From Cyanobacteria bacterium FACHB-63 (GTDB taxonomy: Bacteria > Cyanobacteriota > Cyanobacteriia > Leptolyngbyales > Leptolyngbyaceae): a DNA stretch of 64,000 nucleotides. The DNA is taken from positions 1-64,000 of the forward strand of contig JACJNX010000046.1 of assembly GCA_014695255.1 (NCBI GenBank), written 5' to 3'. Below are positions 1 to 64,000 of the stretch, piece after piece. The notes beneath the pieces are model-generated. The model did no database searches. It saw only the letters and a list, made by a program, of their open reading frames with translations, and had not been told where the DNA came from. The position numbers and the translations under genes were made by a program. Each line of letters starts with the position of its first letter. The first letter of the stretch is position 1.

Positions 1-326
1 TACTTCAGAAAAAGAGTCACAACCCATCGAACACATGCATCATAGGAAAAGGCAAAAGCAGTTGAACAGAGTGACAGGACACGCTAGGAAGGTGGCGCGC
101 CGTCTTGCTCACGTCTTCCTCTCCGTGCAATCGCTGAGAGAAATGCGAGGTGCTCGTTGATGTGTAAGGCACACACTTAGCGAAATTATCGTGATTTTTC
201 TGCAACTAGACTAATTCTGAGCAGTTTGCAGTGTTTTATACACACAGAGACAATTATTTATGCCACAGTGAATTGCAGATCTCATCCTTCCCTTGCGATC
301 TCTCACTTCCTAGGTCTACCCCAGTC
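1..326. other. Stretch without a recognisable gene
   Basis: No convincing coding region is seen here. The open frames on both strands lack ribosome-binding sites and have unnatural composition. The next plausible reading frame begins at 327. Confidence 0.5.
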
Positions 327-752
327 ATGACAAAGATGCTCCGTGCTAATGAGTCGGACTGCCAGTTGTTTAAGTTCTGGTTCCGCGATCGCGTTTGTGA
401 TGACATTCATTATCAAAACCAATTGTTCCTTCAGCTTGCCAGCTTTGGTCTTGATTGCCGTGATCAAGACCATGAGCTCAGTGCAAAGTTGATGGAGCGT
501 GGATTTCAGTCATTTTCTGCTGCTCTCAGGAGCGATACTTGCTCGGCATCAATCCTTGCACGGGCTGAGCTTGATACGAGCGGCAAGCGTTCGGCGAAGG
601 GCAGGGTTGAGCAACAGCCTTGTTTGCAGCCTGGGTGCTTCAGACTTAATGGCAAAAACCACTGCACCAGTATGCTCATGCTCGGTCAGCAATTCCGCCC
701 CTGCTTATGGAAGATGTGCTGTGGATTACCGTATCGACTCTCATATTTGTGA
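327..752 (+). CDS. Hypothetical protein, possibly a degenerate remnant
   Basis: This 141-residue frame is not recognised. Residues about 18-60 look protein-like, with a hydrophilic helix-forming segment including 'HYQNQLFLQLASF'. The second half is rich in Cys and low in helix propensity, which suggests reading through non-coding DNA after a frameshift near 500. A +1 frame, open from 499, continues alongside. No ribosome-binding site is evident before the ATG. I infer a decayed accessory gene rather than a functional one. It lies in the sparse left part of the accessory region. Confidence 0.25.
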   Translation: MTKMLRANESDCQLFKFWFRDRVCDDIHYQNQLFLQLASFGLDCRDQDHELSAKLMERGFQSFSAALRSDTCSASILARAELDTSGKRSAKGRVEQQPCLQPGCFRLNGKNHCTSMLMLGQQFRPCLWKMCCGLPYRLSYL

Positions 753-849
753 AATACTAAAAAGCTGATGCAAAATATCAATAGCCCAAGCTTTAATTCA
801 AGCATAGAGAAGCCTCGATCTCAGGAACCGTGAGTACTAAAACTGTCTC

Positions 850-1185
850 ATGCTCAAACAGCAAAACAACCCAAAGATTTCCGACACCCTGTTGGATCAG
901 ATTGTGAATGCCGTCTCGCTTTGTGGAGATCACGAAATTGCAAAACTGGCAATGGCAATCAAAACGTTGAGAAGCCTCAAACTAGGGTTGGTTGCGGCTG
1001 ATCTATCCCTACAGCATGCGAGTGAAGAATACGATCAAGCGCTCTGCTTGAGTTTGTACCGAGCGCTGCAGCAAGTGAATGCGATGAACCGAGCTGAGGG
1101 TGTAGACGTGAGTGTATTGCACGAACTTTGGAAGCGCAAACACAGCCCGCTGCTCGATTCAATTGCAGGACTCTCCGACTCTTAA
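850..1185 (+). CDS. Hypothetical small helical protein
   Basis: This encodes a soluble protein of 111 residues that is not recognised. The sequence is almost entirely alpha-helical, with regular Leu spacing ('LLDQIVNAVSL', 'IAKLAMAIKTLRSL'). It has no Cys cluster, signal peptide or membrane segment. Composition is typical of a real cyanobacterial protein, unlike the overlapping frames. It stands alone on the plus strand in the accessory region, and the first terminator-like hairpin downstream is at 1460. The function is unknown and no family is assigned. Confidence 0.55.
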   Translation: MLKQQNNPKISDTLLDQIVNAVSLCGDHEIAKLAMAIKTLRSLKLGLVAADLSLQHASEEYDQALCLSLYRALQQVNAMNRAEGVDVSVLHELWKRKHSPLLDSIAGLSDS

Positions 1186-1841
1186 AGAAGCTGTGCTGTC
1201 TGTGGTTCAGCAACGCTTTCTGGAGGAGCAAACTTCATCAATCGATCGAATCGATCGGCAGCGATCGCTGTCCTTTGGCATGCAACAGGGATAAGGACAG
1301 GATGAGAGTTCTCTAACACGCGCAATCGCAATACTCTACCCAGATTGCCCAATTTTACTGATCAATGGGGTAGACCTACTTCGATAGTAAGAAGCGCAAG
1401 AGCACGATCGCGAGCGTTAATGCTATGAGACAAAAGGATAGTTATACGTCATGATGACTAGAAGGCGGCGCAAGCCTTCTTTTTTATGTATTGGTCACCT
1501 TCATCCCTCAATAAAAATCCCCTAGCCAATTAACTAGAGGAAGGGCCATCTGAAAACGTAAATATTTTCAGGATGCCCAAAGCAGTTGACATCGATCACA
1601 GTGCATAGTGTTTGTTCGTATCCGCTTTTTCTGGTCTTGGCTGAAGCGAGAGCTGCGGGTCAGTGTCGTGCTAAAAAGGCGCTTTTTCAGCAAGTGTGAA
1701 TCGCTGGCAGAATCGCTCAAGTCTGAAGGGCGCAATGTTCAAATTTCAGCAGGCCTCGGTGATGGTGGACAAGTTAAAGGAACCAGGGAAGTAATTAAGG
1801 AGATTCGAGACGAGTTGCAGATGGCAGAAGCGATCGCTTGG
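1186..1841. other. Mostly non-coding stretch with a terminator
   Basis: The stretch contains a clear plus-strand terminator (1460-1485). A GTG-initiated 84-residue frame runs from 1608 to 1862 and includes the protein-like stretch 'ISAGLGDGGQVKGTREV'. That frame could be a gene remnant, but it has no ribosome-binding site and overlaps the end of the opposing 1842-2030 gene, so it is not called as a gene. Confidence 0.4.
1460..1485 (+). terminator. Rho-independent terminator
   Basis: The stem AGAAGGC (1460-1466) pairs with GCCTTCT (1474-1480) and is followed by a T run. It lies about 275 bp after the 850-1185 gene, so it could end that transcript or an unseen small RNA from 1190-1440. Confidence 0.6.
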
Positions 1842-2030
1842 TTAACGATCGCATTTTTGTAGTTCTGAGGCAAACCAGAGCAGCGCCATGATTCCAACGG
1901 CTTCAGCAACGGCTGTGATCATTTTTGGATCGTGATGATCACCCGTCTCAATCTTTTGACCCAATTCATAAACCATCGTGCGAAGTGCCTGACTGCTCAA
2001 GGATCTTTCGGCTGAATCGATCAACATCAT
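1842..2030 (-). CDS. Hypothetical 62-aa protein, third gene of an overlapped trio
   Basis: This small protein of 62 residues is not recognised. The central segment 'AVAEAVGIMALLWFASEL' could be a short membrane-associated helix. The ATG at 2030 is preceded by AGAGGT at about 7 nt, a good Shine-Dalgarno sequence, so I keep this start although it places the first 65 nt inside the 1966-2223 gene in another frame. It is the last of three minus-strand genes (2710 to 1842), each overlapping the next. Such tight packing resembles phage or plasmid genes. Confidence 0.5.
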   Translation of the reverse strand: MMLIDSAERSLSSQALRTMVYELGQKIETGDHHDPKMITAVAEAVGIMALLWFASELQKCDR

Positions 2031-2223
2031 TTATCAACCTCTGCATTTCGATAACAAGCTGGCTCCGTTTTCCGTGTCGCAATCGATTCTTGCTGACACG
2101 CTGTTTCCCTCGCTCAGACTTCGCGCCCGTCGATTTCAACCAAGGGCGATTCTGTTGCATCCATTGGCGCTGCTTGGCTTTCTGCAATTCGCGCTCGATC
2201 GCGTCGTTGCTCCATCGCGGCAT
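1966..2223 (-). CDS. Hypothetical basic 85-aa protein
   Basis: This is a Lys/Arg-rich protein of 85 residues. It contains 'LKSTGAKSERGKQRVSKNR' followed by LRHG. This resembles the 'STGPxTxEGKxRSxxNxxKHG' motif I know from small proteins next to mobile-element genes in many bacteria, whose role is unknown. The basic composition suggests nucleic-acid binding (inference). The start at 2223 is supported by GGGGG placed 5 nt upstream. The gene overlaps its upstream neighbour by 110 nt and its downstream neighbour by 65 nt, all in different frames. Confidence 0.55.
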   Translation of the reverse strand: MPRWSNDAIERELQKAKQRQWMQQNRPWLKSTGAKSERGKQRVSKNRLRHGKRSQLVIEMQRLINDVDRFSRKILEQSGTSHDGL

Positions 2224-2710
2224 GAATTCCCCCTAATTGATTCAGTTGTTTATCGACATAGCTCTTGATGAACTGTGTTGGCTTCTTGGGGTTTTTGATC
2301 GTATCGATCGCTAGAATCAGCTTTCTACAGGATTCCTGCGCTCGAAACATCAATGAGAACAACGTTTCTGCGCGATCGATATCTTCAAGTGAGGCAAAAG
2401 CTAAATTGCTCAATTCCTGCGTAATCGATTCCATCAAAACAAGCTGACACGACAAGGCTTTTACCGCTTCACCTGGAAAGTCTGATTCAATTGCTTGAAT
2501 GCGATCGCGGCAAGCTTGGACAAATTCCGCTGTTAACTCCGTTGATTCCTCAGGCGATCTCATTACAACCGAAAGCCCAAATCCTAGCGCTGGATCTGTA
2601 ACGGTTTTTGACAGCGCGGCTGTAAAACCTTGTGCTGATTTGGCTCGACTGGCAGCACGATTGCGGTGTGAAACATCCATCAGCTTATCCAACTGTTGCA
2701 GCAATTCCAT
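2114..2710 (-). CDS. Hypothetical 198-aa helical protein
   Basis: This is a soluble, helix-rich protein of 198 residues that is not recognised. It has no signal peptide or membrane segment. It starts at ATG 2710 directly after a run of eight A; no clear Shine-Dalgarno sequence is seen. The C-terminal tail of about 36 residues is encoded in DNA that also encodes the first part of the 85-aa protein in another frame. It is the first gene of a three-gene minus-strand unit with no visible partner function. Base composition matches the rest of the window. Confidence 0.55.
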   Translation of the reverse strand: MELLQQLDKLMDVSHRNRAASRAKSAQGFTAALSKTVTDPALGFGLSVVMRSPEESTELTAEFVQACRDRIQAIESDFPGEAVKALSCQLVLMESITQELSNLAFASLEDIDRAETLFSLMFRAQESCRKLILAIDTIKNPKKPTQFIKSYVDKQLNQLGGIHAAMEQRRDRARIAESQAAPMDATESPLVEIDGREV

Positions 2711-2863
2711 TTTTTTTCATCACTGGTTCATTCAAACTAATCATGACAAATATTTTTCAAACTCCTGCATAAAAAAGGGGAGTTTCGTGAGTTTCGCGAT
2801 GCACTGGGGAGAAAGGGGAGTTTCACGTTTTTTGCGAGGCGATCGCGACTGGCAAGTTGTAGC

Positions 2864-2891
2864 AAAAAAAAGCACCCAAGGTCGAGTGCTT
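2864..2891 (-). terminator. Minus-strand terminator hairpin
   Basis: Read on the minus strand, AAGCAC (2891-2886) pairs with GTGCTT (2875-2870) and runs into a long U tract. No gene is seen directly upstream on that strand, so the terminated transcript is unknown. Confidence 0.5.
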
Positions 2892-2939
2892 GTTGTGTTT
2901 TGTTTCTTAAATAGAACACGATCGCAAATCAAGAAGATT

Positions 2940-3062
2940 CTGCCTAGAGAATGAAAGCTAGAGCCCCTTGAAAATTAAGGCTCGAACTTGGGAACGCTCT
3001 TAGGTATCTGCTCAGAAGAGAGGACAAACAGCAGTGTTATTAGGGGCCCTGCTGTTTTATTT
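2940..3062 (+). ncRNA. Candidate small RNA ending in a terminator
   Basis: This intergenic stretch has no reading frame and ends in a terminator-like hairpin: AAACAGCAG (3026-3034) pairs with CTGCTGTTT (3049-3057), followed by T-rich sequence. Short internal complementarities are visible, such as GAGC and GCTC around 2952-2993. It could be a plus-strand small RNA. Expression is not shown and no RNA family was recognised. Confidence 0.25.
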
Positions 3063-3126
3063 ATTGACTTTCAAACGTTCTCAAACCGGTGAGAATGCTT
3101 GCCGTCTGCGCGATCGCTCCCATAAA

Positions 3127-3161
3127 AAAAATCCCGCTGATCATAACGATCGCGGGATTTT
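3127..3161 (-). terminator. Strong minus-strand terminator
   Basis: On the minus strand AAAATCCCGC (3161-3152) pairs with GCGGGATTTT (3136-3127) around a 15-nt loop and continues in a T run. It begins 6 nt after the stop codon of the 37-aa gene at 3167-3280, which supports that gene. Confidence 0.7.
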
Positions 3162-3166
3162 CGCTC

Positions 3167-3280
3167 TTATTGACGCGGGAAAAATTGCTCCCATCCATTC
3201 TCGAAAATGATTTCATCGACTCGTTGTTTACCAGCCGCGATCGCTTCTTCTGGGTGTGAAATTGCATCAAGCTTTGGCAT
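3167..3280 (-). CDS. Small hypothetical protein (37 aa)
   Basis: This frame of 37 residues starts 'MPKLDAISHPEEAIAAGK' and ends in 'GWEQFFPRQ'. Its composition is much more protein-like than the 92-residue frame that overlaps it. A strong terminator follows the stop by a few bases. The same frame stays open upstream to a TAG at about 3353 with further protein-like residues ('EEKLVRGKPY') but no start codon. The piece could therefore be the C-terminal remnant of a longer gene. Function is not recognised. Confidence 0.45.
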   Translation of the reverse strand: MPKLDAISHPEEAIAAGKQRVDEIIFENGWEQFFPRQ

Positions 3281-3528
3281 TGCTGAATGAGAAGACGAAT
3301 TAGCATGATAGGGTTTTCCACGGACCAGTTTCTCTTCACTGACCGATGAATACTACTCGACTCGTGTCATTTTTCAATCTATTCTCACTGCAACGTCAGT
3401 TATCTGCTCCTCATCAGTATCTTAGCTGGAACAGTTAGCACAATGCAGTGATGGGTTTTGGTTTGCTGTGGTTGATTAATCGCAAGCTCCTGGCTTTGTA
3501 ATTGGCATCAGCGATCAAGCAGGAATCA
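3281..3528. other. Non-coding gap before the kinase gene
   Basis: No gene was recognised in this gap between the 37-aa gene and the end of the histidine kinase. It has no hairpin with a T tract and no repeat that I could see. Confidence 0.4.
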
Positions 3529-6501
3529 TTACGTTGATGCCATTCTTCCCGATAATTCCATCACGGCTTTGAGTAATTCCGCGGGGTTCACGGGCTTGGG
3601 GACGTGGATTTGGAATCCTGCATCCAGAATCTGGACACGATCGCTTTCGGTAGCATAGGCAGTTAGCGCTCCTGCTGGGATTTTTCCGCCCTGTTCTTGC
3701 GATCGAGCACGAACTTGATGAATTAAGGCATAGCCGTCTTCCTCTGGCATACCGATATCACTGAGTAACAGATCCGGCTTAAGGGCTTGCAAGTGTTGTA
3801 ATGCTTCGTGGGTAGAAGCGGCGGTCATGACACTTGCACCGTAATGCTCTAAGGCGGCTTTCAAAAACTCGCGGGTATCTGCCTCATCGTCTACGACTAA
3901 TACTGTGAGTCCTTTGAGATAGAAAGCTGTATTTTGAGCCGTTTGATCTTGAATGGAAAACTTATCGGGTTCAACCCAGACCGACGGTGATAACAGCAGA
4001 GGAAGTCGAACCGTGAAGGTTGTGCCCTGTCCTTCTTCTGGGCTGGCAACCGAAATCTGACCACCGTGTAGTTCCACCAGATTTCGCACGATCGCGAGTC
4101 CTAGCCCTAAGCCGCCCTGTGCTCTAGTCGTGGTGGAATCGGCTAGTCGGAAGCGATCGAACACATGGGGCAGAAAGTCAGAACGAATGCCTTTGCCCGT
4201 ATCGATGACTTGCAGTTGAGCAAAAGCGCCAACTTGCTCCAAGCGAACCGTAACCTGTCCGCCTTCAGCGGTGAATTTAATCGCGTTCGTCAGCAAATTC
4301 CAAACGATTTGTTGCAAGCGATCGGGATCACCAGAAATAAAATCGAGATCGAGGTTGAGCAAACATTCCAGTTGGATGGATTTGGCGTTAGCAACGGGAC
4401 GAACCGTGTCTAACGCTGCTTGAACACTGGGAATCAGATTGGTCGGACGCAGATTGAGGCGCATCTGTCCCTGAATGATACGCGAAATATCCAGTAGGTC
4501 TTCAATTAACTGGGTTTGCGCTTGGGCATTGCGTTCGATCGATGCTAAGGCTTGCTCTACTTTTTCGGGCGGCAATTGGCGCGTTCGCAGCAAGCGTGAC
4601 CAACCTAGAATTCCATTTAGGGGAGAGCGCAACTCATGGGATAAGACTGCTAAAAATTCATCCTTCATCCGACCTGCTTTTTCCAGTTCGAGGCGAGCAT
4701 CTCGTTCTTTTTGAAGTGCCTGTGCCCGTTCTTCGATCACTAATTTTTGGTCATGAATATCGGTACAAGAGCCGAACCATTTAAGGATTTGACCCTTTTC
4801 ATCTCGTAATGGAAAGGCGCGTCCTAAATGCCAGCGATACTCTCCATTCTCGCCACACCGTAAACGGTACTCAATGTCATAGGTTTGCCCAGTTCGCAGA
4901 GAATTTTGCCAGATTTCGATCGTGCTTAGCATATCATCAGGATGGATAACGCTTTGCCATCCTTCGTCTCGGGCTTGTTCTAACGTCGTTCCGGTGTAGT
5001 CGTACCAGCGTTGATTGAAGTATTCGTGGTAGCCATCTGCCCGGGTAATCCAAAAGATTTGTAGCATCGTGTCGGCGAGGGTGCGAAAGAGGAATTCGCT
5101 CTCGCGCAAGGCTTTCTCAGTCTGTTTGCGTTCGGTGACATCTAGGAAGGCACCGATCACCCCACGAATCTTGTTCGATTTATCTCGCAGAGGTACGGCA
5201 CGACCATAGATCGAGCGCACATCGTTCTCGCTAAATACGAACTCAAATTCCCCTTCGTGCGCTTGTCCCGTCCGTCCTGCATGTTGCATCGGTAACTCGT
5301 CCGGGGGAATGTCTTGCCCATTTTGTTGAATTTTGAAGGGAAACGGATATTTGCCATCGGGGGGTGTGGCGGTCATGACGGCATCGAATGGCAGTCGCAT
5401 CAGTTCATAGGCAGTGCGGTTGGGTGTCATGTGATGGCATTGCGGATCCTGGGCAATCCAGACCGCAGCCGGAACCGTTTCCATGAAGGTCTCTAGTTCT
5501 TCAGCTCGTGCTTGAATGATTGCCTGACTTTCCTGGAGGGCAGCGTCTGCTTGTTTGCGATCTGTGATATCGCCATTAACGCCCACCATCCGCAACGGCT
5601 TGCCTGCCTCATCATAGAAGACCTGTGCTCTGGCATGGAGCCAGCGAATATCTCCGTCTGGCTGAATGATGCGCCAATCTGTAAAAAGCTCTCCTGTGTT
5701 CAATGACTGTCGTACATCGGCTTCTGCTTGAGCTAAATCGTCGGGGTGAACTCGGCTTGCCCAGGCTTCATAACTGCCACTAAATTCTCCTGGCTTGAGA
5801 CCGTAAATGGCTTCTAGCTCTTTCGACCAAATATTTTCATTCGTCTGGATATTCCATTCAAAGCAACCAATTTTGGCGACAGTTTGGGCTAAATCCAATC
5901 GCTCTTTTTTTCGTTGTAAGGCTGCTTCAGCCTGTTTGCGGTCAGTGATGTCGCTCACAGTGCCAATGAACCCAGAGCAATTCCCAGTCTCATCGAGCAT
6001 GGCAGTGGCTTGACCACTCACCCAGGCGATCGAGCCATCGGGATGCTGAAACCGATATTCCAGGCTAAATTCTTTACCAGATTCAACTAGGGCTTGCCAC
6101 TGCTCAAAAATAGACTCGCGATCGTCGGGATGCATTGCCTTGACCCATCCTTCCCCAGTTGCTTGTTCAGGCATGAGTTGGGTGATCTCACACCACCGAT
6201 CGTTGACATAGGTACAGTGACCCGCAACGTCAGTGAGATAAATTCCGACAGGTGCACAGGTGCAAAGTGTCCGAAAGCATTGCTCGCTTTCTCGCAGGGC
6301 GGCTTCCGTTTGCCAAAGATTTGTCAGGGGATGGGCTGCGTTGGGGTGTGGTGCTTCGACAGCCTGCTGAACGTTTTGGGGGTGAAGCTCAGTGTTTTGG
6401 GATTGGCTTTTTTGTTGTTCTAGTTGTTCAAGCCGTTGACGCAAGTGGGCAATTTCTTCGAGAAGTTGCTCTCTTGTCTTCCCTAAGTCTTTCATACACA
6501 A
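3529..6501 (-). CDS. PAS-rich hybrid sensor histidine kinase
   Basis: This is a multidomain two-component sensor of 990 residues. A Leu-rich coiled coil (about 5-40) is followed by four PAS/PAC units (about 65-595), each ending with 'DITDRKQ'- or 'DVTERKQ'-like text. A HisKA domain follows with the phospho-acceptor in 'FLAVLSHELRSPLNGILGW'. The HATPase domain carries 'NLLTNAIKFT', 'DTGKGI' and 'GLGLGLAIV'. A C-terminal receiver has 'VVDDEADTREF' and the acceptor Asp in 'LLLSDIGMPEEDGY'. No membrane segments are seen, so it is probably cytoplasmic. No response regulator is adjacent, and the signal is unknown. The kinase and receiver key residues appear intact. It may be cargo of the accessory region. 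Confidence 0.95.
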   Translation of the reverse strand: MCMKDLGKTREQLLEEIAHLRQRLEQLEQQKSQSQNTELHPQNVQQAVEAPHPNAAHPLTNLWQTEAALRESEQCFRTLCTCAPVGIYLTDVAGHCTYVNDRWCEITQLMPEQATGEGWVKAMHPDDRESIFEQWQALVESGKEFSLEYRFQHPDGSIAWVSGQATAMLDETGNCSGFIGTVSDITDRKQAEAALQRKKERLDLAQTVAKIGCFEWNIQTNENIWSKELEAIYGLKPGEFSGSYEAWASRVHPDDLAQAEADVRQSLNTGELFTDWRIIQPDGDIRWLHARAQVFYDEAGKPLRMVGVNGDITDRKQADAALQESQAIIQARAEELETFMETVPAAVWIAQDPQCHHMTPNRTAYELMRLPFDAVMTATPPDGKYPFPFKIQQNGQDIPPDELPMQHAGRTGQAHEGEFEFVFSENDVRSIYGRAVPLRDKSNKIRGVIGAFLDVTERKQTEKALRESEFLFRTLADTMLQIFWITRADGYHEYFNQRWYDYTGTTLEQARDEGWQSVIHPDDMLSTIEIWQNSLRTGQTYDIEYRLRCGENGEYRWHLGRAFPLRDEKGQILKWFGSCTDIHDQKLVIEERAQALQKERDARLELEKAGRMKDEFLAVLSHELRSPLNGILGWSRLLRTRQLPPEKVEQALASIERNAQAQTQLIEDLLDISRIIQGQMRLNLRPTNLIPSVQAALDTVRPVANAKSIQLECLLNLDLDFISGDPDRLQQIVWNLLTNAIKFTAEGGQVTVRLEQVGAFAQLQVIDTGKGIRSDFLPHVFDRFRLADSTTTRAQGGLGLGLAIVRNLVELHGGQISVASPEEGQGTTFTVRLPLLLSPSVWVEPDKFSIQDQTAQNTAFYLKGLTVLVVDDEADTREFLKAALEHYGASVMTAASTHEALQHLQALKPDLLLSDIGMPEEDGYALIHQVRARSQEQGGKIPAGALTAYATESDRVQILDAGFQIHVPKPVNPAELLKAVMELSGRMAST

Positions 6502-6677
6502 GTCCTGTGTAGCGCAATTTGCAAAATCCTATTTAGACGGAGAAAGAATACGGCTCATTTTTTAACTATTCTACTTTAAAGCGCGAAACTAGACGTGGTG
6601 GATGAAGCACTAAATATTTTGCAATACGATTTGATATTCCTGTGTAGAGGCGACAGGAGGATTCTTAAAGGCATGTC

Positions 6678-7169
6678 CTACCAAGTTGATTTTTGAGTGC
6701 AACAGATCTGGAAGCCTCCTGGGAGAAGGGTTGGGGATGAGGGAAAACCATACTTGCATTCAGCAATGCCCAAGCTTTTTGTGGTGTAAGCGTGTTCAGG
6801 CTCAACGATGGTAAATGCAAAATCCCCAGTAAGGCTTGGCTTTTCCTGTCTCGGAATTACAAGATGATTTCGGTACGAAGTGGTTTGATCCATCAAGTGA
6901 CGTATACGCGGCGTGGGTAGTGGCACATTTTCTGGAACAAGTCCTGTTATCTCAGACTCTGCAACAATGTCGTCTGAAAATTCATGGGGTGCAGGCTCAA
7001 ATCGAAGTTCGTAGCTCCAGTCTGGTACACCGCTTCCATGCTCCGTTGTTTCTTCACTGAAGACGATGGCGACCACTCTAGCTCTCAGGGTTTCAATTAG
7101 TGCGTTGTCATTTTCGAGATCTCTACACTCCACGATGACTCGATCACCGATTCAATACTTAGAAAACAT
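6678..7169 (-). pseudogene. Hypothetical protein gene with a stop at codon 6
   Basis: An ATG at 7169 has a strong GGAGGT ribosome-binding site, but the frame reads M-F-S-K-Y-stop (TGA at 7154-7152). It then continues as a coherent 158-residue protein beginning 'IGDRVIVECRDLEND', which resembles the start of a small beta-barrel (KOW/SH3-like) domain. A TGG-to-TGA change would explain it. Alternatively translation starts at the GTG at 7133 with a truncated N terminus. The C-terminal end ('FPSSPTLLPGG') matches a text often seen where a dispersed cyanobacterial repeat runs into genes, so the original end may also be lost. Function is unknown. Confidence 0.5.
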
Positions 7170-7352
7170 TTCTACCTCCAGTTGATTTCTTTTCCTGAAA
7201 AGTACGATGGCATTTCGGGCAATAAAACTTTGCTGCATTACCTGATTCCAGTTTGTTTTATTCGTTCTGTGCCCACTGGTAATCTCTGTGATTTTCATCG
7301 TAGTTGACGGGTTATTTTCTATTAGTTTGAGAGCACAATCGTAGAAAGACAA
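7170..7352. other. Gap without a recognised gene
   Basis: A 66-residue minus-strand frame (7152-7352) is open, but it contains the ribosome-binding site and start of the neighbouring gene and has poor composition. I see no other feature before the repeat array at 7359. Confidence 0.4.
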
Positions 7353-7358
7353 AAAGCT

Positions 7359-7469
7359 TTAGTCTGTTTAGTCCGTTTTTTAGTCGCGCCCTTAGTCGCG
7401 GCTTTAGTCCCTTTAATCACGTGGACTAAGCACGTTTTTACCACCTCGGACTAAACGACTAAGGACTAA
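7359..7469. repeat. TTAGTC/GACTAA repeat array, possible replication or partition site
   Basis: Five direct copies of TTAGTC occur at 7359, 7368, 7380, 7392 and 7404. Four copies of the reverse complement GACTAA follow at 7424, 7449, 7457 and 7464. This makes nine hexamers in 111 bp with overall dyad symmetry. The array sits between the last gene of the plasmid-like minus-strand operon and the region's left part. Spacings in the first block are 9, 12, 12 and 12 bp, close to helical pitch. Iterons, a centromere-like site, an operator cluster or a transfer origin would all fit; which one is inference. Confidence 0.65.
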
Positions 7470-7479
7470 AACTGAGAGA

Positions 7480-7845
7480 TTAAGTATTATCTGAAAGCTC
7501 TAACATCCGAGCAAACATTTGCATCTCGCTCGAATAGCTTTCGATGTACTCACAGATAACAAAGGGTGAATCTTTACGCCCTCTGCTCCGGTATCTCGTA
7601 GGAAACTGAATCATTTCTCCTTTAGTCCTCCAGATATGCCCTTCGTAGGGGAAATGTTCACCTTTGACGGGTTTGGTATTAAATCCAATCAGGAATTGTC
7701 CTCGCACTTTAGCAACCTCGATCGCGCTCATTTTCTCAGCTTGGTTATCTGGTAGATAGAACGCGCACAAGATCCATAACCGTGTTTGTTTTATGCAGAT
7801 GTGATTTTCGATTTTCGTTGCCGCGATCGCTTCTGAGAATTCCAT
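7480..7845 (-). CDS. Hypothetical protein, last gene of plasmid-like operon
   Basis: This protein of 121 residues is not recognised. It starts 'MEFSEAIAATK' at ATG 7845 with AAGGA about 9 nt upstream; an in-frame ATG two codons earlier is less well placed. It is soluble, with mixed alpha/beta character and a basic patch 'TRYRSRGRKDS' near the middle. It follows the ATPase gene by 19 bp and ends 11 bp before the TTAGTC array. Being next to both, it may bind that array or assist the translocase, but that is only positional inference. Confidence 0.6.
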   Translation of the reverse strand: MEFSEAIAATKIENHICIKQTRLWILCAFYLPDNQAEKMSAIEVAKVRGQFLIGFNTKPVKGEHFPYEGHIWRTKGEMIQFPTRYRSRGRKDSPFVICEYIESYSSEMQMFARMLELSDNT

Positions 7846-7864
7846 TTGCAAAAGTCCTTAAGGG

Positions 7865-9529
7865 TTAGAAGTCGTAATCGTCCGTGTCGGGTTGTGCGAT
7901 TGCAGCCGAATATTTCCCGGACTCCTCAATCACAAATCCTTTACTCTGGAGAGCCTTTAACAGTCGCTCTATCGTCTCGTTGTCCAGGCTTGCGTCAGTT
8001 CTCAACCGCTTAACGTTTCGGATCTGTGCGGCTGAGTTACCCTCTCCCGGTCGTTTCCGCATCCAGTCCAGCACGAATGATGCAACCTCAAGAGATTTTT
8101 GCTTCCAGTTCGGGAATGCAGCCTTAAGCTCTGCCTGAGATGAGGAAACCTCGATCGCACTCTCGTTCACCTCATGTTGAGCGTTAGGGACGTTATAAAG
8201 TCGCTCCAAATCTTGAGCAGTTGTGATCGTGCTGTGTTCGACAATCTCAAAGGGCGTTACCCCTGACCCTAGAGAAGCCAGTTGAGAGATGTCTGCAACC
8301 TTGCCGTCGATAATGCAGGGGCGATCGTATTTGGAGATATCCAAGCCGCATTTTTTGGCGTGTTCCTCTGCAAAACCTTTCAGATAAACGTAGATCAGGT
8401 TATCTCGTAGACTGCCTTCTCCTTCAATGCCGAGCGTTTTAACTTCCTGACCTTGAGCCAATAGGATCAGCCTAATTTTGCTCGTCCGTCCTGCTCGGAT
8501 GATGAATTTCAAATCTTTGACAACATCCAAATTCATATCCTTGCAACCTGCAACGAAGGTCGGTACTTCATCCAGAATCACGTTGATAGGCTCGAAATTA
8601 TCCTCTCCGGTTTCGTTCATCTGGGCTTCGCGTTGCTTAACAAGTACGCTCAATCCTGCGATGTTTTCCGCGATCGTGGGGAAGTCGTAAGGCAACCCGA
8701 TCACCTGCATTCCCACAAAATCTTTCGGTTTCTTTTTGGGAGTTATGACCAACTTCACACCATTCAAAGCACGTCCTAGCTTTTCGGATAGATAGCTTTT
8801 TCCGCCGCCAGTCTTACCCAAAATGAGCAGATGCGGAAAATCATCGTAATGGCTGTTTAACAAGTTCCAATCGAATAGCTTTGATTCTGCGGTCGCGATC
8901 GGGAGGGTGAAGCTTTGGTTCTCCTGGGGTGCATTCGTCCGACTCTCGACAGGCGAGATCGCTTTATCAGGTTGCTCGATAGGTTGGTTCTGAGTCCGTG
9001 GATCGTTTTCTATGGTGAAGCACAACCCGTCTAGAATCCGCAGGTACTCACGCGCCATCAAATTTGCATCAGCGCTTCCCGCGTCTGCGTAGGAGTCTAG
9101 AAAGATATCCCACGCTGCAATCAAGTTCTTTGCTTCGATGCCCTTGAGATGACATCCAAACATCAGATCGAGCATCGTCGGGCATTGCTTCAGCGCTCGT
9201 AATTCGACCTCTCGACGGGGGATGCACTGATTCGCTTCCCGGTAGGCAAAGAAGGCTAACGCTGCGGCTCCGATCGGCAGCGCTCCCAGAATCCCTATAG
9301 TTCCGCCGCCGATCAATCCAATTACGCCGCCTGCAACCGCTAGCCATTTTGATGAACTGGCGACCCCAACCGTTTGAGAGTAAGTCTGCTTTGCGATCGG
9401 TGCGAGATTTTCTAAAGCTTCTTTGACACTCCATCCTTGCTCAGCAATGAGATGACCAAGCAAAGATTCATCGTGCGCTGCGGTGTTGCGATCGGTTGTG
9501 CTTTGGTTGTACCGGGTTAAGTTAGACAT
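7865..9529 (-). CDS. Membrane-anchored HerA/FtsK-like DNA translocase ATPase
   Basis: This 554-residue protein has an N-terminal membrane hairpin (about 62-97, Gly-rich). A P-loop ATPase domain carries Walker A 'GKTGGGKS' at about 238-245, Walker B 'INVILDE' at 315-321 and a Gln-containing sensor segment 'LILLAQGQ'. A C-terminal region at about 465-535 resembles a winged helix. This layout matches plasmid and conjugation coupling or translocation ATPases of the HerA/FtsK/VirD4 superfamily, which pump DNA through membranes. It sits downstream of ParM-like and membrane-protein genes in one operon. No relaxase is nearby, so transfer of double-stranded DNA or a segregation role is possible. The exact family is uncertain. 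Confidence 0.8.
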   Translation of the reverse strand: MSNLTRYNQSTTDRNTAAHDESLLGHLIAEQGWSVKEALENLAPIAKQTYSQTVGVASSSKWLAVAGGVIGLIGGGTIGILGALPIGAAALAFFAYREANQCIPRREVELRALKQCPTMLDLMFGCHLKGIEAKNLIAAWDIFLDSYADAGSADANLMAREYLRILDGLCFTIENDPRTQNQPIEQPDKAISPVESRTNAPQENQSFTLPIATAESKLFDWNLLNSHYDDFPHLLILGKTGGGKSYLSEKLGRALNGVKLVITPKKKPKDFVGMQVIGLPYDFPTIAENIAGLSVLVKQREAQMNETGEDNFEPINVILDEVPTFVAGCKDMNLDVVKDLKFIIRAGRTSKIRLILLAQGQEVKTLGIEGEGSLRDNLIYVYLKGFAEEHAKKCGLDISKYDRPCIIDGKVADISQLASLGSGVTPFEIVEHSTITTAQDLERLYNVPNAQHEVNESAIEVSSSQAELKAAFPNWKQKSLEVASFVLDWMRKRPGEGNSAAQIRNVKRLRTDASLDNETIERLLKALQSKGFVIEESGKYSAAIAQPDTDDYDF

Positions 9530-9560
9530 AGTTGGAAATCCTCAAGGTTTCAAACGAACT

Positions 9561-9589
9561 ATCCCCCGATGCCACAAACATCGGGGGAT
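9561..9589. other. Perfect intercistronic stem-loop
   Basis: ATCCCCCGATG (9561-9571) and CATCGGGGGAT (9579-9589) form an 11-bp perfect stem with a 7-nt loop. It lies between the membrane-protein gene and the ATPase gene and has no T tract. It may set relative expression or mRNA stability rather than end transcription. Confidence 0.55.
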
Positions 9590-9595
9590 TCTGAT

Positions 9596-10360
9596 TTACT
9601 TCTGCAAGTCTTGAGCGGCTTCTGCTTTTAACCTGCGTTGATGTTCGCGATAATGCCGAGACTGTCGAGCGGTGAGCCTTAATTGCTTCATCCAGGATGA
9701 GAACTTCAGACAAACCTCAAAGCCCACGATCGCGATGATTGCTCCGATGATGCCGGGAACATTCAGAACGCCATTCGTGAAGATTTGGAACGCCCACAAT
9801 GCGCCGATCGTCTCGATGCCGTATGCAATAACGCTTGCTCCTTGCATATCCTTAAAGAGCTTTTCTGCTGAACGTTTCGCCATATCTGTGGCTTCTGGCA
9901 GTAATGACGGACTGTTTCGATCCGCTCTCGGTTGTGCAACCGGGGAGAGTTTCAGCTTTACCGCTAATCGTTCAGCCATACCGGGAAAGTAGGAGTCAAT
10001 TCGCGGGAAGATTTCGAGCAGTTGTAACCCTGTCCCCAAAACGACCGATAACGTTAATCCAGCAAAGTAATCGAGCGGAATCGGCAAGCTTCCCGCTAAT
10101 GCGGGAATCAGCAAACGCCCATAAGCATGAATGCCGATCGCTAAGCAAACACCAGCGCCAACATAACCCGCCGTCATCCATAACGAGGGACTGAGAAAAC
10201 GAGTGAAGATATCCTCGATCGCGTCTCCCAGATGTGCGCCTGCATCGATGCCGACTCCTTTCTCCGGCTTCTGCTTTGTGGTCTTAGGGTTGAATCTGTT
10301 CTTGTCAAAATCAGAATCGCCGCTATGAAATTGAGTTTTAGGAGTGCTTTCTGCTTTCAT
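9596..10360 (-). CDS. Hypothetical multi-span membrane protein
   Basis: This is a protein of 254 residues. A hydrophilic, Lys-rich N terminus (1-45) precedes a membrane segment at about 62-78 and further hydrophobic segments near 80-112. A cytoplasmic stretch then leads to a C-terminal hydrophobic pair around 175-205. The tail is strongly basic and ends in a helical 'HYREHQRRLKAEAAQDLQK'. The family is not recognised. It overlaps the upstream gene by 4 nt, which suggests coupled translation, and precedes the translocase ATPase. It is a good candidate for a membrane partner or channel of that ATPase (inference). Confidence 0.65.
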   Translation of the reverse strand: MKAESTPKTQFHSGDSDFDKNRFNPKTTKQKPEKGVGIDAGAHLGDAIEDIFTRFLSPSLWMTAGYVGAGVCLAIGIHAYGRLLIPALAGSLPIPLDYFAGLTLSVVLGTGLQLLEIFPRIDSYFPGMAERLAVKLKLSPVAQPRADRNSPSLLPEATDMAKRSAEKLFKDMQGASVIAYGIETIGALWAFQIFTNGVLNVPGIIGAIIAIVGFEVCLKFSSWMKQLRLTARQSRHYREHQRRLKAEAAQDLQK

Positions 10361-10770
10361 CGGATTAATCCTCGCTGTTGTAAAACTTGGTTGATTTGCT
10401 CGATCGGTGCTTGCTTGATGTCTCGGACTGCTCCGAAGCGATCGACCTCTCCCGTATAACCACTTCGAGCGCTACACAATGCCGTCCCCATTGGTAACAG
10501 TCGCTTACTAACTCGGTTGGTCGGGTCATAGTAAGCCGCGCCACCTTCCACTAAGGGGTATCGCTCATCAATCAAATGGCAACGTCTAGCGCGATCGAGT
10601 GCTTTTCTAACGTCTTGAGTCTGCTTTGATTCCTCTTGATCTTGGGTGGCTTTCTGCTGCAATTCGGCTTGTGATTGGCGGAACATTGTGATTGCAGAAG
10701 GCGCGATCGTGAGCGCGAGAATCAGACTTAAGCTTGGAATCTGCCAGCTAAGAGGAAGGTTTAGTCTCAT
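10357..10770 (-). CDS. Hypothetical membrane-anchored or secreted protein
   Basis: This protein of 137 residues starts 'MRLNLPLSW' at ATG 10770. The frame is open further upstream, but that part lies within the preceding small gene and is extremely basic. Residues about 9-28 form a signal-anchor helix, followed by a Gln-rich stretch likely to form a coiled coil. A small domain with two Cys then has motifs 'GGAAYYDPTN' and 'CSARSGYTGEVDRFG'. It may be extracytoplasmic. It overlaps the neighbouring genes on both sides, so it is part of one operon. No family is recognised. Confidence 0.6.
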   Translation of the reverse strand: MRLNLPLSWQIPSLSLILALTIAPSAITMFRQSQAELQQKATQDQEESKQTQDVRKALDRARRCHLIDERYPLVEGGAAYYDPTNRVSKRLLPMGTALCSARSGYTGEVDRFGAVRDIKQAPIEQINQVLQQRGLIR

Positions 10771-10894
10771 TTTCTTCGCCCTCGTTCGGTTCTGTTTTTG
10801 GTTTGGTTTGCTGCGCTTTTTCTTTTTCCTGCTGCTTAAGCGCTTCATAACGCTTTAAGCCTTCAATCAATAAATCAATGGTTCGCTGTCTCAT
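10748..10894 (-). CDS. Small charged protein (48 aa)
   Basis: This frame of 48 residues has an N-terminal amphipathic helix ('IDLLIEGLKRYEALKQQ') followed by a Lys/Glu-rich disordered tail. Its ATG overlaps the stop codon of the 50-aa gene (ATGA), and its end overlaps the start of the next gene by 23 nt. Both facts support translation within the operon. Function is unknown; a small adaptor or regulatory subunit of the neighbouring membrane complex is a guess. Confidence 0.55.
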   Translation of the reverse strand: MRQRTIDLLIEGLKRYEALKQQEKEKAQQTKPKTEPNEGEENETKPSS

Positions 10895-11043
10895 TTAGAT
10901 CCCCCTTGTTCAATTTTGGGTATTTGAACATTGATCCTTAATCCGTTGTCTCTTGCCCAATAACCAAGCCCGAAAGCAGTCACGATGCTTGCAATTAGAG
11001 CAACGCCGCCGATTGTGGTGCCATCGTCTTTGTGGTAGCTCAT
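10891..11043 (-). CDS. Small single-span membrane protein (50 aa)
   Basis: This protein of 50 residues has one Gly-rich transmembrane helix at about 12-31 ('GGVALIASIVTAFGLGYWA') and a short hydrophilic tail. Its start overlaps the stop of the upstream 104-aa gene (ATGA) and its stop overlaps the next start in the same way, so it is embedded in a translationally coupled chain. It is not recognised. Coupling with the membrane and ATPase genes downstream suggests a subunit of one assembly. Confidence 0.6.
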   Translation of the reverse strand: MSYHKDDGTTIGGVALIASIVTAFGLGYWARDNGLRINVQIPKIEQGGSK

Positions 11044-11354
11044 GCTGCGAACACTCCCTCGCGCAATTGTTCAAGAAGTGCAGCCATTAACGGCGGTGCA
11101 TCATCTGGATCGATTTCTTCGATGATTGATACCGCTCTGCTGAGGTTTGCAGACTCAGGAAACAGATTCGTATGCGCGATCGCGGGAATTGTCCAGTGAG
11201 CATCACTCGGATCGTCCATCGATAGCCAGAGCGATAATGCTGCAATCAGTCCAAGCTTTTCGTTGCTTGTGAGGCGTTCGAGTAAGTCTCCGAAAGCATG
11301 AATCAGATGATGGGATTCTGTGCATTCGGTATAGTAGCCAATCGCTTTAGGCAT
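11040..11354 (-). CDS. Hypothetical acidic protein (104 aa)
   Basis: This is a soluble, acidic, helix-rich protein of 104 residues, with no signal or membrane segment ('LERLTSNEKLGLIAALSLWLS', 'LMAALLEQLREGV'). It starts at ATG 11354 after a GAGGATTTTTT-type leader, as do several genes of this operon. The family is not recognised. It ends in an ATGA overlap with the small membrane-protein gene. Confidence 0.6.
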   Translation of the reverse strand: MPKAIGYYTECTESHHLIHAFGDLLERLTSNEKLGLIAALSLWLSMDDPSDAHWTIPAIAHTNLFPESANLSRAVSIIEEIDPDDAPPLMAALLEQLREGVFAA

Positions 11355-11442
11355 AATTAAAAAATCCTCAAATGATTTGCGTTGTTTGTGGGGTGAGCCG
11401 ATCGCGTTTCCTTGTCACGGGCTGGCGCGATCGGTTTCGAGT

Positions 11443-11778
11443 TTATAGGTTGCGATCGCTCAGTCGTTTTGGCAGTTCTGATTGAGCGCTCAACTGCTGC
11501 ATTAATTCGAGGTGTTTTTTCTCCTTCTCCGGCATCGTCTCCAGCTTTGTTTGAAGAATTGCGGCAAGTTGTTTGAGGGCGTTTACCGTGTCATCTCGCG
11601 AGATTTGCTGAATCCGCTTATTCCGGTTCATGAAACCATCGAAACTTTTAAGCTCGATCGCGCTGCCATCAACAAGCGATCTCCCGATATTAGAAGCCAG
11701 AAAACAAAGATCGCTGAATGATGCCTTGGCACAGTCTTTGCCGTAAAACTGGCAGATTTGATCAAATAGTTGGGACAT
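11443..11778 (-). CDS. Hypothetical helical protein (111 aa)
   Basis: This is a soluble protein of 111 residues with a predicted C-terminal coiled coil ('LKQLAAILQTKLETMPEKEKKHLELMQQL'-like region, about 67-98). No signal, membrane segment or catalytic motif is visible. A GAGGT sequence precedes the start closely. It belongs to the minus-strand plasmid-like operon, 17 bp after the 79-aa gene. Not recognised. Confidence 0.6.
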   Translation of the reverse strand: MSQLFDQICQFYGKDCAKASFSDLCFLASNIGRSLVDGSAIELKSFDGFMNRNKRIQQISRDDTVNALKQLAAILQTKLETMPEKEKKHLELMQQLSAQSELPKRLSDRNL

Positions 11779-11795
11779 TAGAACCTCACCTCATA

Positions 11796-12035
11796 TCAAC
11801 TTGGGAAGTTTTCAGACAGTCCGCGATCAAGCAGCGGCAGGAAAGCTTCGGTGTACTCCAGCGCTAGATCGGCAATTTTGGCTTCTACCGGAATGAAGTC
11901 TTCATTCGCTTCGATCGCCGCTTGATCTTCCGCATTTAATTTCTCAATCAGCGCGGAATTACAAAGCAGCGCTTTGAAAGCCTCGATCGCAACCTTGGCG
12001 TACATCTCCGGGGTAGCTTGAACGTTGTGATACAT
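11796..12035 (-). CDS. Hypothetical small acidic protein (79 aa)
   Basis: I start this gene at ATG 12035 ('MYHNVQATPEM') because AAGGAA lies about 8 nt upstream. The frame is open 16 codons further but without a better site. The product is acidic and helical ('IEKLNAEDQAAIEANEDF'), soluble and without known motifs. It lies between the ParR-like gene and the 111-aa gene. Function is unknown. Confidence 0.55.
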   Translation of the reverse strand: MYHNVQATPEMYAKVAIEAFKALLCNSALIEKLNAEDQAAIEANEDFIPVEAKIADLALEYTEAFLPLLDRGLSENFPS

Positions 12036-12147
12036 CTCGAAAAATTCCTTTGCGATTAATAATCCTGAGTATCTTGGGGGCAATGAGATCGTGCTTTCTC
12101 AGTAGCGCGGGACTGTACCCGACGCGGATTGTTAGTAGTGCAGAAAA

Positions 12148-12480
12148 CTATTGCTGACTAGGTTTAGAAAGCAGTTTCATCTTGTCTTTTAGTGACAGTC
12201 CATCCTGTGCAGATGGCATGATGTCCGGGGTATGTGGCACATAGTCCGACTTAGACAAGACATCATCCGGGGTCATTGGTACGGGCTGAGTCTGTTTAGG
12301 GTGCACGATGTCTGGGGTATGTGGCACATAGTCCCCTAAGCATCGGGCTAAGTCCCCGCCGTATCGCCTAACAAGCAGTGCGAACAGTGCGCCCGGTCTT
12401 TCATGCCCTGTTATCTCCATAAGCTGCTGGATTGCTGCGTAGGACTCGTTGGGGACGGTAACTTGAAACGTCTTAGACAT
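12148..12480 (-). CDS. ParR-like adaptor with C-terminal peptide repeats
   Basis: This protein of 110 residues overlaps the start of its partner's coding end by 8 nt, directly downstream of the ParM/actin-like gene. That is the usual position of ParR, the DNA-binding adaptor of type II partition. The N-terminal 45 residues ('FQVTVPNESYAAIQQLMEI') fit a ribbon-helix-helix fold. The C-terminal half contains 'DYVPHTPDI' twice, separated by about 29 residues and encoded by 28-bp direct repeats. Such a flexible repeated tail could bind the filament tip (inference). Family assignment rests on position and fold pattern, not on clear similarity. Confidence 0.55.
   Translation of the reverse strand: MSKTFQVTVPNESYAAIQQLMEITGHERPGALFALLVRRYGGDLARCLGDYVPHTPDIVHPKQTQPVPMTPDDVLSKSDYVPHTPDIMPSAQDGLSLKDKMKLLSKPSQQ
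12220..12334 (-). repeat. 28-bp direct repeats inside the ParR-like gene
   Basis: Positions 12220-12247 and 12307-12334 are identical except for one base. They encode the repeated peptide DYVPHTPDI in the adaptor's tail, so the repeat is most likely a protein-level duplication. Confidence 0.7.
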
Positions 12481-13480
12481 GGGTCAAATGGTGGAAGTAC
12501 GAACCACGAACCGAGGCAGTGTGAGCGTTGTCATCAACCCAGAAATCAAGCGCTCTCAGTTGGTCTTTCAGCAACATCGAGCCGCCGCCGCTAAACAAGA
12601 TTTGCTCAACCTGCGAGAGATAGCCCTCACACTGGCTGAAGACTGTTCCGATTACCTTCTCTTGCCATTGGGCAAGGTGCTTAGCCTTAATCTTCTGCCA
12701 CTGATGCGGGTCAATCTTTGCAAGGTGATTATTCTTAAGCGCGATCGCAATCTGCGTGTCAGTCACTTTCTCAGCAGAGTGCAAGTCGAGAATCAAAGCA
12801 TTGCGAACAATTGGATCATTTGCGATCGAGGATGCCAGCTCAAACACTCCCATTTGGATCGGTGTTCCTCGTTCTGGGTTGCCGTATTCATCCACGATCC
12901 AGCTTTCCGTTGTGCGATATCCAATCTCGACTACCAGAGCATCGCCGCGCTTCAGTTGGTTCAACTCAGAAGCAAGCCAGAACGCGCCCAGACCTTCGTG
13001 AACTAGCTGAATGTCTACGACATTGACATCGACTTCCCGATCGTTACGGATGAAGTGATGCCGTCCTAAAAGTTGAGTTTTCAGCCGCGCCTCGATCACC
13101 GGATCGTGGACGCTGTGATGCGAGATTACTAACCGCACATCTCCGTTATCACTGGGAAGTAACAACGGCATGATTAAGTGCCGCGCCTTCTCTGACTTGT
13201 CGCAGGTTGATGTTGCAATTGACTGATGCTTTCCTTTAGCGGGTTTCTCTCCAAACCAAATCAGATCGCCGCTTTCGGTTTTAACTTGTGGGCTCTCTGC
13301 TGTTCCCTTGCCGATCGCTAATGGTTCGATGTCAGTAGTCCAAGCGGCGTGAACGATCAAGGCTTCTCTGTCGCCTTCTCCATATCGTTTCCCTTGAGAG
13401 TTGGAAAGCTCAATCGAGATGAGTTTGGGTTGTGTTCCAATCTGGGAGGTAAGTGATCTTGCTTCAGTTAATGGGGTCAT
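12473..13480 (-). CDS. ParM-like actin-family segregation ATPase
   Basis: This protein of 335 residues has actin-fold signatures. A phosphate-2-like 'ALVVEIGYRTTESWIVD' is at about 181-197 and an adenosine-binding 'ILFSGGGSMLL' at 294-304. The N-terminal phosphate-1 loop is less canonical ('ISIELSNSQGK', about 21-31). ParM proteins polymerise to push plasmid copies apart. A small gene follows with 8 nt overlap, as in parM-parR. ATG 13480 is supported by AAGGAG about 10 nt upstream. It is the first gene of the long operon after a terminator at 13506-13536, so a promoter should lie in 13481-13510. The weak phosphate-1 loop leaves some doubt about activity. Confidence 0.7.
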   Translation of the reverse strand: MTPLTEARSLTSQIGTQPKLISIELSNSQGKRYGEGDREALIVHAAWTTDIEPLAIGKGTAESPQVKTESGDLIWFGEKPAKGKHQSIATSTCDKSEKARHLIMPLLLPSDNGDVRLVISHHSVHDPVIEARLKTQLLGRHHFIRNDREVDVNVVDIQLVHEGLGAFWLASELNQLKRGDALVVEIGYRTTESWIVDEYGNPERGTPIQMGVFELASSIANDPIVRNALILDLHSAEKVTDTQIAIALKNNHLAKIDPHQWQKIKAKHLAQWQEKVIGTVFSQCEGYLSQVEQILFSGGGSMLLKDQLRALDFWVDDNAHTASVRGSYFHHLTHV

Positions 13481-13505
13481 TTGTGATGCTCCTTAAATTG
13501 CAATA

Positions 13506-13536
13506 GAAAAGCCCCTAGGGATGAACTAAGGGCTTG
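13506..13536 (-). terminator. Minus-strand terminator before the partition operon
   Basis: On the minus strand AAGCCC (13535-13530) pairs with GGGCTTTT (13514-13507), with extra CTTAG/CTAGG pairing inside. It ends the 13573-13950 gene and insulates the ParM-like operon. Confidence 0.55.
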
Positions 13537-13572
13537 GGGATGATATTTCAAGGCAGTCTACGATCGCGGGGG

Positions 13573-13950
13573 CTAATCCGCTTCGTCCTCTGCCTCGCTT
13601 GCAAGAAGCAGGGAATGGACTTGATCTAAAGATTCAAATTCGCCTGATGCACGCTCAGACATCGTTACCGCGTCGCTATCTGGTTTGAAGTGCAACACGA
13701 TAAAAGCGCTTCCGTACAGCTCAGGCAAATGAATTGCCGTGATCCATTCGCCTAATGGGGAAACGCTATGATCCACGACGAAACGAGGATCGTTCTGTGC
13801 GGCGATCGCGATTTCGAGAAAGCGCGTAGGAAAAACAAAGGCGTTATATGGTTCAGCAGTCTTGGGGTTAATGAACCAAACATCATAGTCAGTCCCCGTT
13901 CCACAAGAGTGCCGCTTAATTCGCTCTGCAATTTGCGCGGAATCTAACAT
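13573..13950 (-). CDS. Hypothetical protein (125 aa)
   Basis: This is a soluble mixed alpha/beta protein of 125 residues starting 'MLDSAQIAERIKRHS' at ATG 13950, which has GAGG about 10 nt upstream. The middle contains 'TDYDVWFINPKTAEPYNAFVF' and the C terminus is acidic. No known motif is recognised. It is a single-gene unit on the minus strand of the integrated element, followed by a terminator. Confidence 0.6.
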   Translation of the reverse strand: MLDSAQIAERIKRHSCGTGTDYDVWFINPKTAEPYNAFVFPTRFLEIAIAAQNDPRFVVDHSVSPLGEWITAIHLPELYGSAFIVLHFKPDSDAVTMSERASGEFESLDQVHSLLLASEAEDEAD

Positions 13951-14034
13951 TTCTTTAATCCTCAAATAGTGTTGATTGGCTGGAGAATCCAACGGATCGC
14001 GCTTCTGGTGCGAGAAGTGCGATCGCTAGAATTA

Positions 14035-14241
14035 TCAGAACGGCAAAAGCGATGCAAAGCTGCAAGGCTTCCGATCTGCCTTGACATAGCAGTTGTCCCA
14101 TTCAGCCCGTGCCCTCAGTTTGCACAGTCCGCGATCGTATTCTCTGCATTGGCTACAGGTGGGAGTTAGGGCGGCGATTCTGCCGGAGCCGCGTTCATCC
14201 GAAATAGCTGAAGTAATTGGAGCGGTTTCGAGTGTTAGCAT
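14035..14241 (-). CDS. Small cysteine-containing protein, possible zinc-binding
   Basis: I choose ATG 14241 ('MLTLETAPIT', 68 residues) because AGAGG lies 10 nt upstream of it, while it lies too close to the ATG three codons earlier. The product contains 'CSQCREYDRGLCKLRARAEW' and two more Cys, five in all, arranged C-x2-C-x7-C-x10-C-x8-C. This could bind a metal. Function is unknown. It is part of the small-gene cluster before the operator region. Confidence 0.5.
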   Translation of the reverse strand: MLTLETAPITSAISDERGSGRIAALTPTCSQCREYDRGLCKLRARAEWDNCYVKADRKPCSFASLLPF

Positions 14242-14269
14242 TTTGTTCATACCTCTTTGTTGGGGTTAG

Positions 14270-14309
14270 AGCCGTCCCGAATGTTTCTCAGGCAAGGGGA
14301 CGGCTTTTT
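14270..14309 (+). terminator. Plus-strand terminator-like hairpin
   Basis: AGCCGTCCC (14270-14278) pairs with GGGACGGCT (14297-14305), followed by TTTT on the plus strand. It is antisense to the surrounding minus-strand genes and may instead act as an intercistronic stem-loop. Confidence 0.45.
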
Positions 14310-14311
14310 GA

Positions 14312-14446
14312 TTAGCGGTTAGCGTCGGAATTCGTGGTTAACGATCGTGCGGGGGCGTTCATTTCCTTCGCTGTTGCATTCCAGCGAGAGGCGATTACGA
14401 GCGCAATCAGCAGCACTAAAACCGTAAAGCCTTTGATTTTCGTCAC
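14312..14446 (-). CDS. Small single-span membrane protein (44 aa)
   Basis: I infer the start at GTG 14446 ('MTKIKGFTVLVLLIALVIAS'), with GGAG about 10 nt upstream. The same frame is open to 14665, but that part is low-complexity and crosses a hairpin. The product is one transmembrane helix followed by a hydrophilic tail of about 24 residues. Not recognised. It lies between two related plus-strand hairpins. Confidence 0.45.
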   Translation of the reverse strand: MTKIKGFTVLVLLIALVIASRWNATAKEMNAPARSLTTNSDANR

Positions 14447-14484
14447 AATTAAGAAACTCCAGTGATTTGATAGTTGGTGGAGTG

Positions 14485-14509
14485 AGCCGTCCTCAGAGGC
14501 GGCTTTTTG
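14485..14509 (+). terminator. Second plus-strand terminator-like hairpin
   Basis: AGCCG...CGGCTTTTT forms a compact hairpin over 14485-14509. The sequence CGGCTTTTTGATTA is shared with the hairpin at 14270-14309, which suggests the two are copies of one element. Confidence 0.4.
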
Positions 14510-14661
14510 ATTACTGCTAAATTGCAGCGGATCGGCTTCTGTGTCGGAGAAGCGCGATCGCTGAAATCTTTCTGGCTGTTTCTCAGGAGAGCCTTGCTCC
14601 TTCCGCTTGTCTATCGGGCAAGTCCCCCGCGCCGTGTGTGGCGAACGATTCAGTTTGGATT

Positions 14662-14791
14662 TCAAGGTACAGAACTTTGATTAATCTAACTGTACCTCAA
14701 TAATCAGAGTTCAGAACTTTGAAATCATCAGAATAGTTGATTCGCAAAGCGTCTAGTCATTAATTATCAATATCAAAGTTCTGAACCTTGA
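14662..14791. promoter_or_regulatory. Three copies of a 19-bp palindromic operator
   Basis: Sites at 14662-14680, 14704-14722 and 14773-14791 all fit TCAAnGTTCwGAACnTTGA with at most two changes. The first two centres are 42 bp apart, about four helical turns. They lie between the minus-strand small genes and the ribbon-helix-helix gene at 14846. The third overlaps the probable promoter of that gene (a TATGCT -10-like box near 14807). An additional AGGTACA/TGTACCT palindrome surrounds the first site. The element's own repressor is the likely ligand. Confidence 0.7.
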
Positions 14792-14845
14792 TAGCAAGGT
14801 GCTGTTATGCTGAGGTTCTAAGCTTTAATTAATGGGAGTTCAAGA

Positions 14846-15142
14846 ATGTACGCGATTGCAGGATTAGACCAAGTGCCCACAAAGCTGAACAGGATTACTG
14901 TTGCGTTAGAGCCAGAGCTTTATGAAGCGCTGCAAGCTTATAGCACTCGAAGTAGACGGTCTATGAGTAACCAAATTTCTGTAATTCTTGAGCAAGCGCT
15001 AATTACTACAGGTGATTTGAAAGCACCGATAGCGAGAGTAGAGAAACGTGGCGGTAAGCGTCCGGGTGCTGGAAAACCAAAGAAATCGGAACGGAAAGAC
15101 GATCGCGCGTCATCCACCGACAGTAAGGAGCCAGAATCGTGA
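14846..15142 (+). CDS. Ribbon-helix-helix regulator
   Basis: This protein of 98 residues has an N-terminal ribbon-helix-helix (CopG/Arc-like) segment at about 13-50: a beta strand 'NRITVALEPELYEALQ' followed by two helices. A basic tail holds 'GGKRPGAGKPKK', which resembles a minor-groove-binding AT-hook-like motif seen in plasmid proteins. A GGGAG box lies 7 nt before ATG. It follows three 19-bp operators directly, so it may bind them and regulate itself. It overlaps the next gene by 4 nt. Confidence 0.7.
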   Translation: MYAIAGLDQVPTKLNRITVALEPELYEALQAYSTRSRRSMSNQISVILEQALITTGDLKAPIARVEKRGGKRPGAGKPKKSERKDDRASSTDSKEPES

Positions 15143-15357
15143 TCACAAGACAGTTTATGGCAGAGTTGAAAGAAGAAGTGGCGCAGTTTTTGACCTACTG
15201 CAAAATCTATGGACTCGATCCCGCTACTGTCGATATGGATGCGATTAATAAAACCCTTGCAAAAACTTCGTCTACCAGTATCCCGGAAGCTCTTGAAAAA
15301 CTCAGGCTTGCAGAAAATAGCGATCGCGCTTCTTCCAAAACGGAGTCCGACGAATAA
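15139..15357 (+). CDS. Hypothetical protein coupled to the regulator
   Basis: This is a protein of 72 residues with a GTG start at 15139 overlapping the TGA of the regulator gene (GTGA), so translation is coupled. It is helical and acidic, with no motif I recognise ('ELKEEVAQFLTYCKIYGLDP'). It may work with the regulator, for example as a co-repressor or antitoxin-like partner; this is inferred from position only. Confidence 0.55.
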   Translation: MITRQFMAELKEEVAQFLTYCKIYGLDPATVDMDAINKTLAKTSSTSIPEALEKLRLAENSDRASSKTESDE

Positions 15358-15642
15358 TGCATCCGAATCGATAAACATTTGTATCAGTATCTGTAACTCT
15401 CACGTATGTTTTTTGTCCCCGAAATACAGTCTAATCAGAATACATTTGGGTACAAGTGAGTACACAGTTTTGATGACGTGATCGTCGCAATTATGGTCAC
15501 ATGGTCGTTATGAGATTTTGAATACTAAAACGATTGCGAGATCTCAATCACAACAGCACTCTTAGAGAGGCTTGGCAGATTTTGGAAATTGATGGCAAAC
15601 TGCATTTCATCAGTAGTACTTGAAGATTCGGATTGATGCTCT
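15358..15642. other. Intergenic region, no gene recognised
   Basis: The region is AT-rich with short repeats of GTAC ('GGGTACAAGTGAGTACAC' around 15447) that may be operator-like. No terminator or small ORF is convincing. Confidence 0.35.
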
Positions 15643-15852
15643 ATGCTGCAAGAATCACCCGACACATTCCGGCTAAAAACTGAATTACGCGATCGTCTAA
15701 GACAGACTTCAAGAGAACACAACGTTCCTAAAAACCAAATCGTAAACGCAGCGATCGGAGCTTACTTAGACAAGCTTGAAAGCGATCTCGTTATTTCTCC
15801 CGCATTTCCAGACCTACGACTGACAGCAGAGCAGATTCTAGGAGCAAACTGA
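15643..15852 (+). CDS. Small DNA-binding-like protein, probable ribbon-helix-helix
   Basis: This protein of 69 residues has a short strand 'DTFRLKTEL' followed by two helices ('RDRLRQTSREHN', 'KNQIVNAAIGAYLDKLESD'), the pattern of ribbon-helix-helix proteins such as plasmid copy-control or antitoxin proteins. It ends 4 nt before the next gene, so they probably form one transcript. A second regulator of the replication module is a reasonable guess. Confidence 0.55.
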   Translation: MLQESPDTFRLKTELRDRLRQTSREHNVPKNQIVNAAIGAYLDKLESDLVISPAFPDLRLTAEQILGAN

Positions 15853-15856
15853 GAGC

Positions 15857-16606
15857 ATGGACTCGCAACTTACTCAACGGATTCCGAGAGATTGGCAAGG
15901 TGCAATCGATCGACTTAAAAACCTGCCAGATTTGGTCTGGTTGATGGACTGTCGCACCGACGAGCAGAAAGAGCATTGGAAAGATTGCAGGTTGATGTGT
16001 TTGTTTATCAGGAAGTTGTTAGAGGATTACTTTTCGGGGATGGCTACTGACCTAAGCCCACTCCCGAAAGCTGATCGAACCTATTGGATGCTGCATCGTG
16101 AGCGCTGGACTGCTTTATACAACGTGATTCAACACGCTTGGACTGACATTTTTCAAGCTGCGAAGGAAGACGGATTAGAAGCGGACTTCCCGAGTCAACC
16201 TGGAGAGATGCTAATCCTGATGTTTAGGATGTGGGCAGCGGAAATGTTTGCGCCCTGTGTGATTGGACTCCATCCAGAGCTAGGACGATTTTCACCTCGG
16301 AAAGCATACACGGCTTACAGCAACCGAAATAAACCGATCGCACTGCCGGAAAACTTAACCCTTGAGAATTGGCGAAAAAGGTTTTCTAAGACAGATCGCG
16401 AAATGATGACTTTTTCGGTGCATGAAACGTACTGCCTGCTTATTTGTGGACGAGTTGCCAAACAAGATCGCCTGCTCAAAGACAAATTGAAAACCTTTCG
16501 ACGTATCGAAGCAAACATCGAGCAAAGTAACTACGCCATGATTCACCCACGAAAGAAAGTGCAGGGCTATCAGTGGATCAACGGGTACAAGAATTCCCTT
16601 GTTTAA
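15857..16606 (+). CDS. Hypothetical protein (249 aa)
   Basis: This is a soluble, Trp-rich protein of 249 residues with no signal, membrane segment or known motif. Its second half is basic ('KDKLKTFRRIEANIEQ'), compatible with nucleic-acid binding. It stands between a ribbon-helix-helix gene and the replication module, 140 bp before the leader ORF. I do not recognise it. Confidence 0.6.
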   Translation: MDSQLTQRIPRDWQGAIDRLKNLPDLVWLMDCRTDEQKEHWKDCRLMCLFIRKLLEDYFSGMATDLSPLPKADRTYWMLHRERWTALYNVIQHAWTDIFQAAKEDGLEADFPSQPGEMLILMFRMWAAEMFAPCVIGLHPELGRFSPRKAYTAYSNRNKPIALPENLTLENWRKRFSKTDREMMTFSVHETYCLLICGRVAKQDRLLKDKLKTFRRIEANIEQSNYAMIHPRKKVQGYQWINGYKNSLV

Positions 16607-16699
16607 CTAATCTCTTAACATTGCTTAACATCCTTGTACCACCTAAGTGGAACGTATATCCGGTGGGAGTTTTGCAGGTTATTCTCAGGGAACATCCAA

Positions 16700-16799
16700 A
16701 AAAATACCCCGTTATCACCGGGGCAGAAAATCAAAATAGAAGTCCATGCTATTAAATTTTTATCGATTGCGATACCGCAATCCTCACGATTCCATTGTA
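16700..16799 (-). ncRNA. Candidate antisense RNA over the replication leader
   Basis: On the minus strand a terminator is formed by CCCCG (16723-16719) and CGGGG (16711-16707), followed by seven T. Upstream of it lies a perfect GATTGCG/CGCAATC hairpin (16765-16782) and a -10-like TACAAT (16799-16794). An RNA from about 16787 to 16700 would have two hairpins and overlap the start of the leader ORF at 16746. Plasmid counter-transcribed RNAs that limit Rep synthesis have this form. No -35 box is convincing and expression is unproven. Confidence 0.35.
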
Positions 16800-16979
16800 G
16801 CAGCATTGCTACGATCCAGACAGTCTCAATCCAAACGGTTAAAATCACTCAAGTTAAGTTGTTCCCTGAGTGAAACAACTTCAAAGGCTTGGACTCAGAA
16901 GATATCGCTGCAAGTTGATCTAGAAATTGCTTTGAGCGATCGGATCGCGGAATTGCGGAAGCGGGGGGCAAAGTTATGA
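16746..16979 (+). CDS. Leader ORF coupled to the replication gene
   Basis: This basic protein of 77 residues ends in an ATGA overlap with the start of the replication gene, so translation of the two is probably coupled. The C terminus ('VDLEIALSDRIAELRKRGAKL') is helical. A hairpin GTAGCA/TGCTAC (16797-16812) lies within its early codons, and a predicted antisense RNA overlaps its start. It may be a leader peptide that controls Rep translation, or a small Rep partner. Not recognised by sequence. Confidence 0.5.
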   Translation: MLLNFYRLRYRNPHDSIVAALLRSRQSQSKRLKSLKLSCSLSETTSKAWTQKISLQVDLEIALSDRIAELRKRGAKL

Positions 16980-19900
16980 TTGCCTCCACAGGATTTGGCA
17001 GACTCAATATCGGCGGATCGATCAAGATTGTCTACAGCCCTAATCCCGGCGTTCAATCAACGATCGAGAACCTTCTCGCTCTCGGTTGCCCTCCAATTCC
17101 GGTTGCACCTAAGCAAGACCCAAGAAAAGAAGGTTGCCATCATCAGCATTTCGCAGTCGAGCGATTTAAGGAATTCAATCCAAGTCAACCCGCAATTCAA
17201 GGTGATTACTGCCGAGTTTCCCAAACCAAAGTTGGTGACTCTGTTGCACCTGTAAAGGGCGATTACTGCCGATTAGATGAAAATTTGCAGCCGATCGGAC
17301 GCTTCACCGGAAAAAATCCGAGCTACCTGGATCGCAAGGGTAGAGCGCGGGTGTTAAATCATAGAACCTATCAAACCCGTCTTCCTACCGAGCAGGAATT
17401 AAAAGAATGGTTTGTTCATCCTCAAACGGGTGTTGGAACACTGGGAGGGCATTCTGGTGTAGATTGGCTTGATTTTGACGCAAAGAACTATCCAAGTCAG
17501 GAAGAATGCGATCGTGATGTTCAGCGGCTCATCAGCGCGAACAATCTAGAGAATACTTGGATCGAGCGAACTGGCTCCGGTGGCTGGCGAATTGCAGTAC
17601 GTCCTCAAACTCAACCGAGTTTTACCAACTTTGCAACCACGACCGACGGTAATCATATCGGGGAAGCCCTCTGGCAAGGACGCTTTACTGTTTTGGCTCC
17701 GACTGTTCACCCAAATGGCAACGCTTATCGCCGCGTCGGTTGGGGTTCCCCGGTAAAAGTTGAAAGCTTAGAAGCAATCGGCATCTATCCGACAAAAGAC
17801 GAAATTGCGAATCAATCTCGTAAGAAGCAGCGCAGCGCAGCGGGTGATCATCAATCGGTTCCAACTAATCCAACGAATAATCCTTGGGATATTCGCAACT
17901 TTGCCGAGCATTTAATCGGATTCCGAATCGAAGGGGATTGGATCAAGTGCAAGTGCCCAGCCCATAACGGTGTCTCTGATAACTCGCTGCATATCCGAGT
18001 CGATACAGGTGCTTATAAGTGCTGGAGTGAATGCGATACAAAACGAATTCATCAAGAAGCGTTAGCGATCGCAGTCTCCAGCGGCTACAAACTGCCTGAA
18101 ACTGATTCTCAGGAACAGTCCGAGCAAGCGCAACAATCAAAGCGCGATCGCTTAATCACCAAGCGGCTGTTTCGTTTTCTCCAGTTCTGGAAAGAATTGC
18201 AGCGAGATTTCTTATTGCCGTCGATCGTCAATGGCAACGAAATCCGATGGCAGACATACCAAGGATTCGCGCCAATTATCGATCTGTTCTGGGATACAAC
18301 CTGCGTTCAAGGCTGGCTTGGAGCGGGGAAAACTGAATCGATGCTGCGATCGCTGATTCCGTTCAAAGATAAGCCGATTGTTCTAGTTTCTCCTCGAAAC
18401 GGATTACTCCGCCAAACAGCACAACGTGCTAAAAAACTTGGGTTTGATGTTTATCACTACCAGGATGACCCCGATAAACTTCGATCAATGCTCGAAGCGG
18501 GTGAACCTGGAATCTATTGCATGGCTCCTGACTCATTTAAGCCTTATGCAGTCGGTAAAGTTCAATGGGAAGACGTGATTCTCATCCTTGATGAATTTAG
18601 CGGAATTCGTAAAGAAATTCTTGGAAAAACTGCTGAATTGCCACAGGTTACGGATGCGATCACTCGATGTGCCTCGTTGATTGCGGTAGATGCTTTCTTG
18701 AGCGAAATCGATATTCGTGTGATTCAGAAACATCGATCGGGTTCGATGCAAATTCTCAAACAGGAATTTAAGAAGTCCCCCGTCAAAATCAAGTGGCTGG
18801 AATGCCGCAATAAGGCAGGTGAGATTTCTTTCAGTCATGAGGGAATTTACTATTCCTTACTTGATCGCTGGATTGACGAGAAGTTAGGACGGATTGCGAT
18901 CGCAGTCGATAACTTGAAAATCGCTAAATTGCTCGATCGCTACCTTAAATCGAAGGGTGTGAAGACTTGGATCGTTTGCTCCGAAACGCCACAAGAAAAC
19001 CACAGCTTCATGCCCGAACCGGATAACGTGATCGAACACGGCAAGATTCAGGCTGTGATTTATACGCCGACAGCTCAATCTGGTCTCGATATCCAAGCAA
19101 AGTTCGATCGCGGACTGCTGATTTGTACCGGAACGCTTGCACCGACTCAAATGCTGCAAATGCTCGGTAGATGTCGGCAGTGTCCAGAATGGTACATTTC
19201 AGCCCCCAGACATTCAGGTAATCCCGAATGTGTGACCCCTTCATTAGACGGCAAGAAGATCCGGCAGTGGGTTGAGCAAATTACGCAAACATTCAAGGAT
19301 TTAGGCTTTAACGTGCCCCTGGAAGTGCAAGGATGGGCTGTCTGGGAAGACCTCATCCGCAATATTGAAAAGGCGTTTACGTCTGAATATATGCGGCATC
19401 TGCTCGATTACTTCTTTGAGTCGGTTGACTCTGTTGAACTAGTGAGCGATCGCACTGCTGAATGGCGCAAAGATGCTCAGATCCTCAAGGCTGAGGATAT
19501 CGAAAAAACCTTGGCGGCTAATGTGCAAAACGGGTTTCGCCTAATTGACGAGCAGAAACAGCCGAACCTTAACTCGGAAGTTTGGGACGTTAAGCTGGCT
19601 CAATTCAGTCTGAAGTATCCCAAAGTGGCTGAGAAGTGCGTGAGCGAACTTCATGAGAGTGAGTCGGAGGGGAACCGACTGAACTCACAGATTGAGCAGC
19701 TAGGCGGGAAGGATTTTGTTCAAGAGCGCTTCGAGAAGCAGCTTCAAGAAATTGAACGACTCAAGCTATCGCTTGAGCGACTCGAAGAACAGATCGATGT
19801 ACGGATTCGGATTTTTAACGAAACTCAGCTTCTAGAAGATCGGAGAATGCTGGAGGCAGCCAAAAGACTACGCAGGGGAGTTGCACACGATATTGAAGCG

Positions 19901-20635
19901 CGATCTACCAATGCGTTTAGACAAAACTTGAACTCAGCTTTTTGCGTTCAAACGACGCGCAGAGAAGACGCGATCGTGCTGGCAAAACTTTTTCACGATC
20001 GACGGGTCGAGAAGCTCAAGAACTATGTGATTGCAACTGAACCGAATGAGCAGGACGATTGCGACCTGCTTCAATATTTACGGGAACGTCCAACGCATTA
20101 CAACGCTGGCAACTTTAAGCGGCTGCAAAATATCAAACTGTTCAGGGCACTTGATTTAGGCAAGCTTGCAACTGTCTCTTCGGAGAAAGAAGTAGAGGCG
20201 CACGTCAACGCCTTCGCTGCTGCTTCGGATGCAATATCAGCGCTCTACCGCAAGTTTCTTGCTAACTCTGAATTGACGAAGTTGTTTCCTCTCATCGAGT
20301 CGCAGAAAGATTTCTTCGCTCACATCAAGGCTTGCTTGGCGTATCTGGGCTATCAAAAGGGCGGAAAGTCGATTCGCGTCGGAACGGATGAACTCAACCC
20401 AAATGGCAAAAATCGCCACGGTGAGCAGCGATTTAGCAAGTCTAGGTCAATTTATTTTGTGTTCTGGTTCTTGATGGAGTGTACTGGCTCTGCCTACTTC
20501 CGAGACAATCTAGAACTGATTTTGCAATCGATCCGCGATCGCTTAACAGCAGAACGTGAAGAACGCGCCAAACAACGTGAAAGGAAGGAGCGATACGAAT
20601 CGCCGCCATCGGGATGGGAGGCATACGCCGCATGA
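16976..20635 (+). CDS. Plasmid replication protein: primase-polymerase plus helicase
   Basis: This is a 1219-residue replication protein. The N-terminal part (about 25-270) resembles archaeo-eukaryotic primase-polymerase domains: 'GVDWLDFDAK' with acidic residues near 166-168, 'ERTGSGGWRIAV' and 'APTVHPNGNAYRR'. Cys/His residues at 325, 327, 330, 349 and 353 suggest a zinc finger. A helicase-like part follows with Walker A 'GWLGAGKT' (446-453), Walker B 'VILILDE' (534-540) and motif VI-like 'QMLGRCRQC'. A long coiled coil follows. This resembles cyanobacterial plasmid Rep proteins of the CyRepA1 type (recalled, not checked). It is expected to start and unwind replication of the excised element. 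Coupled to the leader ORF and to the next gene by ATGA overlaps. Confidence 0.8.
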   Translation: MIASTGFGRLNIGGSIKIVYSPNPGVQSTIENLLALGCPPIPVAPKQDPRKEGCHHQHFAVERFKEFNPSQPAIQGDYCRVSQTKVGDSVAPVKGDYCRLDENLQPIGRFTGKNPSYLDRKGRARVLNHRTYQTRLPTEQELKEWFVHPQTGVGTLGGHSGVDWLDFDAKNYPSQEECDRDVQRLISANNLENTWIERTGSGGWRIAVRPQTQPSFTNFATTTDGNHIGEALWQGRFTVLAPTVHPNGNAYRRVGWGSPVKVESLEAIGIYPTKDEIANQSRKKQRSAAGDHQSVPTNPTNNPWDIRNFAEHLIGFRIEGDWIKCKCPAHNGVSDNSLHIRVDTGAYKCWSECDTKRIHQEALAIAVSSGYKLPETDSQEQSEQAQQSKRDRLITKRLFRFLQFWKELQRDFLLPSIVNGNEIRWQTYQGFAPIIDLFWDTTCVQGWLGAGKTESMLRSLIPFKDKPIVLVSPRNGLLRQTAQRAKKLGFDVYHYQDDPDKLRSMLEAGEPGIYCMAPDSFKPYAVGKVQWEDVILILDEFSGIRKEILGKTAELPQVTDAITRCASLIAVDAFLSEIDIRVIQKHRSGSMQILKQEFKKSPVKIKWLECRNKAGEISFSHEGIYYSLLDRWIDEKLGRIAIAVDNLKIAKLLDRYLKSKGVKTWIVCSETPQENHSFMPEPDNVIEHGKIQAVIYTPTAQSGLDIQAKFDRGLLICTGTLAPTQMLQMLGRCRQCPEWYISAPRHSGNPECVTPSLDGKKIRQWVEQITQTFKDLGFNVPLEVQGWAVWEDLIRNIEKAFTSEYMRHLLDYFFESVDSVELVSDRTAEWRKDAQILKAEDIEKTLAANVQNGFRLIDEQKQPNLNSEVWDVKLAQFSLKYPKVAEKCVSELHESESEGNRLNSQIEQLGGKDFVQERFEKQLQEIERLKLSLERLEEQIDVRIRIFNETQLLEDRRMLEAAKRLRRGVAHDIEARSTNAFRQNLNSAFCVQTTRREDAIVLAKLFHDRRVEKLKNYVIATEPNEQDDCDLLQYLRERPTHYNAGNFKRLQNIKLFRALDLGKLATVSSEKEVEAHVNAFAAASDAISALYRKFLANSELTKLFPLIESQKDFFAHIKACLAYLGYQKGGKSIRVGTDELNPNGKNRHGEQRFSKSRSIYFVFWFLMECTGSAYFRDNLELILQSIRDRLTAEREERAKQRERKERYESPPSGWEAYAA

Positions 20636-20814
20636 TCGAAAATCTTAAACCCAATACACAGCAGCCCTCACACACAGATGAGGTGCGCTTGCGATGTCAC
20701 AAATTAATCGATCGCATCGCTCGTAGACCCGGATCAGCAAAATTGCTGCAACTTGCAGAAAAATCATTAACCCTTTACGCAGAATATAAGGCGAATCGCA
20801 AGCATGAGCGATAA
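20632..20814 (+). CDS. Hypothetical 60-aa protein
   Basis: I start at ATG 20632, which overlaps the TGA of the replication gene. The open frame begins earlier, but inside that gene. The product is basic and helical ('CHKLIDRIARRPGSAKLLQLAEKSL'). It overlaps the following excisionase-like gene by 11 nt. Function unknown. The chain rep, this gene, xis and int probably forms one transcript. Confidence 0.55.
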   Translation: MIENLKPNTQQPSHTDEVRLRCHKLIDRIARRPGSAKLLQLAEKSLTLYAEYKANRKHER

Positions 20815-21022
20815 AACTTGGTATTTCACAAACGAGGCAGCGATCTTGCTTGACCTGACTGACAAAAAACTGAGAGAGTTGAATCGATTGGGGACGCTCA
20901 AGATGGGCTACCACGTCCGAGATGTTTCGCCAACCGGATCAAAACGTCCTACGCTGCAATTCCACATAGAACGATGCACAGAGTTGCTTTGCACGCCTCC
21001 TGAGAAGCGCAAAACTTACTAA
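20804..21022 (+). CDS. Probable excisionase (small HTH protein)
   Basis: This protein of 72 residues starts 'MSDKTWYFTNEAAILLDLTDKKLREL', a pattern close to the MerR/Xis-type winged helix in which 'TNEAA' marks the start of the recognition region. It lies 7 bp before the integrase gene, the usual place for a recombination directionality factor. It would bend attachment-site DNA and favour excision. The call rests on fold pattern and position. Confidence 0.6.
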   Translation: MSDKTWYFTNEAAILLDLTDKKLRELNRLGTLKMGYHVRDVSPTGSKRPTLQFHIERCTELLCTPPEKRKTY

Positions 21023-21029
21023 TCGAACT

Positions 21030-22139
21030 ATGACGCTAGAACAAGTAAATGCCCGTCTTAAGGCGGCAAAAGTCGGTGTGTCCGTTGGGCGCAATGGGGA
21101 CTGCTTGCACCTGCGCGGCATATTTCCACCTAAACCAGGTGAAACTAAACGCAAGCAACGGGAAATCACGCTGAATGTCTATGCCAATCCATCAGGATTC
21201 AAACGAGCAGAGGCAGAGGCAAGGAAGATTCGATCGCAAATTGACTTAAATCAATTTAACTGGCTCGATTGGGATGAAAAGCTGCGACTTGCAGCAGAAA
21301 TAAAGACTACACGCCCTATAGAGCAATGGATCGAGCTATTCGAGGATGATTACTTTAACCGTCGATCGCGCACTCCAAAATCTGAAACCACCTGGCGAAC
21401 TGACTACAAACAACCGTTTGGGCAACTGCCGCAAAAAGAACTGCTAACGCCTGAAATCTTACGTCAGTCGATTCTTGAAACTGAACCAGACACCCGAAAT
21501 CGTCAACGTCGCTGCATGGCTCTGGGGCAGTTGGCAAAGTTTGCAGGCTACGAGTTCGATGCGACTGCATTAAGAGGGGATTATTCACCGAAACGCCTGA
21601 ATCCGCGTGATTTGCCAACTGATAAAGACATCAGCGAATGGCGCGATCGCATTCCTAACGAGCAGTGGCAGTACGCATTTGGCTTAATGGCTGCCTATGG
21701 ATTGAGGAATCATGAGCTATTTCATATCGACTTAGAAAAGCTACGAGAAAGCCCAGTTCTCAGCCTAACCGATGACCTTAACGGAGGGGGGAAGACAGGC
21801 GCTAGGCGGATTTGGGCTTGCTACCCGGAATGGTGGGAAATGTGGCGATTATGGGATGTGAAGCTGATTCCCAAAGTCACAGGCAAATCAAATTCTGATT
21901 TAGGCAATCGAGTGACTCAGGCTTTCAAGCGTTACGGAATCTCGAAACCATACAATCTTCGTCATGCTTGGGCGGTTCGGACGATCGAGTTTGATATTCC
22001 CGTCGAATTAGCAGCCCAACAGATGGGACACAGTTTGAAGGTGCATTCTGAGATTTATCACCATTGGATTTCAGATGATGTGCATCAACGGGCATTCGAT
22101 CGCGCAATGCAGCGTCCAGACCGTCCTTTACCGCCGTGA
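21030..22139 (+). CDS. Tyrosine recombinase (integrase)
   Basis: This is a 369-residue integrase. The N-terminal part (1-60) has the arm-binding pattern common in cyanobacterial integrases ('LRGIFPPKPGE', then 'NPSGFKRAEAEARK'). Catalytic candidates are R226 ('AYGLRNHEL'), R311 ('YNLRHAW'), H334 ('QMGHS') and the nucleophile Y343 ('IYHHW'). The His that usually precedes 'xLRH' is replaced by Tyr. Length is normal. A tRNA-Phe 3' half lies 145 bp downstream, which identifies the integration site. It should insert and, with the excisionase, release the element. Confidence 0.9.
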   Translation: MTLEQVNARLKAAKVGVSVGRNGDCLHLRGIFPPKPGETKRKQREITLNVYANPSGFKRAEAEARKIRSQIDLNQFNWLDWDEKLRLAAEIKTTRPIEQWIELFEDDYFNRRSRTPKSETTWRTDYKQPFGQLPQKELLTPEILRQSILETEPDTRNRQRRCMALGQLAKFAGYEFDATALRGDYSPKRLNPRDLPTDKDISEWRDRIPNEQWQYAFGLMAAYGLRNHELFHIDLEKLRESPVLSLTDDLNGGGKTGARRIWACYPEWWEMWRLWDVKLIPKVTGKSNSDLGNRVTQAFKRYGISKPYNLRHAWAVRTIEFDIPVELAAQQMGHSLKVHSEIYHHWISDDVHQRAFDRAMQRPDRPLPP

Positions 22140-22244
22140 AAAATCCCCCTAAATTCCCCCTAGATTTTGCCGATCTTTCAGAACAATTCAGGATAATTTA
22201 GTACATTTGCTCAACTGAAAAACCTTGATTTTATAAGGATTTTA

Positions 22245-22267
22245 GCCTGTATCTCAGTGGTACAGGC
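22245..22267 (+). other. D-arm-like hairpin beside the tRNA fragment
   Basis: GCCTGTA (22245-22251) pairs perfectly with TACAGGC (22261-22267) around TCTCAGTGG. The loop looks like a tRNA D loop. It is either element DNA of the attachment site or a decayed tRNA 5' half. Confidence 0.5.
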
Positions 22268-22283
22268 GTTTTTACTGTGTGGT

Positions 22284-22325
22284 CTGAAAATCCTCGTGTC
22301 ACGAGTTCAAGTCTCGTTCCTGGCA
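22284..22325 (+). pseudogene. 3' half of tRNA-Phe (GAA), probable attR core
   Basis: From CTGAAAATCC to TCCTGGCA the sequence matches, as I recall it, the 3' half of cyanobacterial tRNA-Phe. It holds an anticodon loop with GAA (22286-22288), a variable loop GTGTC, a T arm ACGAG-TTCAAGT-CTCGT and an acceptor strand TCCTGGC plus A. The matching 5' half (acceptor GCCAGGA, normal D arm, GAGGA) is missing. The anticodon stem has two T-T mismatches on its 5' side. This is the expected result of integration into tRNA-Phe from the anticodon loop onward. The reconstituted full tRNA should lie at the other end, and it is not in this window. Confidence 0.75.
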
Positions 22326-22427
22326 TTTGTTGAACATGCGGACGATTGTAGGCGATGAAGCTGTAGAAATTTTGGAAGAAGCCGATTAAGTACGAAACGT
22401 TGCCATCATGCCATAAACCCACCACCA
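22326..22427. other. Non-coding scar after the tRNA fragment
   Basis: A 17-codon plus-strand frame at 22336-22389 ('MRTIVGDEAVEILEEAD') looks like the tail of a lost gene. Nothing else is recognised before the integrase fossil. Confidence 0.3.
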
Positions 22428-22568
22428 AGCAGATTTCACTCCGTCTTTGTTGGCAGGGATGCCTAAACTGAAGTCTCCGCGCTCAGTGCCGATACCCGAT
22501 CGACTGGGAACAGTAGCGCGAATCACAAATGTTCCACCATTGCGCTTTATCTGTAGTTTGACTTCAGC
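22428..22568 (-). pseudogene. Fossil N terminus of a second integrase
   Basis: Translated on the minus strand this gives 'LQIKRNGGTFVIRATVPSRSG' (split: VKLQIKRNGG, TFVIRATVPSRSG) and then 'DFSLGIPANKDGVKSA'. This matches the arm-binding pattern of cyanobacterial integrases: compare the intact integrase's 'LRGIFPPKPGE' and 'NPSGFKRAEAEA'. The catalytic part is missing. It lies beyond the tRNA-Phe fragment in the opposite orientation, so an older element used the same site. Confidence 0.6.
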
Positions 22569-22619
22569 CTCCTTTTGCAGCAATGTCTTTCTCAGTGCCC
22601 ATCGCGTCAATCGTGATGC

Positions 22620-22670
22620 AAAGGTATCATGCGACGGAATACCGTATTCGAGCATCGGTTGGCTTAGACA
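22620..22670 (-). mobile_element. Scrap of an ISAs1-type transposase
   Basis: The minus-strand text 'LSQPMLEYGIPSHDTF' resembles the 'LPNGIPSHDTF' motif of ISAs1/H-repeat transposases. Only about 16 codons remain, fused in frame to the integrase fossil. No terminal repeats are seen. Confidence 0.4.
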
Positions 22671-22826
22671 TGGGCAGCGTCTCTCAAGCGTTTTACACTG
22701 CTTTCAGCCTACGTCACTTTTTTCTTGCGTTTGCCCTACACTTGCTCACCCGATTTTGATCCCATCGCTCCCGATCACGGTACGATGAGTAGACTATTAC
22801 TTTTGTTCATCTAACGCGAACTGCTT

Positions 22827-23225
22827 ATGAAGCGCTTATTGTCTCGCCTGCTGGCGTTGGTGATCGTTGTAGCGATCGGGCTTGTCGGATGCTCTCCTTC
22901 ACCAGGTGGTCTGACGGGCAACTACCGCGATGACACGCTCACCGTGATCAACACCCTCAAAACTGCGATGACGCTCCCCGCCGACACATCGGACAAAGCG
23001 GCAATTCAAGCCGACGCACGAAAACTAATCAACGATTTTTCCGCTCGCTATCGTCGCGATACGTCTTTAGCTAAGCTGGGTTCTTTTACCACGATGCGAA
23101 CGGCGCTTAATTCTCTCGCTGGGCACTATAGCTCTTACCCGAATCGTCCTGTTCCGCAGAAGATGGTCGATCGCTTAAATATCGAATTCAACCAAATCGA
23201 AGCTTCTCTCAAACGCGGCAACTAA
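22827..23225 (+). CDS. psb27: Photosystem II assembly lipoprotein Psb27
   Basis: This 132-residue protein has a lipoprotein signal peptide with lipobox 'GLVGC' (Cys at about 22). The mature part has the Psb27 signature 'LTGNYRDDTLTVINTLK', 'INDFSARYRRD', 'SFTTMRTALNSLAGHYSSY' and 'RPVP'. Psb27 binds CP43 on the lumenal side of photosystem II intermediates and keeps the manganese site accessible during assembly and repair. It stands alone, with a terminator at 23248-23286. It marks the return to conserved chromosome after the accessory region. Confidence 0.95.
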   Translation: MKRLLSRLLALVIVVAIGLVGCSPSPGGLTGNYRDDTLTVINTLKTAMTLPADTSDKAAIQADARKLINDFSARYRRDTSLAKLGSFTTMRTALNSLAGHYSSYPNRPVPQKMVDRLNIEFNQIEASLKRGN

Positions 23226-23247
23226 ATTAAATACTGATTTCATTCAG

Positions 23248-23286
23248 AAAACCCAGGCAAGAGATAATCTTATGTCTGGGTTTTTC
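23248..23286 (+). terminator. Terminator of psb27
   Basis: AACCCAG (23250-23256) pairs with CTGGGTT (23276-23282), followed by T residues. It begins about 23 bp after the psb27 stop codon. Confidence 0.7.
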
Positions 23287-23384
23287 TCATGTTTTTCAGC
23301 GTGTGAGAATTTCGGAGATACCCTGGGTCGATGAAGAGGACAGTATGAGATGAATGCTGCTTCAAGGTAAGATCACCCTGCTCG

Positions 23385-24353
23385 TTAATCTGAGATTGGA
23401 AGCGCTGCAACCTTGCTGCCGGATTCTTGGAAGACAGATTGCCAAGTTGCATAACCCTGAGCGCTGAGGTGAACTCCATCGGTCGTGTACTCAGACAAAA
23501 TCTGTCCGTCTTGATCCACAAACTCAGCGTATAAATCCAGATAGCTTGCGCTTGCTCGTTGTGCGATCGCTTTTAACTGGGCATTGATTCCAGCAATCCG
23601 AGCGTTGGGAATCCGCGGCGATCGTGTGGGCAAAATCGATTCAACAATAATTCTGGCGTTCGGGTGCATTTCTTGCAGCTTTGTAATGATTCGCTGAATA
23701 TTCCAGACAATCTCCGTATCAGTGGCACCCATCTTTAAATCATTCACGCCTGCCATGAGGTAAATCTCCGAGGGGCGCGTCTCTGCTAGATCAGGCAGTC
23801 TCGCTAAAATGTTCCAGGTTGTATCGCCAGAAATGCCTTGATTGAGCCAGATGCGTGAGGACTGTAAGCGATCGCAAGGAAACCATAAACTCAAAGAATC
23901 GCCGAGTAGAATGGCAAGATCGCGATCGCTGCCCCGCTTAGACACAGCTTTGGATTCTTGCGCTAGCAGATTGCGCCATTGTTGATAAGTGGGCTGTAAC
24001 GCTGCTCCTCGCCAAATTTCCGCAAAACTGTCGCTCGGCAATCGGGTATAAAGCTTACCAATTTGCAGAGCGGCTAGACGCTGGACATAAAGCTGTCCAC
24101 CAGACTGAGGCGCTTGACTAGAATTAGCTGCGATCTTTGTTGAAAATTCCGGCTCGAAGCTGGATGCGATCGGAGAACTCACGGGAGCCAACGGTAATGC
24201 GCTAAGTACCGATGGTGCCTTGTCTGAAATTATTTCAGGTGGTGCGATCTGAGCCGGGAACATTTCGAGGCGTGAAAGAATCAATGGAGATGAAGCAGAA
24301 GCCAACGCCGACACAAAAGCCAATGCAAACGCTGTAGAGGTTGCCATAGACAT
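23385..24353 (-). CDS. SGNH/GDSL-family hydrolase, exported
   Basis: This 322-residue protein begins with a hydrophobic signal-like segment ('TAFALAFVSALASASSPL') at ATG 24353. A low-complexity linker rich in Ala, Pro and Ser runs to about 85. The SGNH domain has block I 'LLGDSLSLWFP' (about 146-156), a Gly in 'GISGDTTWNIL', 'LMAGVNDLK' (block III, Asn) and the C-terminal 'DGVHLSAQGY' with catalytic Asp and His. Such enzymes cleave esters of lipids or of sugars acetylated in envelope polysaccharide. The substrate is not predictable here. It faces psb27 convergently. Confidence 0.85.
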   Translation of the reverse strand: MSMATSTAFALAFVSALASASSPLILSRLEMFPAQIAPPEIISDKAPSVLSALPLAPVSSPIASSFEPEFSTKIAANSSQAPQSGGQLYVQRLAALQIGKLYTRLPSDSFAEIWRGAALQPTYQQWRNLLAQESKAVSKRGSDRDLAILLGDSLSLWFPCDRLQSSRIWLNQGISGDTTWNILARLPDLAETRPSEIYLMAGVNDLKMGATDTEIVWNIQRIITKLQEMHPNARIIVESILPTRSPRIPNARIAGINAQLKAIAQRASASYLDLYAEFVDQDGQILSEYTTDGVHLSAQGYATWQSVFQESGSKVAALPISD

Positions 24354-24462
24354 CGGATAAACACTAATTATCCTTAACGTGATAAATATTACACAGTCAG
24401 GATAGTTTCGCAATCGTAAGACAGAGTTTTGTCTAAATCCTTACTATGACAAAAGTAATATG

Positions 24463-24738
24463 CTAGCGATTGGAATCCTTTGCAAGCCAGCGCTTTAAGT
24501 CATCAGGGGTTGAGAAGTCAAGCAGGGCATTTGCCAGGGATTCAAGTTATTCGATCGACAAGGCGAGCAATAGCAGTAAGGACCCTCGTTCAGCAAAGAG
24601 AATATCCTGACATTGATCCTCTAATCGTGTTTCTTTCGGCATAAGCGAAAGTGTTTTAAGCATCGGCTCGTAAGATTTATTTTCTCGTGCTTTCAATGTG
24701 ATAAAGCCATTCGAGTGAGTATTGCTGCCACGTTTCAT
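24463..24738 (-). pseudogene. DUF4351-type C-terminal remnant with a stop codon
   Basis: The minus-strand frame reads 'ERGSLLLLLALSIE', then TAA (24549-24547), then 'LESLANALLDFSTPDDLKRWL' in the same frame. The DUF4351 C terminus of Rpn-like nuclease/transposase proteins has the form 'LSxEQLExLGEALLDFxxxxDLxxWL', so the stop replaces a Gln codon (CAA to TAA). Much of the domain and the N-terminal nuclease part are missing. It abuts the truncated STAND NTPase gene. Confidence 0.6.
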
Positions 24739-26106
24739 CTTTCCATTGCCGAGATTCTGTCAGCTTCAATGCTCGTCGCAATTCATCGTAATAATTCGCC
24801 AGTTTCTCGTGCAATGCTGTCCATAGTTTCAGAGAAACCCTGCATTGATAGCGAAGAATTTGTTCGCGGACAAGGCTGTGATACTGCCAACCATTAGGAT
24901 GATGCACGACAAACGATCGAGCTTTCAGCCAATTAAACAGACTATCGGCTTCCTCATCACTTGTCAGCACCGCAAGAACATCTCGATTTAGGAGTCTTGG
25001 TAATGCCGCATTCAGAGAAATTTTGCGTCTCTTCTCGTCTTTCTCCCATTTCAGAAATCGCTCTACTACATTCTCACAGGGATCAATAATTTCCTCAATT
25101 TCACGTGGCGCACCTTGAGCCATCATCGCGATGAGAACAGGCAACCCCCCAGACGATAGCCGCCAAATCTCCTGAATGATCGCTTCTTGATGAATGCCAC
25201 AACTTGCTAAATACAATCGCGCCTCAACCTCAGTAAATGGCTCTAATTCCGATCGCGCAATCAATTCTTCCCAATCAATCCAAGCGTTTTTGTTTAGCGG
25301 ATCACGTCCGGCAATACAGATCAAACAATTGGGGTGTAGGCTGTCATCATAACGATCGTTGAGCAGCGATCGTAGCCAATCATCGAGAAATGCTCCGGTT
25401 TGCTCATAAGTATCGAGTAGTAATACGACCGTTTGCTTTTCAGCAACTCGATTCAGATCCTCAAGAAACAGTGGAGTTAAGACCTCTATTGGCTCCTGTA
25501 CCAGTCGGACTTCATCTTTATTCGTCAACTTACGCGCCACAAAAGCTGTCCATTCACCCGCTTGATTTGCCACACCTTCCGAATCGACGAACTCCATCAC
25601 TCCCCCACTACCCGGAATCGATTTTGCAACTCCAAGTCCGGCTTTGGCAATGAATTTTCCCATTCCAGCAGCAAGACCTTGAGGGGCATCGGGGTCAGCC
25701 TCTAGCTCTTGTTTTTTCTGACGATAAACTCTGTAGCGCTCCTGAAATTTCAAACTCTGTAGCGCTCCTGAAATTTCTTCAACTCAATGCCTTGCTTCTC
25801 CAAGTCAGATGCCAATCGACTGAGTGCTTCCGGCACATTATCTACTAAGTTTGTTTGTGATCCCTCATCTACGTAAGCTGCAACCTGTCCGAGTTCTTCT
25901 GTAATCTTGCGAAACTGTTTTAACAATGTTGTTTTACCAATTCCGCCCTGTCCAGAAATACTGAAAATCGAAGTTGTGCGCCTTTCGTGTAGGGTACTCA
26001 ATGCTCCACGAGATGCTTGAAGCTGAAGATCGCGACCGATGAAAGAGTTTTCAGTAGAGCGATTCAGTTTTGCTCTCCAGCCCTTAGAACGAGATTCTTG
26101 AGACAT
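24677..26106 (-). pseudogene. STAND/NB-ARC-type NTPase gene, frameshifted and truncated
   Basis: The N-terminal frame (26106-25750, 118 aa) has a Walker A 'ISGQGGIGKTTLLKQF'. The second frame (25753-24677) has a Walker B-like 'VVLLLDTYEQTGAFLDDWLR' and a winged-helix region ('VREQILRYQCR'). Both contain 'KFQERYRV' because 26 bp are tandemly duplicated at the junction (25726-25751 and 25752-25777). Deleting one copy restores one frame. The frame ends at 'YSLEWLYHIESTRK', where related proteins usually continue into repeats, so the sensor end is also lost. STAND NTPases are signalling or antiviral switches. This copy is probably inactive. Confidence 0.75.
25726..25777. repeat. Exact 26-bp tandem duplication
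   Basis: Copies at 25726-25751 and 25752-25777 are identical (AAACTCTGTAGCGCTCCTGA...). Because 26 is not a multiple of 3, the duplication breaks the NTPase reading frame. Lack of divergence indicates a recent event. Confidence 0.9.
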
Positions 26107-26283
26107 CGCAAATCGGGATATATTCTCTGTTTCTAGTATGTCGCGAAGTTTCGGAGTTGTGTCTCAAACAATCTAGTTATCGCAGTTCATCACTATATCC
26201 CTGACACCACAAATCTATCTCAAGAGCGTTTATTTTTTCTTAGACAAAGTTCTATTGATAGTTTTGTCCCTACGGGTTTGAGA

Positions 26284-27270
26284 ATGACTGACTTTCTTTC
26301 GGTGCTGGAGCAGTTTTCCCGATCGCGCATCCTGGTTATCGGAGAAGCGATGCTCGATCGCTATCTTTACGGCGGCGCGACTCGCTTATGTCAAGAAACT
26401 CCGGTTCCAGTGGTCACGCTGTCTCACGCTATCGACCAGCCTGGAGGAGCCGCCAATACTGCCATGAATCTGCAAAGCTTAGGAGCAAAGGTGACTCTAC
26501 TTTCAGTCGTCGGTGGAGATTGGGAAGGAATCAGACTCCGGCAAGTGTTGCAGGGAATTGAAGGAGTGGTTAGCGCTAGCGATCGCACAACGCTCACAAA
26601 GCAGCGGGTTATGGATGGCGATCGTTTATTGCTGCGCTTCGATCAAGGAAGTACCCAGTTGTTAACGACAGAACTAGAAGATAAGCTGATTACTGAACTC
26701 AAAACACAATGGAAAGATTATGATACTGTAATCATTTCAGATTACGGTTATGGAATTCTAACGAATCGCATCATTGATACGATCAATCAACTTCAGAAGT
26801 ATCGTTCCAAGACCCTGATTGTTGATGCGAAGAATTTGCTGAAGTATCAAACCCTGAATGTAACCGCAGTTAAACCAAACTATCAGCAGACATTAACTCT
26901 ACTGAATCAGAATGAGAACATGAGCCTCTCTAGAGTTCAATATGTGAAGAATAACGCAGAGCAAATTCTAGAGAAAACAGGAGCAAAAATCGTAGCAGCA
27001 ACGCTCGATCGAGAAGGTGTGATTTTGCTGCAACGCGATCGCGCTCCGTATCAAATCCGCGCAAATCCGGCTTGTCCCACACAAACGATCGGCGCAGGCG
27101 ATACCTTTACGGCTGCATTTGCGATCGCCTTAACTTGCACAAATAACGTCACAATCGCCGCAGAGCTAGCTGCTGCCGCCGCCGCGCTCGTGGTGCAAAA
27201 ACCAGGTACCGCTCGATGTACCTTAGAAGAACTCAAATCAAGATTTAGTCATGTCCTGGAACCAAGCTAA
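26284..27270 (+). CDS. PfkB-family sugar kinase, heptose-7-phosphate kinase-like
   Basis: This 328-residue kinase starts 'MTDFLSVLEQFSRSRILVIGEAMLDRYLYG'-like at ATG 26284; a TTG two codons earlier is also open. PfkB signatures are 'PGGAANTAMNLQSLGAKV' (about 48-65) and 'IGAGDTFTAAFAIAL' with the catalytic Asp near 272. The text matches the RfaE/HldE kinase domain, which phosphorylates D-glycero-manno-heptose 7-phosphate. There is no adenylyltransferase domain, so this is an HldA-like single-domain form. It overlaps a family 9 glycosyltransferase by 20 nt, consistent with heptose-containing surface glycan synthesis. Confidence 0.8.
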   Translation: MTDFLSVLEQFSRSRILVIGEAMLDRYLYGGATRLCQETPVPVVTLSHAIDQPGGAANTAMNLQSLGAKVTLLSVVGGDWEGIRLRQVLQGIEGVVSASDRTTLTKQRVMDGDRLLLRFDQGSTQLLTTELEDKLITELKTQWKDYDTVIISDYGYGILTNRIIDTINQLQKYRSKTLIVDAKNLLKYQTLNVTAVKPNYQQTLTLLNQNENMSLSRVQYVKNNAEQILEKTGAKIVAATLDREGVILLQRDRAPYQIRANPACPTQTIGAGDTFTAAFAIALTCTNNVTIAAELAAAAAALVVQKPGTARCTLEELKSRFSHVLEPS

Positions 27271-28333
27271 AAACCTACTCTGCATTCGTCTGGATACGAT
27301 CGGCGATGTCTTGATGACCACTCCTGCATTCCGGGCACTCAAAACCGCCCTGCCCGATCGCCGATTAACGCTGCTGACTTCTTCTGCTGGAGCCGCGATC
27401 GCGCCTCTAATTCCTGAGCTTGACCAGACGATCGTTTATGATTCTCCGTGGCTCAAAGCAACGGCTCTCCGCGAATCGCCGCGCCCGGAATACGAAATGA
27501 TCGACTTGCTTCGACAACACCAGTTCGACGGCGCAATCATTTTCACGGTTTATAGCCAAAATCCTTTGCCTTCTGCGTTCTTGTGCTACATGGCAGAAAT
27601 TCCGCTCCGACTCGCGCACTGTCACGAAAATCCGTACCAACTGCTCACCGATTGGATCAAAGACCCAGAACCCGATCGCGGCATTCGTCACGAAGTCCAG
27701 CGCCAAATCGATCTCGTCGCCGAAATTGGCGCAACGACCGAAAATCAGCACCTTTCATTGCGAGTAGACCCTAGCGATCGCGATCGTGTGTCGCATCTGC
27801 TAAGTTCGTTCAACCTGCCAAAGCGATGGGTTGTGATGCACACAGGCGCAACCGCTCCCTCGCGCAGGTATTCGATCGAGCAGTTCGCGATCGTTGCCGA
27901 TCAATTAATTCTTGAGCATGATTTCGCGGTGATTTTTACGGGGACTGCGATCGAGCTTGATATCGTGGCTCAAATTCAGGCAAAAATGCAGGCGGCGGCT
28001 CACTCGTTGGTTTGCCAATTAAGCTTAGGTGAGTTCGCAGCACTGATCGAACTTGCACCCGTCGTCATTTCAAATAACACTGCACCCGCGCATCTTGCCG
28101 CCGCTCTTGGAACTCCGGTTGTTGACTTATACGCTTTGACCAATCCACAACATACGCCGTGGCAAGTTCCTCATCGTCTGCTGTTTCAAGATGTCCCTTG
28201 TAAGTATTGCTATAAAAGCATTTGCCCAGAAGAACATCACAGCTGTTTAGCAAAAGTTGCTCCTGAAACCGTGGTAAAAGCAACCTGTGAATTGCTCGAA
28301 GAGGTAACACAAATGCTTGAAGTTTCAGCCTAA
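27251..28333 (+). CDS. Glycosyltransferase family 9 (heptosyltransferase-like)
   Basis: This 360-residue GT-B fold enzyme has an N-terminal 'NLLCIRLDTIGDVLMTTPAFRAL' motif typical of heptosyltransferases. A C-terminal donor-binding region has 'VMHTGATAPSRRYS', 'LSLGEFAALIELAPVVISNNTAPAHLAAALGTP' elements and 'NPQHTPW'. A late Cys-rich segment ('CKYCYKSICPEEHHSC') occurs in cyanobacterial members. It would transfer a sugar, probably heptose, from a nucleotide donor at the cytoplasmic membrane. The start overlaps the kinase gene by 20 nt. The acceptor is unknown. Confidence 0.85.
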   Translation: MSWNQAKNLLCIRLDTIGDVLMTTPAFRALKTALPDRRLTLLTSSAGAAIAPLIPELDQTIVYDSPWLKATALRESPRPEYEMIDLLRQHQFDGAIIFTVYSQNPLPSAFLCYMAEIPLRLAHCHENPYQLLTDWIKDPEPDRGIRHEVQRQIDLVAEIGATTENQHLSLRVDPSDRDRVSHLLSSFNLPKRWVVMHTGATAPSRRYSIEQFAIVADQLILEHDFAVIFTGTAIELDIVAQIQAKMQAAAHSLVCQLSLGEFAALIELAPVVISNNTAPAHLAAALGTPVVDLYALTNPQHTPWQVPHRLLFQDVPCKYCYKSICPEEHHSCLAKVAPETVVKATCELLEEVTQMLEVSA

Positions 28334-28489
28334 AAGTTATCAAGCTTAAATGTTTTCAATCAGTTTAGTTGATTCTAAAAAGTCTCTCTTCCCTGAGATA
28401 TTTTTGATTATCACTTCTGACAGATGGGTAACTACAATATCACTTGATACTTTATATCTGTGAGCTAAAAACTTTAGGAGAAATTGATT

Positions 28490-28759
28490 ATGAATCTTAT
28501 CGCTTGGATTATTCTAGGTTTGATTGCAGGCGCGATCGCAAAGGCAATTTATCCCGGAGATCAAGGTGGCGGTATCCTTGGCACAATCATCTTGGGAATT
28601 ATCGGTGCATTCGTTGGTGGTAGCCTTTTCACTTTCTTGACGACAGGTGCGCTGAATTTAACAGCCGCTTCCTTGAGCTTTGGTGGCATCTTGATCGCAA
28701 TCTTGGGCGCGATCGTGGCAATCTTCCTGTGGAGTCTGTTGACTCGTCGTGCTGCTTAG
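28490..28759 (+). CDS. GlsB/YeaQ/YmgE-family small membrane protein
   Basis: This 89-residue protein starts 'MNLIAWIILGLIAGAIAKAI' at ATG 28490 with AGGAG about 9 nt upstream. It has three hydrophobic helices and the Gly-rich 'GDQGGGILGTIILGIIGAFVGG' pattern of transglycosylase-associated stress membrane proteins. The molecular role of the family is unknown, though members are induced by stress in several bacteria. A 14-bp stem terminator follows at 28797-28832. Confidence 0.85.
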   Translation: MNLIAWIILGLIAGAIAKAIYPGDQGGGILGTIILGIIGAFVGGSLFTFLTTGALNLTAASLSFGGILIAILGAIVAIFLWSLLTRRAA

Positions 28760-28796
28760 TTCAGCGACCTAGAGCATCCACAATCTTATTAATGAC

Positions 28797-28832
28797 AAAA
28801 GCTTTCTCTGTCTAAGTTCAGAGAAAGCTTTT
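28797..28832. terminator. Bidirectional terminator
   Basis: AAAAGCTTTCTCTG (28797-28810) and CAGAGAAAGCTTTT (28819-28832) form a perfect 14-bp stem. It separates the plus-strand membrane-protein gene from the minus-strand RRM gene and could end both transcripts. Confidence 0.75.
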
Positions 28833-28885
28833 AATCTATGAAAATTATTTAGTTTTAGGCTTGATCTAGACTAATTTGGGGGTAA

Positions 28886-29134
28886 TTATTCTCCTTTCGG
28901 TTTTGCTTTATTGACGCGAAGCTCGCGACCCATCCATTCCGCTCCATCGAGTTCACTGATTGCAGCGTCCTCTTGGCTATCTTCTTGCATCTCAACGAAC
29001 GCAAAGCCTCGCATCCGTCCTGTTTCTCGATCGGTGGGTAAGACAACGCGCTTTACCGTTCCATATTCAGCGAACACAGATTTGAGGTCGTCTACGGTCG
29101 CGTTGTAAGAAAGATTTCCAACGTAAATGGTCAT
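28886..29134 (-). CDS. RNA-binding protein with one RRM domain
   Basis: This 82-residue protein consists of one RNA-recognition motif: RNP2 'IYVGNL' at residues 3-8 and RNP1 'RGFAFVEM' at about 43-50. It lacks the Gly-rich tail of many cyanobacterial Rbp proteins. I use ATG 29134 ('MTIYVGNLSY') because the family begins there. These proteins bind single-stranded RNA, are often cold-induced, and some localise mRNA to thylakoids. A single-gene unit. Confidence 0.9.
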   Translation of the reverse strand: MTIYVGNLSYNATVDDLKSVFAEYGTVKRVVLPTDRETGRMRGFAFVEMQEDSQEDAAISELDGAEWMGRELRVNKAKPKGE

Positions 29135-29402
29135 GAGAATTTCCGAAACAAAGAGCAAAACTGGATTTTAACGGCGATCGCACTCTACAAACTGCGACTG
29201 AGTGACGGTTTTTGCGACCGGACTCCAAAGGAAATACTTCAGAAGCTTTTTGCGATTCGGATCGAATGGTTAAAATTCCGCTTTAATCATCGCTCTTTTC
29301 TTGCCATTCGGTTTGTTTTACTGACTACATCTTCATAAAAATATCGAATTTATTTGAAGCAATTTTTCAATGAATGGGTTTTTGGACATTTTTTGAAGCA
29401 AT
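29135..29402. other. Intergenic region upstream of the RRM gene
   Basis: This is the probable promoter and long leader of the RRM gene. Cold-induced rbp genes often have long leaders. I see no definite structure, only AT-rich DNA near 29320-29400. Confidence 0.35.
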
Positions 29403-29429
29403 ACTGCTCAAGTCATCCTCTTGAGCAGT
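29403..29429 (-). terminator. Hairpin after the carotene desaturase gene
   Basis: ACTGCTCAAG (29403-29412) and CTTGAGCAGT (29420-29429) form a 10-bp perfect stem 9 bp after the stop codon of the minus-strand gene. The following sequence is only moderately T-rich. Confidence 0.55.
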
Positions 29430-29437
29430 AAACAGAT

Positions 29438-30907
29438 TTAATACTTGAACAGCCCTACACCTTGAACTTTATATCCGGTAGGTTCAAGAATCTTTTGCGC
29501 TGCTTGTTTCCCGGAAATTGTTGCGCCTTCCATACTGTCGATATAGTCTTGCTGCGTGTAGCTTCCAGCTAAGAAGAAGTTTGCGATCGGCGTTTTTTGC
29601 GAAGGGCGGTACGGGTCTTTACCGGGTTCTTCGCGATAAAGCGATTGTGCCAGTTTTACCACGTTGTACCAGGTCATGTTCAATTCTCGCGACGAGGGGA
29701 AGAGATCATGAATTTGTTTGAGGGCGTGTTTGGCAATCTCTTCGTTGCTCATCCGAATAAAGGGATCGCCAGGAGTGAGAACCACCTGCATCAGCGAACC
29801 TTGTCCCTCGCGGTAATAGTCCTTTGGACTGGTGAGCGCTAGATCTGCAAAACAAGAGAAGTCTGCATCGGAACTGTAGAGGAGGTTGTCAATTCCCGCC
29901 GATCGCTCGACTTGATGCCGTGCTGCCAGATCATTCATTTCTGTCACCCAGCCATCAAACCGCAGTTGCACGGTCGCAACGGGAACCGCTTCTAGCTTGT
30001 AAATGTTGTCGAATTCCTTGATGCTGCGCCATTCTTGCGGCAAGAGTCGCTGGATTCCAGGCACATCACAAGCGGCAAGATAGACATCAGCAGTAATGAT
30101 TTCTTCGGTTTCGCCGTTTGCAATTGCCAATCCAGTCACTTTGGTATTCTGTTCTTCTCCTTCAAACAAAATCCGTCGAGTTTGTCTACGTGTATGGATT
30201 TTTGTGCCTCTTGCTTCGAGGTATTCGACGATCGGTTTATGCAAGTATTCCGCAGGTGATCCCGATAGCATATTTAACCGTGATGCTTCCGTTTTTGAGG
30301 CGAACATCATAAAGATCGTCAACATACAGCGAGCAGAGATATTTTCTGTGTCAATAAATCCTAGCGCGAGTGCGATCGGGTCCCACATTTTCTTCAGGCT
30401 ATTCTGCGATCCGCCATGACTGCGAAACCAATCCGCAAAGCTGACGTTATCGAGGGCGCGAATCATTTTCATCGCCACATCGAAATTGACTAAACCGGGA
30501 ACGATCGGGCTTGTGCCCAACGCGATCGCATTCTGCAATTTGTCTTGAATCGTTAACTGCCCGGTTGTAAAAAATGCTTTCAATCCGTGAAACGGCGCAC
30601 CAACCAGAAAGCGAAAATCGAGTTTTCCTAATTCCCCGCCCCGATTTACAAATGTATGGACGTGCTCTTTAGCCAAGAGTTCATCGTAAACGCCCACCTT
30701 TTTCATCAGCGCAAATAGGTTTGCATAATTGTTGAAGAAAACGTGCAAGCCCATTTCGATGTGATTACCGTCGGCATCGACCCAACTGCCGACCTTTCCA
30801 CCCACAAACGATCGAGCTTCAAAGATTTCGACTTCGTGACCCGCATCGACTAATTCCACGGCGGCGGCTAATCCTGCCAAACCTGCCCCAACGATCGCAA
30901 CACGCAT
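29438..30907 (-). CDS. crtQ: Zeta-carotene desaturase (CrtQ/Zds type)
   Basis: This 489-residue flavoprotein begins with the FAD-binding '[17 protein letters not shown]' at residues 3-19 and an acidic strand end in '[17 protein letters not shown]'. The conserved '[20 protein letters not shown]' and the C-terminal '[26 protein letters not shown]' are typical of plant-type zeta-carotene desaturases. It introduces double bonds into zeta-carotene to make neurosporene and lycopene, at the thylakoid or plasma membrane, with plastoquinone as acceptor. Length is normal. It is a single gene, divergent from the lipoprotein gene at 31009. Confidence 0.95.
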
Positions 30908-31008
30908 TCTGCAATTCCACTCGCGACTTTCTTAAGAAATTTTAACGCTCTTATGTAATCAAAAGCTGAAATCGAGGCATTCTAACTGGGTCGAATTTGT
31001 TCCACTGT

Positions 31009-31614
31009 ATGGACTTTGGTTTGATCAAAGGACTGTCGATCGTTTCGCTTCTAGGGTTGCTGATTGGCTGTAACCCGCTTCCAACTCGCATTACGCAGTA
31101 CACTCCACCCCGCCCCGTCGATCCGACTCCTTATGAGAAAAAAGGCTTTGTTTCGGGAAAAACCGCCGATCGACTGCCATCAAAATCGGAGATCAAAGTC
31201 CCGCGTACCGTCGTAGCAAAACCAGGCGAAAAACTTTCGGAAGAAGACTTAAATACTTTGCTGAGTCAGGCAGAAGATAAAGCGGTGAGTGCCCGGAATT
31301 TGGCAGGATCGGCACAGTCGAAAGACGATTGGAACTTGGTCATCGAGCGGTGGAAATTGGCGATCGAGATTCTCAAACCTGCGGCACAGTTACCGCGTGT
31401 CCGCAAATCGCTTACAGAATATGAGCGCAATTTATCCGAAGCTCAGGTGCAAGGTAAGACCAATCCGCGTCAGCTTGATACCAGGGGGCGATCGTCGAGC
31501 AATGGAATTCCATTAACTGTTAAATCCTCGCCGTCGCCTTCCCCGTCGCCCTCAGCCTCACCTTCTCCGTCGCCCTCAGCCTCACCCTCGCCTTCTCCGT
31601 CGCCCTCGCCGTAA
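31009..31614 (+). CDS. Predicted lipoprotein with Ser-Pro tail
   Basis: This 201-residue protein starts at ATG 31009 ('MDFGLIKGLSIVSLLGLLIGC') with lipobox LIGC. A central helical domain (about 75-140) follows a Pro-rich linker. The C terminus is a low-complexity Ser-Pro/Ser-Ala repeat of about 28 residues encoded by CCGTCGCCCTC-type repeats. It should be anchored to a membrane facing the periplasm. Function unknown. The helical part ('DWNLVIERWKLAIEILKPAAQL') resembles cyanobacterial proteins with a TPR-like single unit. Confidence 0.7.
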   Translation: MDFGLIKGLSIVSLLGLLIGCNPLPTRITQYTPPRPVDPTPYEKKGFVSGKTADRLPSKSEIKVPRTVVAKPGEKLSEEDLNTLLSQAEDKAVSARNLAGSAQSKDDWNLVIERWKLAIEILKPAAQLPRVRKSLTEYERNLSEAQVQGKTNPRQLDTRGRSSSNGIPLTVKSSPSPSPSPSASPSPSPSASPSPSPSPSP

Positions 31615-31646
31615 TTTGATCGAAATCTGTCGCTGCCAACGCCATA

Positions 31647-31669
31647 GAGACGTTTCGCCGAAACGTCTC
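31647..31669. repeat. Palindromic element GAGACGTTTCGCCGAAACGTCTC
   Basis: A near-perfect inverted repeat of about 10-bp arms lies between convergent genes. The unit GAGACGTTTCG resembles dispersed palindromes in cyanobacterial intergenic regions. It may also serve as a terminator. Confidence 0.5.
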
Positions 31670-31688
31670 CAAAAATCATGCAGTCGCT

Positions 31689-32231
31689 CTAAGCCAACGG
31701 AAAGGTTGGCAAACCATCAATGCTGACCTCATTGTTGTCTTTGCGGTACTGCTCCAAGCCTTTGCTGCCTTTCTTAATCGCCCAATTGATCAAAGCGTCG
31801 CGATCGCCCACAAAGTCATAAAGGGGAACCCCGCCACCGCAAGAAGTCGAGAGCGACTCGATCGCCAGTCGAACAATTTGCCGCGCCCCTGGAATCGGTT
31901 CAAATGAGGAGTACATCATCTCCCACTTCTCATGATTGGGAGAGATGATCGATCCAGTTCCGTAAAGTCGCAAAATGACGGGCTTTCCGATAAAGCTGCA
32001 AAACATGATCGTCATCCGCCCATTTTCTAGCAGATGAGCGCTGGTTTCATTACCGCTTCCGGTGAGATCGAGATAGGCAACGGTTTGACGATCGAAAACG
32101 CGAAACGAATTGATCCCTTTCGGAGAGACATTCACTCGACCTGCGATCGGAGCGGTCGCCGTAAAAAAGATGTGTTGTTCTTCGATAAAGTGCTGAAGCG
32201 CGTCTGTCAGTTCCGGGTAAAACTTTGGCAT
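31689..32231 (-). CDS. Pyridoxamine 5'-phosphate oxidase-family protein
   Basis: This 180-residue protein has a split-barrel flavin-binding fold: 'FFTATAPIAGRVNVSPKG', 'YLDLTGSGNETSAHLLENGRMTIMFCSF' and 'ILRLYGTGSIISP'. Members bind FMN or F420 and reduce or sense small molecules. The substrate is not known here. The length matches the COG3576-like group. Single gene on the minus strand. Confidence 0.8.
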   Translation of the reverse strand: MPKFYPELTDALQHFIEEQHIFFTATAPIAGRVNVSPKGINSFRVFDRQTVAYLDLTGSGNETSAHLLENGRMTIMFCSFIGKPVILRLYGTGSIISPNHEKWEMMYSSFEPIPGARQIVRLAIESLSTSCGGGVPLYDFVGDRDALINWAIKKGSKGLEQYRKDNNEVSIDGLPTFPLA

Positions 32232-32303
32232 TGTTCAATGCAGTAAACATGGCGGTTCACGTTAACACTCTTTAGTTTTATGAACCGCTCATCTTTACAT
32301 TTC

Positions 32304-32504
32304 TTAGTATCCGCTAATCTCATGTCCCGTTGCGGTAATCGCTTGCTTGAAGGTTTCTTCTGAGGCTTTCGCTTCGACCGTTACAGTCTTTTGCTCTAGA
32401 TCAATATCAACCTTCGCATCGGGTTCGTGCGTCAAAATTGTTGCTTTGATATCTTCAGCAGCTTCGGGACTATTCAAAGTGGGAACATGCAGTTTTAATG
32501 CCAT
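32304..32504 (-). CDS. HMA-like domain protein without the CxxC motif
   Basis: This 66-residue protein starts 'MALKLHVPTLNSPEAAEDIK' at ATG 32504. Size and pattern fit a heavy-metal-associated ferredoxin-like fold ('VDIDLEQKTVTVEAKASEETFKQAI', 'GHEISGY'), as in Atx1-type chaperones. The metal-binding M-x-C-x2-C loop is replaced by V-P-T-L-N-S, so it should not bind copper in the usual way. A structural or regulatory role is possible. Confidence 0.7.
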   Translation of the reverse strand: MALKLHVPTLNSPEAAEDIKATILTHEPDAKVDIDLEQKTVTVEAKASEETFKQAITATGHEISGY

Positions 32505-32730
32505 AACATTCAACTCATACAACACTTTCAATGGTGTTGGGATTAGCGCGATCGAGACCCCTGCTTGAGATAGATTTTGTTGCAGAATATTGCGCTGTCC
32601 GGATTAAATCTTCGCTCTAGTGGAGAACACAGGTGCAGACTGCATGATTTTTTCTGATCGTCCCTATTGATAAATAATGGTGGCAGCTAAAAATACGGTG
32701 CCATTAGTATCCCTTTGCAAAAACGCCCCT

Positions 32731-33774
32731 ATGAATATCAATCGCGGTATCGTTGCAGCGAGTCTTTTAGCCTTTGCCTGGATCAGTCCAGCCCTAGCAG
32801 CATCTGATCTCCTGACTCGCGGCGAAGTTTATAAACTCACAAACAGAGCACAACTGCTTCAGAATAATCGCCCTGCTCGTCCTGCTCGATTAGCAGATGT
32901 GTTAGCACCTCAAGATGCAATTCGGACGACGACTCGATCGAGAGCAGAGCTTTTATTTAACGAAGGCTCCTTGGCACGGATTGGATCGAATGCGATTTTC
33001 CGATTTATCCCAGGGATGCGGGGCTTTCAGTTGCGAAACGGAACGGCGCTGATCATGAGTCCACCTACAACCGTCGCAACCCGGATCGAAACGCTCGAAG
33101 GACAAGCCATTGCAGAACTACCGCCCAGCGCGGGTGATGTTCCTTCCACTAGCGAACAGTTTCCACCCCGTAGCTTAGCAATGGCAACTGTAGTAGATAG
33201 CGCAAATAATAAAGCGCAGTTTTTCAATCTCACGAACAATCCCATTCGGATTCTCGATGCAAAAGGCAACTCCGTTCTCCTGAATGCGGGTCAAACGGTT
33301 GCAGTGCAAAATGGCGTAATCGGACAGGTACAAACCTTTGATCTCAGACGGTTTTATCAGACCAGTTCCCTTGCTCTCGGTTTAGCACCCGGACAAGAAG
33401 CGACGATCGCGGCTGAACCTGCGCGAGTCCAACAGACGTTGAACTTAGTTCGAGCGGCAACGATCGCAGCCTTGAATTTACAGGCACGTCAGCTAGAGGG
33501 ACTCTGCACCCTGGATGCACGAGGCGGAGCAAGCACACTCAGTACCAATTGCGTCACCACTGATTCAGATGACCCGCTCAGAACATTCGAGGAGCGGCGC
33601 GATCTCACAAATCCCCGACCTGATCAGGGAAGATCCACCGATATTCCCGTAGATACACAACCTCCCCAAACACAACCTCCTGGAACAGCGCAACCCCCTG
33701 GAACAACGCAACCCCCTGGAACAACGCAACCTGGAACACAACCCACGACCGGGCAAGGAACCGTCATACGCTAG
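32731..33774 (+). CDS. FecR-domain exported protein
   Basis: This 347-residue protein starts 'MNINRGIVAASLLAFAW' with a signal peptide cut near 'ALAAS'. A FecR-like beta-rich domain follows (about 27-200; 'DAIRTTTRSRAELLFNEGSLARIGSNAIFRF', 'LRNGTALIM'). The C-terminal tail has repeated PPGTTQ units. In cyanobacteria such proteins are periplasmic and of unknown role, not necessarily linked to iron. It is followed 34 bp later by a beta-barrel-like protein, probably in one transcript. Confidence 0.8.
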   Translation: MNINRGIVAASLLAFAWISPALAASDLLTRGEVYKLTNRAQLLQNNRPARPARLADVLAPQDAIRTTTRSRAELLFNEGSLARIGSNAIFRFIPGMRGFQLRNGTALIMSPPTTVATRIETLEGQAIAELPPSAGDVPSTSEQFPPRSLAMATVVDSANNKAQFFNLTNNPIRILDAKGNSVLLNAGQTVAVQNGVIGQVQTFDLRRFYQTSSLALGLAPGQEATIAAEPARVQQTLNLVRAATIAALNLQARQLEGLCTLDARGGASTLSTNCVTTDSDDPLRTFEERRDLTNPRPDQGRSTDIPVDTQPPQTQPPGTAQPPGTTQPPGTTQPGTQPTTGQGTVIR

Positions 33775-33808
33775 TTCACTTGAGTTCAGCATTCACCTAG
33801 TAATTCTT

Positions 33809-34729
33809 ATGCGACATATTCTGATTGCTTTCTCTGCACTTGCAGTTGTGGGAGTGGGTTGTCCTACCGTTGCACAATCCATTCCCGATCCGGTTTCCTC
33901 TCCCATCGATCGCGCTCCCGAAAACAACTCACAGTCGAATCCCGATCCGCTTGATCCAGAAGACACAAAATCCGAACTGGGTGAAATTCAGATTATCGAT
34001 CGACCCCCGCCTCTGCGCCGTCAACCGGATGTGCAATTGTTGGTGCGATCGTCTGTTTTCTCAAGCTCTAACATCACCGCTTTAGATGCACTCAGAATCG
34101 GTGATGCGGTTTTCGTCAACAGTGCCTACCTGCTTGCAACCCCCAAACTCGGCGAGAACACGCGACTGATTGCGGCGGCAGGCGGCGGTATTACCCGCTT
34201 TGCCTCAGAGGGCGCTTCTAACTACAACTTCGTCAATTACAACGTCGCCGTTCAGCAGCGTCTCGCACCGGGAACCTTTGGACAGTTGGGATGGGTGCAA
34301 GATACGCTGTACCGAGATTCAAACGGACAACGATTGCTGCAAGACAATGCAGTTCAACTGATCGTAGGGCGACAAGACCAGATCAGTGAACAATTGCGGC
34401 TAGATTCGTTTTATGAACTGAGAGCGAGCTTTGCCAGTCCAAATGATCAAAGCCGCGTTACCAACACGATCGGCGCGAGGTTGCGCTACGACATTACGCC
34501 CACTGTGCAAGGTGCATTGGATTATCGACTCACATTTAAGAGCTTTACGCAGGTCGATCGATCCGACACCGAACATCAAATCAGCGCGTTAATGACCTAC
34601 AACATCAGCCCCGATATCTTCTTGACGGGATCAGCCTCCTACTTATTTGGTCGATCGTCGGATAGCGCTATTAACCTAGATAACCTTTCCTTTGGTCTGG
34701 GGCTGGGCTTTAACCTGCCGCTCTTCTAA
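33809..34729 (+). CDS. Predicted outer-membrane beta-barrel protein
   Basis: This 306-residue protein has a signal peptide (cut near 'TVAQS') and an acidic Pro-rich linker. About ten amphipathic strands follow with alternating hydrophobic residues ('RLIAAAGGGITRFA', 'FGQLGWVQDTLYRD', 'TVQGALDYRLTFKSF', 'FGLGLGFNLPLF'). It ends in Phe, as expected for BAM-inserted barrels. It may work with the FecR-domain protein upstream. Ligand unknown. Confidence 0.7.
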   Translation: MRHILIAFSALAVVGVGCPTVAQSIPDPVSSPIDRAPENNSQSNPDPLDPEDTKSELGEIQIIDRPPPLRRQPDVQLLVRSSVFSSSNITALDALRIGDAVFVNSAYLLATPKLGENTRLIAAAGGGITRFASEGASNYNFVNYNVAVQQRLAPGTFGQLGWVQDTLYRDSNGQRLLQDNAVQLIVGRQDQISEQLRLDSFYELRASFASPNDQSRVTNTIGARLRYDITPTVQGALDYRLTFKSFTQVDRSDTEHQISALMTYNISPDIFLTGSASYLFGRSSDSAINLDNLSFGLGLGFNLPLF

Positions 34730-35343
34730 GCCTGCAATTGTTTCCAGCGCTGCTGTAAGTCAGCAATCGTATAAACCGCTCGAAACTTCAAGCCCTGCTG
34801 TTGATAAAACTCTGCTCCTCCTTGTTGGCGATCGACGAGCGAAATGACTTCCTCGACTCGATAGCCCGCATCACGCAGTCGATCGACCGCTTTCATTGCC
34901 GATTGTCCGGTTGTCACCACATCTTCTAACACCACAACCGGACTTCCCTCCGGCAGCGTTAACCCTTCAATATATGCCTGTGTACCGTGTCCCTTCGCTT
35001 CTTTACGCACGATCAGCGCCGCGATCGACCGACCTTCATACGCTGCGACAACGCTGGTTGCAGTGACGATCGGATCAGCCCCTAGCGTCAATCCCGCCAC
35101 CGCCACCGTTTCCGCATCAATCAGCGATAACAGCACTCGACCCACCGCCAGCGCTCCTTGAGGATGCAGCGTCACCTGTTTTCCGTTGATGTAGTAGGTG
35201 CTGCGCTGTCCCGAAGATAGAAGAAAATCACCCTCGCGATACGCCCCTGCACAAAAGAGATCCAACAGTCGATCGCGCACCTCAGCGATCGCGGCAGTTG
35301 CCCAAGGAAATGATTTTGCGTCGAACTTAGTTACATTTGTCAT
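34726..35343 (-). CDS. pyrE: Orotate phosphoribosyltransferase
   Basis: This 205-residue enzyme makes orotidine 5'-phosphate from orotate and PRPP in pyrimidine synthesis. The PRPP-binding motif 'VVVLEDVVTTGQSAMKAV' is at about 131-148 and the substrate loop 'IVRKEAKGHGTQ' at about 106-117. 'SSGQRSTYYINGKQVTLHP' is near the N terminus. Length is normal. It overlaps the convergent barrel gene by 4 bp. Confidence 0.95.
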   Translation of the reverse strand: MTNVTKFDAKSFPWATAAIAEVRDRLLDLFCAGAYREGDFLLSSGQRSTYYINGKQVTLHPQGALAVGRVLLSLIDAETVAVAGLTLGADPIVTATSVVAAYEGRSIAALIVRKEAKGHGTQAYIEGLTLPEGSPVVVLEDVVTTGQSAMKAVDRLRDAGYRVEEVISLVDRQQGGAEFYQQQGLKFRAVYTIADLQQRWKQLQA

Positions 35344-35485
35344 ATACGGGCAAACTAATGAATGTTACGTGACAAAAAGTAGAGATTTGGTTAAATTCAT
35401 CACTCGAATCACGAAATATACGGACTCGATCGCAGAAATACCAGTCTCGCTGTCACCCCTTAACCAATCATTGAGGATAAAGACT

Positions 35486-35980
35486 ATGGGCGTTAGGATC
35501 AAGAGCCTAATTCGCGCAGTTGGATTCAGCGCAGTTTCGAGCATGATTGCTATGTCGGCAAACGCGCAAGATTCCGCATCTCCCGTGTTCCGTCCCCGCG
35601 AAGTCATCCCAAATGCAGTTGATCGTGCATTTTACGGTGCCTTGGGCGAGTTTTCCGATCGCAATCCCCTCAGAACCACGCAAACTATTCTAGGCACACC
35701 GTTTGGCTTTCCTGAGAACCAAATTTCTCGCGATGGTGAGCGGCTTCATCGCCTCTATGTGGACTTACTCAATCAGCAAGTCTCAAGCGATCCGATTATT
35801 CGCACGGCTGATCTGCCCAATCCGTTTAATCTCTCGGTGTTAACCCTACCGACTGCTAGTAATCCGATCGCAGGCAGCGAATTTTCGATCGATCAGCCTT
35901 TAGATCCGCAGTTTCCAGTCCAGACCGTCCCGGCAGCGCAACCCCCACGCCCAACACAACTGCTTCCCCAACGGTTTTAA
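35486..35980 (+). CDS. Hypothetical exported protein
   Basis: This protein of 164 residues starts 'MGVRIKSLIRAVGFSAVSS' at ATG 35486, with GAGGA about 7 nt upstream. A signal peptide ends near 'SANAQ'. The mature part has 'DRAFYGALGEFSDRNPLRT' and a Pro-rich C terminus. I recognise no family. The open frame extends upstream across the pyrE promoter, but that part is not protein-like. Probably periplasmic. Confidence 0.7.
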   Translation: MGVRIKSLIRAVGFSAVSSMIAMSANAQDSASPVFRPREVIPNAVDRAFYGALGEFSDRNPLRTTQTILGTPFGFPENQISRDGERLHRLYVDLLNQQVSSDPIIRTADLPNPFNLSVLTLPTASNPIAGSEFSIDQPLDPQFPVQTVPAAQPPRPTQLLPQRF

Positions 35981-36038
35981 AGGGTTTGGATTTTGGATTT
36001 TGGATTTTGGGTCACGCTAAAATCCAAAATCTTTCTAA

Positions 36039-36111
36039 TCCAGGGTGCAGGAGTTGAACCCGCCTGAGGCGAATTATGAGTTCGCTGCCTAAACCGCTCG
36101 GCCAACCCTGG
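36039..36111 (-). tRNA. tRNA-Ile (CAU anticodon)
   Basis: The minus strand folds into a complete 73-nt tRNA. It has acceptor CCAGGGT/ACCCTGG, a D arm GCC/GGC with a long loop, an anticodon arm GCGAA-CTCATAA-TTCGC, a variable loop CTCAG and a T arm GCGGG-TTCAACT-CCTGC. The anticodon CAT and the loop text AACTCATAATT match the plastid trnI-CAU type, whose C34 is converted to lysidine to read AUA. It could otherwise be called tRNA-Met by anticodon alone. CCA is not encoded. Confidence 0.9.
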
Positions 36112-36232
36112 AACTAGCAGTATTGTAGCTGAGATTTTTCGGGTCTGTGCAAAAAATCGATCGCACACTCAAGTCTGCTCAAATTCAAATTTGCAGCATA
36201 CAATTGCTGATGTAATCATTGCCCGATCGCTC

Positions 36233-36898
36233 ATGAAAATCAATCCTACCGTTGCCCTCACGTTTTTATTGCTCGTTCTGATGATGGGAGCAGGCGTATT
36301 GACTGGAACATTGGGATTTGCGATCGGGCGAGAAGCGCTCAAGGGTATTACACAACCCGATTCACGCCCAACCAATAAAGGAACAGCCCAAAACTCTAGT
36401 GTGCGCGAAGACATCGTGCTGCTTAGAGAAGAAGACATTCTAAAAACCGTGAAAGGACGAACGAACACCGGACGCTCTAGTTCACCCAGTCCCAGTGCTT
36501 CTCCTCAATCAAAATCAGAGGAAACCAAGTCTGAGTCCAATTCCGCCGCTAAGCTACCAATGACGACTCAAGCGAATGGAGTCGCGATGGATGTCACAGG
36601 CATTCGCAAGCAGGGTGAATTTCTCTTGCTCGATGTCGCGCTGAAAAACAACAGCAATCAACCCGTAAAATTTCTCTACAGTTTTCTCAATGTCACGGAT
36701 GATAAAGGACGCTTAATCGTGGCGGATACCGCCGGATTGCCGCCTGAATTGCCGTCAAAGAGCGATCGCTTTACCGGAACGATCAGCATTTCCACGTCAA
36801 TGCTTGATGATGCTCAAAAAATTTCGCTGCAACTGAGCGATTATCCTGATCAGAAGCTTCAACTAAAGATGGCAGATATTCCGATCAAATCACCTTAA
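36233..36898 (+). CDS. Hypothetical membrane-anchored protein
   Basis: This 221-residue protein has one N-terminal transmembrane segment (about 5-30, 'ALTFLLLVLMMGAGVLTG'). A Ser/Pro-rich linker and a C-terminal immunoglobulin-like beta domain follow ('GEFLLLDVALKNNSNQPVKFLYSFLNVTDDKGR'), similar in pattern to DUF4352-type domains. It is probably exposed on the periplasmic or lumenal side. It lies 37 bp before the CNNM/CorC gene and may be co-transcribed. Confidence 0.7.
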   Translation: MKINPTVALTFLLLVLMMGAGVLTGTLGFAIGREALKGITQPDSRPTNKGTAQNSSVREDIVLLREEDILKTVKGRTNTGRSSSPSPSASPQSKSEETKSESNSAAKLPMTTQANGVAMDVTGIRKQGEFLLLDVALKNNSNQPVKFLYSFLNVTDDKGRLIVADTAGLPPELPSKSDRFTGTISISTSMLDDAQKISLQLSDYPDQKLQLKMADIPIKSP

Positions 36899-36935
36899 AC
36901 TGATCTTCTCTGGCAATGTTCATCTTAAACGCTCA

Positions 36936-38328
36936 ATGACTGCTTCTATTCCGCTCCTACTGGCAGTTCCGACCCAGGATTTAAGTTTTGCTGATATCGG
37001 ATTGCGATTTCTTTCGGTACTGCTGCTGATTGCGATCAATGCCTTTTTTGTGACTGCGGAATTCTCGATCGTCTCGGTGCGTCGCTCTCGAATTAATCAA
37101 TTAGTCGATGCTGGGGATGTGCAAGCCCGAACGGTGCAATCGCTCCAGCGCAGTATCGATCGATTGCTCTCTACCACGCAGCTTGGCATTACGCTGTCGA
37201 GTTTGGCGTTGGGCTGGATCGGAGAATCGACAATGGCAGTGGTCGTTGCGGTGTGGTTGGAGCGCTTGCCGTTACCTGGCGCATGGATTCAGCCGATTTC
37301 ACGCTCGCTCTCGACTGCGATCGCGTTTCTGATGATTGCTTATTTACAGATCGTATTAGGCGAACTCTGTCCTAAGTCCGTTGCACTCCTGTATTCAGAA
37401 GAAATTGCCAGATTTTTAGGTCCATTTAGTTTAGCGATCGCTCGATTTTTCAACCCATTCGTCTGGACGTTAAATCAATCCACTCGATTACTATTGCGCT
37501 TGATCGGCATTCAGTACACCGGACAGGGTTGGTACAACCAGGTCACACCCGAAGAATTGCAGCTCATCATCGCTACCTCGACCGAATCGAGCGGACTGGA
37601 GCAAGAAGAACGCGAACTGTTGAGTAATGTCTTTGAGTTTGCGGAAGTTTCAGCCGAATCGGTGATGGTGCGTCGTCCCAGCATGATTACATTACCGATC
37701 GATGCCACAGTCCGCGATTTACTCGTTGAAGTCGCAGAAAGCGGACATTCTCGCTTTCCCATTACCGGAGAATCGCTCGATGACATTTGCGGGTTTGTGC
37801 ATCTGAAAGAATTTGCAGAACCGTTGGTACAAGGAACATTGGATCTAGAAAGTCCAATCAAACCTTGGATTCAGCCTGCCCGATTCGTGCCAGAGTACAC
37901 GACTTTAGGAGAATTGCTCACCTTGATGCAGCGAGATCGACAGCATATGGTGCTAGTCGTCGATGAGTTCGGGGGCACAGCAGGACTCGTCACAATTCAG
38001 GATTTAGTCACTCAAATTATTGGTGATCCGCCTGAATCCGAAAGCGATGAAGATCAAGATATTCAAATCGTCGATGAGAATACCTTCTTAATCCAAGCGC
38101 AAGTCGATGTCGAAGAAATCAACGATCGACTGCACCTCGGTTTGCCGATGATGGATGAGTACCAAACGCTGGGAGGTTTTCTGTTTTATCAGTGGCAGAA
38201 AATCCCACACAAGGGCGAAACGCTGCAATATGCCAACTACGAACTAACAGTTGTCTCCGCAGAAGGCCCACGCTTACACGAAATCCGGGTGCATCGGATC
38301 GAAACACCCGCAATGCTTGATGAATTCT

Positions 38329-38342
<14 letters not shown>
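36936..38342 (+). CDS. CNNM/CorC-family membrane protein with CBS domains
   Basis: This 468-residue protein has an N-terminal CNNM transmembrane domain (about 20-200; '[23 protein letters not shown]', '[15 protein letters not shown]', '[11 protein letters not shown]'). Two CBS repeats follow (about 235-350, '[12 protein letters not shown]', '[18 protein letters not shown]'), then the CorC/HlyC domain (about 370-460). Relatives export or transport Mg2+ and related divalent cations. Ends overlap the convergent accB gene by 14 bp. Confidence 0.9.
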
Positions 38343-38802
<460 letters not shown>

Positions 38803-38874
38803 AGTATTGGTACTCCTCAAAAATCGGGGTCGAGATCAGAAAAAGCGAAGAGAGATTCTCTGATCTCTGACGCA

Positions 38875-39438
38875 TTATTCTTTCTCTCTTCCCAAATAAG
38901 TATCATTTCGGGTATCAATTTTGATCTTTTCCCCGATGGTGATAAACAAGGGAACCATCACTTGCGCGCCTGTTTCGACGATCGCGGGTTTTGTGCCACC
39001 CGTTGCGGTATCGCCTTTCACACCCGGATCGGTTTGCGTCACTTCGAGAACGACAGAGTTGGGCAATTCTACTTCGAGAACTTGCTCGTTCCAGCGCACG
39101 ACGTTCACTTCCATACCTTCTTTGAGATATTTGACGCGATCGCCAATTTGCGCCGCGCTGAGACGACCTTCATCATAGGTCTCCATGTCCATAAACACAT
39201 ACTCATCACCTTCTTTGTAGGTGTGCTGCATCGTGCTTTTTTCGAGCGTAGCTTGGGGAACCGTTTCCCCTGCCCGGAAGGTGCGTTCAACCACGTTGCC
39301 GTTTTGAGCATTCTTCAGCTTGGTGCGAACAAATGCAGACCCTTTACCCGGTTTAACGTGCAAAAACTCCACCACGCGCCACACCGAGCCATCAAGCTCA
39401 ATACTGACACCGGGGCGAAAATCGTTACTGGAAATCAT
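38875..39438 (-). CDS. efp: Elongation factor P
   Basis: This 187-residue EF-P starts '[17 protein letters not shown]' at ATG 39438. The loop '[15 protein letters not shown]' carries the conserved position that is modified or contacts the tRNA CCA end. Three beta-barrel domains fit the family length. EF-P relieves ribosome stalling at polyproline. It lies upstream of accB in the common efp-accB operon. Confidence 0.95.
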
Positions 39439-39556
39439 GACTTTAAAAATGGGGAGAACGTTCGGCACTTCATTTTACCGCTCACCGATCGCTTTTTATC
39501 GCTCCCCAACATGGGACAATCAAAGCGGGCTGACTGATCTCTAGGTTTTAAGCTGT

Positions 39557-40648
39557 ATGTCTTTTTGTAATGTTTCCTTCAAACGCTCCGTTGGCGCATT
39601 GATTTGTGGTGTGGCGCTGCTGATTGGGTTTGCCGCGCCAGTCTACGCGCTTCCCCAAGGCAATGCGATCAAAGATCCGAAAGCACTCTTGCGCTATGCG
39701 TTGCCGATCGACAATGATGAAATTCGCCAAGTGCAATCGAGTCTCGAAGATATCTCGACGCAACTCAGGGCCAATCGTCGCTGGGGAGCGGTTACTTCAG
39801 ATTTGAATCGCGCAGATCGGATTTTGTCAATGAAAAAGGACAAGATTTTAGCGAGTGTGGTGAACGATCGCAAACCCGAAGCCGAGCAATTAATCGAGCA
39901 GATCCAAACCGGAATCGCGGAACTGACCGAAGTTGCTGCTGCGAAAGATAAGTCAAAAACATTAGAGAAGCGCGCAGAATTGCTCGATAAAGTGGGCGAT
40001 ATTGAAGCGGCGATGGTGACTGGATTCCCGTATGAAGTGCCGCAAGAGTACAACAATCTGCCGCAATTAAAAGGACGAGCCACGATCGCAGCTAAAACCT
40101 CGAAAGGTGATTTAACGATCGTCGTCGATGGGTTCAGCGCACCCGTGACGGCTGGAAACTTTGTTGATTTAGTACAGCGTGGTTTTTATAATGGCTTGCC
40201 GTTCACTCGCGCCGAAGAATCCTACGTCTTGCAAGTCGGTGATCCACCCGGAAAAGAAGTCGGATTCATTGATCCAAAAACGAACAAATATCGGGCAATT
40301 CCACTCGAAGTCTTGGTTAAGGGCGATAAAGTTCCGACTTATGGAATTACGTTAGAAGATGCAGGACGCTACCTTGATCCGCCTGTGTTACCGTTCTCGG
40401 CTTATGGCGCGTTGGCGTTGGCGCGTCCTGACTTTGATCCCAATGGTGGATCGTCTCAGTTCTTTTTCTTCCTGTTTGAGCCAGAACTAACTCCAGCAGG
40501 TGCAAACTTGCTCGACGGTCGATATTCGATTTTCGGCTTTGTGACGGACGGAGCAGATGTTTTGGGACAACTGAAAGCGGGAGATACGATCGAGTCGATG
40601 AAAGTCGTAGACGGTTTAGAAAATTTAGTCGAACCGCAAGATGCATAG
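39557..40648 (+). CDS. Lumenal cyclophilin-type peptidyl-prolyl isomerase
   Basis: This 363-residue protein has a signal peptide (cut near 'PVYALPQ'). A helical N-terminal domain (about 40-150, 'DDEIRQVQSSLEDISTQLR') is similar to the four-helix part of plant TLP40/TLP38. A C-terminal cyclophilin domain follows (about 170-360, 'NFVDLVQRGFYNGLPFTR', 'GGSSQFFFFLFE'). It catalyses proline isomerisation in the thylakoid lumen or periplasm, and the plant relative affects photosystem II repair. Confidence 0.85.
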   Translation: MSFCNVSFKRSVGALICGVALLIGFAAPVYALPQGNAIKDPKALLRYALPIDNDEIRQVQSSLEDISTQLRANRRWGAVTSDLNRADRILSMKKDKILASVVNDRKPEAEQLIEQIQTGIAELTEVAAAKDKSKTLEKRAELLDKVGDIEAAMVTGFPYEVPQEYNNLPQLKGRATIAAKTSKGDLTIVVDGFSAPVTAGNFVDLVQRGFYNGLPFTRAEESYVLQVGDPPGKEVGFIDPKTNKYRAIPLEVLVKGDKVPTYGITLEDAGRYLDPPVLPFSAYGALALARPDFDPNGGSSQFFFFLFEPELTPAGANLLDGRYSIFGFVTDGADVLGQLKAGDTIESMKVVDGLENLVEPQDA

Positions 40649-40687
40649 CCGAATCAGCGCTGCTAATCAAACTGGTAGCGCTGCATT

Positions 40688-41311
40688 CTAGAGTAGTGCT
40701 GTGATTTGCTTGAGAATGCCTAAAACTTGATACAAATCATTGCCGCTGTTTAGCAGCGAAAACGTTTTGGAGAAGCCATAGGTAGGAATGGTTTGATTGA
40801 GCAACTTCACGAATAGAAACTCACCACCATTCGTGATCAAGGCATAACCAGGCTTTTCAGGTTGAGGTTTCGCCAGCAAATAGGCGAGGGCTTGCGGAAT
40901 TGCTGCTTGTACAGAAAAACGGGTGCGTTTAGATTCAACGACCAAAACCCAAAGTTGACTGAGCAAAATCAAAGTGTCAATTCGACCGGTCAACACAGCG
41001 CCATTATTGTCTGTTTCTTGAATCTCAATGCTTACCTCGGAATCGATCGTAAATGGAGCGCGATAAAATCCGGCATAATCCAATAGCGGCGAAACCACAA
41101 CCATTTTGACTGTTTCTTCGTTCAGTCCTTGCACTTCTAGCTGACTGAGATAGTTCTGCTGAACTCGATCGAGTACACTTCGCTCTGCTTCTGTGATTTC
41201 TAGATTAGATGCGAAGTCTGCCCTGAAAAAATCTGCGTCAGTTGATCGCACTAATCCAAATCGATCGCGCAGTTGTGCGAGAGTGACTTCAGTAGCGATC
41301 GGCGTAGCCAT
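40688..41311 (-). CDS. HsdR N-terminal-type nuclease-domain protein, stand-alone
   Basis: This 207-residue protein has the type I restriction enzyme R N-terminal pattern: 'ETVKMVVVSPLLDYAGF', 'GRIDTLILLSQLWVLVVESKR' (PD-(D/E)xK-like: Asp, then E-x-K) and 'QALAYLLAKPQ'. No helicase part or methylase gene is near, so it is not a complete restriction system. Such orphan genes are common in cyanobacteria; the role is unknown. ATG 41311 is used. Confidence 0.75.
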   Translation of the reverse strand: MATPIATEVTLAQLRDRFGLVRSTDADFFRADFASNLEITEAERSVLDRVQQNYLSQLEVQGLNEETVKMVVVSPLLDYAGFYRAPFTIDSEVSIEIQETDNNGAVLTGRIDTLILLSQLWVLVVESKRTRFSVQAAIPQALAYLLAKPQPEKPGYALITNGGEFLFVKLLNQTIPTYGFSKTFSLLNSGNDLYQVLGILKQITALL

Positions 41312-41366
41312 ACCTTCCAAGCCGTTGAAGTATGCCTAATCCTAGCATTCATCACCTCTTAAATTT

Positions 41367-42350
41367 ATGTCTCTGACCGTTCAAGATATTGGTGAACAAG
41401 GTTTATTAAAGCGAGTTCAGGCATTTTGTCCGAGTGCGATTGTTGGAGACGATGCTGCTGTTTTGCCCACAGAACCGGGAAAATCACTGGTCATTACTTC
41501 TGATGTTCTCGTCGATGGGGTGCATTTTAGTGACCGAACCACACCGCCAGAATCCGCAGGTTGGAGAGCGATCGCTGCAAATCTCTCGGATCTCGCTGCA
41601 ATGGGAGCTTCACCGCTGGGTATCACAGTCGGTTTAGGTCTACCCAAAACAACGCCCGTAGAATGGGTCGAACGGCTTTATCAAGGAATGTCGGATTGCT
41701 TGAATCGGTTTGGTGGAACGATCGTCGGCGGAGATTTATGTCGATCGCCTGTGATTACGTTGGCGATTACTGCCTTTGGACAAGTTGATCCGGGGCGTGT
41801 AATCCAGCGATCGACCGCTCAAACCGGTGATGCGATTTTCGTCACTGGATGTCATGGTTCGTCTCGCGCAGGCTTAGAGATGCTGTTGAAGTCTGACTCT
41901 GCTCCAGAGCGGGCTTCTCTGATTCGCGCTCATCAATATCCAATTCCTCGATTTGATTTGCCCCCGTTTTCGGGTCGTATTTCTGGCATGGATAGCAGTG
42001 ATGGACTTGCAGACGCAGTGTTACAAATTTGCCGAATGAGTGGAGTTGGGGCAAAGCTCGATCGTGCCTTGATTCCGATCGATTCTGCCTTAAAACAATG
42101 GGTTTCCTCTCAACAAGCGACCGATTGGGCACTCTACGGCGGTGAAGATTTCGAGCTTGTCTTATTTCTACCGTTGGAGCAGGCGCAAGAGTGGGTGAAG
42201 CAAATGAAAGGATCAGCGATCGTCGGTGAAATTACATCTGATTTGGAAGTGCGATTGATTGATTCTTCGGGTGAGTTTGACGATCAGCTTTTGAGCTTAG
42301 AACAAGGATTTCAGCATTTCAGCCGTTCTTCAGATACCAATACAGATTAG
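41367..42350 (+). CDS. thiL: Thiamine-monophosphate kinase
   Basis: This 327-residue enzyme phosphorylates thiamine monophosphate to the active cofactor thiamine diphosphate. Family motifs are 'VGDDAAVLP' near the N terminus, 'LVDGVHF', 'NLSDLAAMGASPLG' (about 71-84), 'GGDLCRSP', 'MDSSDGLADAV' and 'GGEDFELV'. Length is normal. It is a single gene. Confidence 0.95.
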   Translation: MSLTVQDIGEQGLLKRVQAFCPSAIVGDDAAVLPTEPGKSLVITSDVLVDGVHFSDRTTPPESAGWRAIAANLSDLAAMGASPLGITVGLGLPKTTPVEWVERLYQGMSDCLNRFGGTIVGGDLCRSPVITLAITAFGQVDPGRVIQRSTAQTGDAIFVTGCHGSSRAGLEMLLKSDSAPERASLIRAHQYPIPRFDLPPFSGRISGMDSSDGLADAVLQICRMSGVGAKLDRALIPIDSALKQWVSSQQATDWALYGGEDFELVLFLPLEQAQEWVKQMKGSAIVGEITSDLEVRLIDSSGEFDDQLLSLEQGFQHFSRSSDTNTD

Positions 42351-42524
42351 CGATCGTCGAATCGGAGGCTTCTTGCAAATTCGATTGAACGATCGCAGAA
42401 TAACTAACCTCCTTGGGATGTTACTCCATCTGAAACAGCTTCTCGCGGATTTAGAGCAGATTTCTCTTCTTTTTCAAAGTAATCCGACCAAACAATTTCG
42501 AGCATTCCTTAGATCGCGTACTTC

Positions 42525-42565
42525 AAAGAAAAGTCCTCGATCGCACACCTGCACGATCGAGGACT
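42525..42565 (-). terminator. Terminator of the GAPDH gene
   Basis: AGTCCTCGATCG (42532-42543) and CGATCGAGGACT (42554-42565) form a 12-bp perfect stem. On the minus strand it is followed by TTTCTTT. It lies 21 bp after the stop codon. Confidence 0.8.
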
Positions 42566-42585
42566 CCCATCAAAAACGAACCGTC

Positions 42586-43599
42586 TTATTTTTCCCACTT
42601 CTCGGCAACAACTTCAGCTAAGTCAACGACTCGCTGAGAATAGCCCCACTCGTTGTCATACCAAGCGACCACCTTCACCATGTCGCCGCCCATCACCATC
42701 GTCAAAGCCGCATCGATAATCGACGATTCATCGGTTCCCGCATGATCGCTCGACACCAACGGCAGATCGCAATATTTCAGAATGCCTTTCAGCGAGGTTT
42801 CTGAAGCCTCTTTCAGCACTGCATTCACTTGATCGGCGATTGTGCTCTTCTCCACGTTCACGACCAGATCCACCACTGAAACGTTCGGAGTCGGAACGCG
42901 CAACGCAATTCCGTTCAGCTTTCCAGCCAGTTCGGGGAGGACGAGCGCAACTGCTTTCGCTGCACCTGTGGAAGTTGGCACAATATTAATCGCCGCTGCT
43001 CGTGCCCGACGCAAATCCCGGTGGCTCGCATCCAGGATTCGCTGATCTCCGGTGTAGCTGTGGGTCGTCGTCATCGTGCCTTTGATGATGCCGAAATTTT
43101 CGTGGATCACTTTCACGATCGGAGCTAAACAGTTCGTCGTACAGCTCGCGTTACTAATGATGTGGTGCTTGTGATGGTCGTAATCTTCGTGGTTTACTCC
43201 CACGACAAACGTCCCATCTTCATTCTTACCAGGCGCAGTGATCAGAACCTTTTTTGCACCTGCATTGAGATGCTTGGTTGCGCCCTCTTTCGAGATAAAC
43301 ACACCCGTTGATTCGATGATCAGATCGATGTCCCAAGCGCCCCAGGGTAGGTTTTCGGGATTGCGATCGGAGGTGCATTTAATCGTCTTACCGTTCACCG
43401 TGATCGTATTCTCGTCCGCGCTCACTTCGCCGGCGAATTTACCCAGCATCGAGTCGTACTTGATCAAGTGGGCGTTCGTTCTAGGATCAGACGTATCGTT
43501 AATCGCAACCAAATCCAGTCCCGTCGTCTGCCGCCCTGCCCAGCATCGCAAAAAGTTGCGTCCAATACGTCCAAAGCCGTTGATCGCTACTCTAACCAC
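42586..43599 (-). CDS. gap2: Glyceraldehyde-3-phosphate dehydrogenase, Calvin-cycle type
   Basis: This 337-residue enzyme has the NAD(P)-binding '[13 protein letters not shown]' at residues 5-17 and catalytic Cys in '[12 protein letters not shown]' (about 153). The substrate segment is '[11 protein letters not shown]' and the C terminus '[20 protein letters not shown]'. The sequence matches the cyanobacterial Gap2/plastid GapA type, which uses NADPH in CO2 fixation and works in both directions. The coenzyme preference is inferred from overall similarity. Confidence 0.9.
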
Positions 43600-44239
43600 T
43601 GCGTCTTGCCCTCTGAATATAAATACCTATTGATGAGTCATATCATACCGTAAAAGGCAGCCGACTTCTCATCGACAAATGAATTGGGATCAGCAAGGCA
43701 GGGCAAATTAATTCGATCGCAGTCTCTACTCCTCAAGGTGGAGCCGAAGAAGGTCAACCAAATCATTAATCTTTAGGAGGACGACGGGCAAGCTAAAAAA
43801 TAGATGCTATTTCAAAATAGTTATGGCAAAATCTGTAGCACTCTGACGAATAAAGCTGCAATTTGGGGGTGATTTTGGCAACAAGTTGAAATTCGATCGA
43901 ATCAATCTTGCAAGCTCTTTGAAAGAAGATTCGATTTAAAGCAAATTTGTGCAAGCAGAACTTAGAAGCAGGGTTGATTCGGCGCTCTTCAGCGCATAAA
44001 AGATTTTAATTTTTCAGGAATCGGCCCGGATTTAAGTGAAGAGAATTGATTACAGTCCATCTAGAGTGACAGCTTTGCTATCGGAATAATTCTTAGTTAA
44101 ACTAAATTATTTTGAATTGCGCTGAAGCGGCATTCTAGGAAGGCAAACTAGCTATCAAATTGTTTCAATTTACCGTATCGGTAAAAAGAGATCCTTGATA
44201 TGATAGCGCGTGACATTGGTGTGGTGTGTAAGGAGAAAA
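43600..44239. other. Long divergent intergenic region between gap2 and murC
   Basis: This 640-bp region should hold both promoters and the gap2 leader. I see AT-rich blocks (44090-44180), a hairpin TACCGTATCGGTA (44171-44183) and a TATGAT box at 44198 close to murC. No ORF or recognised RNA was found. Confidence 0.45.
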
Positions 44240-45721
44240 ATGCTGAGTTCCGTTGACTTCAGCGGCAGACCATTTCATTTTATCGGTATCGGTGGAATTG
44301 GAATGTCAGCCCTAGCTTATGTCTTGTTAGACCGTAAGTTACCTGTATCGGGTTCCGATTTGCGATCGAGCCATATTACCGAGCGATTGCAAGCATCCGG
44401 TGCCCAAATTTTTATCGGACAAGATGCCTCAAATTTTGATCGTTTGCGATCGCGGACGACAGTGCCGCACCCTGTCGCAGTCGGGGCTAACGTTGCTACG
44501 CTGGTTCCACCTCAGAGCAAAACCGAACTGCCGCAAGTGGTTTGCTCCACGGCCATCAATCTCGCCAATCCTGAATACCAAGCCGCATTAGAGCTAGGCT
44601 GTCCCATCTTTCATCGATCGGATATTCTCGCTGCCTTGATTCAGGAATACCGCAGCATTGCAGTCGCTGGAACTCACGGCAAAACCACGACGAGCAGCCT
44701 GATTAGCTATATGCTTCACGGAGCAAACCTTGACCCGACCGTGATTGTCGGCGGTGAGGTGAAAGCTTGGGAAGGCAACGCCCGCATCGGACAGGGCGAA
44801 TACTTGGTCGCAGAAGCCGACGAATCCGATGGATCGCTCGTAAAATTTGCGCCTTACATCGGAATCATCACCAACGCCGAACTAGACCATCCCGACCACT
44901 ACAGCACCCTTGATCAAGTCGTCGAAACGTTTCAAACCTTTGCGAGTCGCTGCAACGTGACGATCGGATCAATTGATTGCGAAACGGTACGAGATCGCAT
45001 CACACCCACCATTAGTTATAGTCTCGATCCTGCCACAAACGCAGATTACACCGTCGATCAAGTGCAGTATCGCGGAGATGGCACAACGGCGCGAGTGTGG
45101 GAGCGAGGACAAGTCTTAGGGCAGATTAAACTTCAAATTCTCGGACAGCATAATTTGAGTAATGCACTTGCCGCGATCGCGGTAGGTCGGTTATTGGGGC
45201 TGGAGTTTCCGACGATTGCAGCAGCGATCGCACCGTTTGAAGGAGCGCGTCGTCGCTTTGAGCATCGGGGTGATTATAACGACGTGCTCTTTATCGATGA
45301 TTACGCTCACCATCCGAGCGAACTCCGGGTGACTTTGGCAGCCGCACGCCTGCAAGCCGGGAAAACTCATCCGCGTCGGCGCGTTGTAGCGATTTTTCAA
45401 CCGCACCGCTACAGCCGCACTCAAACTTTTCTTGCAGAGTTTGCGGAATCGTTTGGGGATGCTGATGTGGTTGTTCTTAGTGACATCTACAGCGCTGGAG
45501 AAGCGAATACAGGGGAAATTAGCGGACAGATGCTTGCGGATCGGGTTGCAACTCATCATTCCTGTGTGTACTACCAACCATCGCTTGCTGCGATGGGCGA
45601 TTTTCTAGCCAAACTTCTGACTCCGGGCGATCTTGCGATCTTTCTGGGGGCGGGAAATTTGAATCAGATCCTCCCCGATGTGATGGCTTATCAACAGAGC
45701 GTTGAGAAAGCTGCCTCCTAG
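44240..45721 (+). CDS. murC: UDP-N-acetylmuramate-L-alanine ligase
   Basis: This 493-residue Mur ligase adds L-Ala to UDP-MurNAc in peptidoglycan precursor synthesis. The N-terminal dinucleotide-type loop is 'FIGIGGIGMSALAYVLLDR' and the ATP loop 'AVAGTHGKTTTSSLISYML' (about 140-158). 'DDYAHHPSELRVTLAAAR' and 'IFQPHRYSRTQTF' follow. ATG 44240 has AAGGAG upstream; codons in front of it are not conserved. murB follows, the usual order. Confidence 0.95.
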   Translation: MLSSVDFSGRPFHFIGIGGIGMSALAYVLLDRKLPVSGSDLRSSHITERLQASGAQIFIGQDASNFDRLRSRTTVPHPVAVGANVATLVPPQSKTELPQVVCSTAINLANPEYQAALELGCPIFHRSDILAALIQEYRSIAVAGTHGKTTTSSLISYMLHGANLDPTVIVGGEVKAWEGNARIGQGEYLVAEADESDGSLVKFAPYIGIITNAELDHPDHYSTLDQVVETFQTFASRCNVTIGSIDCETVRDRITPTISYSLDPATNADYTVDQVQYRGDGTTARVWERGQVLGQIKLQILGQHNLSNALAAIAVGRLLGLEFPTIAAAIAPFEGARRRFEHRGDYNDVLFIDDYAHHPSELRVTLAAARLQAGKTHPRRRVVAIFQPHRYSRTQTFLAEFAESFGDADVVVLSDIYSAGEANTGEISGQMLADRVATHHSCVYYQPSLAAMGDFLAKLLTPGDLAIFLGAGNLNQILPDVMAYQQSVEKAAS

Positions 45722-45847
45722 AAATCGCGCTCTCAGCCTTGCTTGTGAGTCTTGCTTGTTGTGTTTTGTGCAATGGAGATCTAGCCGTAACTCTCGCGAT
45801 AGGTTGCGGTAGGGATCTCAGGTTGAAGCCATACCTGTAGAAATGTT

Positions 45848-46843
45848 ATGACACTCTCTATTGATTCTCGGACTGTTCATTCACCTGGTTCCGACGGTTC
45901 TCGATCGCCTAATGTGCTGGATCAGCCGATTCGGTCTAAGATACTCACGATTCCGATCGTTGGTAGCGACGCTGTGCTGAAAGCTAATGTTCCTCTCGCC
46001 TCACTGACTTCATTTCGAGTCGGTGGTCCTGCGGACTGGTATGCCGCCCCCCGAACTCTTGAAGAATTACAAGCTTGTTTAGAATGGGCACATTCGCAGA
46101 GCGTACCAGTGACGATGCTAGGAGCGGGATCGAATTTGCTCGTCAGCGATGCAGGCTTACCGGGGTTAGTGGTCTCAACTCGGCATCTACGGCATATTGA
46201 GTTTGATGACGCGACCGGGCAAGTCACAGTAGGAGCAGGTGAACCCTTACCGCGCCTCGCTTGGAAACTCGCCGATCGGGGTTGGCAGGGATTTGAGTGG
46301 GCAGTGGGAATTCCGGGAACGGTGGGGGGTGCAGTGGTGATGAATGCAGGCGCACATAGCAGCAGCGTCTCAGAAATCTTGGTGAGTGCAACTGTATTGT
46401 TACCTGATGGAACGACGCAGATTCTTACGCCAGAGGAGTTAAATTACGCCTACCGCACCTCGGCTCTACAGGGTGGTTCGCGCTATGTGACTCAAGCAAC
46501 ACTTCAGCTGCGTCCGGGTGCTGATCCCACCGCAGTGAACACGGTTACAGCAAACCACAAACAACAGCGGCAAAGCACACAGCCGTATCATTTACCGAGT
46601 TGTGGCAGCGTGTTCCGTAATCCTGGAGACTATAAGGCGGGCTGGCTGATCGAGCAAGTGGGCTTGAAGGGATATCAGATCGGGGGCGCTCAGGTGGCGC
46701 AGCGCCACGCGAATTTTATTCTTAATTGTGGGGGCGCGACAGCCTCGGATATTTTCCAACTGATTCATCATGTGCAACAGCGAGTGCAGCAGGAATGGTC
46801 GCTGTTGCTAGAGCCGGAAGTGAAAATGCTGGGTGAATTTTAG
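45848..46843 (+). CDS. murB: UDP-N-acetylenolpyruvoylglucosamine reductase
   Basis: This 331-residue FAD enzyme reduces the enolpyruvyl group to give UDP-MurNAc. Motifs are '[16 protein letters not shown]', '[19 protein letters not shown]', '[17 protein letters not shown]' and '[27 protein letters not shown]' with the catalytic Ser/Cys region. It has an N-terminal extension of about 40 residues before the FAD domain. It lies downstream of murC and probably shares its transcript. Confidence 0.95.
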
Positions 46844-46991
46844 ATGGGGTAGGGAAATCCCTATACAATCGAGAATTTCCAAGTGCGTCGGATTTGCGCC
46901 CCGGTGTCATAATAAAGCAGTTTGATGGTTGTCTAGTGATCTGAGATCGCTTTGGGCACCGCTATTCCACTCGTAACTTAATTAGAACGTT

Positions 46992-47339
46992 ATGTCACAA
47001 GGACAGGGATTTGGCTTCGGGCTTGGCAAAATGCGCGAATTGACCGATGCCATTAAAAAAGCACAGCAGGTTCAAGAAGGCGCGAAAAAGCTTCAAGAAG
47101 AACTAGAGCAAATGGAGATCGTGGGCGAATCCGGCGGCGGTCTGGTGAAGGTAACGATGAGTGGAAATCAGGAGCCGCTAAAGGTTGTGATTTCGCCAGA
47201 TGCGCTGAAAGAAGATGCGGAAACGCTGTCTGATTTGGTTTTGGCAGCGACTCGTACCGCTTACGAAAACTCGACTGCAACGATGCGCCAGAAGATGGAA
47301 GACCTGACAGGCGGACTGAATTTGCCGGGATTGGGTTAA
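46992..47339 (+). CDS. YbaB/EbfC-family nucleoid-associated protein
   Basis: This 115-residue protein has the long helix '[20 protein letters not shown]' and the strand pattern '[21 protein letters not shown]' of YbaB/EbfC dimers. These bind DNA and help organise the nucleoid. The N terminus is Gly/Phe-rich ('[11 protein letters not shown]'). It stands between murB and a phosphatase gene, and a terminator follows at 47366-47397. Confidence 0.9.
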
Positions 47340-47365
47340 GGCGCGATCGTTCAAACTTATGATTA

Positions 47366-47397
47366 AACCGAGCTAGACTTTCATGGCTCGGTTTTTT
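47366..47397 (+). terminator. Terminator after the ybaB-like gene
   Basis: AACCGAGC (47366-47373) pairs with GCTCGGTT (47386-47393), followed by six T. It lies 26 bp after the stop codon. Confidence 0.8.
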
Positions 47398-47417
47398 AGC
47401 GTGAATGGATTAGAAAT

Positions 47418-47930
47418 ATGGCATATCGTTTATTATTCGTTTGTTTGGGCAATATTTGTCGATCGCCCTCTGCCGAAAATATTATGAATCACCTGATTCA
47501 GCAGGCGGGACTAGAGCATGAAATCGTGTGTGACTCGGCAGGAACAGCGAGCTATCACGTCGGCAGTCCGCCCGATCGCAGAATGACGGCGGCAGCAAAA
47601 CTGCGGGGAATTCAATTGGTCGGACGGGCGCGACAATTTGAACGATCGGATTTCGAGGAATTTGATCTGATTTTGGCGATGGATCACGACAATTATGAGG
47701 CGATTTGCTCGATCGATCCGGCGGGAACCTACCAGGATAAAGTTCAATTAATGTGTAATTTCTGCACCGAACACACGCTTCGAGAAGTTCCTGATCCTTA
47801 CTACGGTGGGCAAGAAGGATTTAGCTTTGTGATCGATTTGCTGCTGGATGCTTGTCAAGGATTGTTGGACTTCGTGATTAAGGAACAGAACTTAATACCC
47901 TCTTCCGCCCGCTCGATCGAGCGATCGTGA
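47418..47930 (+). CDS. Low-molecular-weight protein tyrosine phosphatase
   Basis: This 170-residue enzyme has the P-loop 'VCLGNICRSPSAENI' (Cys 9, Arg 15) and the general-acid loop 'VPDPYYGG' (Asp near 125). These enzymes dephosphorylate tyrosine residues, in bacteria often on polysaccharide-export kinases. No kinase gene is nearby, so the target is unknown. It lies 20 bp after a terminator. Confidence 0.9.
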   Translation: MAYRLLFVCLGNICRSPSAENIMNHLIQQAGLEHEIVCDSAGTASYHVGSPPDRRMTAAAKLRGIQLVGRARQFERSDFEEFDLILAMDHDNYEAICSIDPAGTYQDKVQLMCNFCTEHTLREVPDPYYGGQEGFSFVIDLLLDACQGLLDFVIKEQNLIPSSARSIERS

Positions 47931-48061
47931 TAGACTAAACAGATTCAACACAATTCCGAGCGGCATACCGGGAATAAATGCTTACGGCAGCTTGAAAATC
48001 ATCAAGTGCCGCATTGCTGTCTTTAATTGTCTTTACACCGATCGCAGCCAGTCACAAGTCA

Positions 48062-49810
48062 ATGGTTATTTCTTCTACACCCATCGTCCGCAAACCCTCC
48101 AAAGTTGAAGGCATCAAAGAGCGCAGTAATTTCTTGCGTGAACCCGTTGCTTCAGAATTGAAGCTCGACACAAACGCATTCAGCGAAGACGGGATTCAAC
48201 TGATCAAGTTTCACGGTTCCTATCAGCAAGATAATCGGGATAACCGCGTCAAAGGTCAGGAAAAAGACTACTCGATGATGCTGAGAACCCGCTCGCCAGG
48301 GGGATTTGTACCGCCAGAACTCTATTTGACGATCGATCGCTTATCAGATGAGTACGGGAATCACACGATTCGGGTTACGACTCGTCAGGCGTTTCAGCTT
48401 CATGGCGTGTTAAAAAAGAATCTGAAGGCAACGATTAGCGCGATCGTGAAAAGCATGGGTTCAACGCTGAGTGCTTGTGGCGACGTGAATCGAAACGTGA
48501 TGGCTCCGCCTGCTCCGCTTAAAAATCGCCCGGAATACGAATACGCTCGGAAGTATGCGAATAACTTGGCGGACTTGTTAACGCCGCAAGCAGGAGCGTA
48601 TTACGAAATTTGGCTCGATGGCGAGAAAGCAGTGACGGGTGAAGAAGATCCCGAAGTGGTAGCAGCCCGGAAGCGCAATATTAATGGATCAAACATTGAA
48701 GACTCTCCGGAGCCAATTTACGGAACCCATTATCTACCACGTAAATTTAAGATTGGTGTGACAGTTCCGGGAGATAACTCGATCGATTTGTTCTCTCAAG
48801 ATATTTCGTTAGTGGTCTTGACAAACGAGCAAGGCGAGCTCGAAGGGTTCAACGTCTATGCAGGTGGCGGACTCGGACGGACACATGGAAAAGACGAAAC
48901 GTTTCCCAGATTGGCAGATCCGATCGGCTATGTAGACAAAGCGGATGTGTATGACGTTGTGAAAGCGATCGTCGCCACTCAGCGCGATTATGGCGATCGT
49001 AGCGATCGGAGACACTCGCGGATGAAGTATCTGGTCGAAGAATGGGGCGTTGAGAAATTCCGCGCCAAAGTTGAGGAATATTTTGGGAAAGCGATCGAGC
49101 CGTTTAGACCATTGCCTGAGTTCAAGTTCCTGAATTACCTGGGTTGGAATGAACAAGGTGACGGCAAGTTGTTCTACGGAATTTCGGTTCTGAATGGTCG
49201 GATCAAAGATGATAGCGGCTTCAGGTTGAAGACAGCACTACGGAAGATTGTCAGCAAATTTAATTTGCCGATGCTGCTGACACCAAGTCAGAATGTTTTG
49301 CTGTATGACATTCAACCAGGAGATAGACAGCGAATCAACCGGATTCTACGCGAACATGGCATTGAGCGCCCCGACAGAATCGATCCGTTAGTTCGAGATT
49401 CGATGGCTTGTCCGGCGTTACCGACTTGTGGACTAGCGACCGCAGAATCTGAGCGCGTCAGCTTGCCTGTATTGACTCGAATCCGGCTGTTGCTTGATCA
49501 AGTCGGTTTACCGAATGAATCGTTTATTGTGCGAATGACGGGTTGCCCGAATGGATGTGCGCGTCCGTATCTAGCAGAATTAGCATTCGTTGGAAACGGT
49601 CCGAATACTTATCAAGTCTGGATGGGTGCGGCTCCAAATCAAACGCGACTCGCAAAGGTGTTTATCGAAAAGATGAACATGGATGATTTGGAGGCGGTGT
49701 TTGAACCTGTGTTTATTCTGTTTAAGAAAGAGCGAAAACCGGGTGAAAGCTTTGGGGACTTCTGCGATCGCATCGGCTTAGACGCAATTCACCAATTTGC
49801 TGGAGTCTAA
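48062..49810 (+). CDS. sir: Ferredoxin-sulfite reductase
   Basis: This 582-residue enzyme reduces sulfite to sulfide with ferredoxin in assimilation. The siroheme/4Fe-4S ligands are two Cys in '[11 protein letters not shown]' (about 450) and two in '[10 protein letters not shown]' (about 495). The end of this region ('[13 protein letters not shown]') favours sulfite over nitrite reductase. '[16 protein letters not shown]' is typical of the first repeat. I use ATG 48062 ('[14 protein letters not shown]'). A terminator follows. Confidence 0.9.
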
Positions 49811-49814
49811 AATA

Positions 49815-49841
49815 AAGGGGCGTGAACAGCGCCCTTTTTTA
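49815..49841 (+). terminator. Terminator of sir
   Basis: GGGCG (49818-49822) pairs with CGCCC (49830-49834), followed by TTTTTT. It begins 5 bp after the stop codon. Confidence 0.75.
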
Positions 49842-49849
49842 TTGAGCCT

Positions 49850-50482
49850 ATGTTATCCACTTCGATTCGATTGCAGTTAGAGCCAGGAGAACGAGTGACG
49901 CTTCAGCCTGTTTCATGGCAGCGATTCGAGGAAGTTCTGGCGGAATTGGGCGATCGACGGTTGCCGAGAATTGCTTATGCGAATGAAACGTTAGAGATTA
50001 TGGCTCCATTGCCAGAACATGAGCGATCAAAAGTTCTCATTGCGGATCTAGTCAAGCTGTTACTCAAGGTTCAAAAGCAGAAATGGGAACCACTTGGATC
50101 AACTACATTCAAGCGTGAGGAGATGTTAGCAGGGATTGAGCCAGATGATTGTTTTTACATTCAGAACTATCAAGCGGTGATTGGGAAGAACCGAATTGAT
50201 TTAGCGATTGATCCACCGCCAGATTTAGCCATTGAAACCGATGTCACTTCTAAAACCGAGTTGTCTGCTTATCAGGCATTAGGAGTTCCTGAACTTTGGA
50301 TTTATGCGAAAGGAACCTTGAAGATTAATGTTTTAGAAAACGGGGAGTATCAAGAGGTCTCAGTGAGTCCAACTTTTTCAAGTTTTGATGTAATTAATCT
50401 AATTCCACAATTTATGCAGCGTGCAAAGATTGTAGGTGTTAGTCAAGCTCTTGAAGAGTTTGAAGAATTCATTCGAGCATAA
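49850..50482 (+). CDS. Uma2-family (DUF820) endonuclease-like protein
   Basis: This 210-residue protein has the PD-(D/E)xK-type Uma2 pattern: 'EIMAPLPEHERSK', 'GIEPDDCFYIQN', 'IDLAIDPPPDLAIETDVTSKTELSAYQALGVPELWIY'. The family is extremely expanded in cyanobacteria and its role is unknown. Only 7 bp separate it from the UPF0175 gene, so the three genes to 51193 may be one transcript. Confidence 0.85.
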   Translation: MLSTSIRLQLEPGERVTLQPVSWQRFEEVLAELGDRRLPRIAYANETLEIMAPLPEHERSKVLIADLVKLLLKVQKQKWEPLGSTTFKREEMLAGIEPDDCFYIQNYQAVIGKNRIDLAIDPPPDLAIETDVTSKTELSAYQALGVPELWIYAKGTLKINVLENGEYQEVSVSPTFSSFDVINLIPQFMQRAKIVGVSQALEEFEEFIRA

Positions 50483-50489
50483 GAAGACT

Positions 50490-50735
50490 ATGAGCGTTAT
50501 TATTTCTGACGATATTCTTCGAGCCGCACAAATCTTTGAGTCAGAGTTAAAGCGTGAAATTGCAATTTTACTCTTTCAACAAAAGAAGCTAGATCTGAGG
50601 AAAGCGCGAGAATTGGCAGGACTCCCACTCATTGAATTTCAGCGAGAATTGGCGCACCGAGGCATTGCGATTTACGAAGATGTAACCAGCTTTCAGACAG
50701 AAGTAGAGAATTTGAAAGCTTGGAGTGATTTGTGA
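50490..50735 (+). CDS. UPF0175-family protein, probable antitoxin
   Basis: This 81-residue protein starts 'MSVIISDDILRAAQ' at ATG 50490. It has the UPF0175 pattern 'LKREIAILLFQQKKLDLRKARELAGLPLIEFQRELAHRGI' (in pieces), with a helix-turn-helix-like 'KARELAGLPLIEFQREL'. It overlaps the following PIN-like DUF3368 gene by 4 nt. This pairing is a known toxin-antitoxin arrangement in cyanobacteria and archaea. Confidence 0.8.
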   Translation: MSVIISDDILRAAQIFESELKREIAILLFQQKKLDLRKARELAGLPLIEFQRELAHRGIAIYEDVTSFQTEVENLKAWSDL

Positions 50736-51193
50736 CGATCGTCTGCAACACTTCTCCGATTACAAATCTTGCAGCAATTACCCAACTTGAGCTTCTACAC
50801 TCGATTTTTGGTGAGATCGTAATTCCTCAAGCCGTTTACGACGAGCTGACAAACGTGGGCTATTCTGTACCCGGAACGGTAGAAGTTCAGACAGCAAGCT
50901 GGATCAAGGTAATGACGGTTCAGAACCGCCCTCAAGTTGCAAGTTTTCAGCAACAGGTTGATACAGGTGAAGCCGAAGCAATTGCTCTAGCTTTGGAGCT
51001 TTTTGCTGAGCGATTATTAATTGATGAAGCAGCAGGGCTGAAAGTCACAGGAATTCTGGGCGTACTACTCATTGCTAAGCAACAAGGCTTAATTTCGCTA
51101 GTTCAACCTCTAATCAATTCATTAATCGAGCAAGCAGGATTCCGGGTTAGCTCTGGCTTGTATCAAGCAATTCACTCTGCGGCTCAGGAGTAG
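50732..51193 (+). CDS. DUF3368 PIN-like protein, probable toxin
   Basis: This 153-residue protein begins with a PIN-domain first motif 'IVCNTSPITNLAAI', in which the usual Asp is replaced by Asn-Thr as in many DUF3368 proteins. It also has 'PQAVYDELTN', 'DTGEAEAIALAL' and 'LLIDEAAGLKVTGILGVLL' with acidic residues for metal binding. It is a likely ribonuclease toxin paired with the UPF0175 antitoxin. The rsmE gene follows after 5 bp. Confidence 0.8.
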   Translation: MTIVCNTSPITNLAAITQLELLHSIFGEIVIPQAVYDELTNVGYSVPGTVEVQTASWIKVMTVQNRPQVASFQQQVDTGEAEAIALALELFAERLLIDEAAGLKVTGILGVLLIAKQQGLISLVQPLINSLIEQAGFRVSSGLYQAIHSAAQE

Positions 51194-51198
51194 ATTTA

Positions 51199-51915
51199 AT
51201 GTCGCAACTACAAAGATTAGTCATTGCTGAATCTCAAGTGCAGGGTTCGATCGTCTTTTTATCTTCAGAGCAACAGCACTATCTTCAGCGTGTTTTGAGA
51301 TTGAAAGAGGGCGATCGCTTCATTGCACTCGACGGCAAAGGGCAAACCTGGATTGCAACGCTCGAATCAGATCAAGCAACACTAATCGAATCACTGCAAA
51401 TATCATCAGAGCTAGCAGTATCAATCACATTAATGTTAGCGCTACCAAAAACGGGATTTGATGATGTGGTGCGACAGGTCACAGAGTTAGGGGTCAGTTG
51501 TATTGCGCCTGTGATTAGCGATCGTACTCTACTGAATCCAAGCGGAAATAAGCTCGATCGCTGGAGACGAATTGCTCAGGAAGCCGCAGAACAATCCGAA
51601 CGTCAGATTGTGCCAACAATTTTAGAACCGATACCATTCAAGTTAGCGTTGGAACAATTGCAAGCAGCTTCATGCTATATCTGTGCAGAGCGGAGTTCAT
51701 CGCAGCATTTAATTAACTGTGGTTTAGGTGATTCTGTGATTGTTGCGATCGGCTGTGAAGGCGGTTGGACAACTGATGAAATTGAAAGCGCGATCGCTCA
51801 CCACTATCAGCCTGTAACTTTGGGGAAACGAATTTTAAGAGCGGTAACAGCTCCGATCGCAGCAGCAGCATTAATCGCCGGCATGGTAGAAAGTCAGGCT
51901 AAAGGTGAAACCTAA
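51199..51915 (+). CDS. rsmE: 16S rRNA m3U1498 methyltransferase
   Basis: This 238-residue SPOUT-family enzyme methylates U1498 of 16S rRNA. The N-terminal PUA-like part has 'HYLQRVLRLKEGDRFIALDGKG'. The C-terminal knot has 'GVSCIAPVISDRT', 'RIAQEAAEQSERQIVPTI', 'AIGCEGGWTTDEIE' and 'LGKRILRAVTAPIAAAAL'. Length is normal. It starts 5 bp after the toxin gene and may be co-transcribed. Confidence 0.95.
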   Translation: MSQLQRLVIAESQVQGSIVFLSSEQQHYLQRVLRLKEGDRFIALDGKGQTWIATLESDQATLIESLQISSELAVSITLMLALPKTGFDDVVRQVTELGVSCIAPVISDRTLLNPSGNKLDRWRRIAQEAAEQSERQIVPTILEPIPFKLALEQLQAASCYICAERSSSQHLINCGLGDSVIVAIGCEGGWTTDEIESAIAHHYQPVTLGKRILRAVTAPIAAAALIAGMVESQAKGET

Positions 51916-51939
51916 AAAGGCAGATTTTCCCGTTGAAGT

Positions 51940-53037
51940 ATGTCACTGGATCAAATTGCAGCAGCGTTCGATCGCAAAGATTACAAAAGCGCGGCTCGAT
52001 TGCTGAAAGCGTTTCTCCAAGAGTCGCCCGATCATCCTTGGGGACAACTGTACAAAGCGCGATTGTACGAAGTGTCGAACAGTTTCGAGGGTGCGACTGC
52101 ACTGTATCAGCATCTTTTGAAAACGGTGACTCACCCGAAGATCATGTTTCAGGCAAGACAAGGACTGCAACGGATTGCTGATCAGATTGAGACCCAACGC
52201 CAGCAGGCGATCGAGCAAGCCAAATCTGCACCCGAAAATACTGAACCTGGTTTATTAGTTCTCGAAGCGATCGCACCCGAAGCCCGGATTCAAGCCGCAA
52301 AAGATTTTGCGCGAATTCTCAATCTAGATGTGTACACGGCTCGGTTACAGCTACCCAATCGCGGCTGGAAAGTGTATCGATTGGGCGCGATCGGAGAGCT
52401 AGACTTTTATACTCAACAACTCAGAGCGGCAAATATTCCGGCGTTCTGTGCAACTGAAGCGAGTTTAAAGCAGATCGCGGTGTTTGAAGTAGCGTATTTT
52501 CTCGATTATGCGCCTGCGATCGTCGTCTGTCATAACGAACAGGGACAGCTTGGATCGCTAACGTTTGATTGGACGGAAGTAAGTCAGCGTGTTGAGGGAC
52601 AGCTACCGATTTTTGAGCGAGTGATTGATTCTTCCATGCGGCAAGGCGTGACACGGCAACGCAAAGAGAAAACTCAGGATTATGTGCAAATTTGCGATCT
52701 GCATTTACCAGGAAGACGTTGTATTCTGCGACTGTGTGACTGGCGCTATCGATTTGAGCAGGGCATTGAATTTGGGGCAATGGGCGATGCAACGATCGAG
52801 CTTGATCAGTCGATTAATCGATTGCATTGGAATAGCTTGCTAAATTTCCTCACCGAGCAAACCTCTGAAAGAGCAATCTGGTCAGACTTCACACCGTTTG
52901 GAGAAACTGCGATCGAGTTTCCGTTATTGCTGAATCGTTTACCTGCACAAATTCATTCTTATGGACAAGATGAAAGTTTATGGCATGCAGCCTTTCAACT
53001 GTATAGCAATCTTGCTTTTACCCGCGATTCGCAATGA
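51940..53037 (+). CDS. Conserved cyanobacterial protein with N-terminal TPR-like part
   Basis: This 365-residue protein has an N-terminal helical repeat region (about 1-85, 'AARLLKAFLQESPDHPWGQLYKARLYE', TPR-like). A large C-terminal domain follows that I do not recognise ('PNRGWKVYRLGAIGELDFYTQQLRAANIPAF', 'DFTPFGETAIEFPLLLNRLPA'). It is soluble with no signal peptide. It ends 20 bp inside the convergent dacB gene. Function unknown. Confidence 0.7.
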   Translation: MSLDQIAAAFDRKDYKSAARLLKAFLQESPDHPWGQLYKARLYEVSNSFEGATALYQHLLKTVTHPKIMFQARQGLQRIADQIETQRQQAIEQAKSAPENTEPGLLVLEAIAPEARIQAAKDFARILNLDVYTARLQLPNRGWKVYRLGAIGELDFYTQQLRAANIPAFCATEASLKQIAVFEVAYFLDYAPAIVVCHNEQGQLGSLTFDWTEVSQRVEGQLPIFERVIDSSMRQGVTRQRKEKTQDYVQICDLHLPGRRCILRLCDWRYRFEQGIEFGAMGDATIELDQSINRLHWNSLLNFLTEQTSERAIWSDFTPFGETAIEFPLLLNRLPAQIHSYGQDESLWHAAFQLYSNLAFTRDSQ

Positions 53038-54316
53038 TTTCAAGCCGCTGTTCGGGAGTGAATCGTGCTTGCTTCAACCATTCGCTCGGCTGAACTACAC
53101 TCGCATCAACATCAGATCCCCATTCTTTCTGCAACGCTTGAAGTAATAAATCTTGCTGGTGTCGAAGTTCCAGAATGTCTGTTCCGCGATTGAGGATTGC
53201 AAACCAAACTAAACCACGATCGCGTGTTGGTAATACACCCGCTAAAGCACTCACTTGATTGAGCGTCCCCGTTTTAATCACCGATCGCGCTGGCATCGAT
53301 CGATCTTCTAACGTTCCCTGGCGATCGATGCCAGAAGCCGGAAAGAAATCTGCAATGGATAGATTCAACGGATACATGATGCGATCGATTGCAGCAAACA
53401 TCGCATAAGCGGCATGAGGTGAGATCTGATTCTCCATTCCAAGTCCAGAACCATTGATCAATCGAACTTCATCGGGTGAAATACTGGCAGCGCTTGAGGC
53501 TTTCTGAATCACAGCTTTCACACCACCAAGGTTGTCGGCTAACATCTGCGACATTTCATTCTGGCTGTGAACATTCAGGTATTTGATTAAATGCACCAAT
53601 GGGAGCGATCGGTACTTCATCAATAAAATCTGTTTCGGAGAAGCTGATCCAGTCTGCACTTTCCCTTTAATTTCGATCGTCGGGCGGATCATCTCTTTCG
53701 GCATTTCTCCGAACTCATCCCGAATGTCATCATCCCAAGTCTTAGCGTTGAGTGCTTTTTTCAATAGCTCACCAGACTTAACCGCATCATCGCGAAAACT
53801 CATCATAAAGCTTCCGGTAATAATCAAATTTCCTGAGATGCGATTGATACCCAATCGACGCAGAGCATTTCCAACTGCGATCGCATCTTCCCACAAGAAC
53901 AATGGATCGCCGCCACCTTGAACGATGAGGTCGCCTTGAAGTGTACCGTTCTCGATCGCGCCTGTCGAGCTAATCAATGTTTCAAATTGGTGATCTGCTG
54001 ACCAAGTTTGCAGAGCGGCTAAGGATGTCGCAACCTTGGTAATCGATGCCGCAGGAACCGGAGTTGTCCCTTGATTGCTCAACAGTAAATGAGTTCCCGA
54101 CTGTAGCCAAATTCCTTGTTCCGTTGGTTTTAACCCTTTACTGCTGAGCAGTTTCAGATAGGCATTGACGACTTTCTCGGCAGTTGGATCGCTAGCTTGC
54201 CAAAATGGAGATTGGATTGTTGTTTGAGTGAGCATTTTACTTGGGTCAAACGAAGCGGGCAACCCTGCAAGCTTTAACCACCCTGAAACCAATCCAGCAC
54301 TGATCAGATCTAGCAA
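53018..54316 (-). CDS. dacB: D-alanyl-D-alanine carboxypeptidase, PBP4 type
   Basis: This 432-residue serine peptidase of the S13 family has SxxK in 'AASITKVATSLAAL' (Ser near 85), SxN in 'VHSQNEMSQML' (about 247) and KTG in 'SVIKTGTLNQVSALAGVL' (about 347). The N terminus is moderately hydrophobic and could be a signal anchor. It trims or cross-cuts peptidoglycan stem peptides in the periplasm. Ends overlap convergently with the previous gene. Confidence 0.9.
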   Translation of the reverse strand: MLDLISAGLVSGWLKLAGLPASFDPSKMLTQTTIQSPFWQASDPTAEKVVNAYLKLLSSKGLKPTEQGIWLQSGTHLLLSNQGTTPVPAASITKVATSLAALQTWSADHQFETLISSTGAIENGTLQGDLIVQGGGDPLFLWEDAIAVGNALRRLGINRISGNLIITGSFMMSFRDDAVKSGELLKKALNAKTWDDDIRDEFGEMPKEMIRPTIEIKGKVQTGSASPKQILLMKYRSLPLVHLIKYLNVHSQNEMSQMLADNLGGVKAVIQKASSAASISPDEVRLINGSGLGMENQISPHAAYAMFAAIDRIMYPLNLSIADFFPASGIDRQGTLEDRSMPARSVIKTGTLNQVSALAGVLPTRDRGLVWFAILNRGTDILELRHQQDLLLQALQKEWGSDVDASVVQPSEWLKQARFTPEQRLEIIANRG

Positions 54317-54379
54317 ACCGCATCCTCCCGTAAGGTAGGCTAAAAGAATACTGCGAAACCTGGAACGAAACTTTGAGCA

Positions 54380-55021
54380 ATGGCAAAGCCTGATCCGAAT
54401 CGAATTTTACGCCTTTTACCGATCGTTGTTGGCGCTCTCGGTGGAAGTTTGTTATTTACCAATCGCATTCTGACCCCTGCACTCACCGATTCTCAAGCGC
54501 GATCGGATGCGTTAGGCGTAATTCTGAGTGCAATTCTGATTCTGACGGGCTTAATCTGGCAGCAAATTCAACCGCGCACGCCGGACAGCGTCGAACTCAT
54601 CGGAGAAGAAGGCTTTGAACTCGATGCAGAATTACCGGATGCGTTGAAAACTGAATTAGCTTGGGCTTCTCGTATTTTGCTGACGAATACGGTGACGCGA
54701 TCGCTCCTTGTCTTTTACCGCGGTAAAGTTCTGCTGCGCCGCGGCGTTCTTAGCCCCACCAAAGAAGTAAAACCCGGTGCAATTTTACAGCGAGTTTTAG
54801 ACAAGCAAAAACCGATTTATCTGGTGGCGCTGAATGTTTATCCTGGAAAAATTGAATTCGATTACCTGCCCGAAAACACTCAAGGTGTGATTTGTCAGCC
54901 GATCGGTAAAGAAGGCGTTTTGATTTTGGGGGCAAATGCGCCACGGAGCTACACGCGACAAGATGAGAAATGGGTGAGTGCGATCGCTGAAAAACTCGAC
55001 AATACGCTCAGTCAACTCTGA
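54380..55021 (+). CDS. Cofactor assembly of complex C subunit B (CCB2/CCB4-like)
   Basis: This 213-residue protein has two N-terminal membrane helices (about 10-65, 'LLPIVVGALGGSLLFTNRIL', 'LGVILSAILILTGLIWQQ') and a soluble C-terminal domain ('GVICQPIGKEGVLILGANAPRSYTRQDEKWVSAIA'). This matches the CCB2/CCB4 family that attaches heme c(n) to cytochrome b6. Acts in the thylakoid membrane. Single gene, divergent from dacB. Confidence 0.85.
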   Translation: MAKPDPNRILRLLPIVVGALGGSLLFTNRILTPALTDSQARSDALGVILSAILILTGLIWQQIQPRTPDSVELIGEEGFELDAELPDALKTELAWASRILLTNTVTRSLLVFYRGKVLLRRGVLSPTKEVKPGAILQRVLDKQKPIYLVALNVYPGKIEFDYLPENTQGVICQPIGKEGVLILGANAPRSYTRQDEKWVSAIAEKLDNTLSQL

Positions 55022-55023
55022 AC

Positions 55024-55296
55024 CTATGCAGATTGACGCAGAACCGCAGCGTTTTTCTGAGCTTCCGCATAGATTCGTAAAGCGGCAGCCGTGTGTTGCT
55101 CAGCCTCCTCACCCTTAGATTGGAACTACGCTAAAGTTTCGGCATCGATTCGGATGGCAACGATAGTCAGTGATGAATTAGGCATTCGTAACTTTGCGTT
55201 TGCGAAAAAGTCATCTGCGAGGGGCGAAATATCAGACGTATCAATCTCGTCGTCTGTCATGGCATCAATTCTATCGGTTCTTGAGGAATTGCTCAT
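55024..55296 (-). pseudogene. BrnA-like antitoxin gene with a nonsense mutation
   Basis: The minus-strand frame starts 'MSNSSRTDRIDAMTDDEIDT', continues with 'SDISPLADDFFANAKLRMP' and 'IVAIRIDAETLA', then TAG (55128-55126), then 'FQSKGEEAEQH' and 'ALRIYAEAQKNA' to a stop at 55024. BrnA proteins have a Trp-Phe at this place ('VLEWF'), so a TGG codon became TAG. No BrnT toxin gene is found upstream, so it is an orphan in decay. A 55-residue truncated protein could still be made. Confidence 0.75.
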
Positions 55297-55339
55297 AAAG
55301 CGTTGACAAAGTAATCGCACTTGGCGATAGTTGCTTTCT

Positions 55340-55717
55340 CTATTTGGTTGAAATTGCTGTAGGGGGGTTGATAAAGCGCGATCGCTCCTCAAACACTGAT
55401 CGCGCAATCTCGTCATTCATGATTCGAGAATGTAAGATTGCTGTCCATTCTGCTGCCCGTTTCATCATCTCAGGCATGACCTGAATAAATGCGTCTACTT
55501 GTTGCTGCACCTCAAACGATTCTAAAAAATGTACTAAGCTAAACATCACTTCTGGGTGTTCGCAGGCATCATCAAAAATGAGATGTAGACGCGGTAAATC
55601 TGATGGATTAGGACTTTGGGCAAGTTGTTCCAGGATTTGCTCAAAGCAAGCGGCTTCATCTGACGATCGCATTAATCGATTTGATGCCAGCCGACCAATC
55701 AGTGAATTGGAACTCAT
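55340..55717 (-). CDS. Imm30-like immunity protein
   Basis: This 125-residue soluble helical protein carries 'PRLHLIFDDACEHPEVMFSLVHFLESF' and 'VMPEMMKRAAEWTAILHSRIMNDE' (quoted in parts). This matches what I recall of Imm30-type immunity proteins, which neutralise polymorphic toxins. No toxin gene is adjacent, as is common for spread immunity genes in cyanobacteria. Assignment from memory, not tested. Confidence 0.6.
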   Translation of the reverse strand: MSSNSLIGRLASNRLMRSSDEAACFEQILEQLAQSPNPSDLPRLHLIFDDACEHPEVMFSLVHFLESFEVQQQVDAFIQVMPEMMKRAAEWTAILHSRIMNDEIARSVFEERSRFINPPTAISTK

Positions 55718-55858
55718 ATAGACTGCTCCTACTTTTCAAAAATACCAACCCAAGCAGATTTGTTTAAGCCTACTAGCGATCGTTCGTGCGAGAATGACGA
55801 TCGCTGCAAAATAAAACCACAAGTTGTAGCATAGTGAGATTACTTGGATCTCCTGACT

Positions 55859-57637
55859 ATGACATCTGCCAAGGCTCACCCACTACAACGACTGTTTAAC
55901 TACGATCGCATCTACCGTTCCGAAGCGATTGGGGCCAGCGTTTATTCGGTTCTCAACAAAGCGTTCGATCTCGCTCCGCCTTACTTGATTGGCATTGCAG
56001 TGGATATTGTGGTGAGTCGCGATCGTTCTTGGATTGCAGGGCTTGGCATTACAGATTTAATTGGACAGCTTACGTTTATTTCATTCCTCACACTGTTGAT
56101 TTGGGGATTGGAATCAGTATTTGAATATTTGTACGATCGCAAGTGGCGAAATCTTGCTCAAGCGATGCAGCATGATTTGCGATTGGATGCTTACCAGCAT
56201 TTGCAAGAACTAGAACTTGGCTTCTTTGAAACTGAAACCACAGGTAATCTTCTTGCTATTCTCAATGATGATATTAATCAGCTTGAAAGATTTCTCGATA
56301 GTGGTGCAAATCAGATTTTGCAGTTTTTCACCACTGTGTTGTTAGTTGGTGGAACATTCATTGCATTTGCGCCTTCAGTCTCATGGCTTGCCATGTTGCC
56401 GATTCCATTTATTTTGTGGGGATCGATCGTATTCCAGAAACGATTAGCACCCCGATATGCAGAGGTGAGACAGAAATCGGGATTGATTAGCGCGAGATTG
56501 GCAAATAACTTATCGGGAATCGCAACCATCAAGAGCTTTACGGCTGAAGATTACGAACTCGATCGCGTCGGCTCTGAAAGTAACGCTTACCAGAGTAGCA
56601 ATCGAAAAGCGATCGCGCTTTCCGCCGCATTCGTTCCCTTGATTCGATTTGTGATTCTAATCGGATTTACAGCAACTTTGTTCCTCGGTGGACTGAAAGC
56701 CGCAAGTGGTGAGCTTTCGGTTGGAACTTACGGCTTTATGGTGTTCATCATTCAGCGATTGTTGTGGCCCTTCACAACTTTGGGACAAACTTTGGATCAG
56801 TACCAACGCGCAATGGCATCGATCAATCGGGTCTTGAACTTGTTAGATACCCCGATTGCAATTCCCACAGGCGATCGACCGTTCCCGACGCATCAAGTGA
56901 AAGGCGATGTGCAAATTCAGAACATTACCTTTGCATATCCCGATCGCACGGCTGCCCTGAAAGATCTTTCGCTGCATATTCCGGCAGGACAAACGATCGG
57001 CATTGTTGGCGCAACAGGTTCTGGCAAAAGTACGCTAGTGAGATTGCTGTTGAGGTTTTACGAAATTCAGCAAGGACAAATTCTAATCGATGGCGTTGAC
57101 ATTCGAGAATTGCAGCTCCGAGATCTGCGGCGCTGCATCGGTTGGGTAAGCCAAGAAGTCTTTCTGTTTCACGGAACGGTTGCCGAAAACATTGCTTACG
57201 GCAGTTTTGATGCCAATCGTGCAGAGATTGTTCAAGCTGCCAAACTTGCAGAAGCCCATGAGTTTATCGAGCAATTACCGCAAGGTTACGACACGATCGT
57301 CGGAGAACGCGGTCAGAAGCTTTCCGGTGGACAACGACAAAGACTGGCGATCGCTCGCGCCATTCTCAAAGATCCGCCCATTCTGATTCTCGATGAAGCC
57401 ACTTCTGCGGTTGATAACGAAACCGAAGCTGCAATTCAACGATCGCTCGAAACCATTACCCAACATCGCACGACCATTGCGATCGCGCACCGTCTTTCCA
57501 CTATTCGGCAGGCACACTGCATTTATGTAATGGAATATGGGCGCATCGTCGAGCAAGGCACTCACGAAGCACTGCTTGAACTGAATGGGCTGTATGCCAG
57601 CCTATGGCGGGTTCAATCGGGAATTCGCGGCAACTGA
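55859..57637 (+). CDS. ABC transporter with fused permease and ATPase
   Basis: This 592-residue half-transporter of the exporter type has a six-helix permease (about 25-320) and an ATPase domain. Walker A is 'GATGSGKST' at about 383, the signature '[14 protein letters not shown]' at 487 and Walker B '[10 protein letters not shown]' at 509. It should work as a dimer and export a lipid, peptide or drug; the substrate is not predictable. ATG 55859 is used instead of an upstream TTG. Confidence 0.9.
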
Positions 57638-57678
57638 GCGTCGTCGAAAATGGTCGAGTCGTGGTTCGTTCGAGTCGT

Positions 57679-58578
57679 CTAGATCTGAGTCGGAGCGATC
57701 GGCTCTGTGTCGTGGAAATATTTGTAGTCAATAAAGCGGTGTCCTTCTGGTGTCCAATGTATTAGATCAATGAAGCGGTGATTCCACAAAATCTCCTGTG
57801 GCACGTAGATGTGCCGATCGTTGAGCGTTTGTGAAACCGTTTCATCGAGACCGCTCAGCATCACTTGGATTGTGCAGTTTGTTTCAACCAGCGATTCCGG
57901 AGTCATGCCGTAGAGCGGACTGTTTTCGTCGATCGGGTGCATAACAAGCCAAGTGAGTACGAAGGTTGGAGTCTGGCTGCGAACCAGTGCGAGGTCGTGA
58001 ATGCGGCGAATATGGCTTCCTTCTTTGGTCACTTCGTCTCGCAGCAAATAGACGCGCATTTGTGCTTCTAGAATCTGGTTGCGACGCTGATTGGCGGCGC
58101 GGAAACTCAGCATGGGAATGCCGTCATGCGGTGCGATCGTGGCAACCTGACTAAAGGCAACGCGAGCAGTCGGACGAGAAAATCTGGCAAACGATAGCCC
58201 TGTGAGAATCGCGATCGCAAATAGTCCTGAGATCGATTCGAGTGTCATCACCGAAAGCGCATAAAACGTTTTCGGGTACAATGCTCCGTAACCGATCGAG
58301 GCGAAGGTCTGCACACTGAAAAAGAAATGATCCCAAAATGATCCCGGTGTTGCATTGGCAATGCAATCTCCACCCAGCAGGTACAGCAACGCAAATACAA
58401 CATTAATGCCAATGTAAATGGCAGAGATAATGGCAATGAATCCCTGCCAAGGAACGGTGAGAACTAAATGGTAAGGATCACGCCAGTACGAATACCAAGC
58501 GTTCATGCCCACAATCTGAGAGCGTCCATTTTCGATGTGGATTTTGATGCGCCGGGAGCGGCTGTGTCTGAGTTTCAA
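57679..58578 (-). CDS. Inward-rectifier potassium channel (KirBac type)
   Basis: This 299-residue protein has a slide helix and outer helix ('GFIAIISAIYIGINVVFALLYLL'), a pore loop with filter 'TFASIGYGALYP' and an inner helix ('VMTLESISGLFAIAILTGLSFARFSRP'). A cytoplasmic Kir domain follows ('HDGIPMLSFRAANQRRNQILEAQMRVYLL', in parts). It is a tetrameric K+ channel of the cytoplasmic membrane. I prefer TTG 58578, which has AAGAGG 8 nt upstream, over the open TTG at 58623. Confidence 0.9.
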   Translation of the reverse strand: MKLRHSRSRRIKIHIENGRSQIVGMNAWYSYWRDPYHLVLTVPWQGFIAIISAIYIGINVVFALLYLLGGDCIANATPGSFWDHFFFSVQTFASIGYGALYPKTFYALSVMTLESISGLFAIAILTGLSFARFSRPTARVAFSQVATIAPHDGIPMLSFRAANQRRNQILEAQMRVYLLRDEVTKEGSHIRRIHDLALVRSQTPTFVLTWLVMHPIDENSPLYGMTPESLVETNCTIQVMLSGLDETVSQTLNDRHIYVPQEILWNHRFIDLIHWTPEGHRFIDYKYFHDTEPIAPTQI

Positions 58579-58624
58579 GGGTCTAACCTCTTGCGGCGAT
58601 CGTAGGTTAACGGAGCGAACCAAA

Positions 58625-59992
58625 TTAGCGAATTATAAGCTGATCGAGATTCAGCCAGTTTCGACTCCCCTTCGATTGATTAAAAATGATAGAAACTGTA
58701 TTGTTTCCGTTTTTAAGTGCAACATTTGGAATGGTTGTTGTGTTCCAGGTTGTCCAATTTCCGGTTCCGGGAAACACATGAGCGTTGACGAGTGCCCGAC
58801 CATTGACAAAGATGAATCGAATGGCGTTTCCTGCGGCGGCGGCATAGCGCAGAATTAGATCAAATCGTCCGGCGTTCGGCAACGTGAAATTAAAATCTAC
58901 CCACTGCCCGTCCCGGTTCCAGCCTGCGATGTATCCTTCACCTTCATAGCCTGAGTAAACGGCTTCGATCGTTAGATTATGCAGAACCGAAGTTTCGGCT
59001 TGGAGGATGAGTGGCGTTCGACTGGCGACGATCGAGGCATTGAGCGCGTCTACCGCCGCACTTTGACGGGCAGCATCGGCTTGATCAAACCCCTGCGCCC
59101 AGCATAATCCAAATTGATTCTTAGGATTGCGGCACTCTTCCCAAATCGAATCGGCGTTGCGGAGAATGAAATCGCGGTACGAGATTTTGTTCACGGTGCG
59201 ATAGAGATCCGATAGGTTACGCATAAAAATTCCCTTGAATTGCGGTCCATCCGATCCACAGTTGGGTTCACACGGTTCGCGCAACACGCCGCTGGGGGCG
59301 AGTGCTTTTGTGGCGGCATCTGCGATCGATTGTGCGACCGTTAAGAGGGATCGATCATTAGTGCATTTCGAGAGATCAATCAGCGCCCCTAAAATCACCC
59401 CCTGATTGTATGTCCAGGTGGGCTGACCATTGTTTTTACACTGAGCATTCAGCCCGTCATTGATCAAATTGTTTTGATTGATCATTCCGGTGCTGCGGAA
59501 CCAGTTCCAGGTGCGATTTGCCCAGTCGAGATAGCGCTGATCCCGCGTTCTCAGGAACAATCGAGCCGCGATTGCCAGAAATAATTCATTCGCGATCGCG
59601 TTTTTATACTTGTGGTCTTTGTTCCACCAGATTCCACCTCCACAAGTGTTATCCCAGCCTTTCGTCATGTCGGTAAAAATAATCCTCGACATATCCAAAT
59701 AGCGAGTTTCACCCGTGAGATCAAAGGCTTTGATCCAAGTCAACGCCCACCATCCCTCATCGTCGTAAAATTCATTTAAGAAATTGTTACGTTTATTTTT
59801 CTCAAACGTATTGAAAATATTTGTTCGGTACGTGAGCGAATCGGTGAAGGTTGAGTAATCGATCGTGGTTTCTAAAACATTGGCACTATTCCACCAGCCT
59901 GTCGTATTCCACAATCCAGTTGCCGTATTATAAAACGTTTGCAGCGTTGCCATTCCTGCATCGGCTCGTTCCCGGTAAGTTGCAGCACACAT
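58625..59992 (-). CDS. GH76 glycoside hydrolase with C-terminal carbohydrate-binding module
   Basis: This 455-residue protein has a GH76 domain (about 1-310). It has 'FYDDEGWWALTWIKAFDLTG', which carries the family's paired Asp, 'GGIWWNKDHKYKNAIANELFL' and 'TYNQGVILGALIDL'. A CBM35/CBM6-like module follows (about 325-455; 'LILQAETSVL', 'GYIAGWNRDGQWVDFNF'). GH76 enzymes are mostly endo-alpha-1,6-mannanases. No signal peptide is visible at this start, odd for a polysaccharidase. It is divergent from an exported esterase gene. Confidence 0.8.
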   Translation of the reverse strand: MCAATYRERADAGMATLQTFYNTATGLWNTTGWWNSANVLETTIDYSTFTDSLTYRTNIFNTFEKNKRNNFLNEFYDDEGWWALTWIKAFDLTGETRYLDMSRIIFTDMTKGWDNTCGGGIWWNKDHKYKNAIANELFLAIAARLFLRTRDQRYLDWANRTWNWFRSTGMINQNNLINDGLNAQCKNNGQPTWTYNQGVILGALIDLSKCTNDRSLLTVAQSIADAATKALAPSGVLREPCEPNCGSDGPQFKGIFMRNLSDLYRTVNKISYRDFILRNADSIWEECRNPKNQFGLCWAQGFDQADAARQSAAVDALNASIVASRTPLILQAETSVLHNLTIEAVYSGYEGEGYIAGWNRDGQWVDFNFTLPNAGRFDLILRYAAAAGNAIRFIFVNGRALVNAHVFPGTGNWTTWNTTTIPNVALKNGNNTVSIIFNQSKGSRNWLNLDQLIIR

Positions 59993-60175
59993 TTGTCTTT
60001 TCCAATCACATTACTGTGAGTTATAGCGCAATCATTCAAATTTGCTCTTCACTCATCCAGAAAGCTGTTACGATTAACCTCCGTATTCTAGAAATACTGA
60101 CCAGAAGCGACTTAAAACAGGCTGCTGGATTGTTAAATTTAGAGTTGCCATTGCTGGAGCAGTGGTTCATTTACA

Positions 60176-61129
60176 ATGCCACTTACGTTGAAGCCGAAAT
60201 CGAAGCGTCTCCGCACATCTGCGTTAATTCTGAGCGCGATCGTCTTGAGTGCGATCGCCGCGGGTGGATATTGGTATGTTTTTGTATTGGGCGCACCGCA
60301 ACTCGACACGCCACCCGTTGAAGAAGTTGCGGGAATTAATTTCCAGGTTAAAAGCTTCTACAGCAAAGTTCTGGGACAACAGCGACGATACGGCGTACTG
60401 CTGCCGCCTGGATACGAAAAACATCGTGAACAACGCTATCCGGTCATCTTTTTGCTGCACGGTGGACATGGGGATGAGCGGGACTATTACGAAAAAGCGG
60501 CAATTACAACGACAGTAAAGAATTTATACCGCGATAAAAAGCTTCCTGCTTCCCTGATCATCATGCCAGACGGCAACGACAATCGCGGCACCAGCCCGTT
60601 TTGGGATACGGATTATTACGATGGTGAGAATGGAAAAATTGGAACTTATATTGGCTTGGACTTGGTGCAAGAAGTCAAGCAGCAGTTTCGCACGATCGAA
60701 GACTCACACTATTGGGCAATGGGCGGATTGTCCTCGGGCGGCTGGGGTGCGTTTAATATCGGACTACGACATTTAGCGCGATTTACGATCTTCTTCAGTC
60801 ACACGGGATATTTTATTGATAACAGCGGCGCTCAGAACAGTCCGCAAGTGTTTGCTGAGCAAATCCCGATCTCCGATCGCAAGCGTATCCGAGCGTATTT
60901 AGATGCGGGTGAGGCAGATGAAAAATACTTAGATGCCACGCGTGATTTTCACACAGTCTTAGATCGGTTAGGAATTTATAACGAATTCTATGTATTTCCT
61001 GGTGGGCATGGAATTGTCGGGCAGAATGTCGGTTGGAATTATTGGAGAACGCATCTAGCCGATTCCCTTAGTTTTGTCGGTCGCCAGTTCCGTGACGTTC
61101 AAGAGCAGAAACAACATCGGCATTTTTGA
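60176..61129 (+). CDS. Membrane-anchored esterase, alpha/beta-hydrolase fold
   Basis: This 317-residue protein has an N-terminal anchor (about 13-36). Its esterase D/Fes-like domain has an oxyanion segment 'VIFLLHGGHGDERDYY', nucleophile 'MGGLSSGGWGAF' (Ser near 186) and a C-terminal His in 'FPGGHGIVG'. Similar enzymes cut acyl or feruloyl esters of sugars; the substrate here is unknown. It precedes the MprF-like gene by 4 bp and is likely co-transcribed. Confidence 0.85.
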   Translation: MPLTLKPKSKRLRTSALILSAIVLSAIAAGGYWYVFVLGAPQLDTPPVEEVAGINFQVKSFYSKVLGQQRRYGVLLPPGYEKHREQRYPVIFLLHGGHGDERDYYEKAAITTTVKNLYRDKKLPASLIIMPDGNDNRGTSPFWDTDYYDGENGKIGTYIGLDLVQEVKQQFRTIEDSHYWAMGGLSSGGWGAFNIGLRHLARFTIFFSHTGYFIDNSGAQNSPQVFAEQIPISDRKRIRAYLDAGEADEKYLDATRDFHTVLDRLGIYNEFYVFPGGHGIVGQNVGWNYWRTHLADSLSFVGRQFRDVQEQKQHRHF

Positions 61130-61133
61130 GTTT

Positions 61134-62867
61134 ATGCAGCAGTTCCCTCCCAAACTTGGCTGGAATCGGAAACGTCTGGAAACCCTCGATCGTAAGACTC
61201 GCATCGGAGTGTGGTCAGCCGCCCTGCTCACGGGAATTATGGGGATCGTGAATTTGTGGTCTGCGGTGGTGCCAAGCTATCCAGAGCGAACCGCTTGGTT
61301 AAAGCACTTTTTCCCATTCTCGGTGCGGGTTGGCGGACATTTGTTCGCAGCGCTGGCGGGATTCATTCTGCTGACATTGGCAGCGAATCTATTACGACGT
61401 AAGCGAGTTGCTTGGTACATTACTGTTGCGTTGCTATTTGTATCGATCTTTAGTCATCTGATCAAGGGATTTGACGTTGAGGAAAGTATCTTCGCAACGG
61501 TTCTATTAATTCAATTATTTGTGCTGAGAAAAGCCTACACAGCGCAATCTGATCGACCATCGATCGCTCAAGGCATTCGCGTCTTAATTGCAGCGATCGT
61601 GTTCACGATGGCGTATGGCACGATTGGATTTTATATCCTCGATGGATACTTCAGCATCAACGGTAAGCCTGTTAATTTTAGTTTTTCTGAATCTCTGTGG
61701 CAAACTCTTGCCATGTTCTTTACTGCTGATAATGCTGGGCTGGAGCCGATACGACGCTACGCAAAATTCTTTACGAATTCGATTTACGCGGTTGGAACTA
61801 TCACGTTAACGTATGCGTTGTTTATGCTGTTGCGCCCAGTATTATTACGAGACGATCCTGCAACGCTGCAAGACCGTAAAAGAGCGCGTCAAATTATTGA
61901 TGAATTTGGTAAAACTTCGCTGGCGCGGTTGGCGTTGCTGCCGGATAAATTTTATTTTTTCAGTCCGTCGGGTAGAAGTGTAATTGCTTATGTGGCTAAA
62001 GGGCGAGCCGCGATCGCGCTTGGTGATCCGATCGGACATCCAGAGGACTTGAAAGAAGCGATCGTCTCTTTTCAGCAGTTTTGTAATCAGAACGATTGGT
62101 TTCCCACATTCTACGAAGTTCTGCCGGATACTTTGCCGCTGTATCAAACGCTTGGATATCGCTGGGCACAAATTGGCGAAGAAGCAATTATTGATTTGCA
62201 TACGTTCAACCTTAAAGGCAAAGCAAATCAAGACTTTAGAACCGCAGTGAATAAGCTCACGAAAGCAGGCTATCGGCTGCAAGTGTACGAGCCACCGATC
62301 GATGATGGATTAATCACGCGCTTAAACCCCGTGAGTGATGAGTGGCTGCAATCGAAGCAAGGATCGGAAAAGCAATTTTCGATCGGCTGGTTCGATCGTG
62401 AGTACCTCAGCGGTTGTCATATCGCGGTGATTTACGATGCACACGGAAAAATTATTGCTTTCTCGAATCTGCTTTCTGGGTACAACCGCAAAGAAGTCAC
62501 CGTAGATCTGATGCGGCATCGCAATGATGCGGAAAAAGGCACAATGGACTTTTTATTTGCCTCGATGCTGCAACACTTTCAGCAAGCGGGATACGATAGC
62601 TTCAATTTCAGCTTGTCGCCATTGGCAGGGGTAGGTGAGACTTCTGACTCTTTGCGGGTTGAGAAGGGCTTACACTACTTTTTCGAGCATCTCAATCAGT
62701 TCTACAACTTCAAAGGACTGCATCAATTCAAAGAGAAGTTTCGACCACGCTGGGAGCCTCGCTATTTGGTCTATCCGAGTCTAACGGTACTGCCCGATAT
62801 TGCGATGGGACTGGTTCGAGCCGATTCGGGCGATCGGCTCTTCGACTACTTGAAATCTGATAGCTGA
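61134..62867 (+). CDS. MprF-like protein, phosphatidylglycerol lysyltransferase domain
   Basis: This 577-residue protein starts 'MQQFPPKLGWNRKRLETL' at ATG 61134. Six or so hydrophobic segments (about 25-255) precede a DUF2156 domain (about 265-570; 'KFYFFSPSGRSVIAYVAKGRAAIALGDPIG' in parts, 'FQQFCNQNDWFPTFYEV', 'DLMRHRNDAEKGTMDFLFASML'). MprF proteins transfer Lys or Ala from tRNA to phosphatidylglycerol. The N-terminal flippase part is shorter than in Firmicutes. Substrate uncertain. Confidence 0.8.
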   Translation: MQQFPPKLGWNRKRLETLDRKTRIGVWSAALLTGIMGIVNLWSAVVPSYPERTAWLKHFFPFSVRVGGHLFAALAGFILLTLAANLLRRKRVAWYITVALLFVSIFSHLIKGFDVEESIFATVLLIQLFVLRKAYTAQSDRPSIAQGIRVLIAAIVFTMAYGTIGFYILDGYFSINGKPVNFSFSESLWQTLAMFFTADNAGLEPIRRYAKFFTNSIYAVGTITLTYALFMLLRPVLLRDDPATLQDRKRARQIIDEFGKTSLARLALLPDKFYFFSPSGRSVIAYVAKGRAAIALGDPIGHPEDLKEAIVSFQQFCNQNDWFPTFYEVLPDTLPLYQTLGYRWAQIGEEAIIDLHTFNLKGKANQDFRTAVNKLTKAGYRLQVYEPPIDDGLITRLNPVSDEWLQSKQGSEKQFSIGWFDREYLSGCHIAVIYDAHGKIIAFSNLLSGYNRKEVTVDLMRHRNDAEKGTMDFLFASMLQHFQQAGYDSFNFSLSPLAGVGETSDSLRVEKGLHYFFEHLNQFYNFKGLHQFKEKFRPRWEPRYLVYPSLTVLPDIAMGLVRADSGDRLFDYLKSDS

Positions 62868-62917
62868 GCGTTATTCATCACCACGCCTGATAGAATTACG
62901 AAACGTAAAGCAGAGTG

Positions 62918-63430
62918 ATGATGAACGATCGTATGCAAATGTTGCGAGTCTTTTTCGCGCTGATTTTGGCGCTCATGGTGCTAATCGGCTTGCCAGAAAC
63001 GGTTCAAGCTGCGAGTTCTGGTGCGATTCGAGCGATCGATGATGTGAAAGCCGTGACCAAAGATTACTCTGGACAGAACTTGATTCGAGCCGAGTTTAGC
63101 AATGCTCGACTCTCAGGCAGCAACTTTAGCGGTGCAGATTTGCGCGGCGCTGTGTTTAGCGGTTCGGACTTGAGCAAATCGAATTGGCAAGGAGCCGATT
63201 TTGATAATGGCATTGCTTATCTCACCGACTTATCGGGCGCAAATCTACGCGATGCGGTTTTGACTTCTGCAATGATGATCGGATCTGTATTCAAGGGCGC
63301 ATCAATCACCGGAGCAGATTTTAGCGAAGCTGTGTTGGATCGATCGCAAGTGGTTGAACTCTGTAAAACCGCAAGCGGCGTGAATCCGAAAACTGGGGTC
63401 AGCACTCGCGACTCGCTGGAGTGTCCATAG
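62918..63430 (+). CDS. Exported pentapeptide-repeat protein
   Basis: This 170-residue protein has a signal peptide (cut near 'VQAAS'). About 14 pentapeptide units of A(D/N)LxX type follow ('[36 protein letters not shown]' in pieces), folding as a right-handed beta-helix. The tail with two Cys ('[11 protein letters not shown]', 'DSLECP') resembles lumenal pentapeptide proteins such as plant TL15/TL17 types. Function unknown. Start chosen at ATG 62918. Confidence 0.85.
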
Positions 63431-63490
63431 CGCCCGCAATTTCCGAACAGGTGATCTATCCTGAGAGCAGATCTGTTATCGCTCATCCTC

Positions 63491-63820
63491 ATGCTGAAAT
63501 CCATTCTTGCGGCAAGCGTTCTGTTCAGCGCTTTGCCTACTGTGAGTCTTGCAGCTCCATCTCAGTCGATTAACGCTCAAAACACACCACAACCGACTAC
63601 TGAGCAGATTTACCAAGCCTGTACCCAAGATCGCGCAGAGACATTGCCGAATCCGTTTGTCGATGTTTCTTCAAATCATTGGGCGTATAAAGCGGTGTTA
63701 TCGATGCACTATTGTGGTGCCTTTCGTCGTGCGGCTCCGAGAAGCCTATTTGAGCGCACTCAGCCCACCCCGACAACACCGCAATCGACAATACCGCAAT
63801 CGACAATACCGCAATCTTAG
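63491..63820 (+). CDS. Small exported protein with SLH-like segment
   Basis: This 109-residue protein has a signal peptide (cut near 'VSLAAPS'). It contains a single S-layer-homology-like segment, 'NPFVDVSSNHWAYKAVLSMHYCGAF', with one Cys pair possible. The C terminus is a PQSTI repeat encoded by three 15-bp repeats. One SLH-like unit is too little for wall anchoring, so it may be a truncated member. Function unknown. Confidence 0.6.
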   Translation: MLKSILAASVLFSALPTVSLAAPSQSINAQNTPQPTTEQIYQACTQDRAETLPNPFVDVSSNHWAYKAVLSMHYCGAFRRAAPRSLFERTQPTPTTPQSTIPQSTIPQS

Positions 63821-63864
63821 ATTGCTATAGGTTCTGGAGGAGCGAGACCAAAATTCTTGCTCCT

Positions 63865-63906
63865 CTAAAGTATCGGGGTCGATCGCACCTGACCCCGATA
63901 CTTTAG
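63865..63906. terminator. 16-bp perfect inverted repeat after the last gene
   Basis: CTAAAGTATCGGGGTC (63865-63880) and GACCCCGATACTTTAG (63891-63906) form a perfect 16-bp stem with a 10-nt loop. There is no T run, so it may be a factor-dependent terminator, a cruciform or a dispersed palindrome. Confidence 0.5.
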
Positions 63907-64000
63907 AATCAAAGCTATTCTTGATTGAATTGATCCCCGGCTTGCTTGAGGGACATCTATCTACATCGCTTATGCAAACGTCTCGTGAATCGTCCCGCAA
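63907..64000. other. Window end, no gene recognised
   Basis: A minus-strand frame continues beyond the window, but its visible part crosses the hairpin and is not protein-like. Confidence 0.3.

Follow-up and report, generated by a model that had tools for sequence, protein, structure and literature searches.

The presence of a partial tRNA-Phe gene next to an integrase gene and a set of plasmid-type genes in a cyanobacterial contig raises the question of what kind of element occupies this site and by what means its DNA may move. The window, i.e. the whole stretch of 64,000 nucleotides that was analysed, is from Cyanobacteria bacterium FACHB-63, a filamentous cyanobacterium. An initial annotation had described a plasmid-like element at positions 7359–22325, integrated at tRNA-Phe and endowed with genes for replication, segregation and translocation. 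The genes it named are all intact open reading frames in the order claimed, and a plasmid-type element in tRNA-Phe, with Rep, ParM/ParR and Int/Xis present, is borne out. The element is probably an integrative plasmid that carries a membrane DNA pump, whose most likely use would be cell-to-cell transfer without a relaxase or T4SS.

The tRNA-Phe site and the extent of the element

The features that define the element's ends are as follows.

1–7352, no strand: element interior and cargo, including a PAS-domain histidine kinase (3529–6501); the 1–2838 block matches the congener G006, and the remainder lies between this block and the backbone
20804–21022, plus strand: excisionase-like Xis, 72 aa, kept upstream of int in the family
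21030–22139, plus strand: tyrosine integrase Int, 369 aa (Phage_integrase E 4e-5; PHROG integrase E 2.5e-14)
22140–22166, plus strand: integrase sites of the right arm, tandem repeats of 11 bp (AAATTCCCCCT; TRF period 11), matching the left-arm repeats that follow tRNA-Phe on contig C101
22245–22267, plus strand: hairpin followed by a T-run, probable int terminator (z -3.65)
22281–22326, plus strand: attR, tRNA-Phe 3' half, 46-bp core duplication

The right end of the element is attR, in which 46 bp match the intact tRNA-Phe (G000:C101:192635-192707) with 98% identity. The same layout is found in the congeners G004, G006 and G007, where the intact tRNA-Phe and the half copy are present, in order, within single contigs. 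In the source genome the two tRNA-Phe copies are on two contigs, linked via synteny and matching arm repeats. Base 1 of the window is the contig start, and the element extends beyond it; a search for an intact tRNA-Phe followed by element DNA located the other end on C101, directly 3' of the tRNA gene. C101 and window positions 1–2838 are collinear with one tRNA-Phe element of G006, the latter block being 95% identical to the interior of that element, and arm repeats of matching sequence are present at either end. Thus, the DNA before 7359 belongs to the element, and the left limit originally placed there is wrong. The link between C101 and the window contig (C121) spans a gap of about 3 kb, the gap being inferred from G006. 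In a congener, the left-hand DNA is found inside the element and not in the core chromosome, and relatives that share the backbone have tRNA duplications of their own (Phe, His, Met and Lys); neither of the two observations that would have refuted the initial reading is thus made. That the element is integrated in tRNA-Phe is close to certain.

Arm repeats are matched within elements: among seven elements, only one of 5040 permutations reaches the observed value. Within the genus, members of the Int family are found at the tRNA genes for Phe, Met, Lys and His, and the catalytic positions R, R, H and Y of Int are kept in 15 relatives. The HxxR position reads YxxR across the whole Int family. 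The 72-aa protein has no Pfam match, and its position suggests an excisionase role. The hairpin that follows int is kept 3' of the gene at Phe, Met, Lys and His sites and is probably a terminator. A tRNA 5' half at about 22245–22267 was considered and rejected, as the hairpin is kept downstream of the int family whatever the target tRNA.

The suggested check for joined element ends found no circle in this assembly. A joined attP was sought in the source and 19 other genomes, and the two ends of the window element were found only apart. When joined, the sequences on either side of the G006 tRNA-Met element gave a contiguous match in no genome, because the DNA 3' of these tRNAs is non-syntenic even within the genus. 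The right flank of the element is rearranged. A flank of the element contains psb27 and the congeners include Phormidium tanganyikae; the host is thus not actinobacterial.

Plasmid backbone and free relatives

Between the integration genes and the membrane genes lies the following backbone.

16976–20635, plus strand: Rep, Prim-Pol and CyRepA1-like helicase, 1219 aa (Prim-Pol E 6e-8; CyRepA1 domain E 2e-30)
15857–16606, plus strand: unknown protein, 249 aa, before Rep; a homologue has the same position in the G004 tRNA-His element
14846–15142, plus strand: ribbon-helix-helix protein, likely regulator (RHH_5 E 3e-6)
14662–14791, no strand: three 19-mers TCAAAGTTCTGAACCTTGA, nearly palindromic and flanked by divergent genes, that are likely operators
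12473–13480, minus strand: ParM-like actin ATPase, 335 aa (MreB-like_C E 4e-7; phrog_691 partition E 1.4e-13)
12148–12480, minus strand: ParR-like protein, 110 aa; overlaps parM, and its downstream position fits
11796–12083, minus strand: small backbone gene, 95 aa; homologue at the same position in G006_C41
11443–11778, minus strand: small backbone gene of 111 aa that has homologues in both G004_His and G006_C41
11040–11354, minus strand: small backbone gene, 104 aa; family in five elements

Homologues of Rep adjoin int in C27, G004, G007 and G006_C41. The match of Rep to NF042913 (CyRepA1) has E 2e-30 and 106 bits, below the curated cut-off of 200; judged by sequence, Rep has the CyRepA1 domain in common only and, by that cut-off, is not CyRepA1.

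ParM scores above the cut-off with PF21522 and matches PDB ParM/StbA at E 0.0015. Its partner has a predicted beta-alpha-alpha N-terminus (pLDDT about 75) with weak RHH matches (Z 3.1–3.4), and the region directly upstream of parM shows no clear parC iterons. At least six related integrated elements have homologous ParM-type genes, as do two free plasmids. The combination of partition with integration, initially thought unusual in cyanobacteria, is thus recurrent. A tblastn search of ParM against plasmids gave no match; the homologues appear at the profile level.

The two free plasmids, pMIC7113.05 and pMIC7113.06 of Allocoleopsis, carry homologues of ParM, of HerA and of the 104-aa family (hmmsearch E 4e-14 and 5e-17), arranged as in the element: ParM-ParR-small genes-membrane-membrane-HerA. 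However, they lack the element's Int family and its repeat array. A 13-kb circular plasmid, Picosynechococcus PCC 8807 unnamed2, has a related Int (41%), a tRNA-Met 3' half (attP) and flanking arm repeats, but it has no HerA and its Rep is different. The free plasmids are classed as non-mobilizable in PLSDB, where typing is relaxase-based. G006 carries a decayed copy of the element without Rep and ParM.

A membrane ATPase and its adjoining repeat array

The remaining part of the backbone consists of membrane genes, the ATPase and a cluster of repeats.

10357–10848, minus strand: membrane protein of 163 aa with a single TM helix
9596–10360, minus strand: membrane protein of 254 aa, predicted to have two TM helices
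7865–9529, minus strand: HerA/FtsK-like ATPase with an N-terminal TM pair (TM 63–95), motor and C-terminal winged helix; Walker motifs conserved
7480–7851, minus strand: small gene of 123 aa that separates HerA from the repeat array, kept beside HerA in several elements
7355–7470, no strand: bipolar array of nine GACTAA-core repeats (GGACTAAA / TTTAGTCC), clt-like

Family matches of the ATPase are weak (DUF87 E 0.01; FtsK/SpoIIIE phrog E 0.001). A PDB profile search with the motor gave mostly P-loop noise, with FtsK among the matches at E 0.01. PF01580 is absent among matches of the window protein up to E 0.1, and in the free-plasmid relatives it appears at E 0.0017–0.0018, below the cut-off. 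Residues 465–545 form a predicted winged helix with a pLDDT of 80–90 and Z about 10 to known winged helices; outside these residues the full-length AlphaFold model is unusable, with a mean pLDDT of 40. The scanned proteins, which include part of the small open reading frames, gave no NurA match. Likewise, there was no relaxase or T4SS among the main window proteins scanned, the cargo of C101 and of the gap being covered in part.

The array adjoins HerA, or the small gene that follows HerA, in all 23 clade loci tested. These arrays have 5–12 copies per 160 bp, compared with shuffle means of 2.6–2.9 and maxima of 3–5, and in 21 of the 23 loci no other repeat cluster in the entire locus ranks higher. 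Orientation of the repeats is mostly bipolar, with 20 switches observed vs. 66 expected. Repeat sequences vary from element to element, and the spacing can be nearly the same where motifs are unrelated: the offsets are 0, 7, 15, 40 | 60, 72, 84, 96, 105 in the window and 0, 7, 16, 43 | 60, 71, 84, 97, 106 in G001_C43. The array copies could pair as hairpins. No array was found with the free-plasmid HerA homologues examined.

Motif similarity between elements correlates with similarity of the HerA C-terminal domain (Mantel test: r 0.53, p 5e-5), also once the motor is taken into account (partial 0.55), and the correlation holds in a non-redundant set (r 0.46, p 1e-4). It does not track the motor (partial -0.10). 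It is likely, on these comparisons, that the HerA winged helix reads the array. The tracking of the winged helix by the array, together with the likeness to TraB and clt, suggests relaxase-free translocation of double-stranded DNA; that such translocation amounts to transfer is a step that we infer.

A mechanism can be proposed in which the tyrosine integrase would recombine the tRNA-Phe 3' half via the 11-bp arm repeats at both ends. As judged from homology and from the free relatives, the excised form would replicate by a Rep of the Prim-Pol/CyRepA1 type, and ParM/ParR would segregate it. The membrane-anchored ATPase may then load on its own bipolar array at 7355–7470 through the C-terminal winged helix and, with its two membrane partners, may drive double-stranded DNA towards the envelope or through it, comparable to Streptomyces TraB at clt and Thermus TdtA. 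That the pump serves intercellular transfer is put forward tentatively.

Alternative readings and known systems

FtsK-type winged helices recognize short oriented motifs, and perhaps the ATPase and array help the free plasmid to segregate or to resolve its dimers, in the manner of FtsK and KOPS at the septum. The same module accompanies ParM/ParR in integrated elements and free plasmids alike, which is in keeping with such a role. KOPS-type motifs, however, are dispersed and polar over the replicon, whereas here there is a single compact bipolar array beside the gene, and ParM/ParR already provides segregation; this role is considered rather unlikely. Iteron-like direct repeats are also typical of origins and of parC, and the potential of the array copies to form hairpins would fit Rep iterons or a ParR centromere whose adjacency to HerA is incidental. 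It is improbable that this is so, as the motif follows the C-terminal part of HerA but not its motor, and the array is beside HerA, not parM or rep, in each of the 23 loci.

Two other alternatives concern the element as a whole. An immobile chromosomal relic that has lost excision is consistent with the decayed G006 copy, the lack of a circle in this assembly and the rearranged right flank, but there is an intact open reading frame for each of Int, Xis, Rep, ParM, ParR and HerA, and this reading appears unlikely. Integration at tRNA genes and primase-helicases are also found in satellites and tycheposons, there is a weak terminase-like HMM match (E 0.003), and the ATPase might belong to the packaging apparatus of a phage satellite or decayed prophage. 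Structural and capsid genes are nevertheless absent among the proteins scanned, IMG/VR viral contigs have no HerA relative, Rep matches just five phage records, and those weakly, and the backbone is common to free plasmids. A satellite is therefore very improbable.

The integrative plasmid with a DNA pump, as favoured here, would work like actinomycete AICEs and the Thermus ICETh1, but it is not an AICE and probably not a member of the ICETh1 kind. AICEs such as pSAM2 and SLP1 integrate into the 3' end of tRNA genes by a tyrosine integrase, have a Rep that is sometimes of the Prim-Pol type, and carry a single FtsK-family translocase without a T4SS, in the order tra-rep-int (PMC3218068). The cyanobacterial element resembles them in tRNA 3' integration, the Prim-Pol Rep, the gene order and the single translocase, with no T4SS among the main window proteins scanned. 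It differs in its host, in a HerA-like ATPase that falls below the PF01580 cut-off, in having ParM/ParR in the backbone and in the compact bipolar arrangement of its repeats. In Streptomyces plasmids the C-terminus of TraB reads 8-bp clt repeats (PMC4170104, PMC5365140), to which the winged helix and its array may be a parallel. ICETh1 of Thermus thermophilus, 14.9 kb in length, has 47-bp tRNA-Ile 3'-end direct repeats and the HerA-like TdtA; it excises and promotes DNA donation (PMC5365140). A HerA-like ATPase in a tRNA-flanked element is common to both, but no DNA-binding domain has been detected in TdtA, which has NurA as partner, whereas the element has the predicted winged helix and array. 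Prochlorococcus tycheposons, compared by description only, are islands anchored at tRNA genes that carry cargo and tyrosine recombinases, and the descriptions consulted contain no HerA/array or ParMR (PMC10872708, PMC11389934).

It is conceivable, though short of an even chance, that a family of cyanobacterial integrative plasmids moves as double-stranded DNA between cells or along filaments by a HerA pump acting on an element-specific array. This would be a TraB/clt-like conjugation that has arisen outside actinobacteria, with the reading domain and array exchanged jointly. No description of tRNA-integrated ParMR/HerA elements, or of such DNA passage, in cyanobacteria was found in the open-access literature. 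With its ATPase, winged helix and matching array, all open to deletion or exchange, the family offers a specific and testable answer as to how most small relaxase-free plasmids may spread in filamentous cyanobacteria. In addition, the tRNA-specific integrases and their arm sites are usable as integration tools.

The family may also represent a possible entry route of plasmid actin genes, e.g. the FcmB ancestor, into cyanobacterial chromosomes. FcmB and FcmC of filamentous cyanobacteria are a chromosomal ParM-derived actin and its ParR-like partner (PMC12645912). In the ParM tree, FcmB-like genes are apart from the element ParM with weak support and long branches, from which no origin is concluded. 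FcmB-like genes are single chromosomal genes, and they are 24–31% identical to the element ParM.

Extent of the tRNA-Phe element

The backbone genes listed by the initial annotation are found intact in the window by ORF and profile searches. The window covers bases 1-64000 of contig C121 in a draft genome of 7.2 Mb, so that its first base is the contig edge. The proposed tRNA-Phe 3′ half is borne out by 46 bp at 22281-22326, which match an intact tRNA-Phe on another contig (C101) of the same genome:

C101:192635-192707, intact tRNA-Phe, 3′ half matching 22281-22326

This tRNA-Phe precedes element DNA, which aligns to the left part of the tRNA-Phe element of the congener G006; C101 stops 4952 bp beyond the tRNA. 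In G006 the intact tRNA-Phe and a 3′-half copy are separated by 20 kb on a single contig, and the half copy is adjoined by an integrase (95% identical). Window positions 1-2838 align to the interior of the G006 element at 95%. Because both contigs align in order to this element, approximately 3 kb between them is absent from the assembly; the break lies in sequence with other copies in the genome. The element measures at least 27.3 kb plus the gap of about 3 kb. Further tRNA-Phe elements are found in the congeners G004 (15 kb) and G007 (24.6 kb), the latter carrying a second unit in tandem.

The second unit (G007:C1:2590303-2600556, loci L063-L064) is 10 kb in length and is flanked by two tRNA-Phe half copies. 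No homologues of Int, Rep or HerA were detected in it.

Probable integrase arm repeats and the plasmid backbone

Tandem repeats with a period of 11 bp are present just inside the two ends of each element. Their sequence varies among elements but agrees between both ends of one element.

Arm repeats of integrated and free elements
Window element: CCCCCTAAATT
G004 and G007: GTGAGCAAGAT
G006, tRNA-His element: GGACTAAATT
PCC 8807 plasmid: CGTTCCAAGAT

For seven elements, the true end pairing scores 121 versus a mean of 95.9, a value reached by one of 5040 permutations. The likeliest reading of these repeats is that they are arm sites for the integrase, and since they match, the C101 left end and the window right end fit each other. 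Closely related integrases target tRNA-Phe, -Met, -Lys and -His, and catalytic residues are kept across relatives.

Picosynechococcus PCC 8807 has a circular free plasmid of 13 kb whose integrase is 41% identical. A tRNA-Met 3′ half adjoins this integrase and sits between matching arm repeats, which is how an excised attP should look. The plasmid (L087, ∼5681) also has its own TAGACA repeat cluster, yet a HerA homologue was not detected there.

The free plasmids pMIC7113.05 and pMIC7113.06 have annotated ParM/StbA genes, followed, in the window order, by a small gene, a 104-aa family, two small proteins and a HerA relative. ParM-type genes of five integrated elements match the same partition family, some being only 21-26% identical, and G002 and G001 carry more ParM homologues in their tRNA-Lys elements. 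Partition is core and not accidental, because ParM recurs across integrated elements and free plasmids. We infer that the window element can excise, replicate and segregate by ParMR.

A ParM-like chromosomal gene at G000:C130:438-1238 is probably FcmB, and similar genes are present in most genomes compared for ParM. Such genes could mislead annotation of element ParM genes.

The ATPase and its repeat array

The HerA-like ATPase has a predicted N-terminal transmembrane pair, P-loop motor and C-terminal winged helix. A short-repeat array is placed right behind the gene, or behind one intervening 120-aa gene:

7355-7470, nine GACTAA cores, the first four oriented one way and the next five the other

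In a blind whole-locus scan of 23 clade loci having the HerA 3′ end, the top repeat cluster is at the array position in 21, the remainder being one tie and one second place. Copy number exceeds the shuffle mean in all 23 and the shuffle maximum except in marginal cases; the weakest array, in comparison genome G052, has 5 copies versus a maximum of 4. Motifs differ (GGACTAAA, TCAGGAT, TCATGA, ACCGGAT, GATACAG, GGACACTT and others), but spacing and polarity are often near base-exact between loci. Motif similarity tracks the C-terminal 95 residues of the ATPase (Mantel p 5e-5; non-redundant locus set, r 0.46, p 1e-4), p-values that are approximate because loci share ancestry. With the C-terminus controlled for, motif similarity does not track the motor, and this contrast is the stronger argument. 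A homologue on contig C23 aligns to the window ATPase over the C-terminal 120 residues only, and its repeat (GACTAC) resembles the one in the window; together these suggest that the domain and its array travel as a unit. The winged helix would bind the array.

The analysis establishes the integration site, the arm repeats, the conserved backbone, the array and the covariation, while transfer of the element between cells is the most speculative step. Streptomyces TraB belongs to the FtsK family of pumps; its C-terminus recognizes the 8-bp repeats of clt, and it moves dsDNA together with Spd membrane proteins (PMC4170104, PMC5365140). TdtA of Thermus ICETh1, an element bordered by tRNA-Ile repeats, is a HerA-like pump (PMC5365140). 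These are the nearest working models, and the window element may work alike. It is not a member of either system, because the host differs, the window ATPase gives no PF01580 (FtsK/SpoIIIE) match up to E 0.1, and no DNA-binding domain is detected in TdtA whereas the window ATPase has a predicted winged helix.

The tRNA-Phe locus and its surroundings

The right flank of the element is psb27, a linkage to tRNA-Phe not seen in relatives, and DNA on the right side of tRNA-Phe elements is not syntenic among them. The junction (22327-22741) contains second-integrase fragments. Together with the tandem units, these features identify tRNA-Phe as a hot spot for integration. The fragments, at 22329-22574 just outside attR, come from a diverged integrase, match the C24 integrase (90% over 49 aa, 41% over 34 aa) and are what is left of a different element that used this tRNA.

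Blocks at window position 22741 and C121:83971-86863 are adjacent in G006 (C11); here 61 kb separates them and their orientations are opposed, which points to an inversion that has one of its ends next to the element. At the end of locus L012 (G000:C32:32759-32998), a tRNA-Lys element directly abuts the left end of another element, forming a tandem array at tRNA-Lys. Within the window element, a 50-70 bp stretch at 14500-14571 is 85% conserved in the G004 and G007 elements and is a possible regulatory or cis site.
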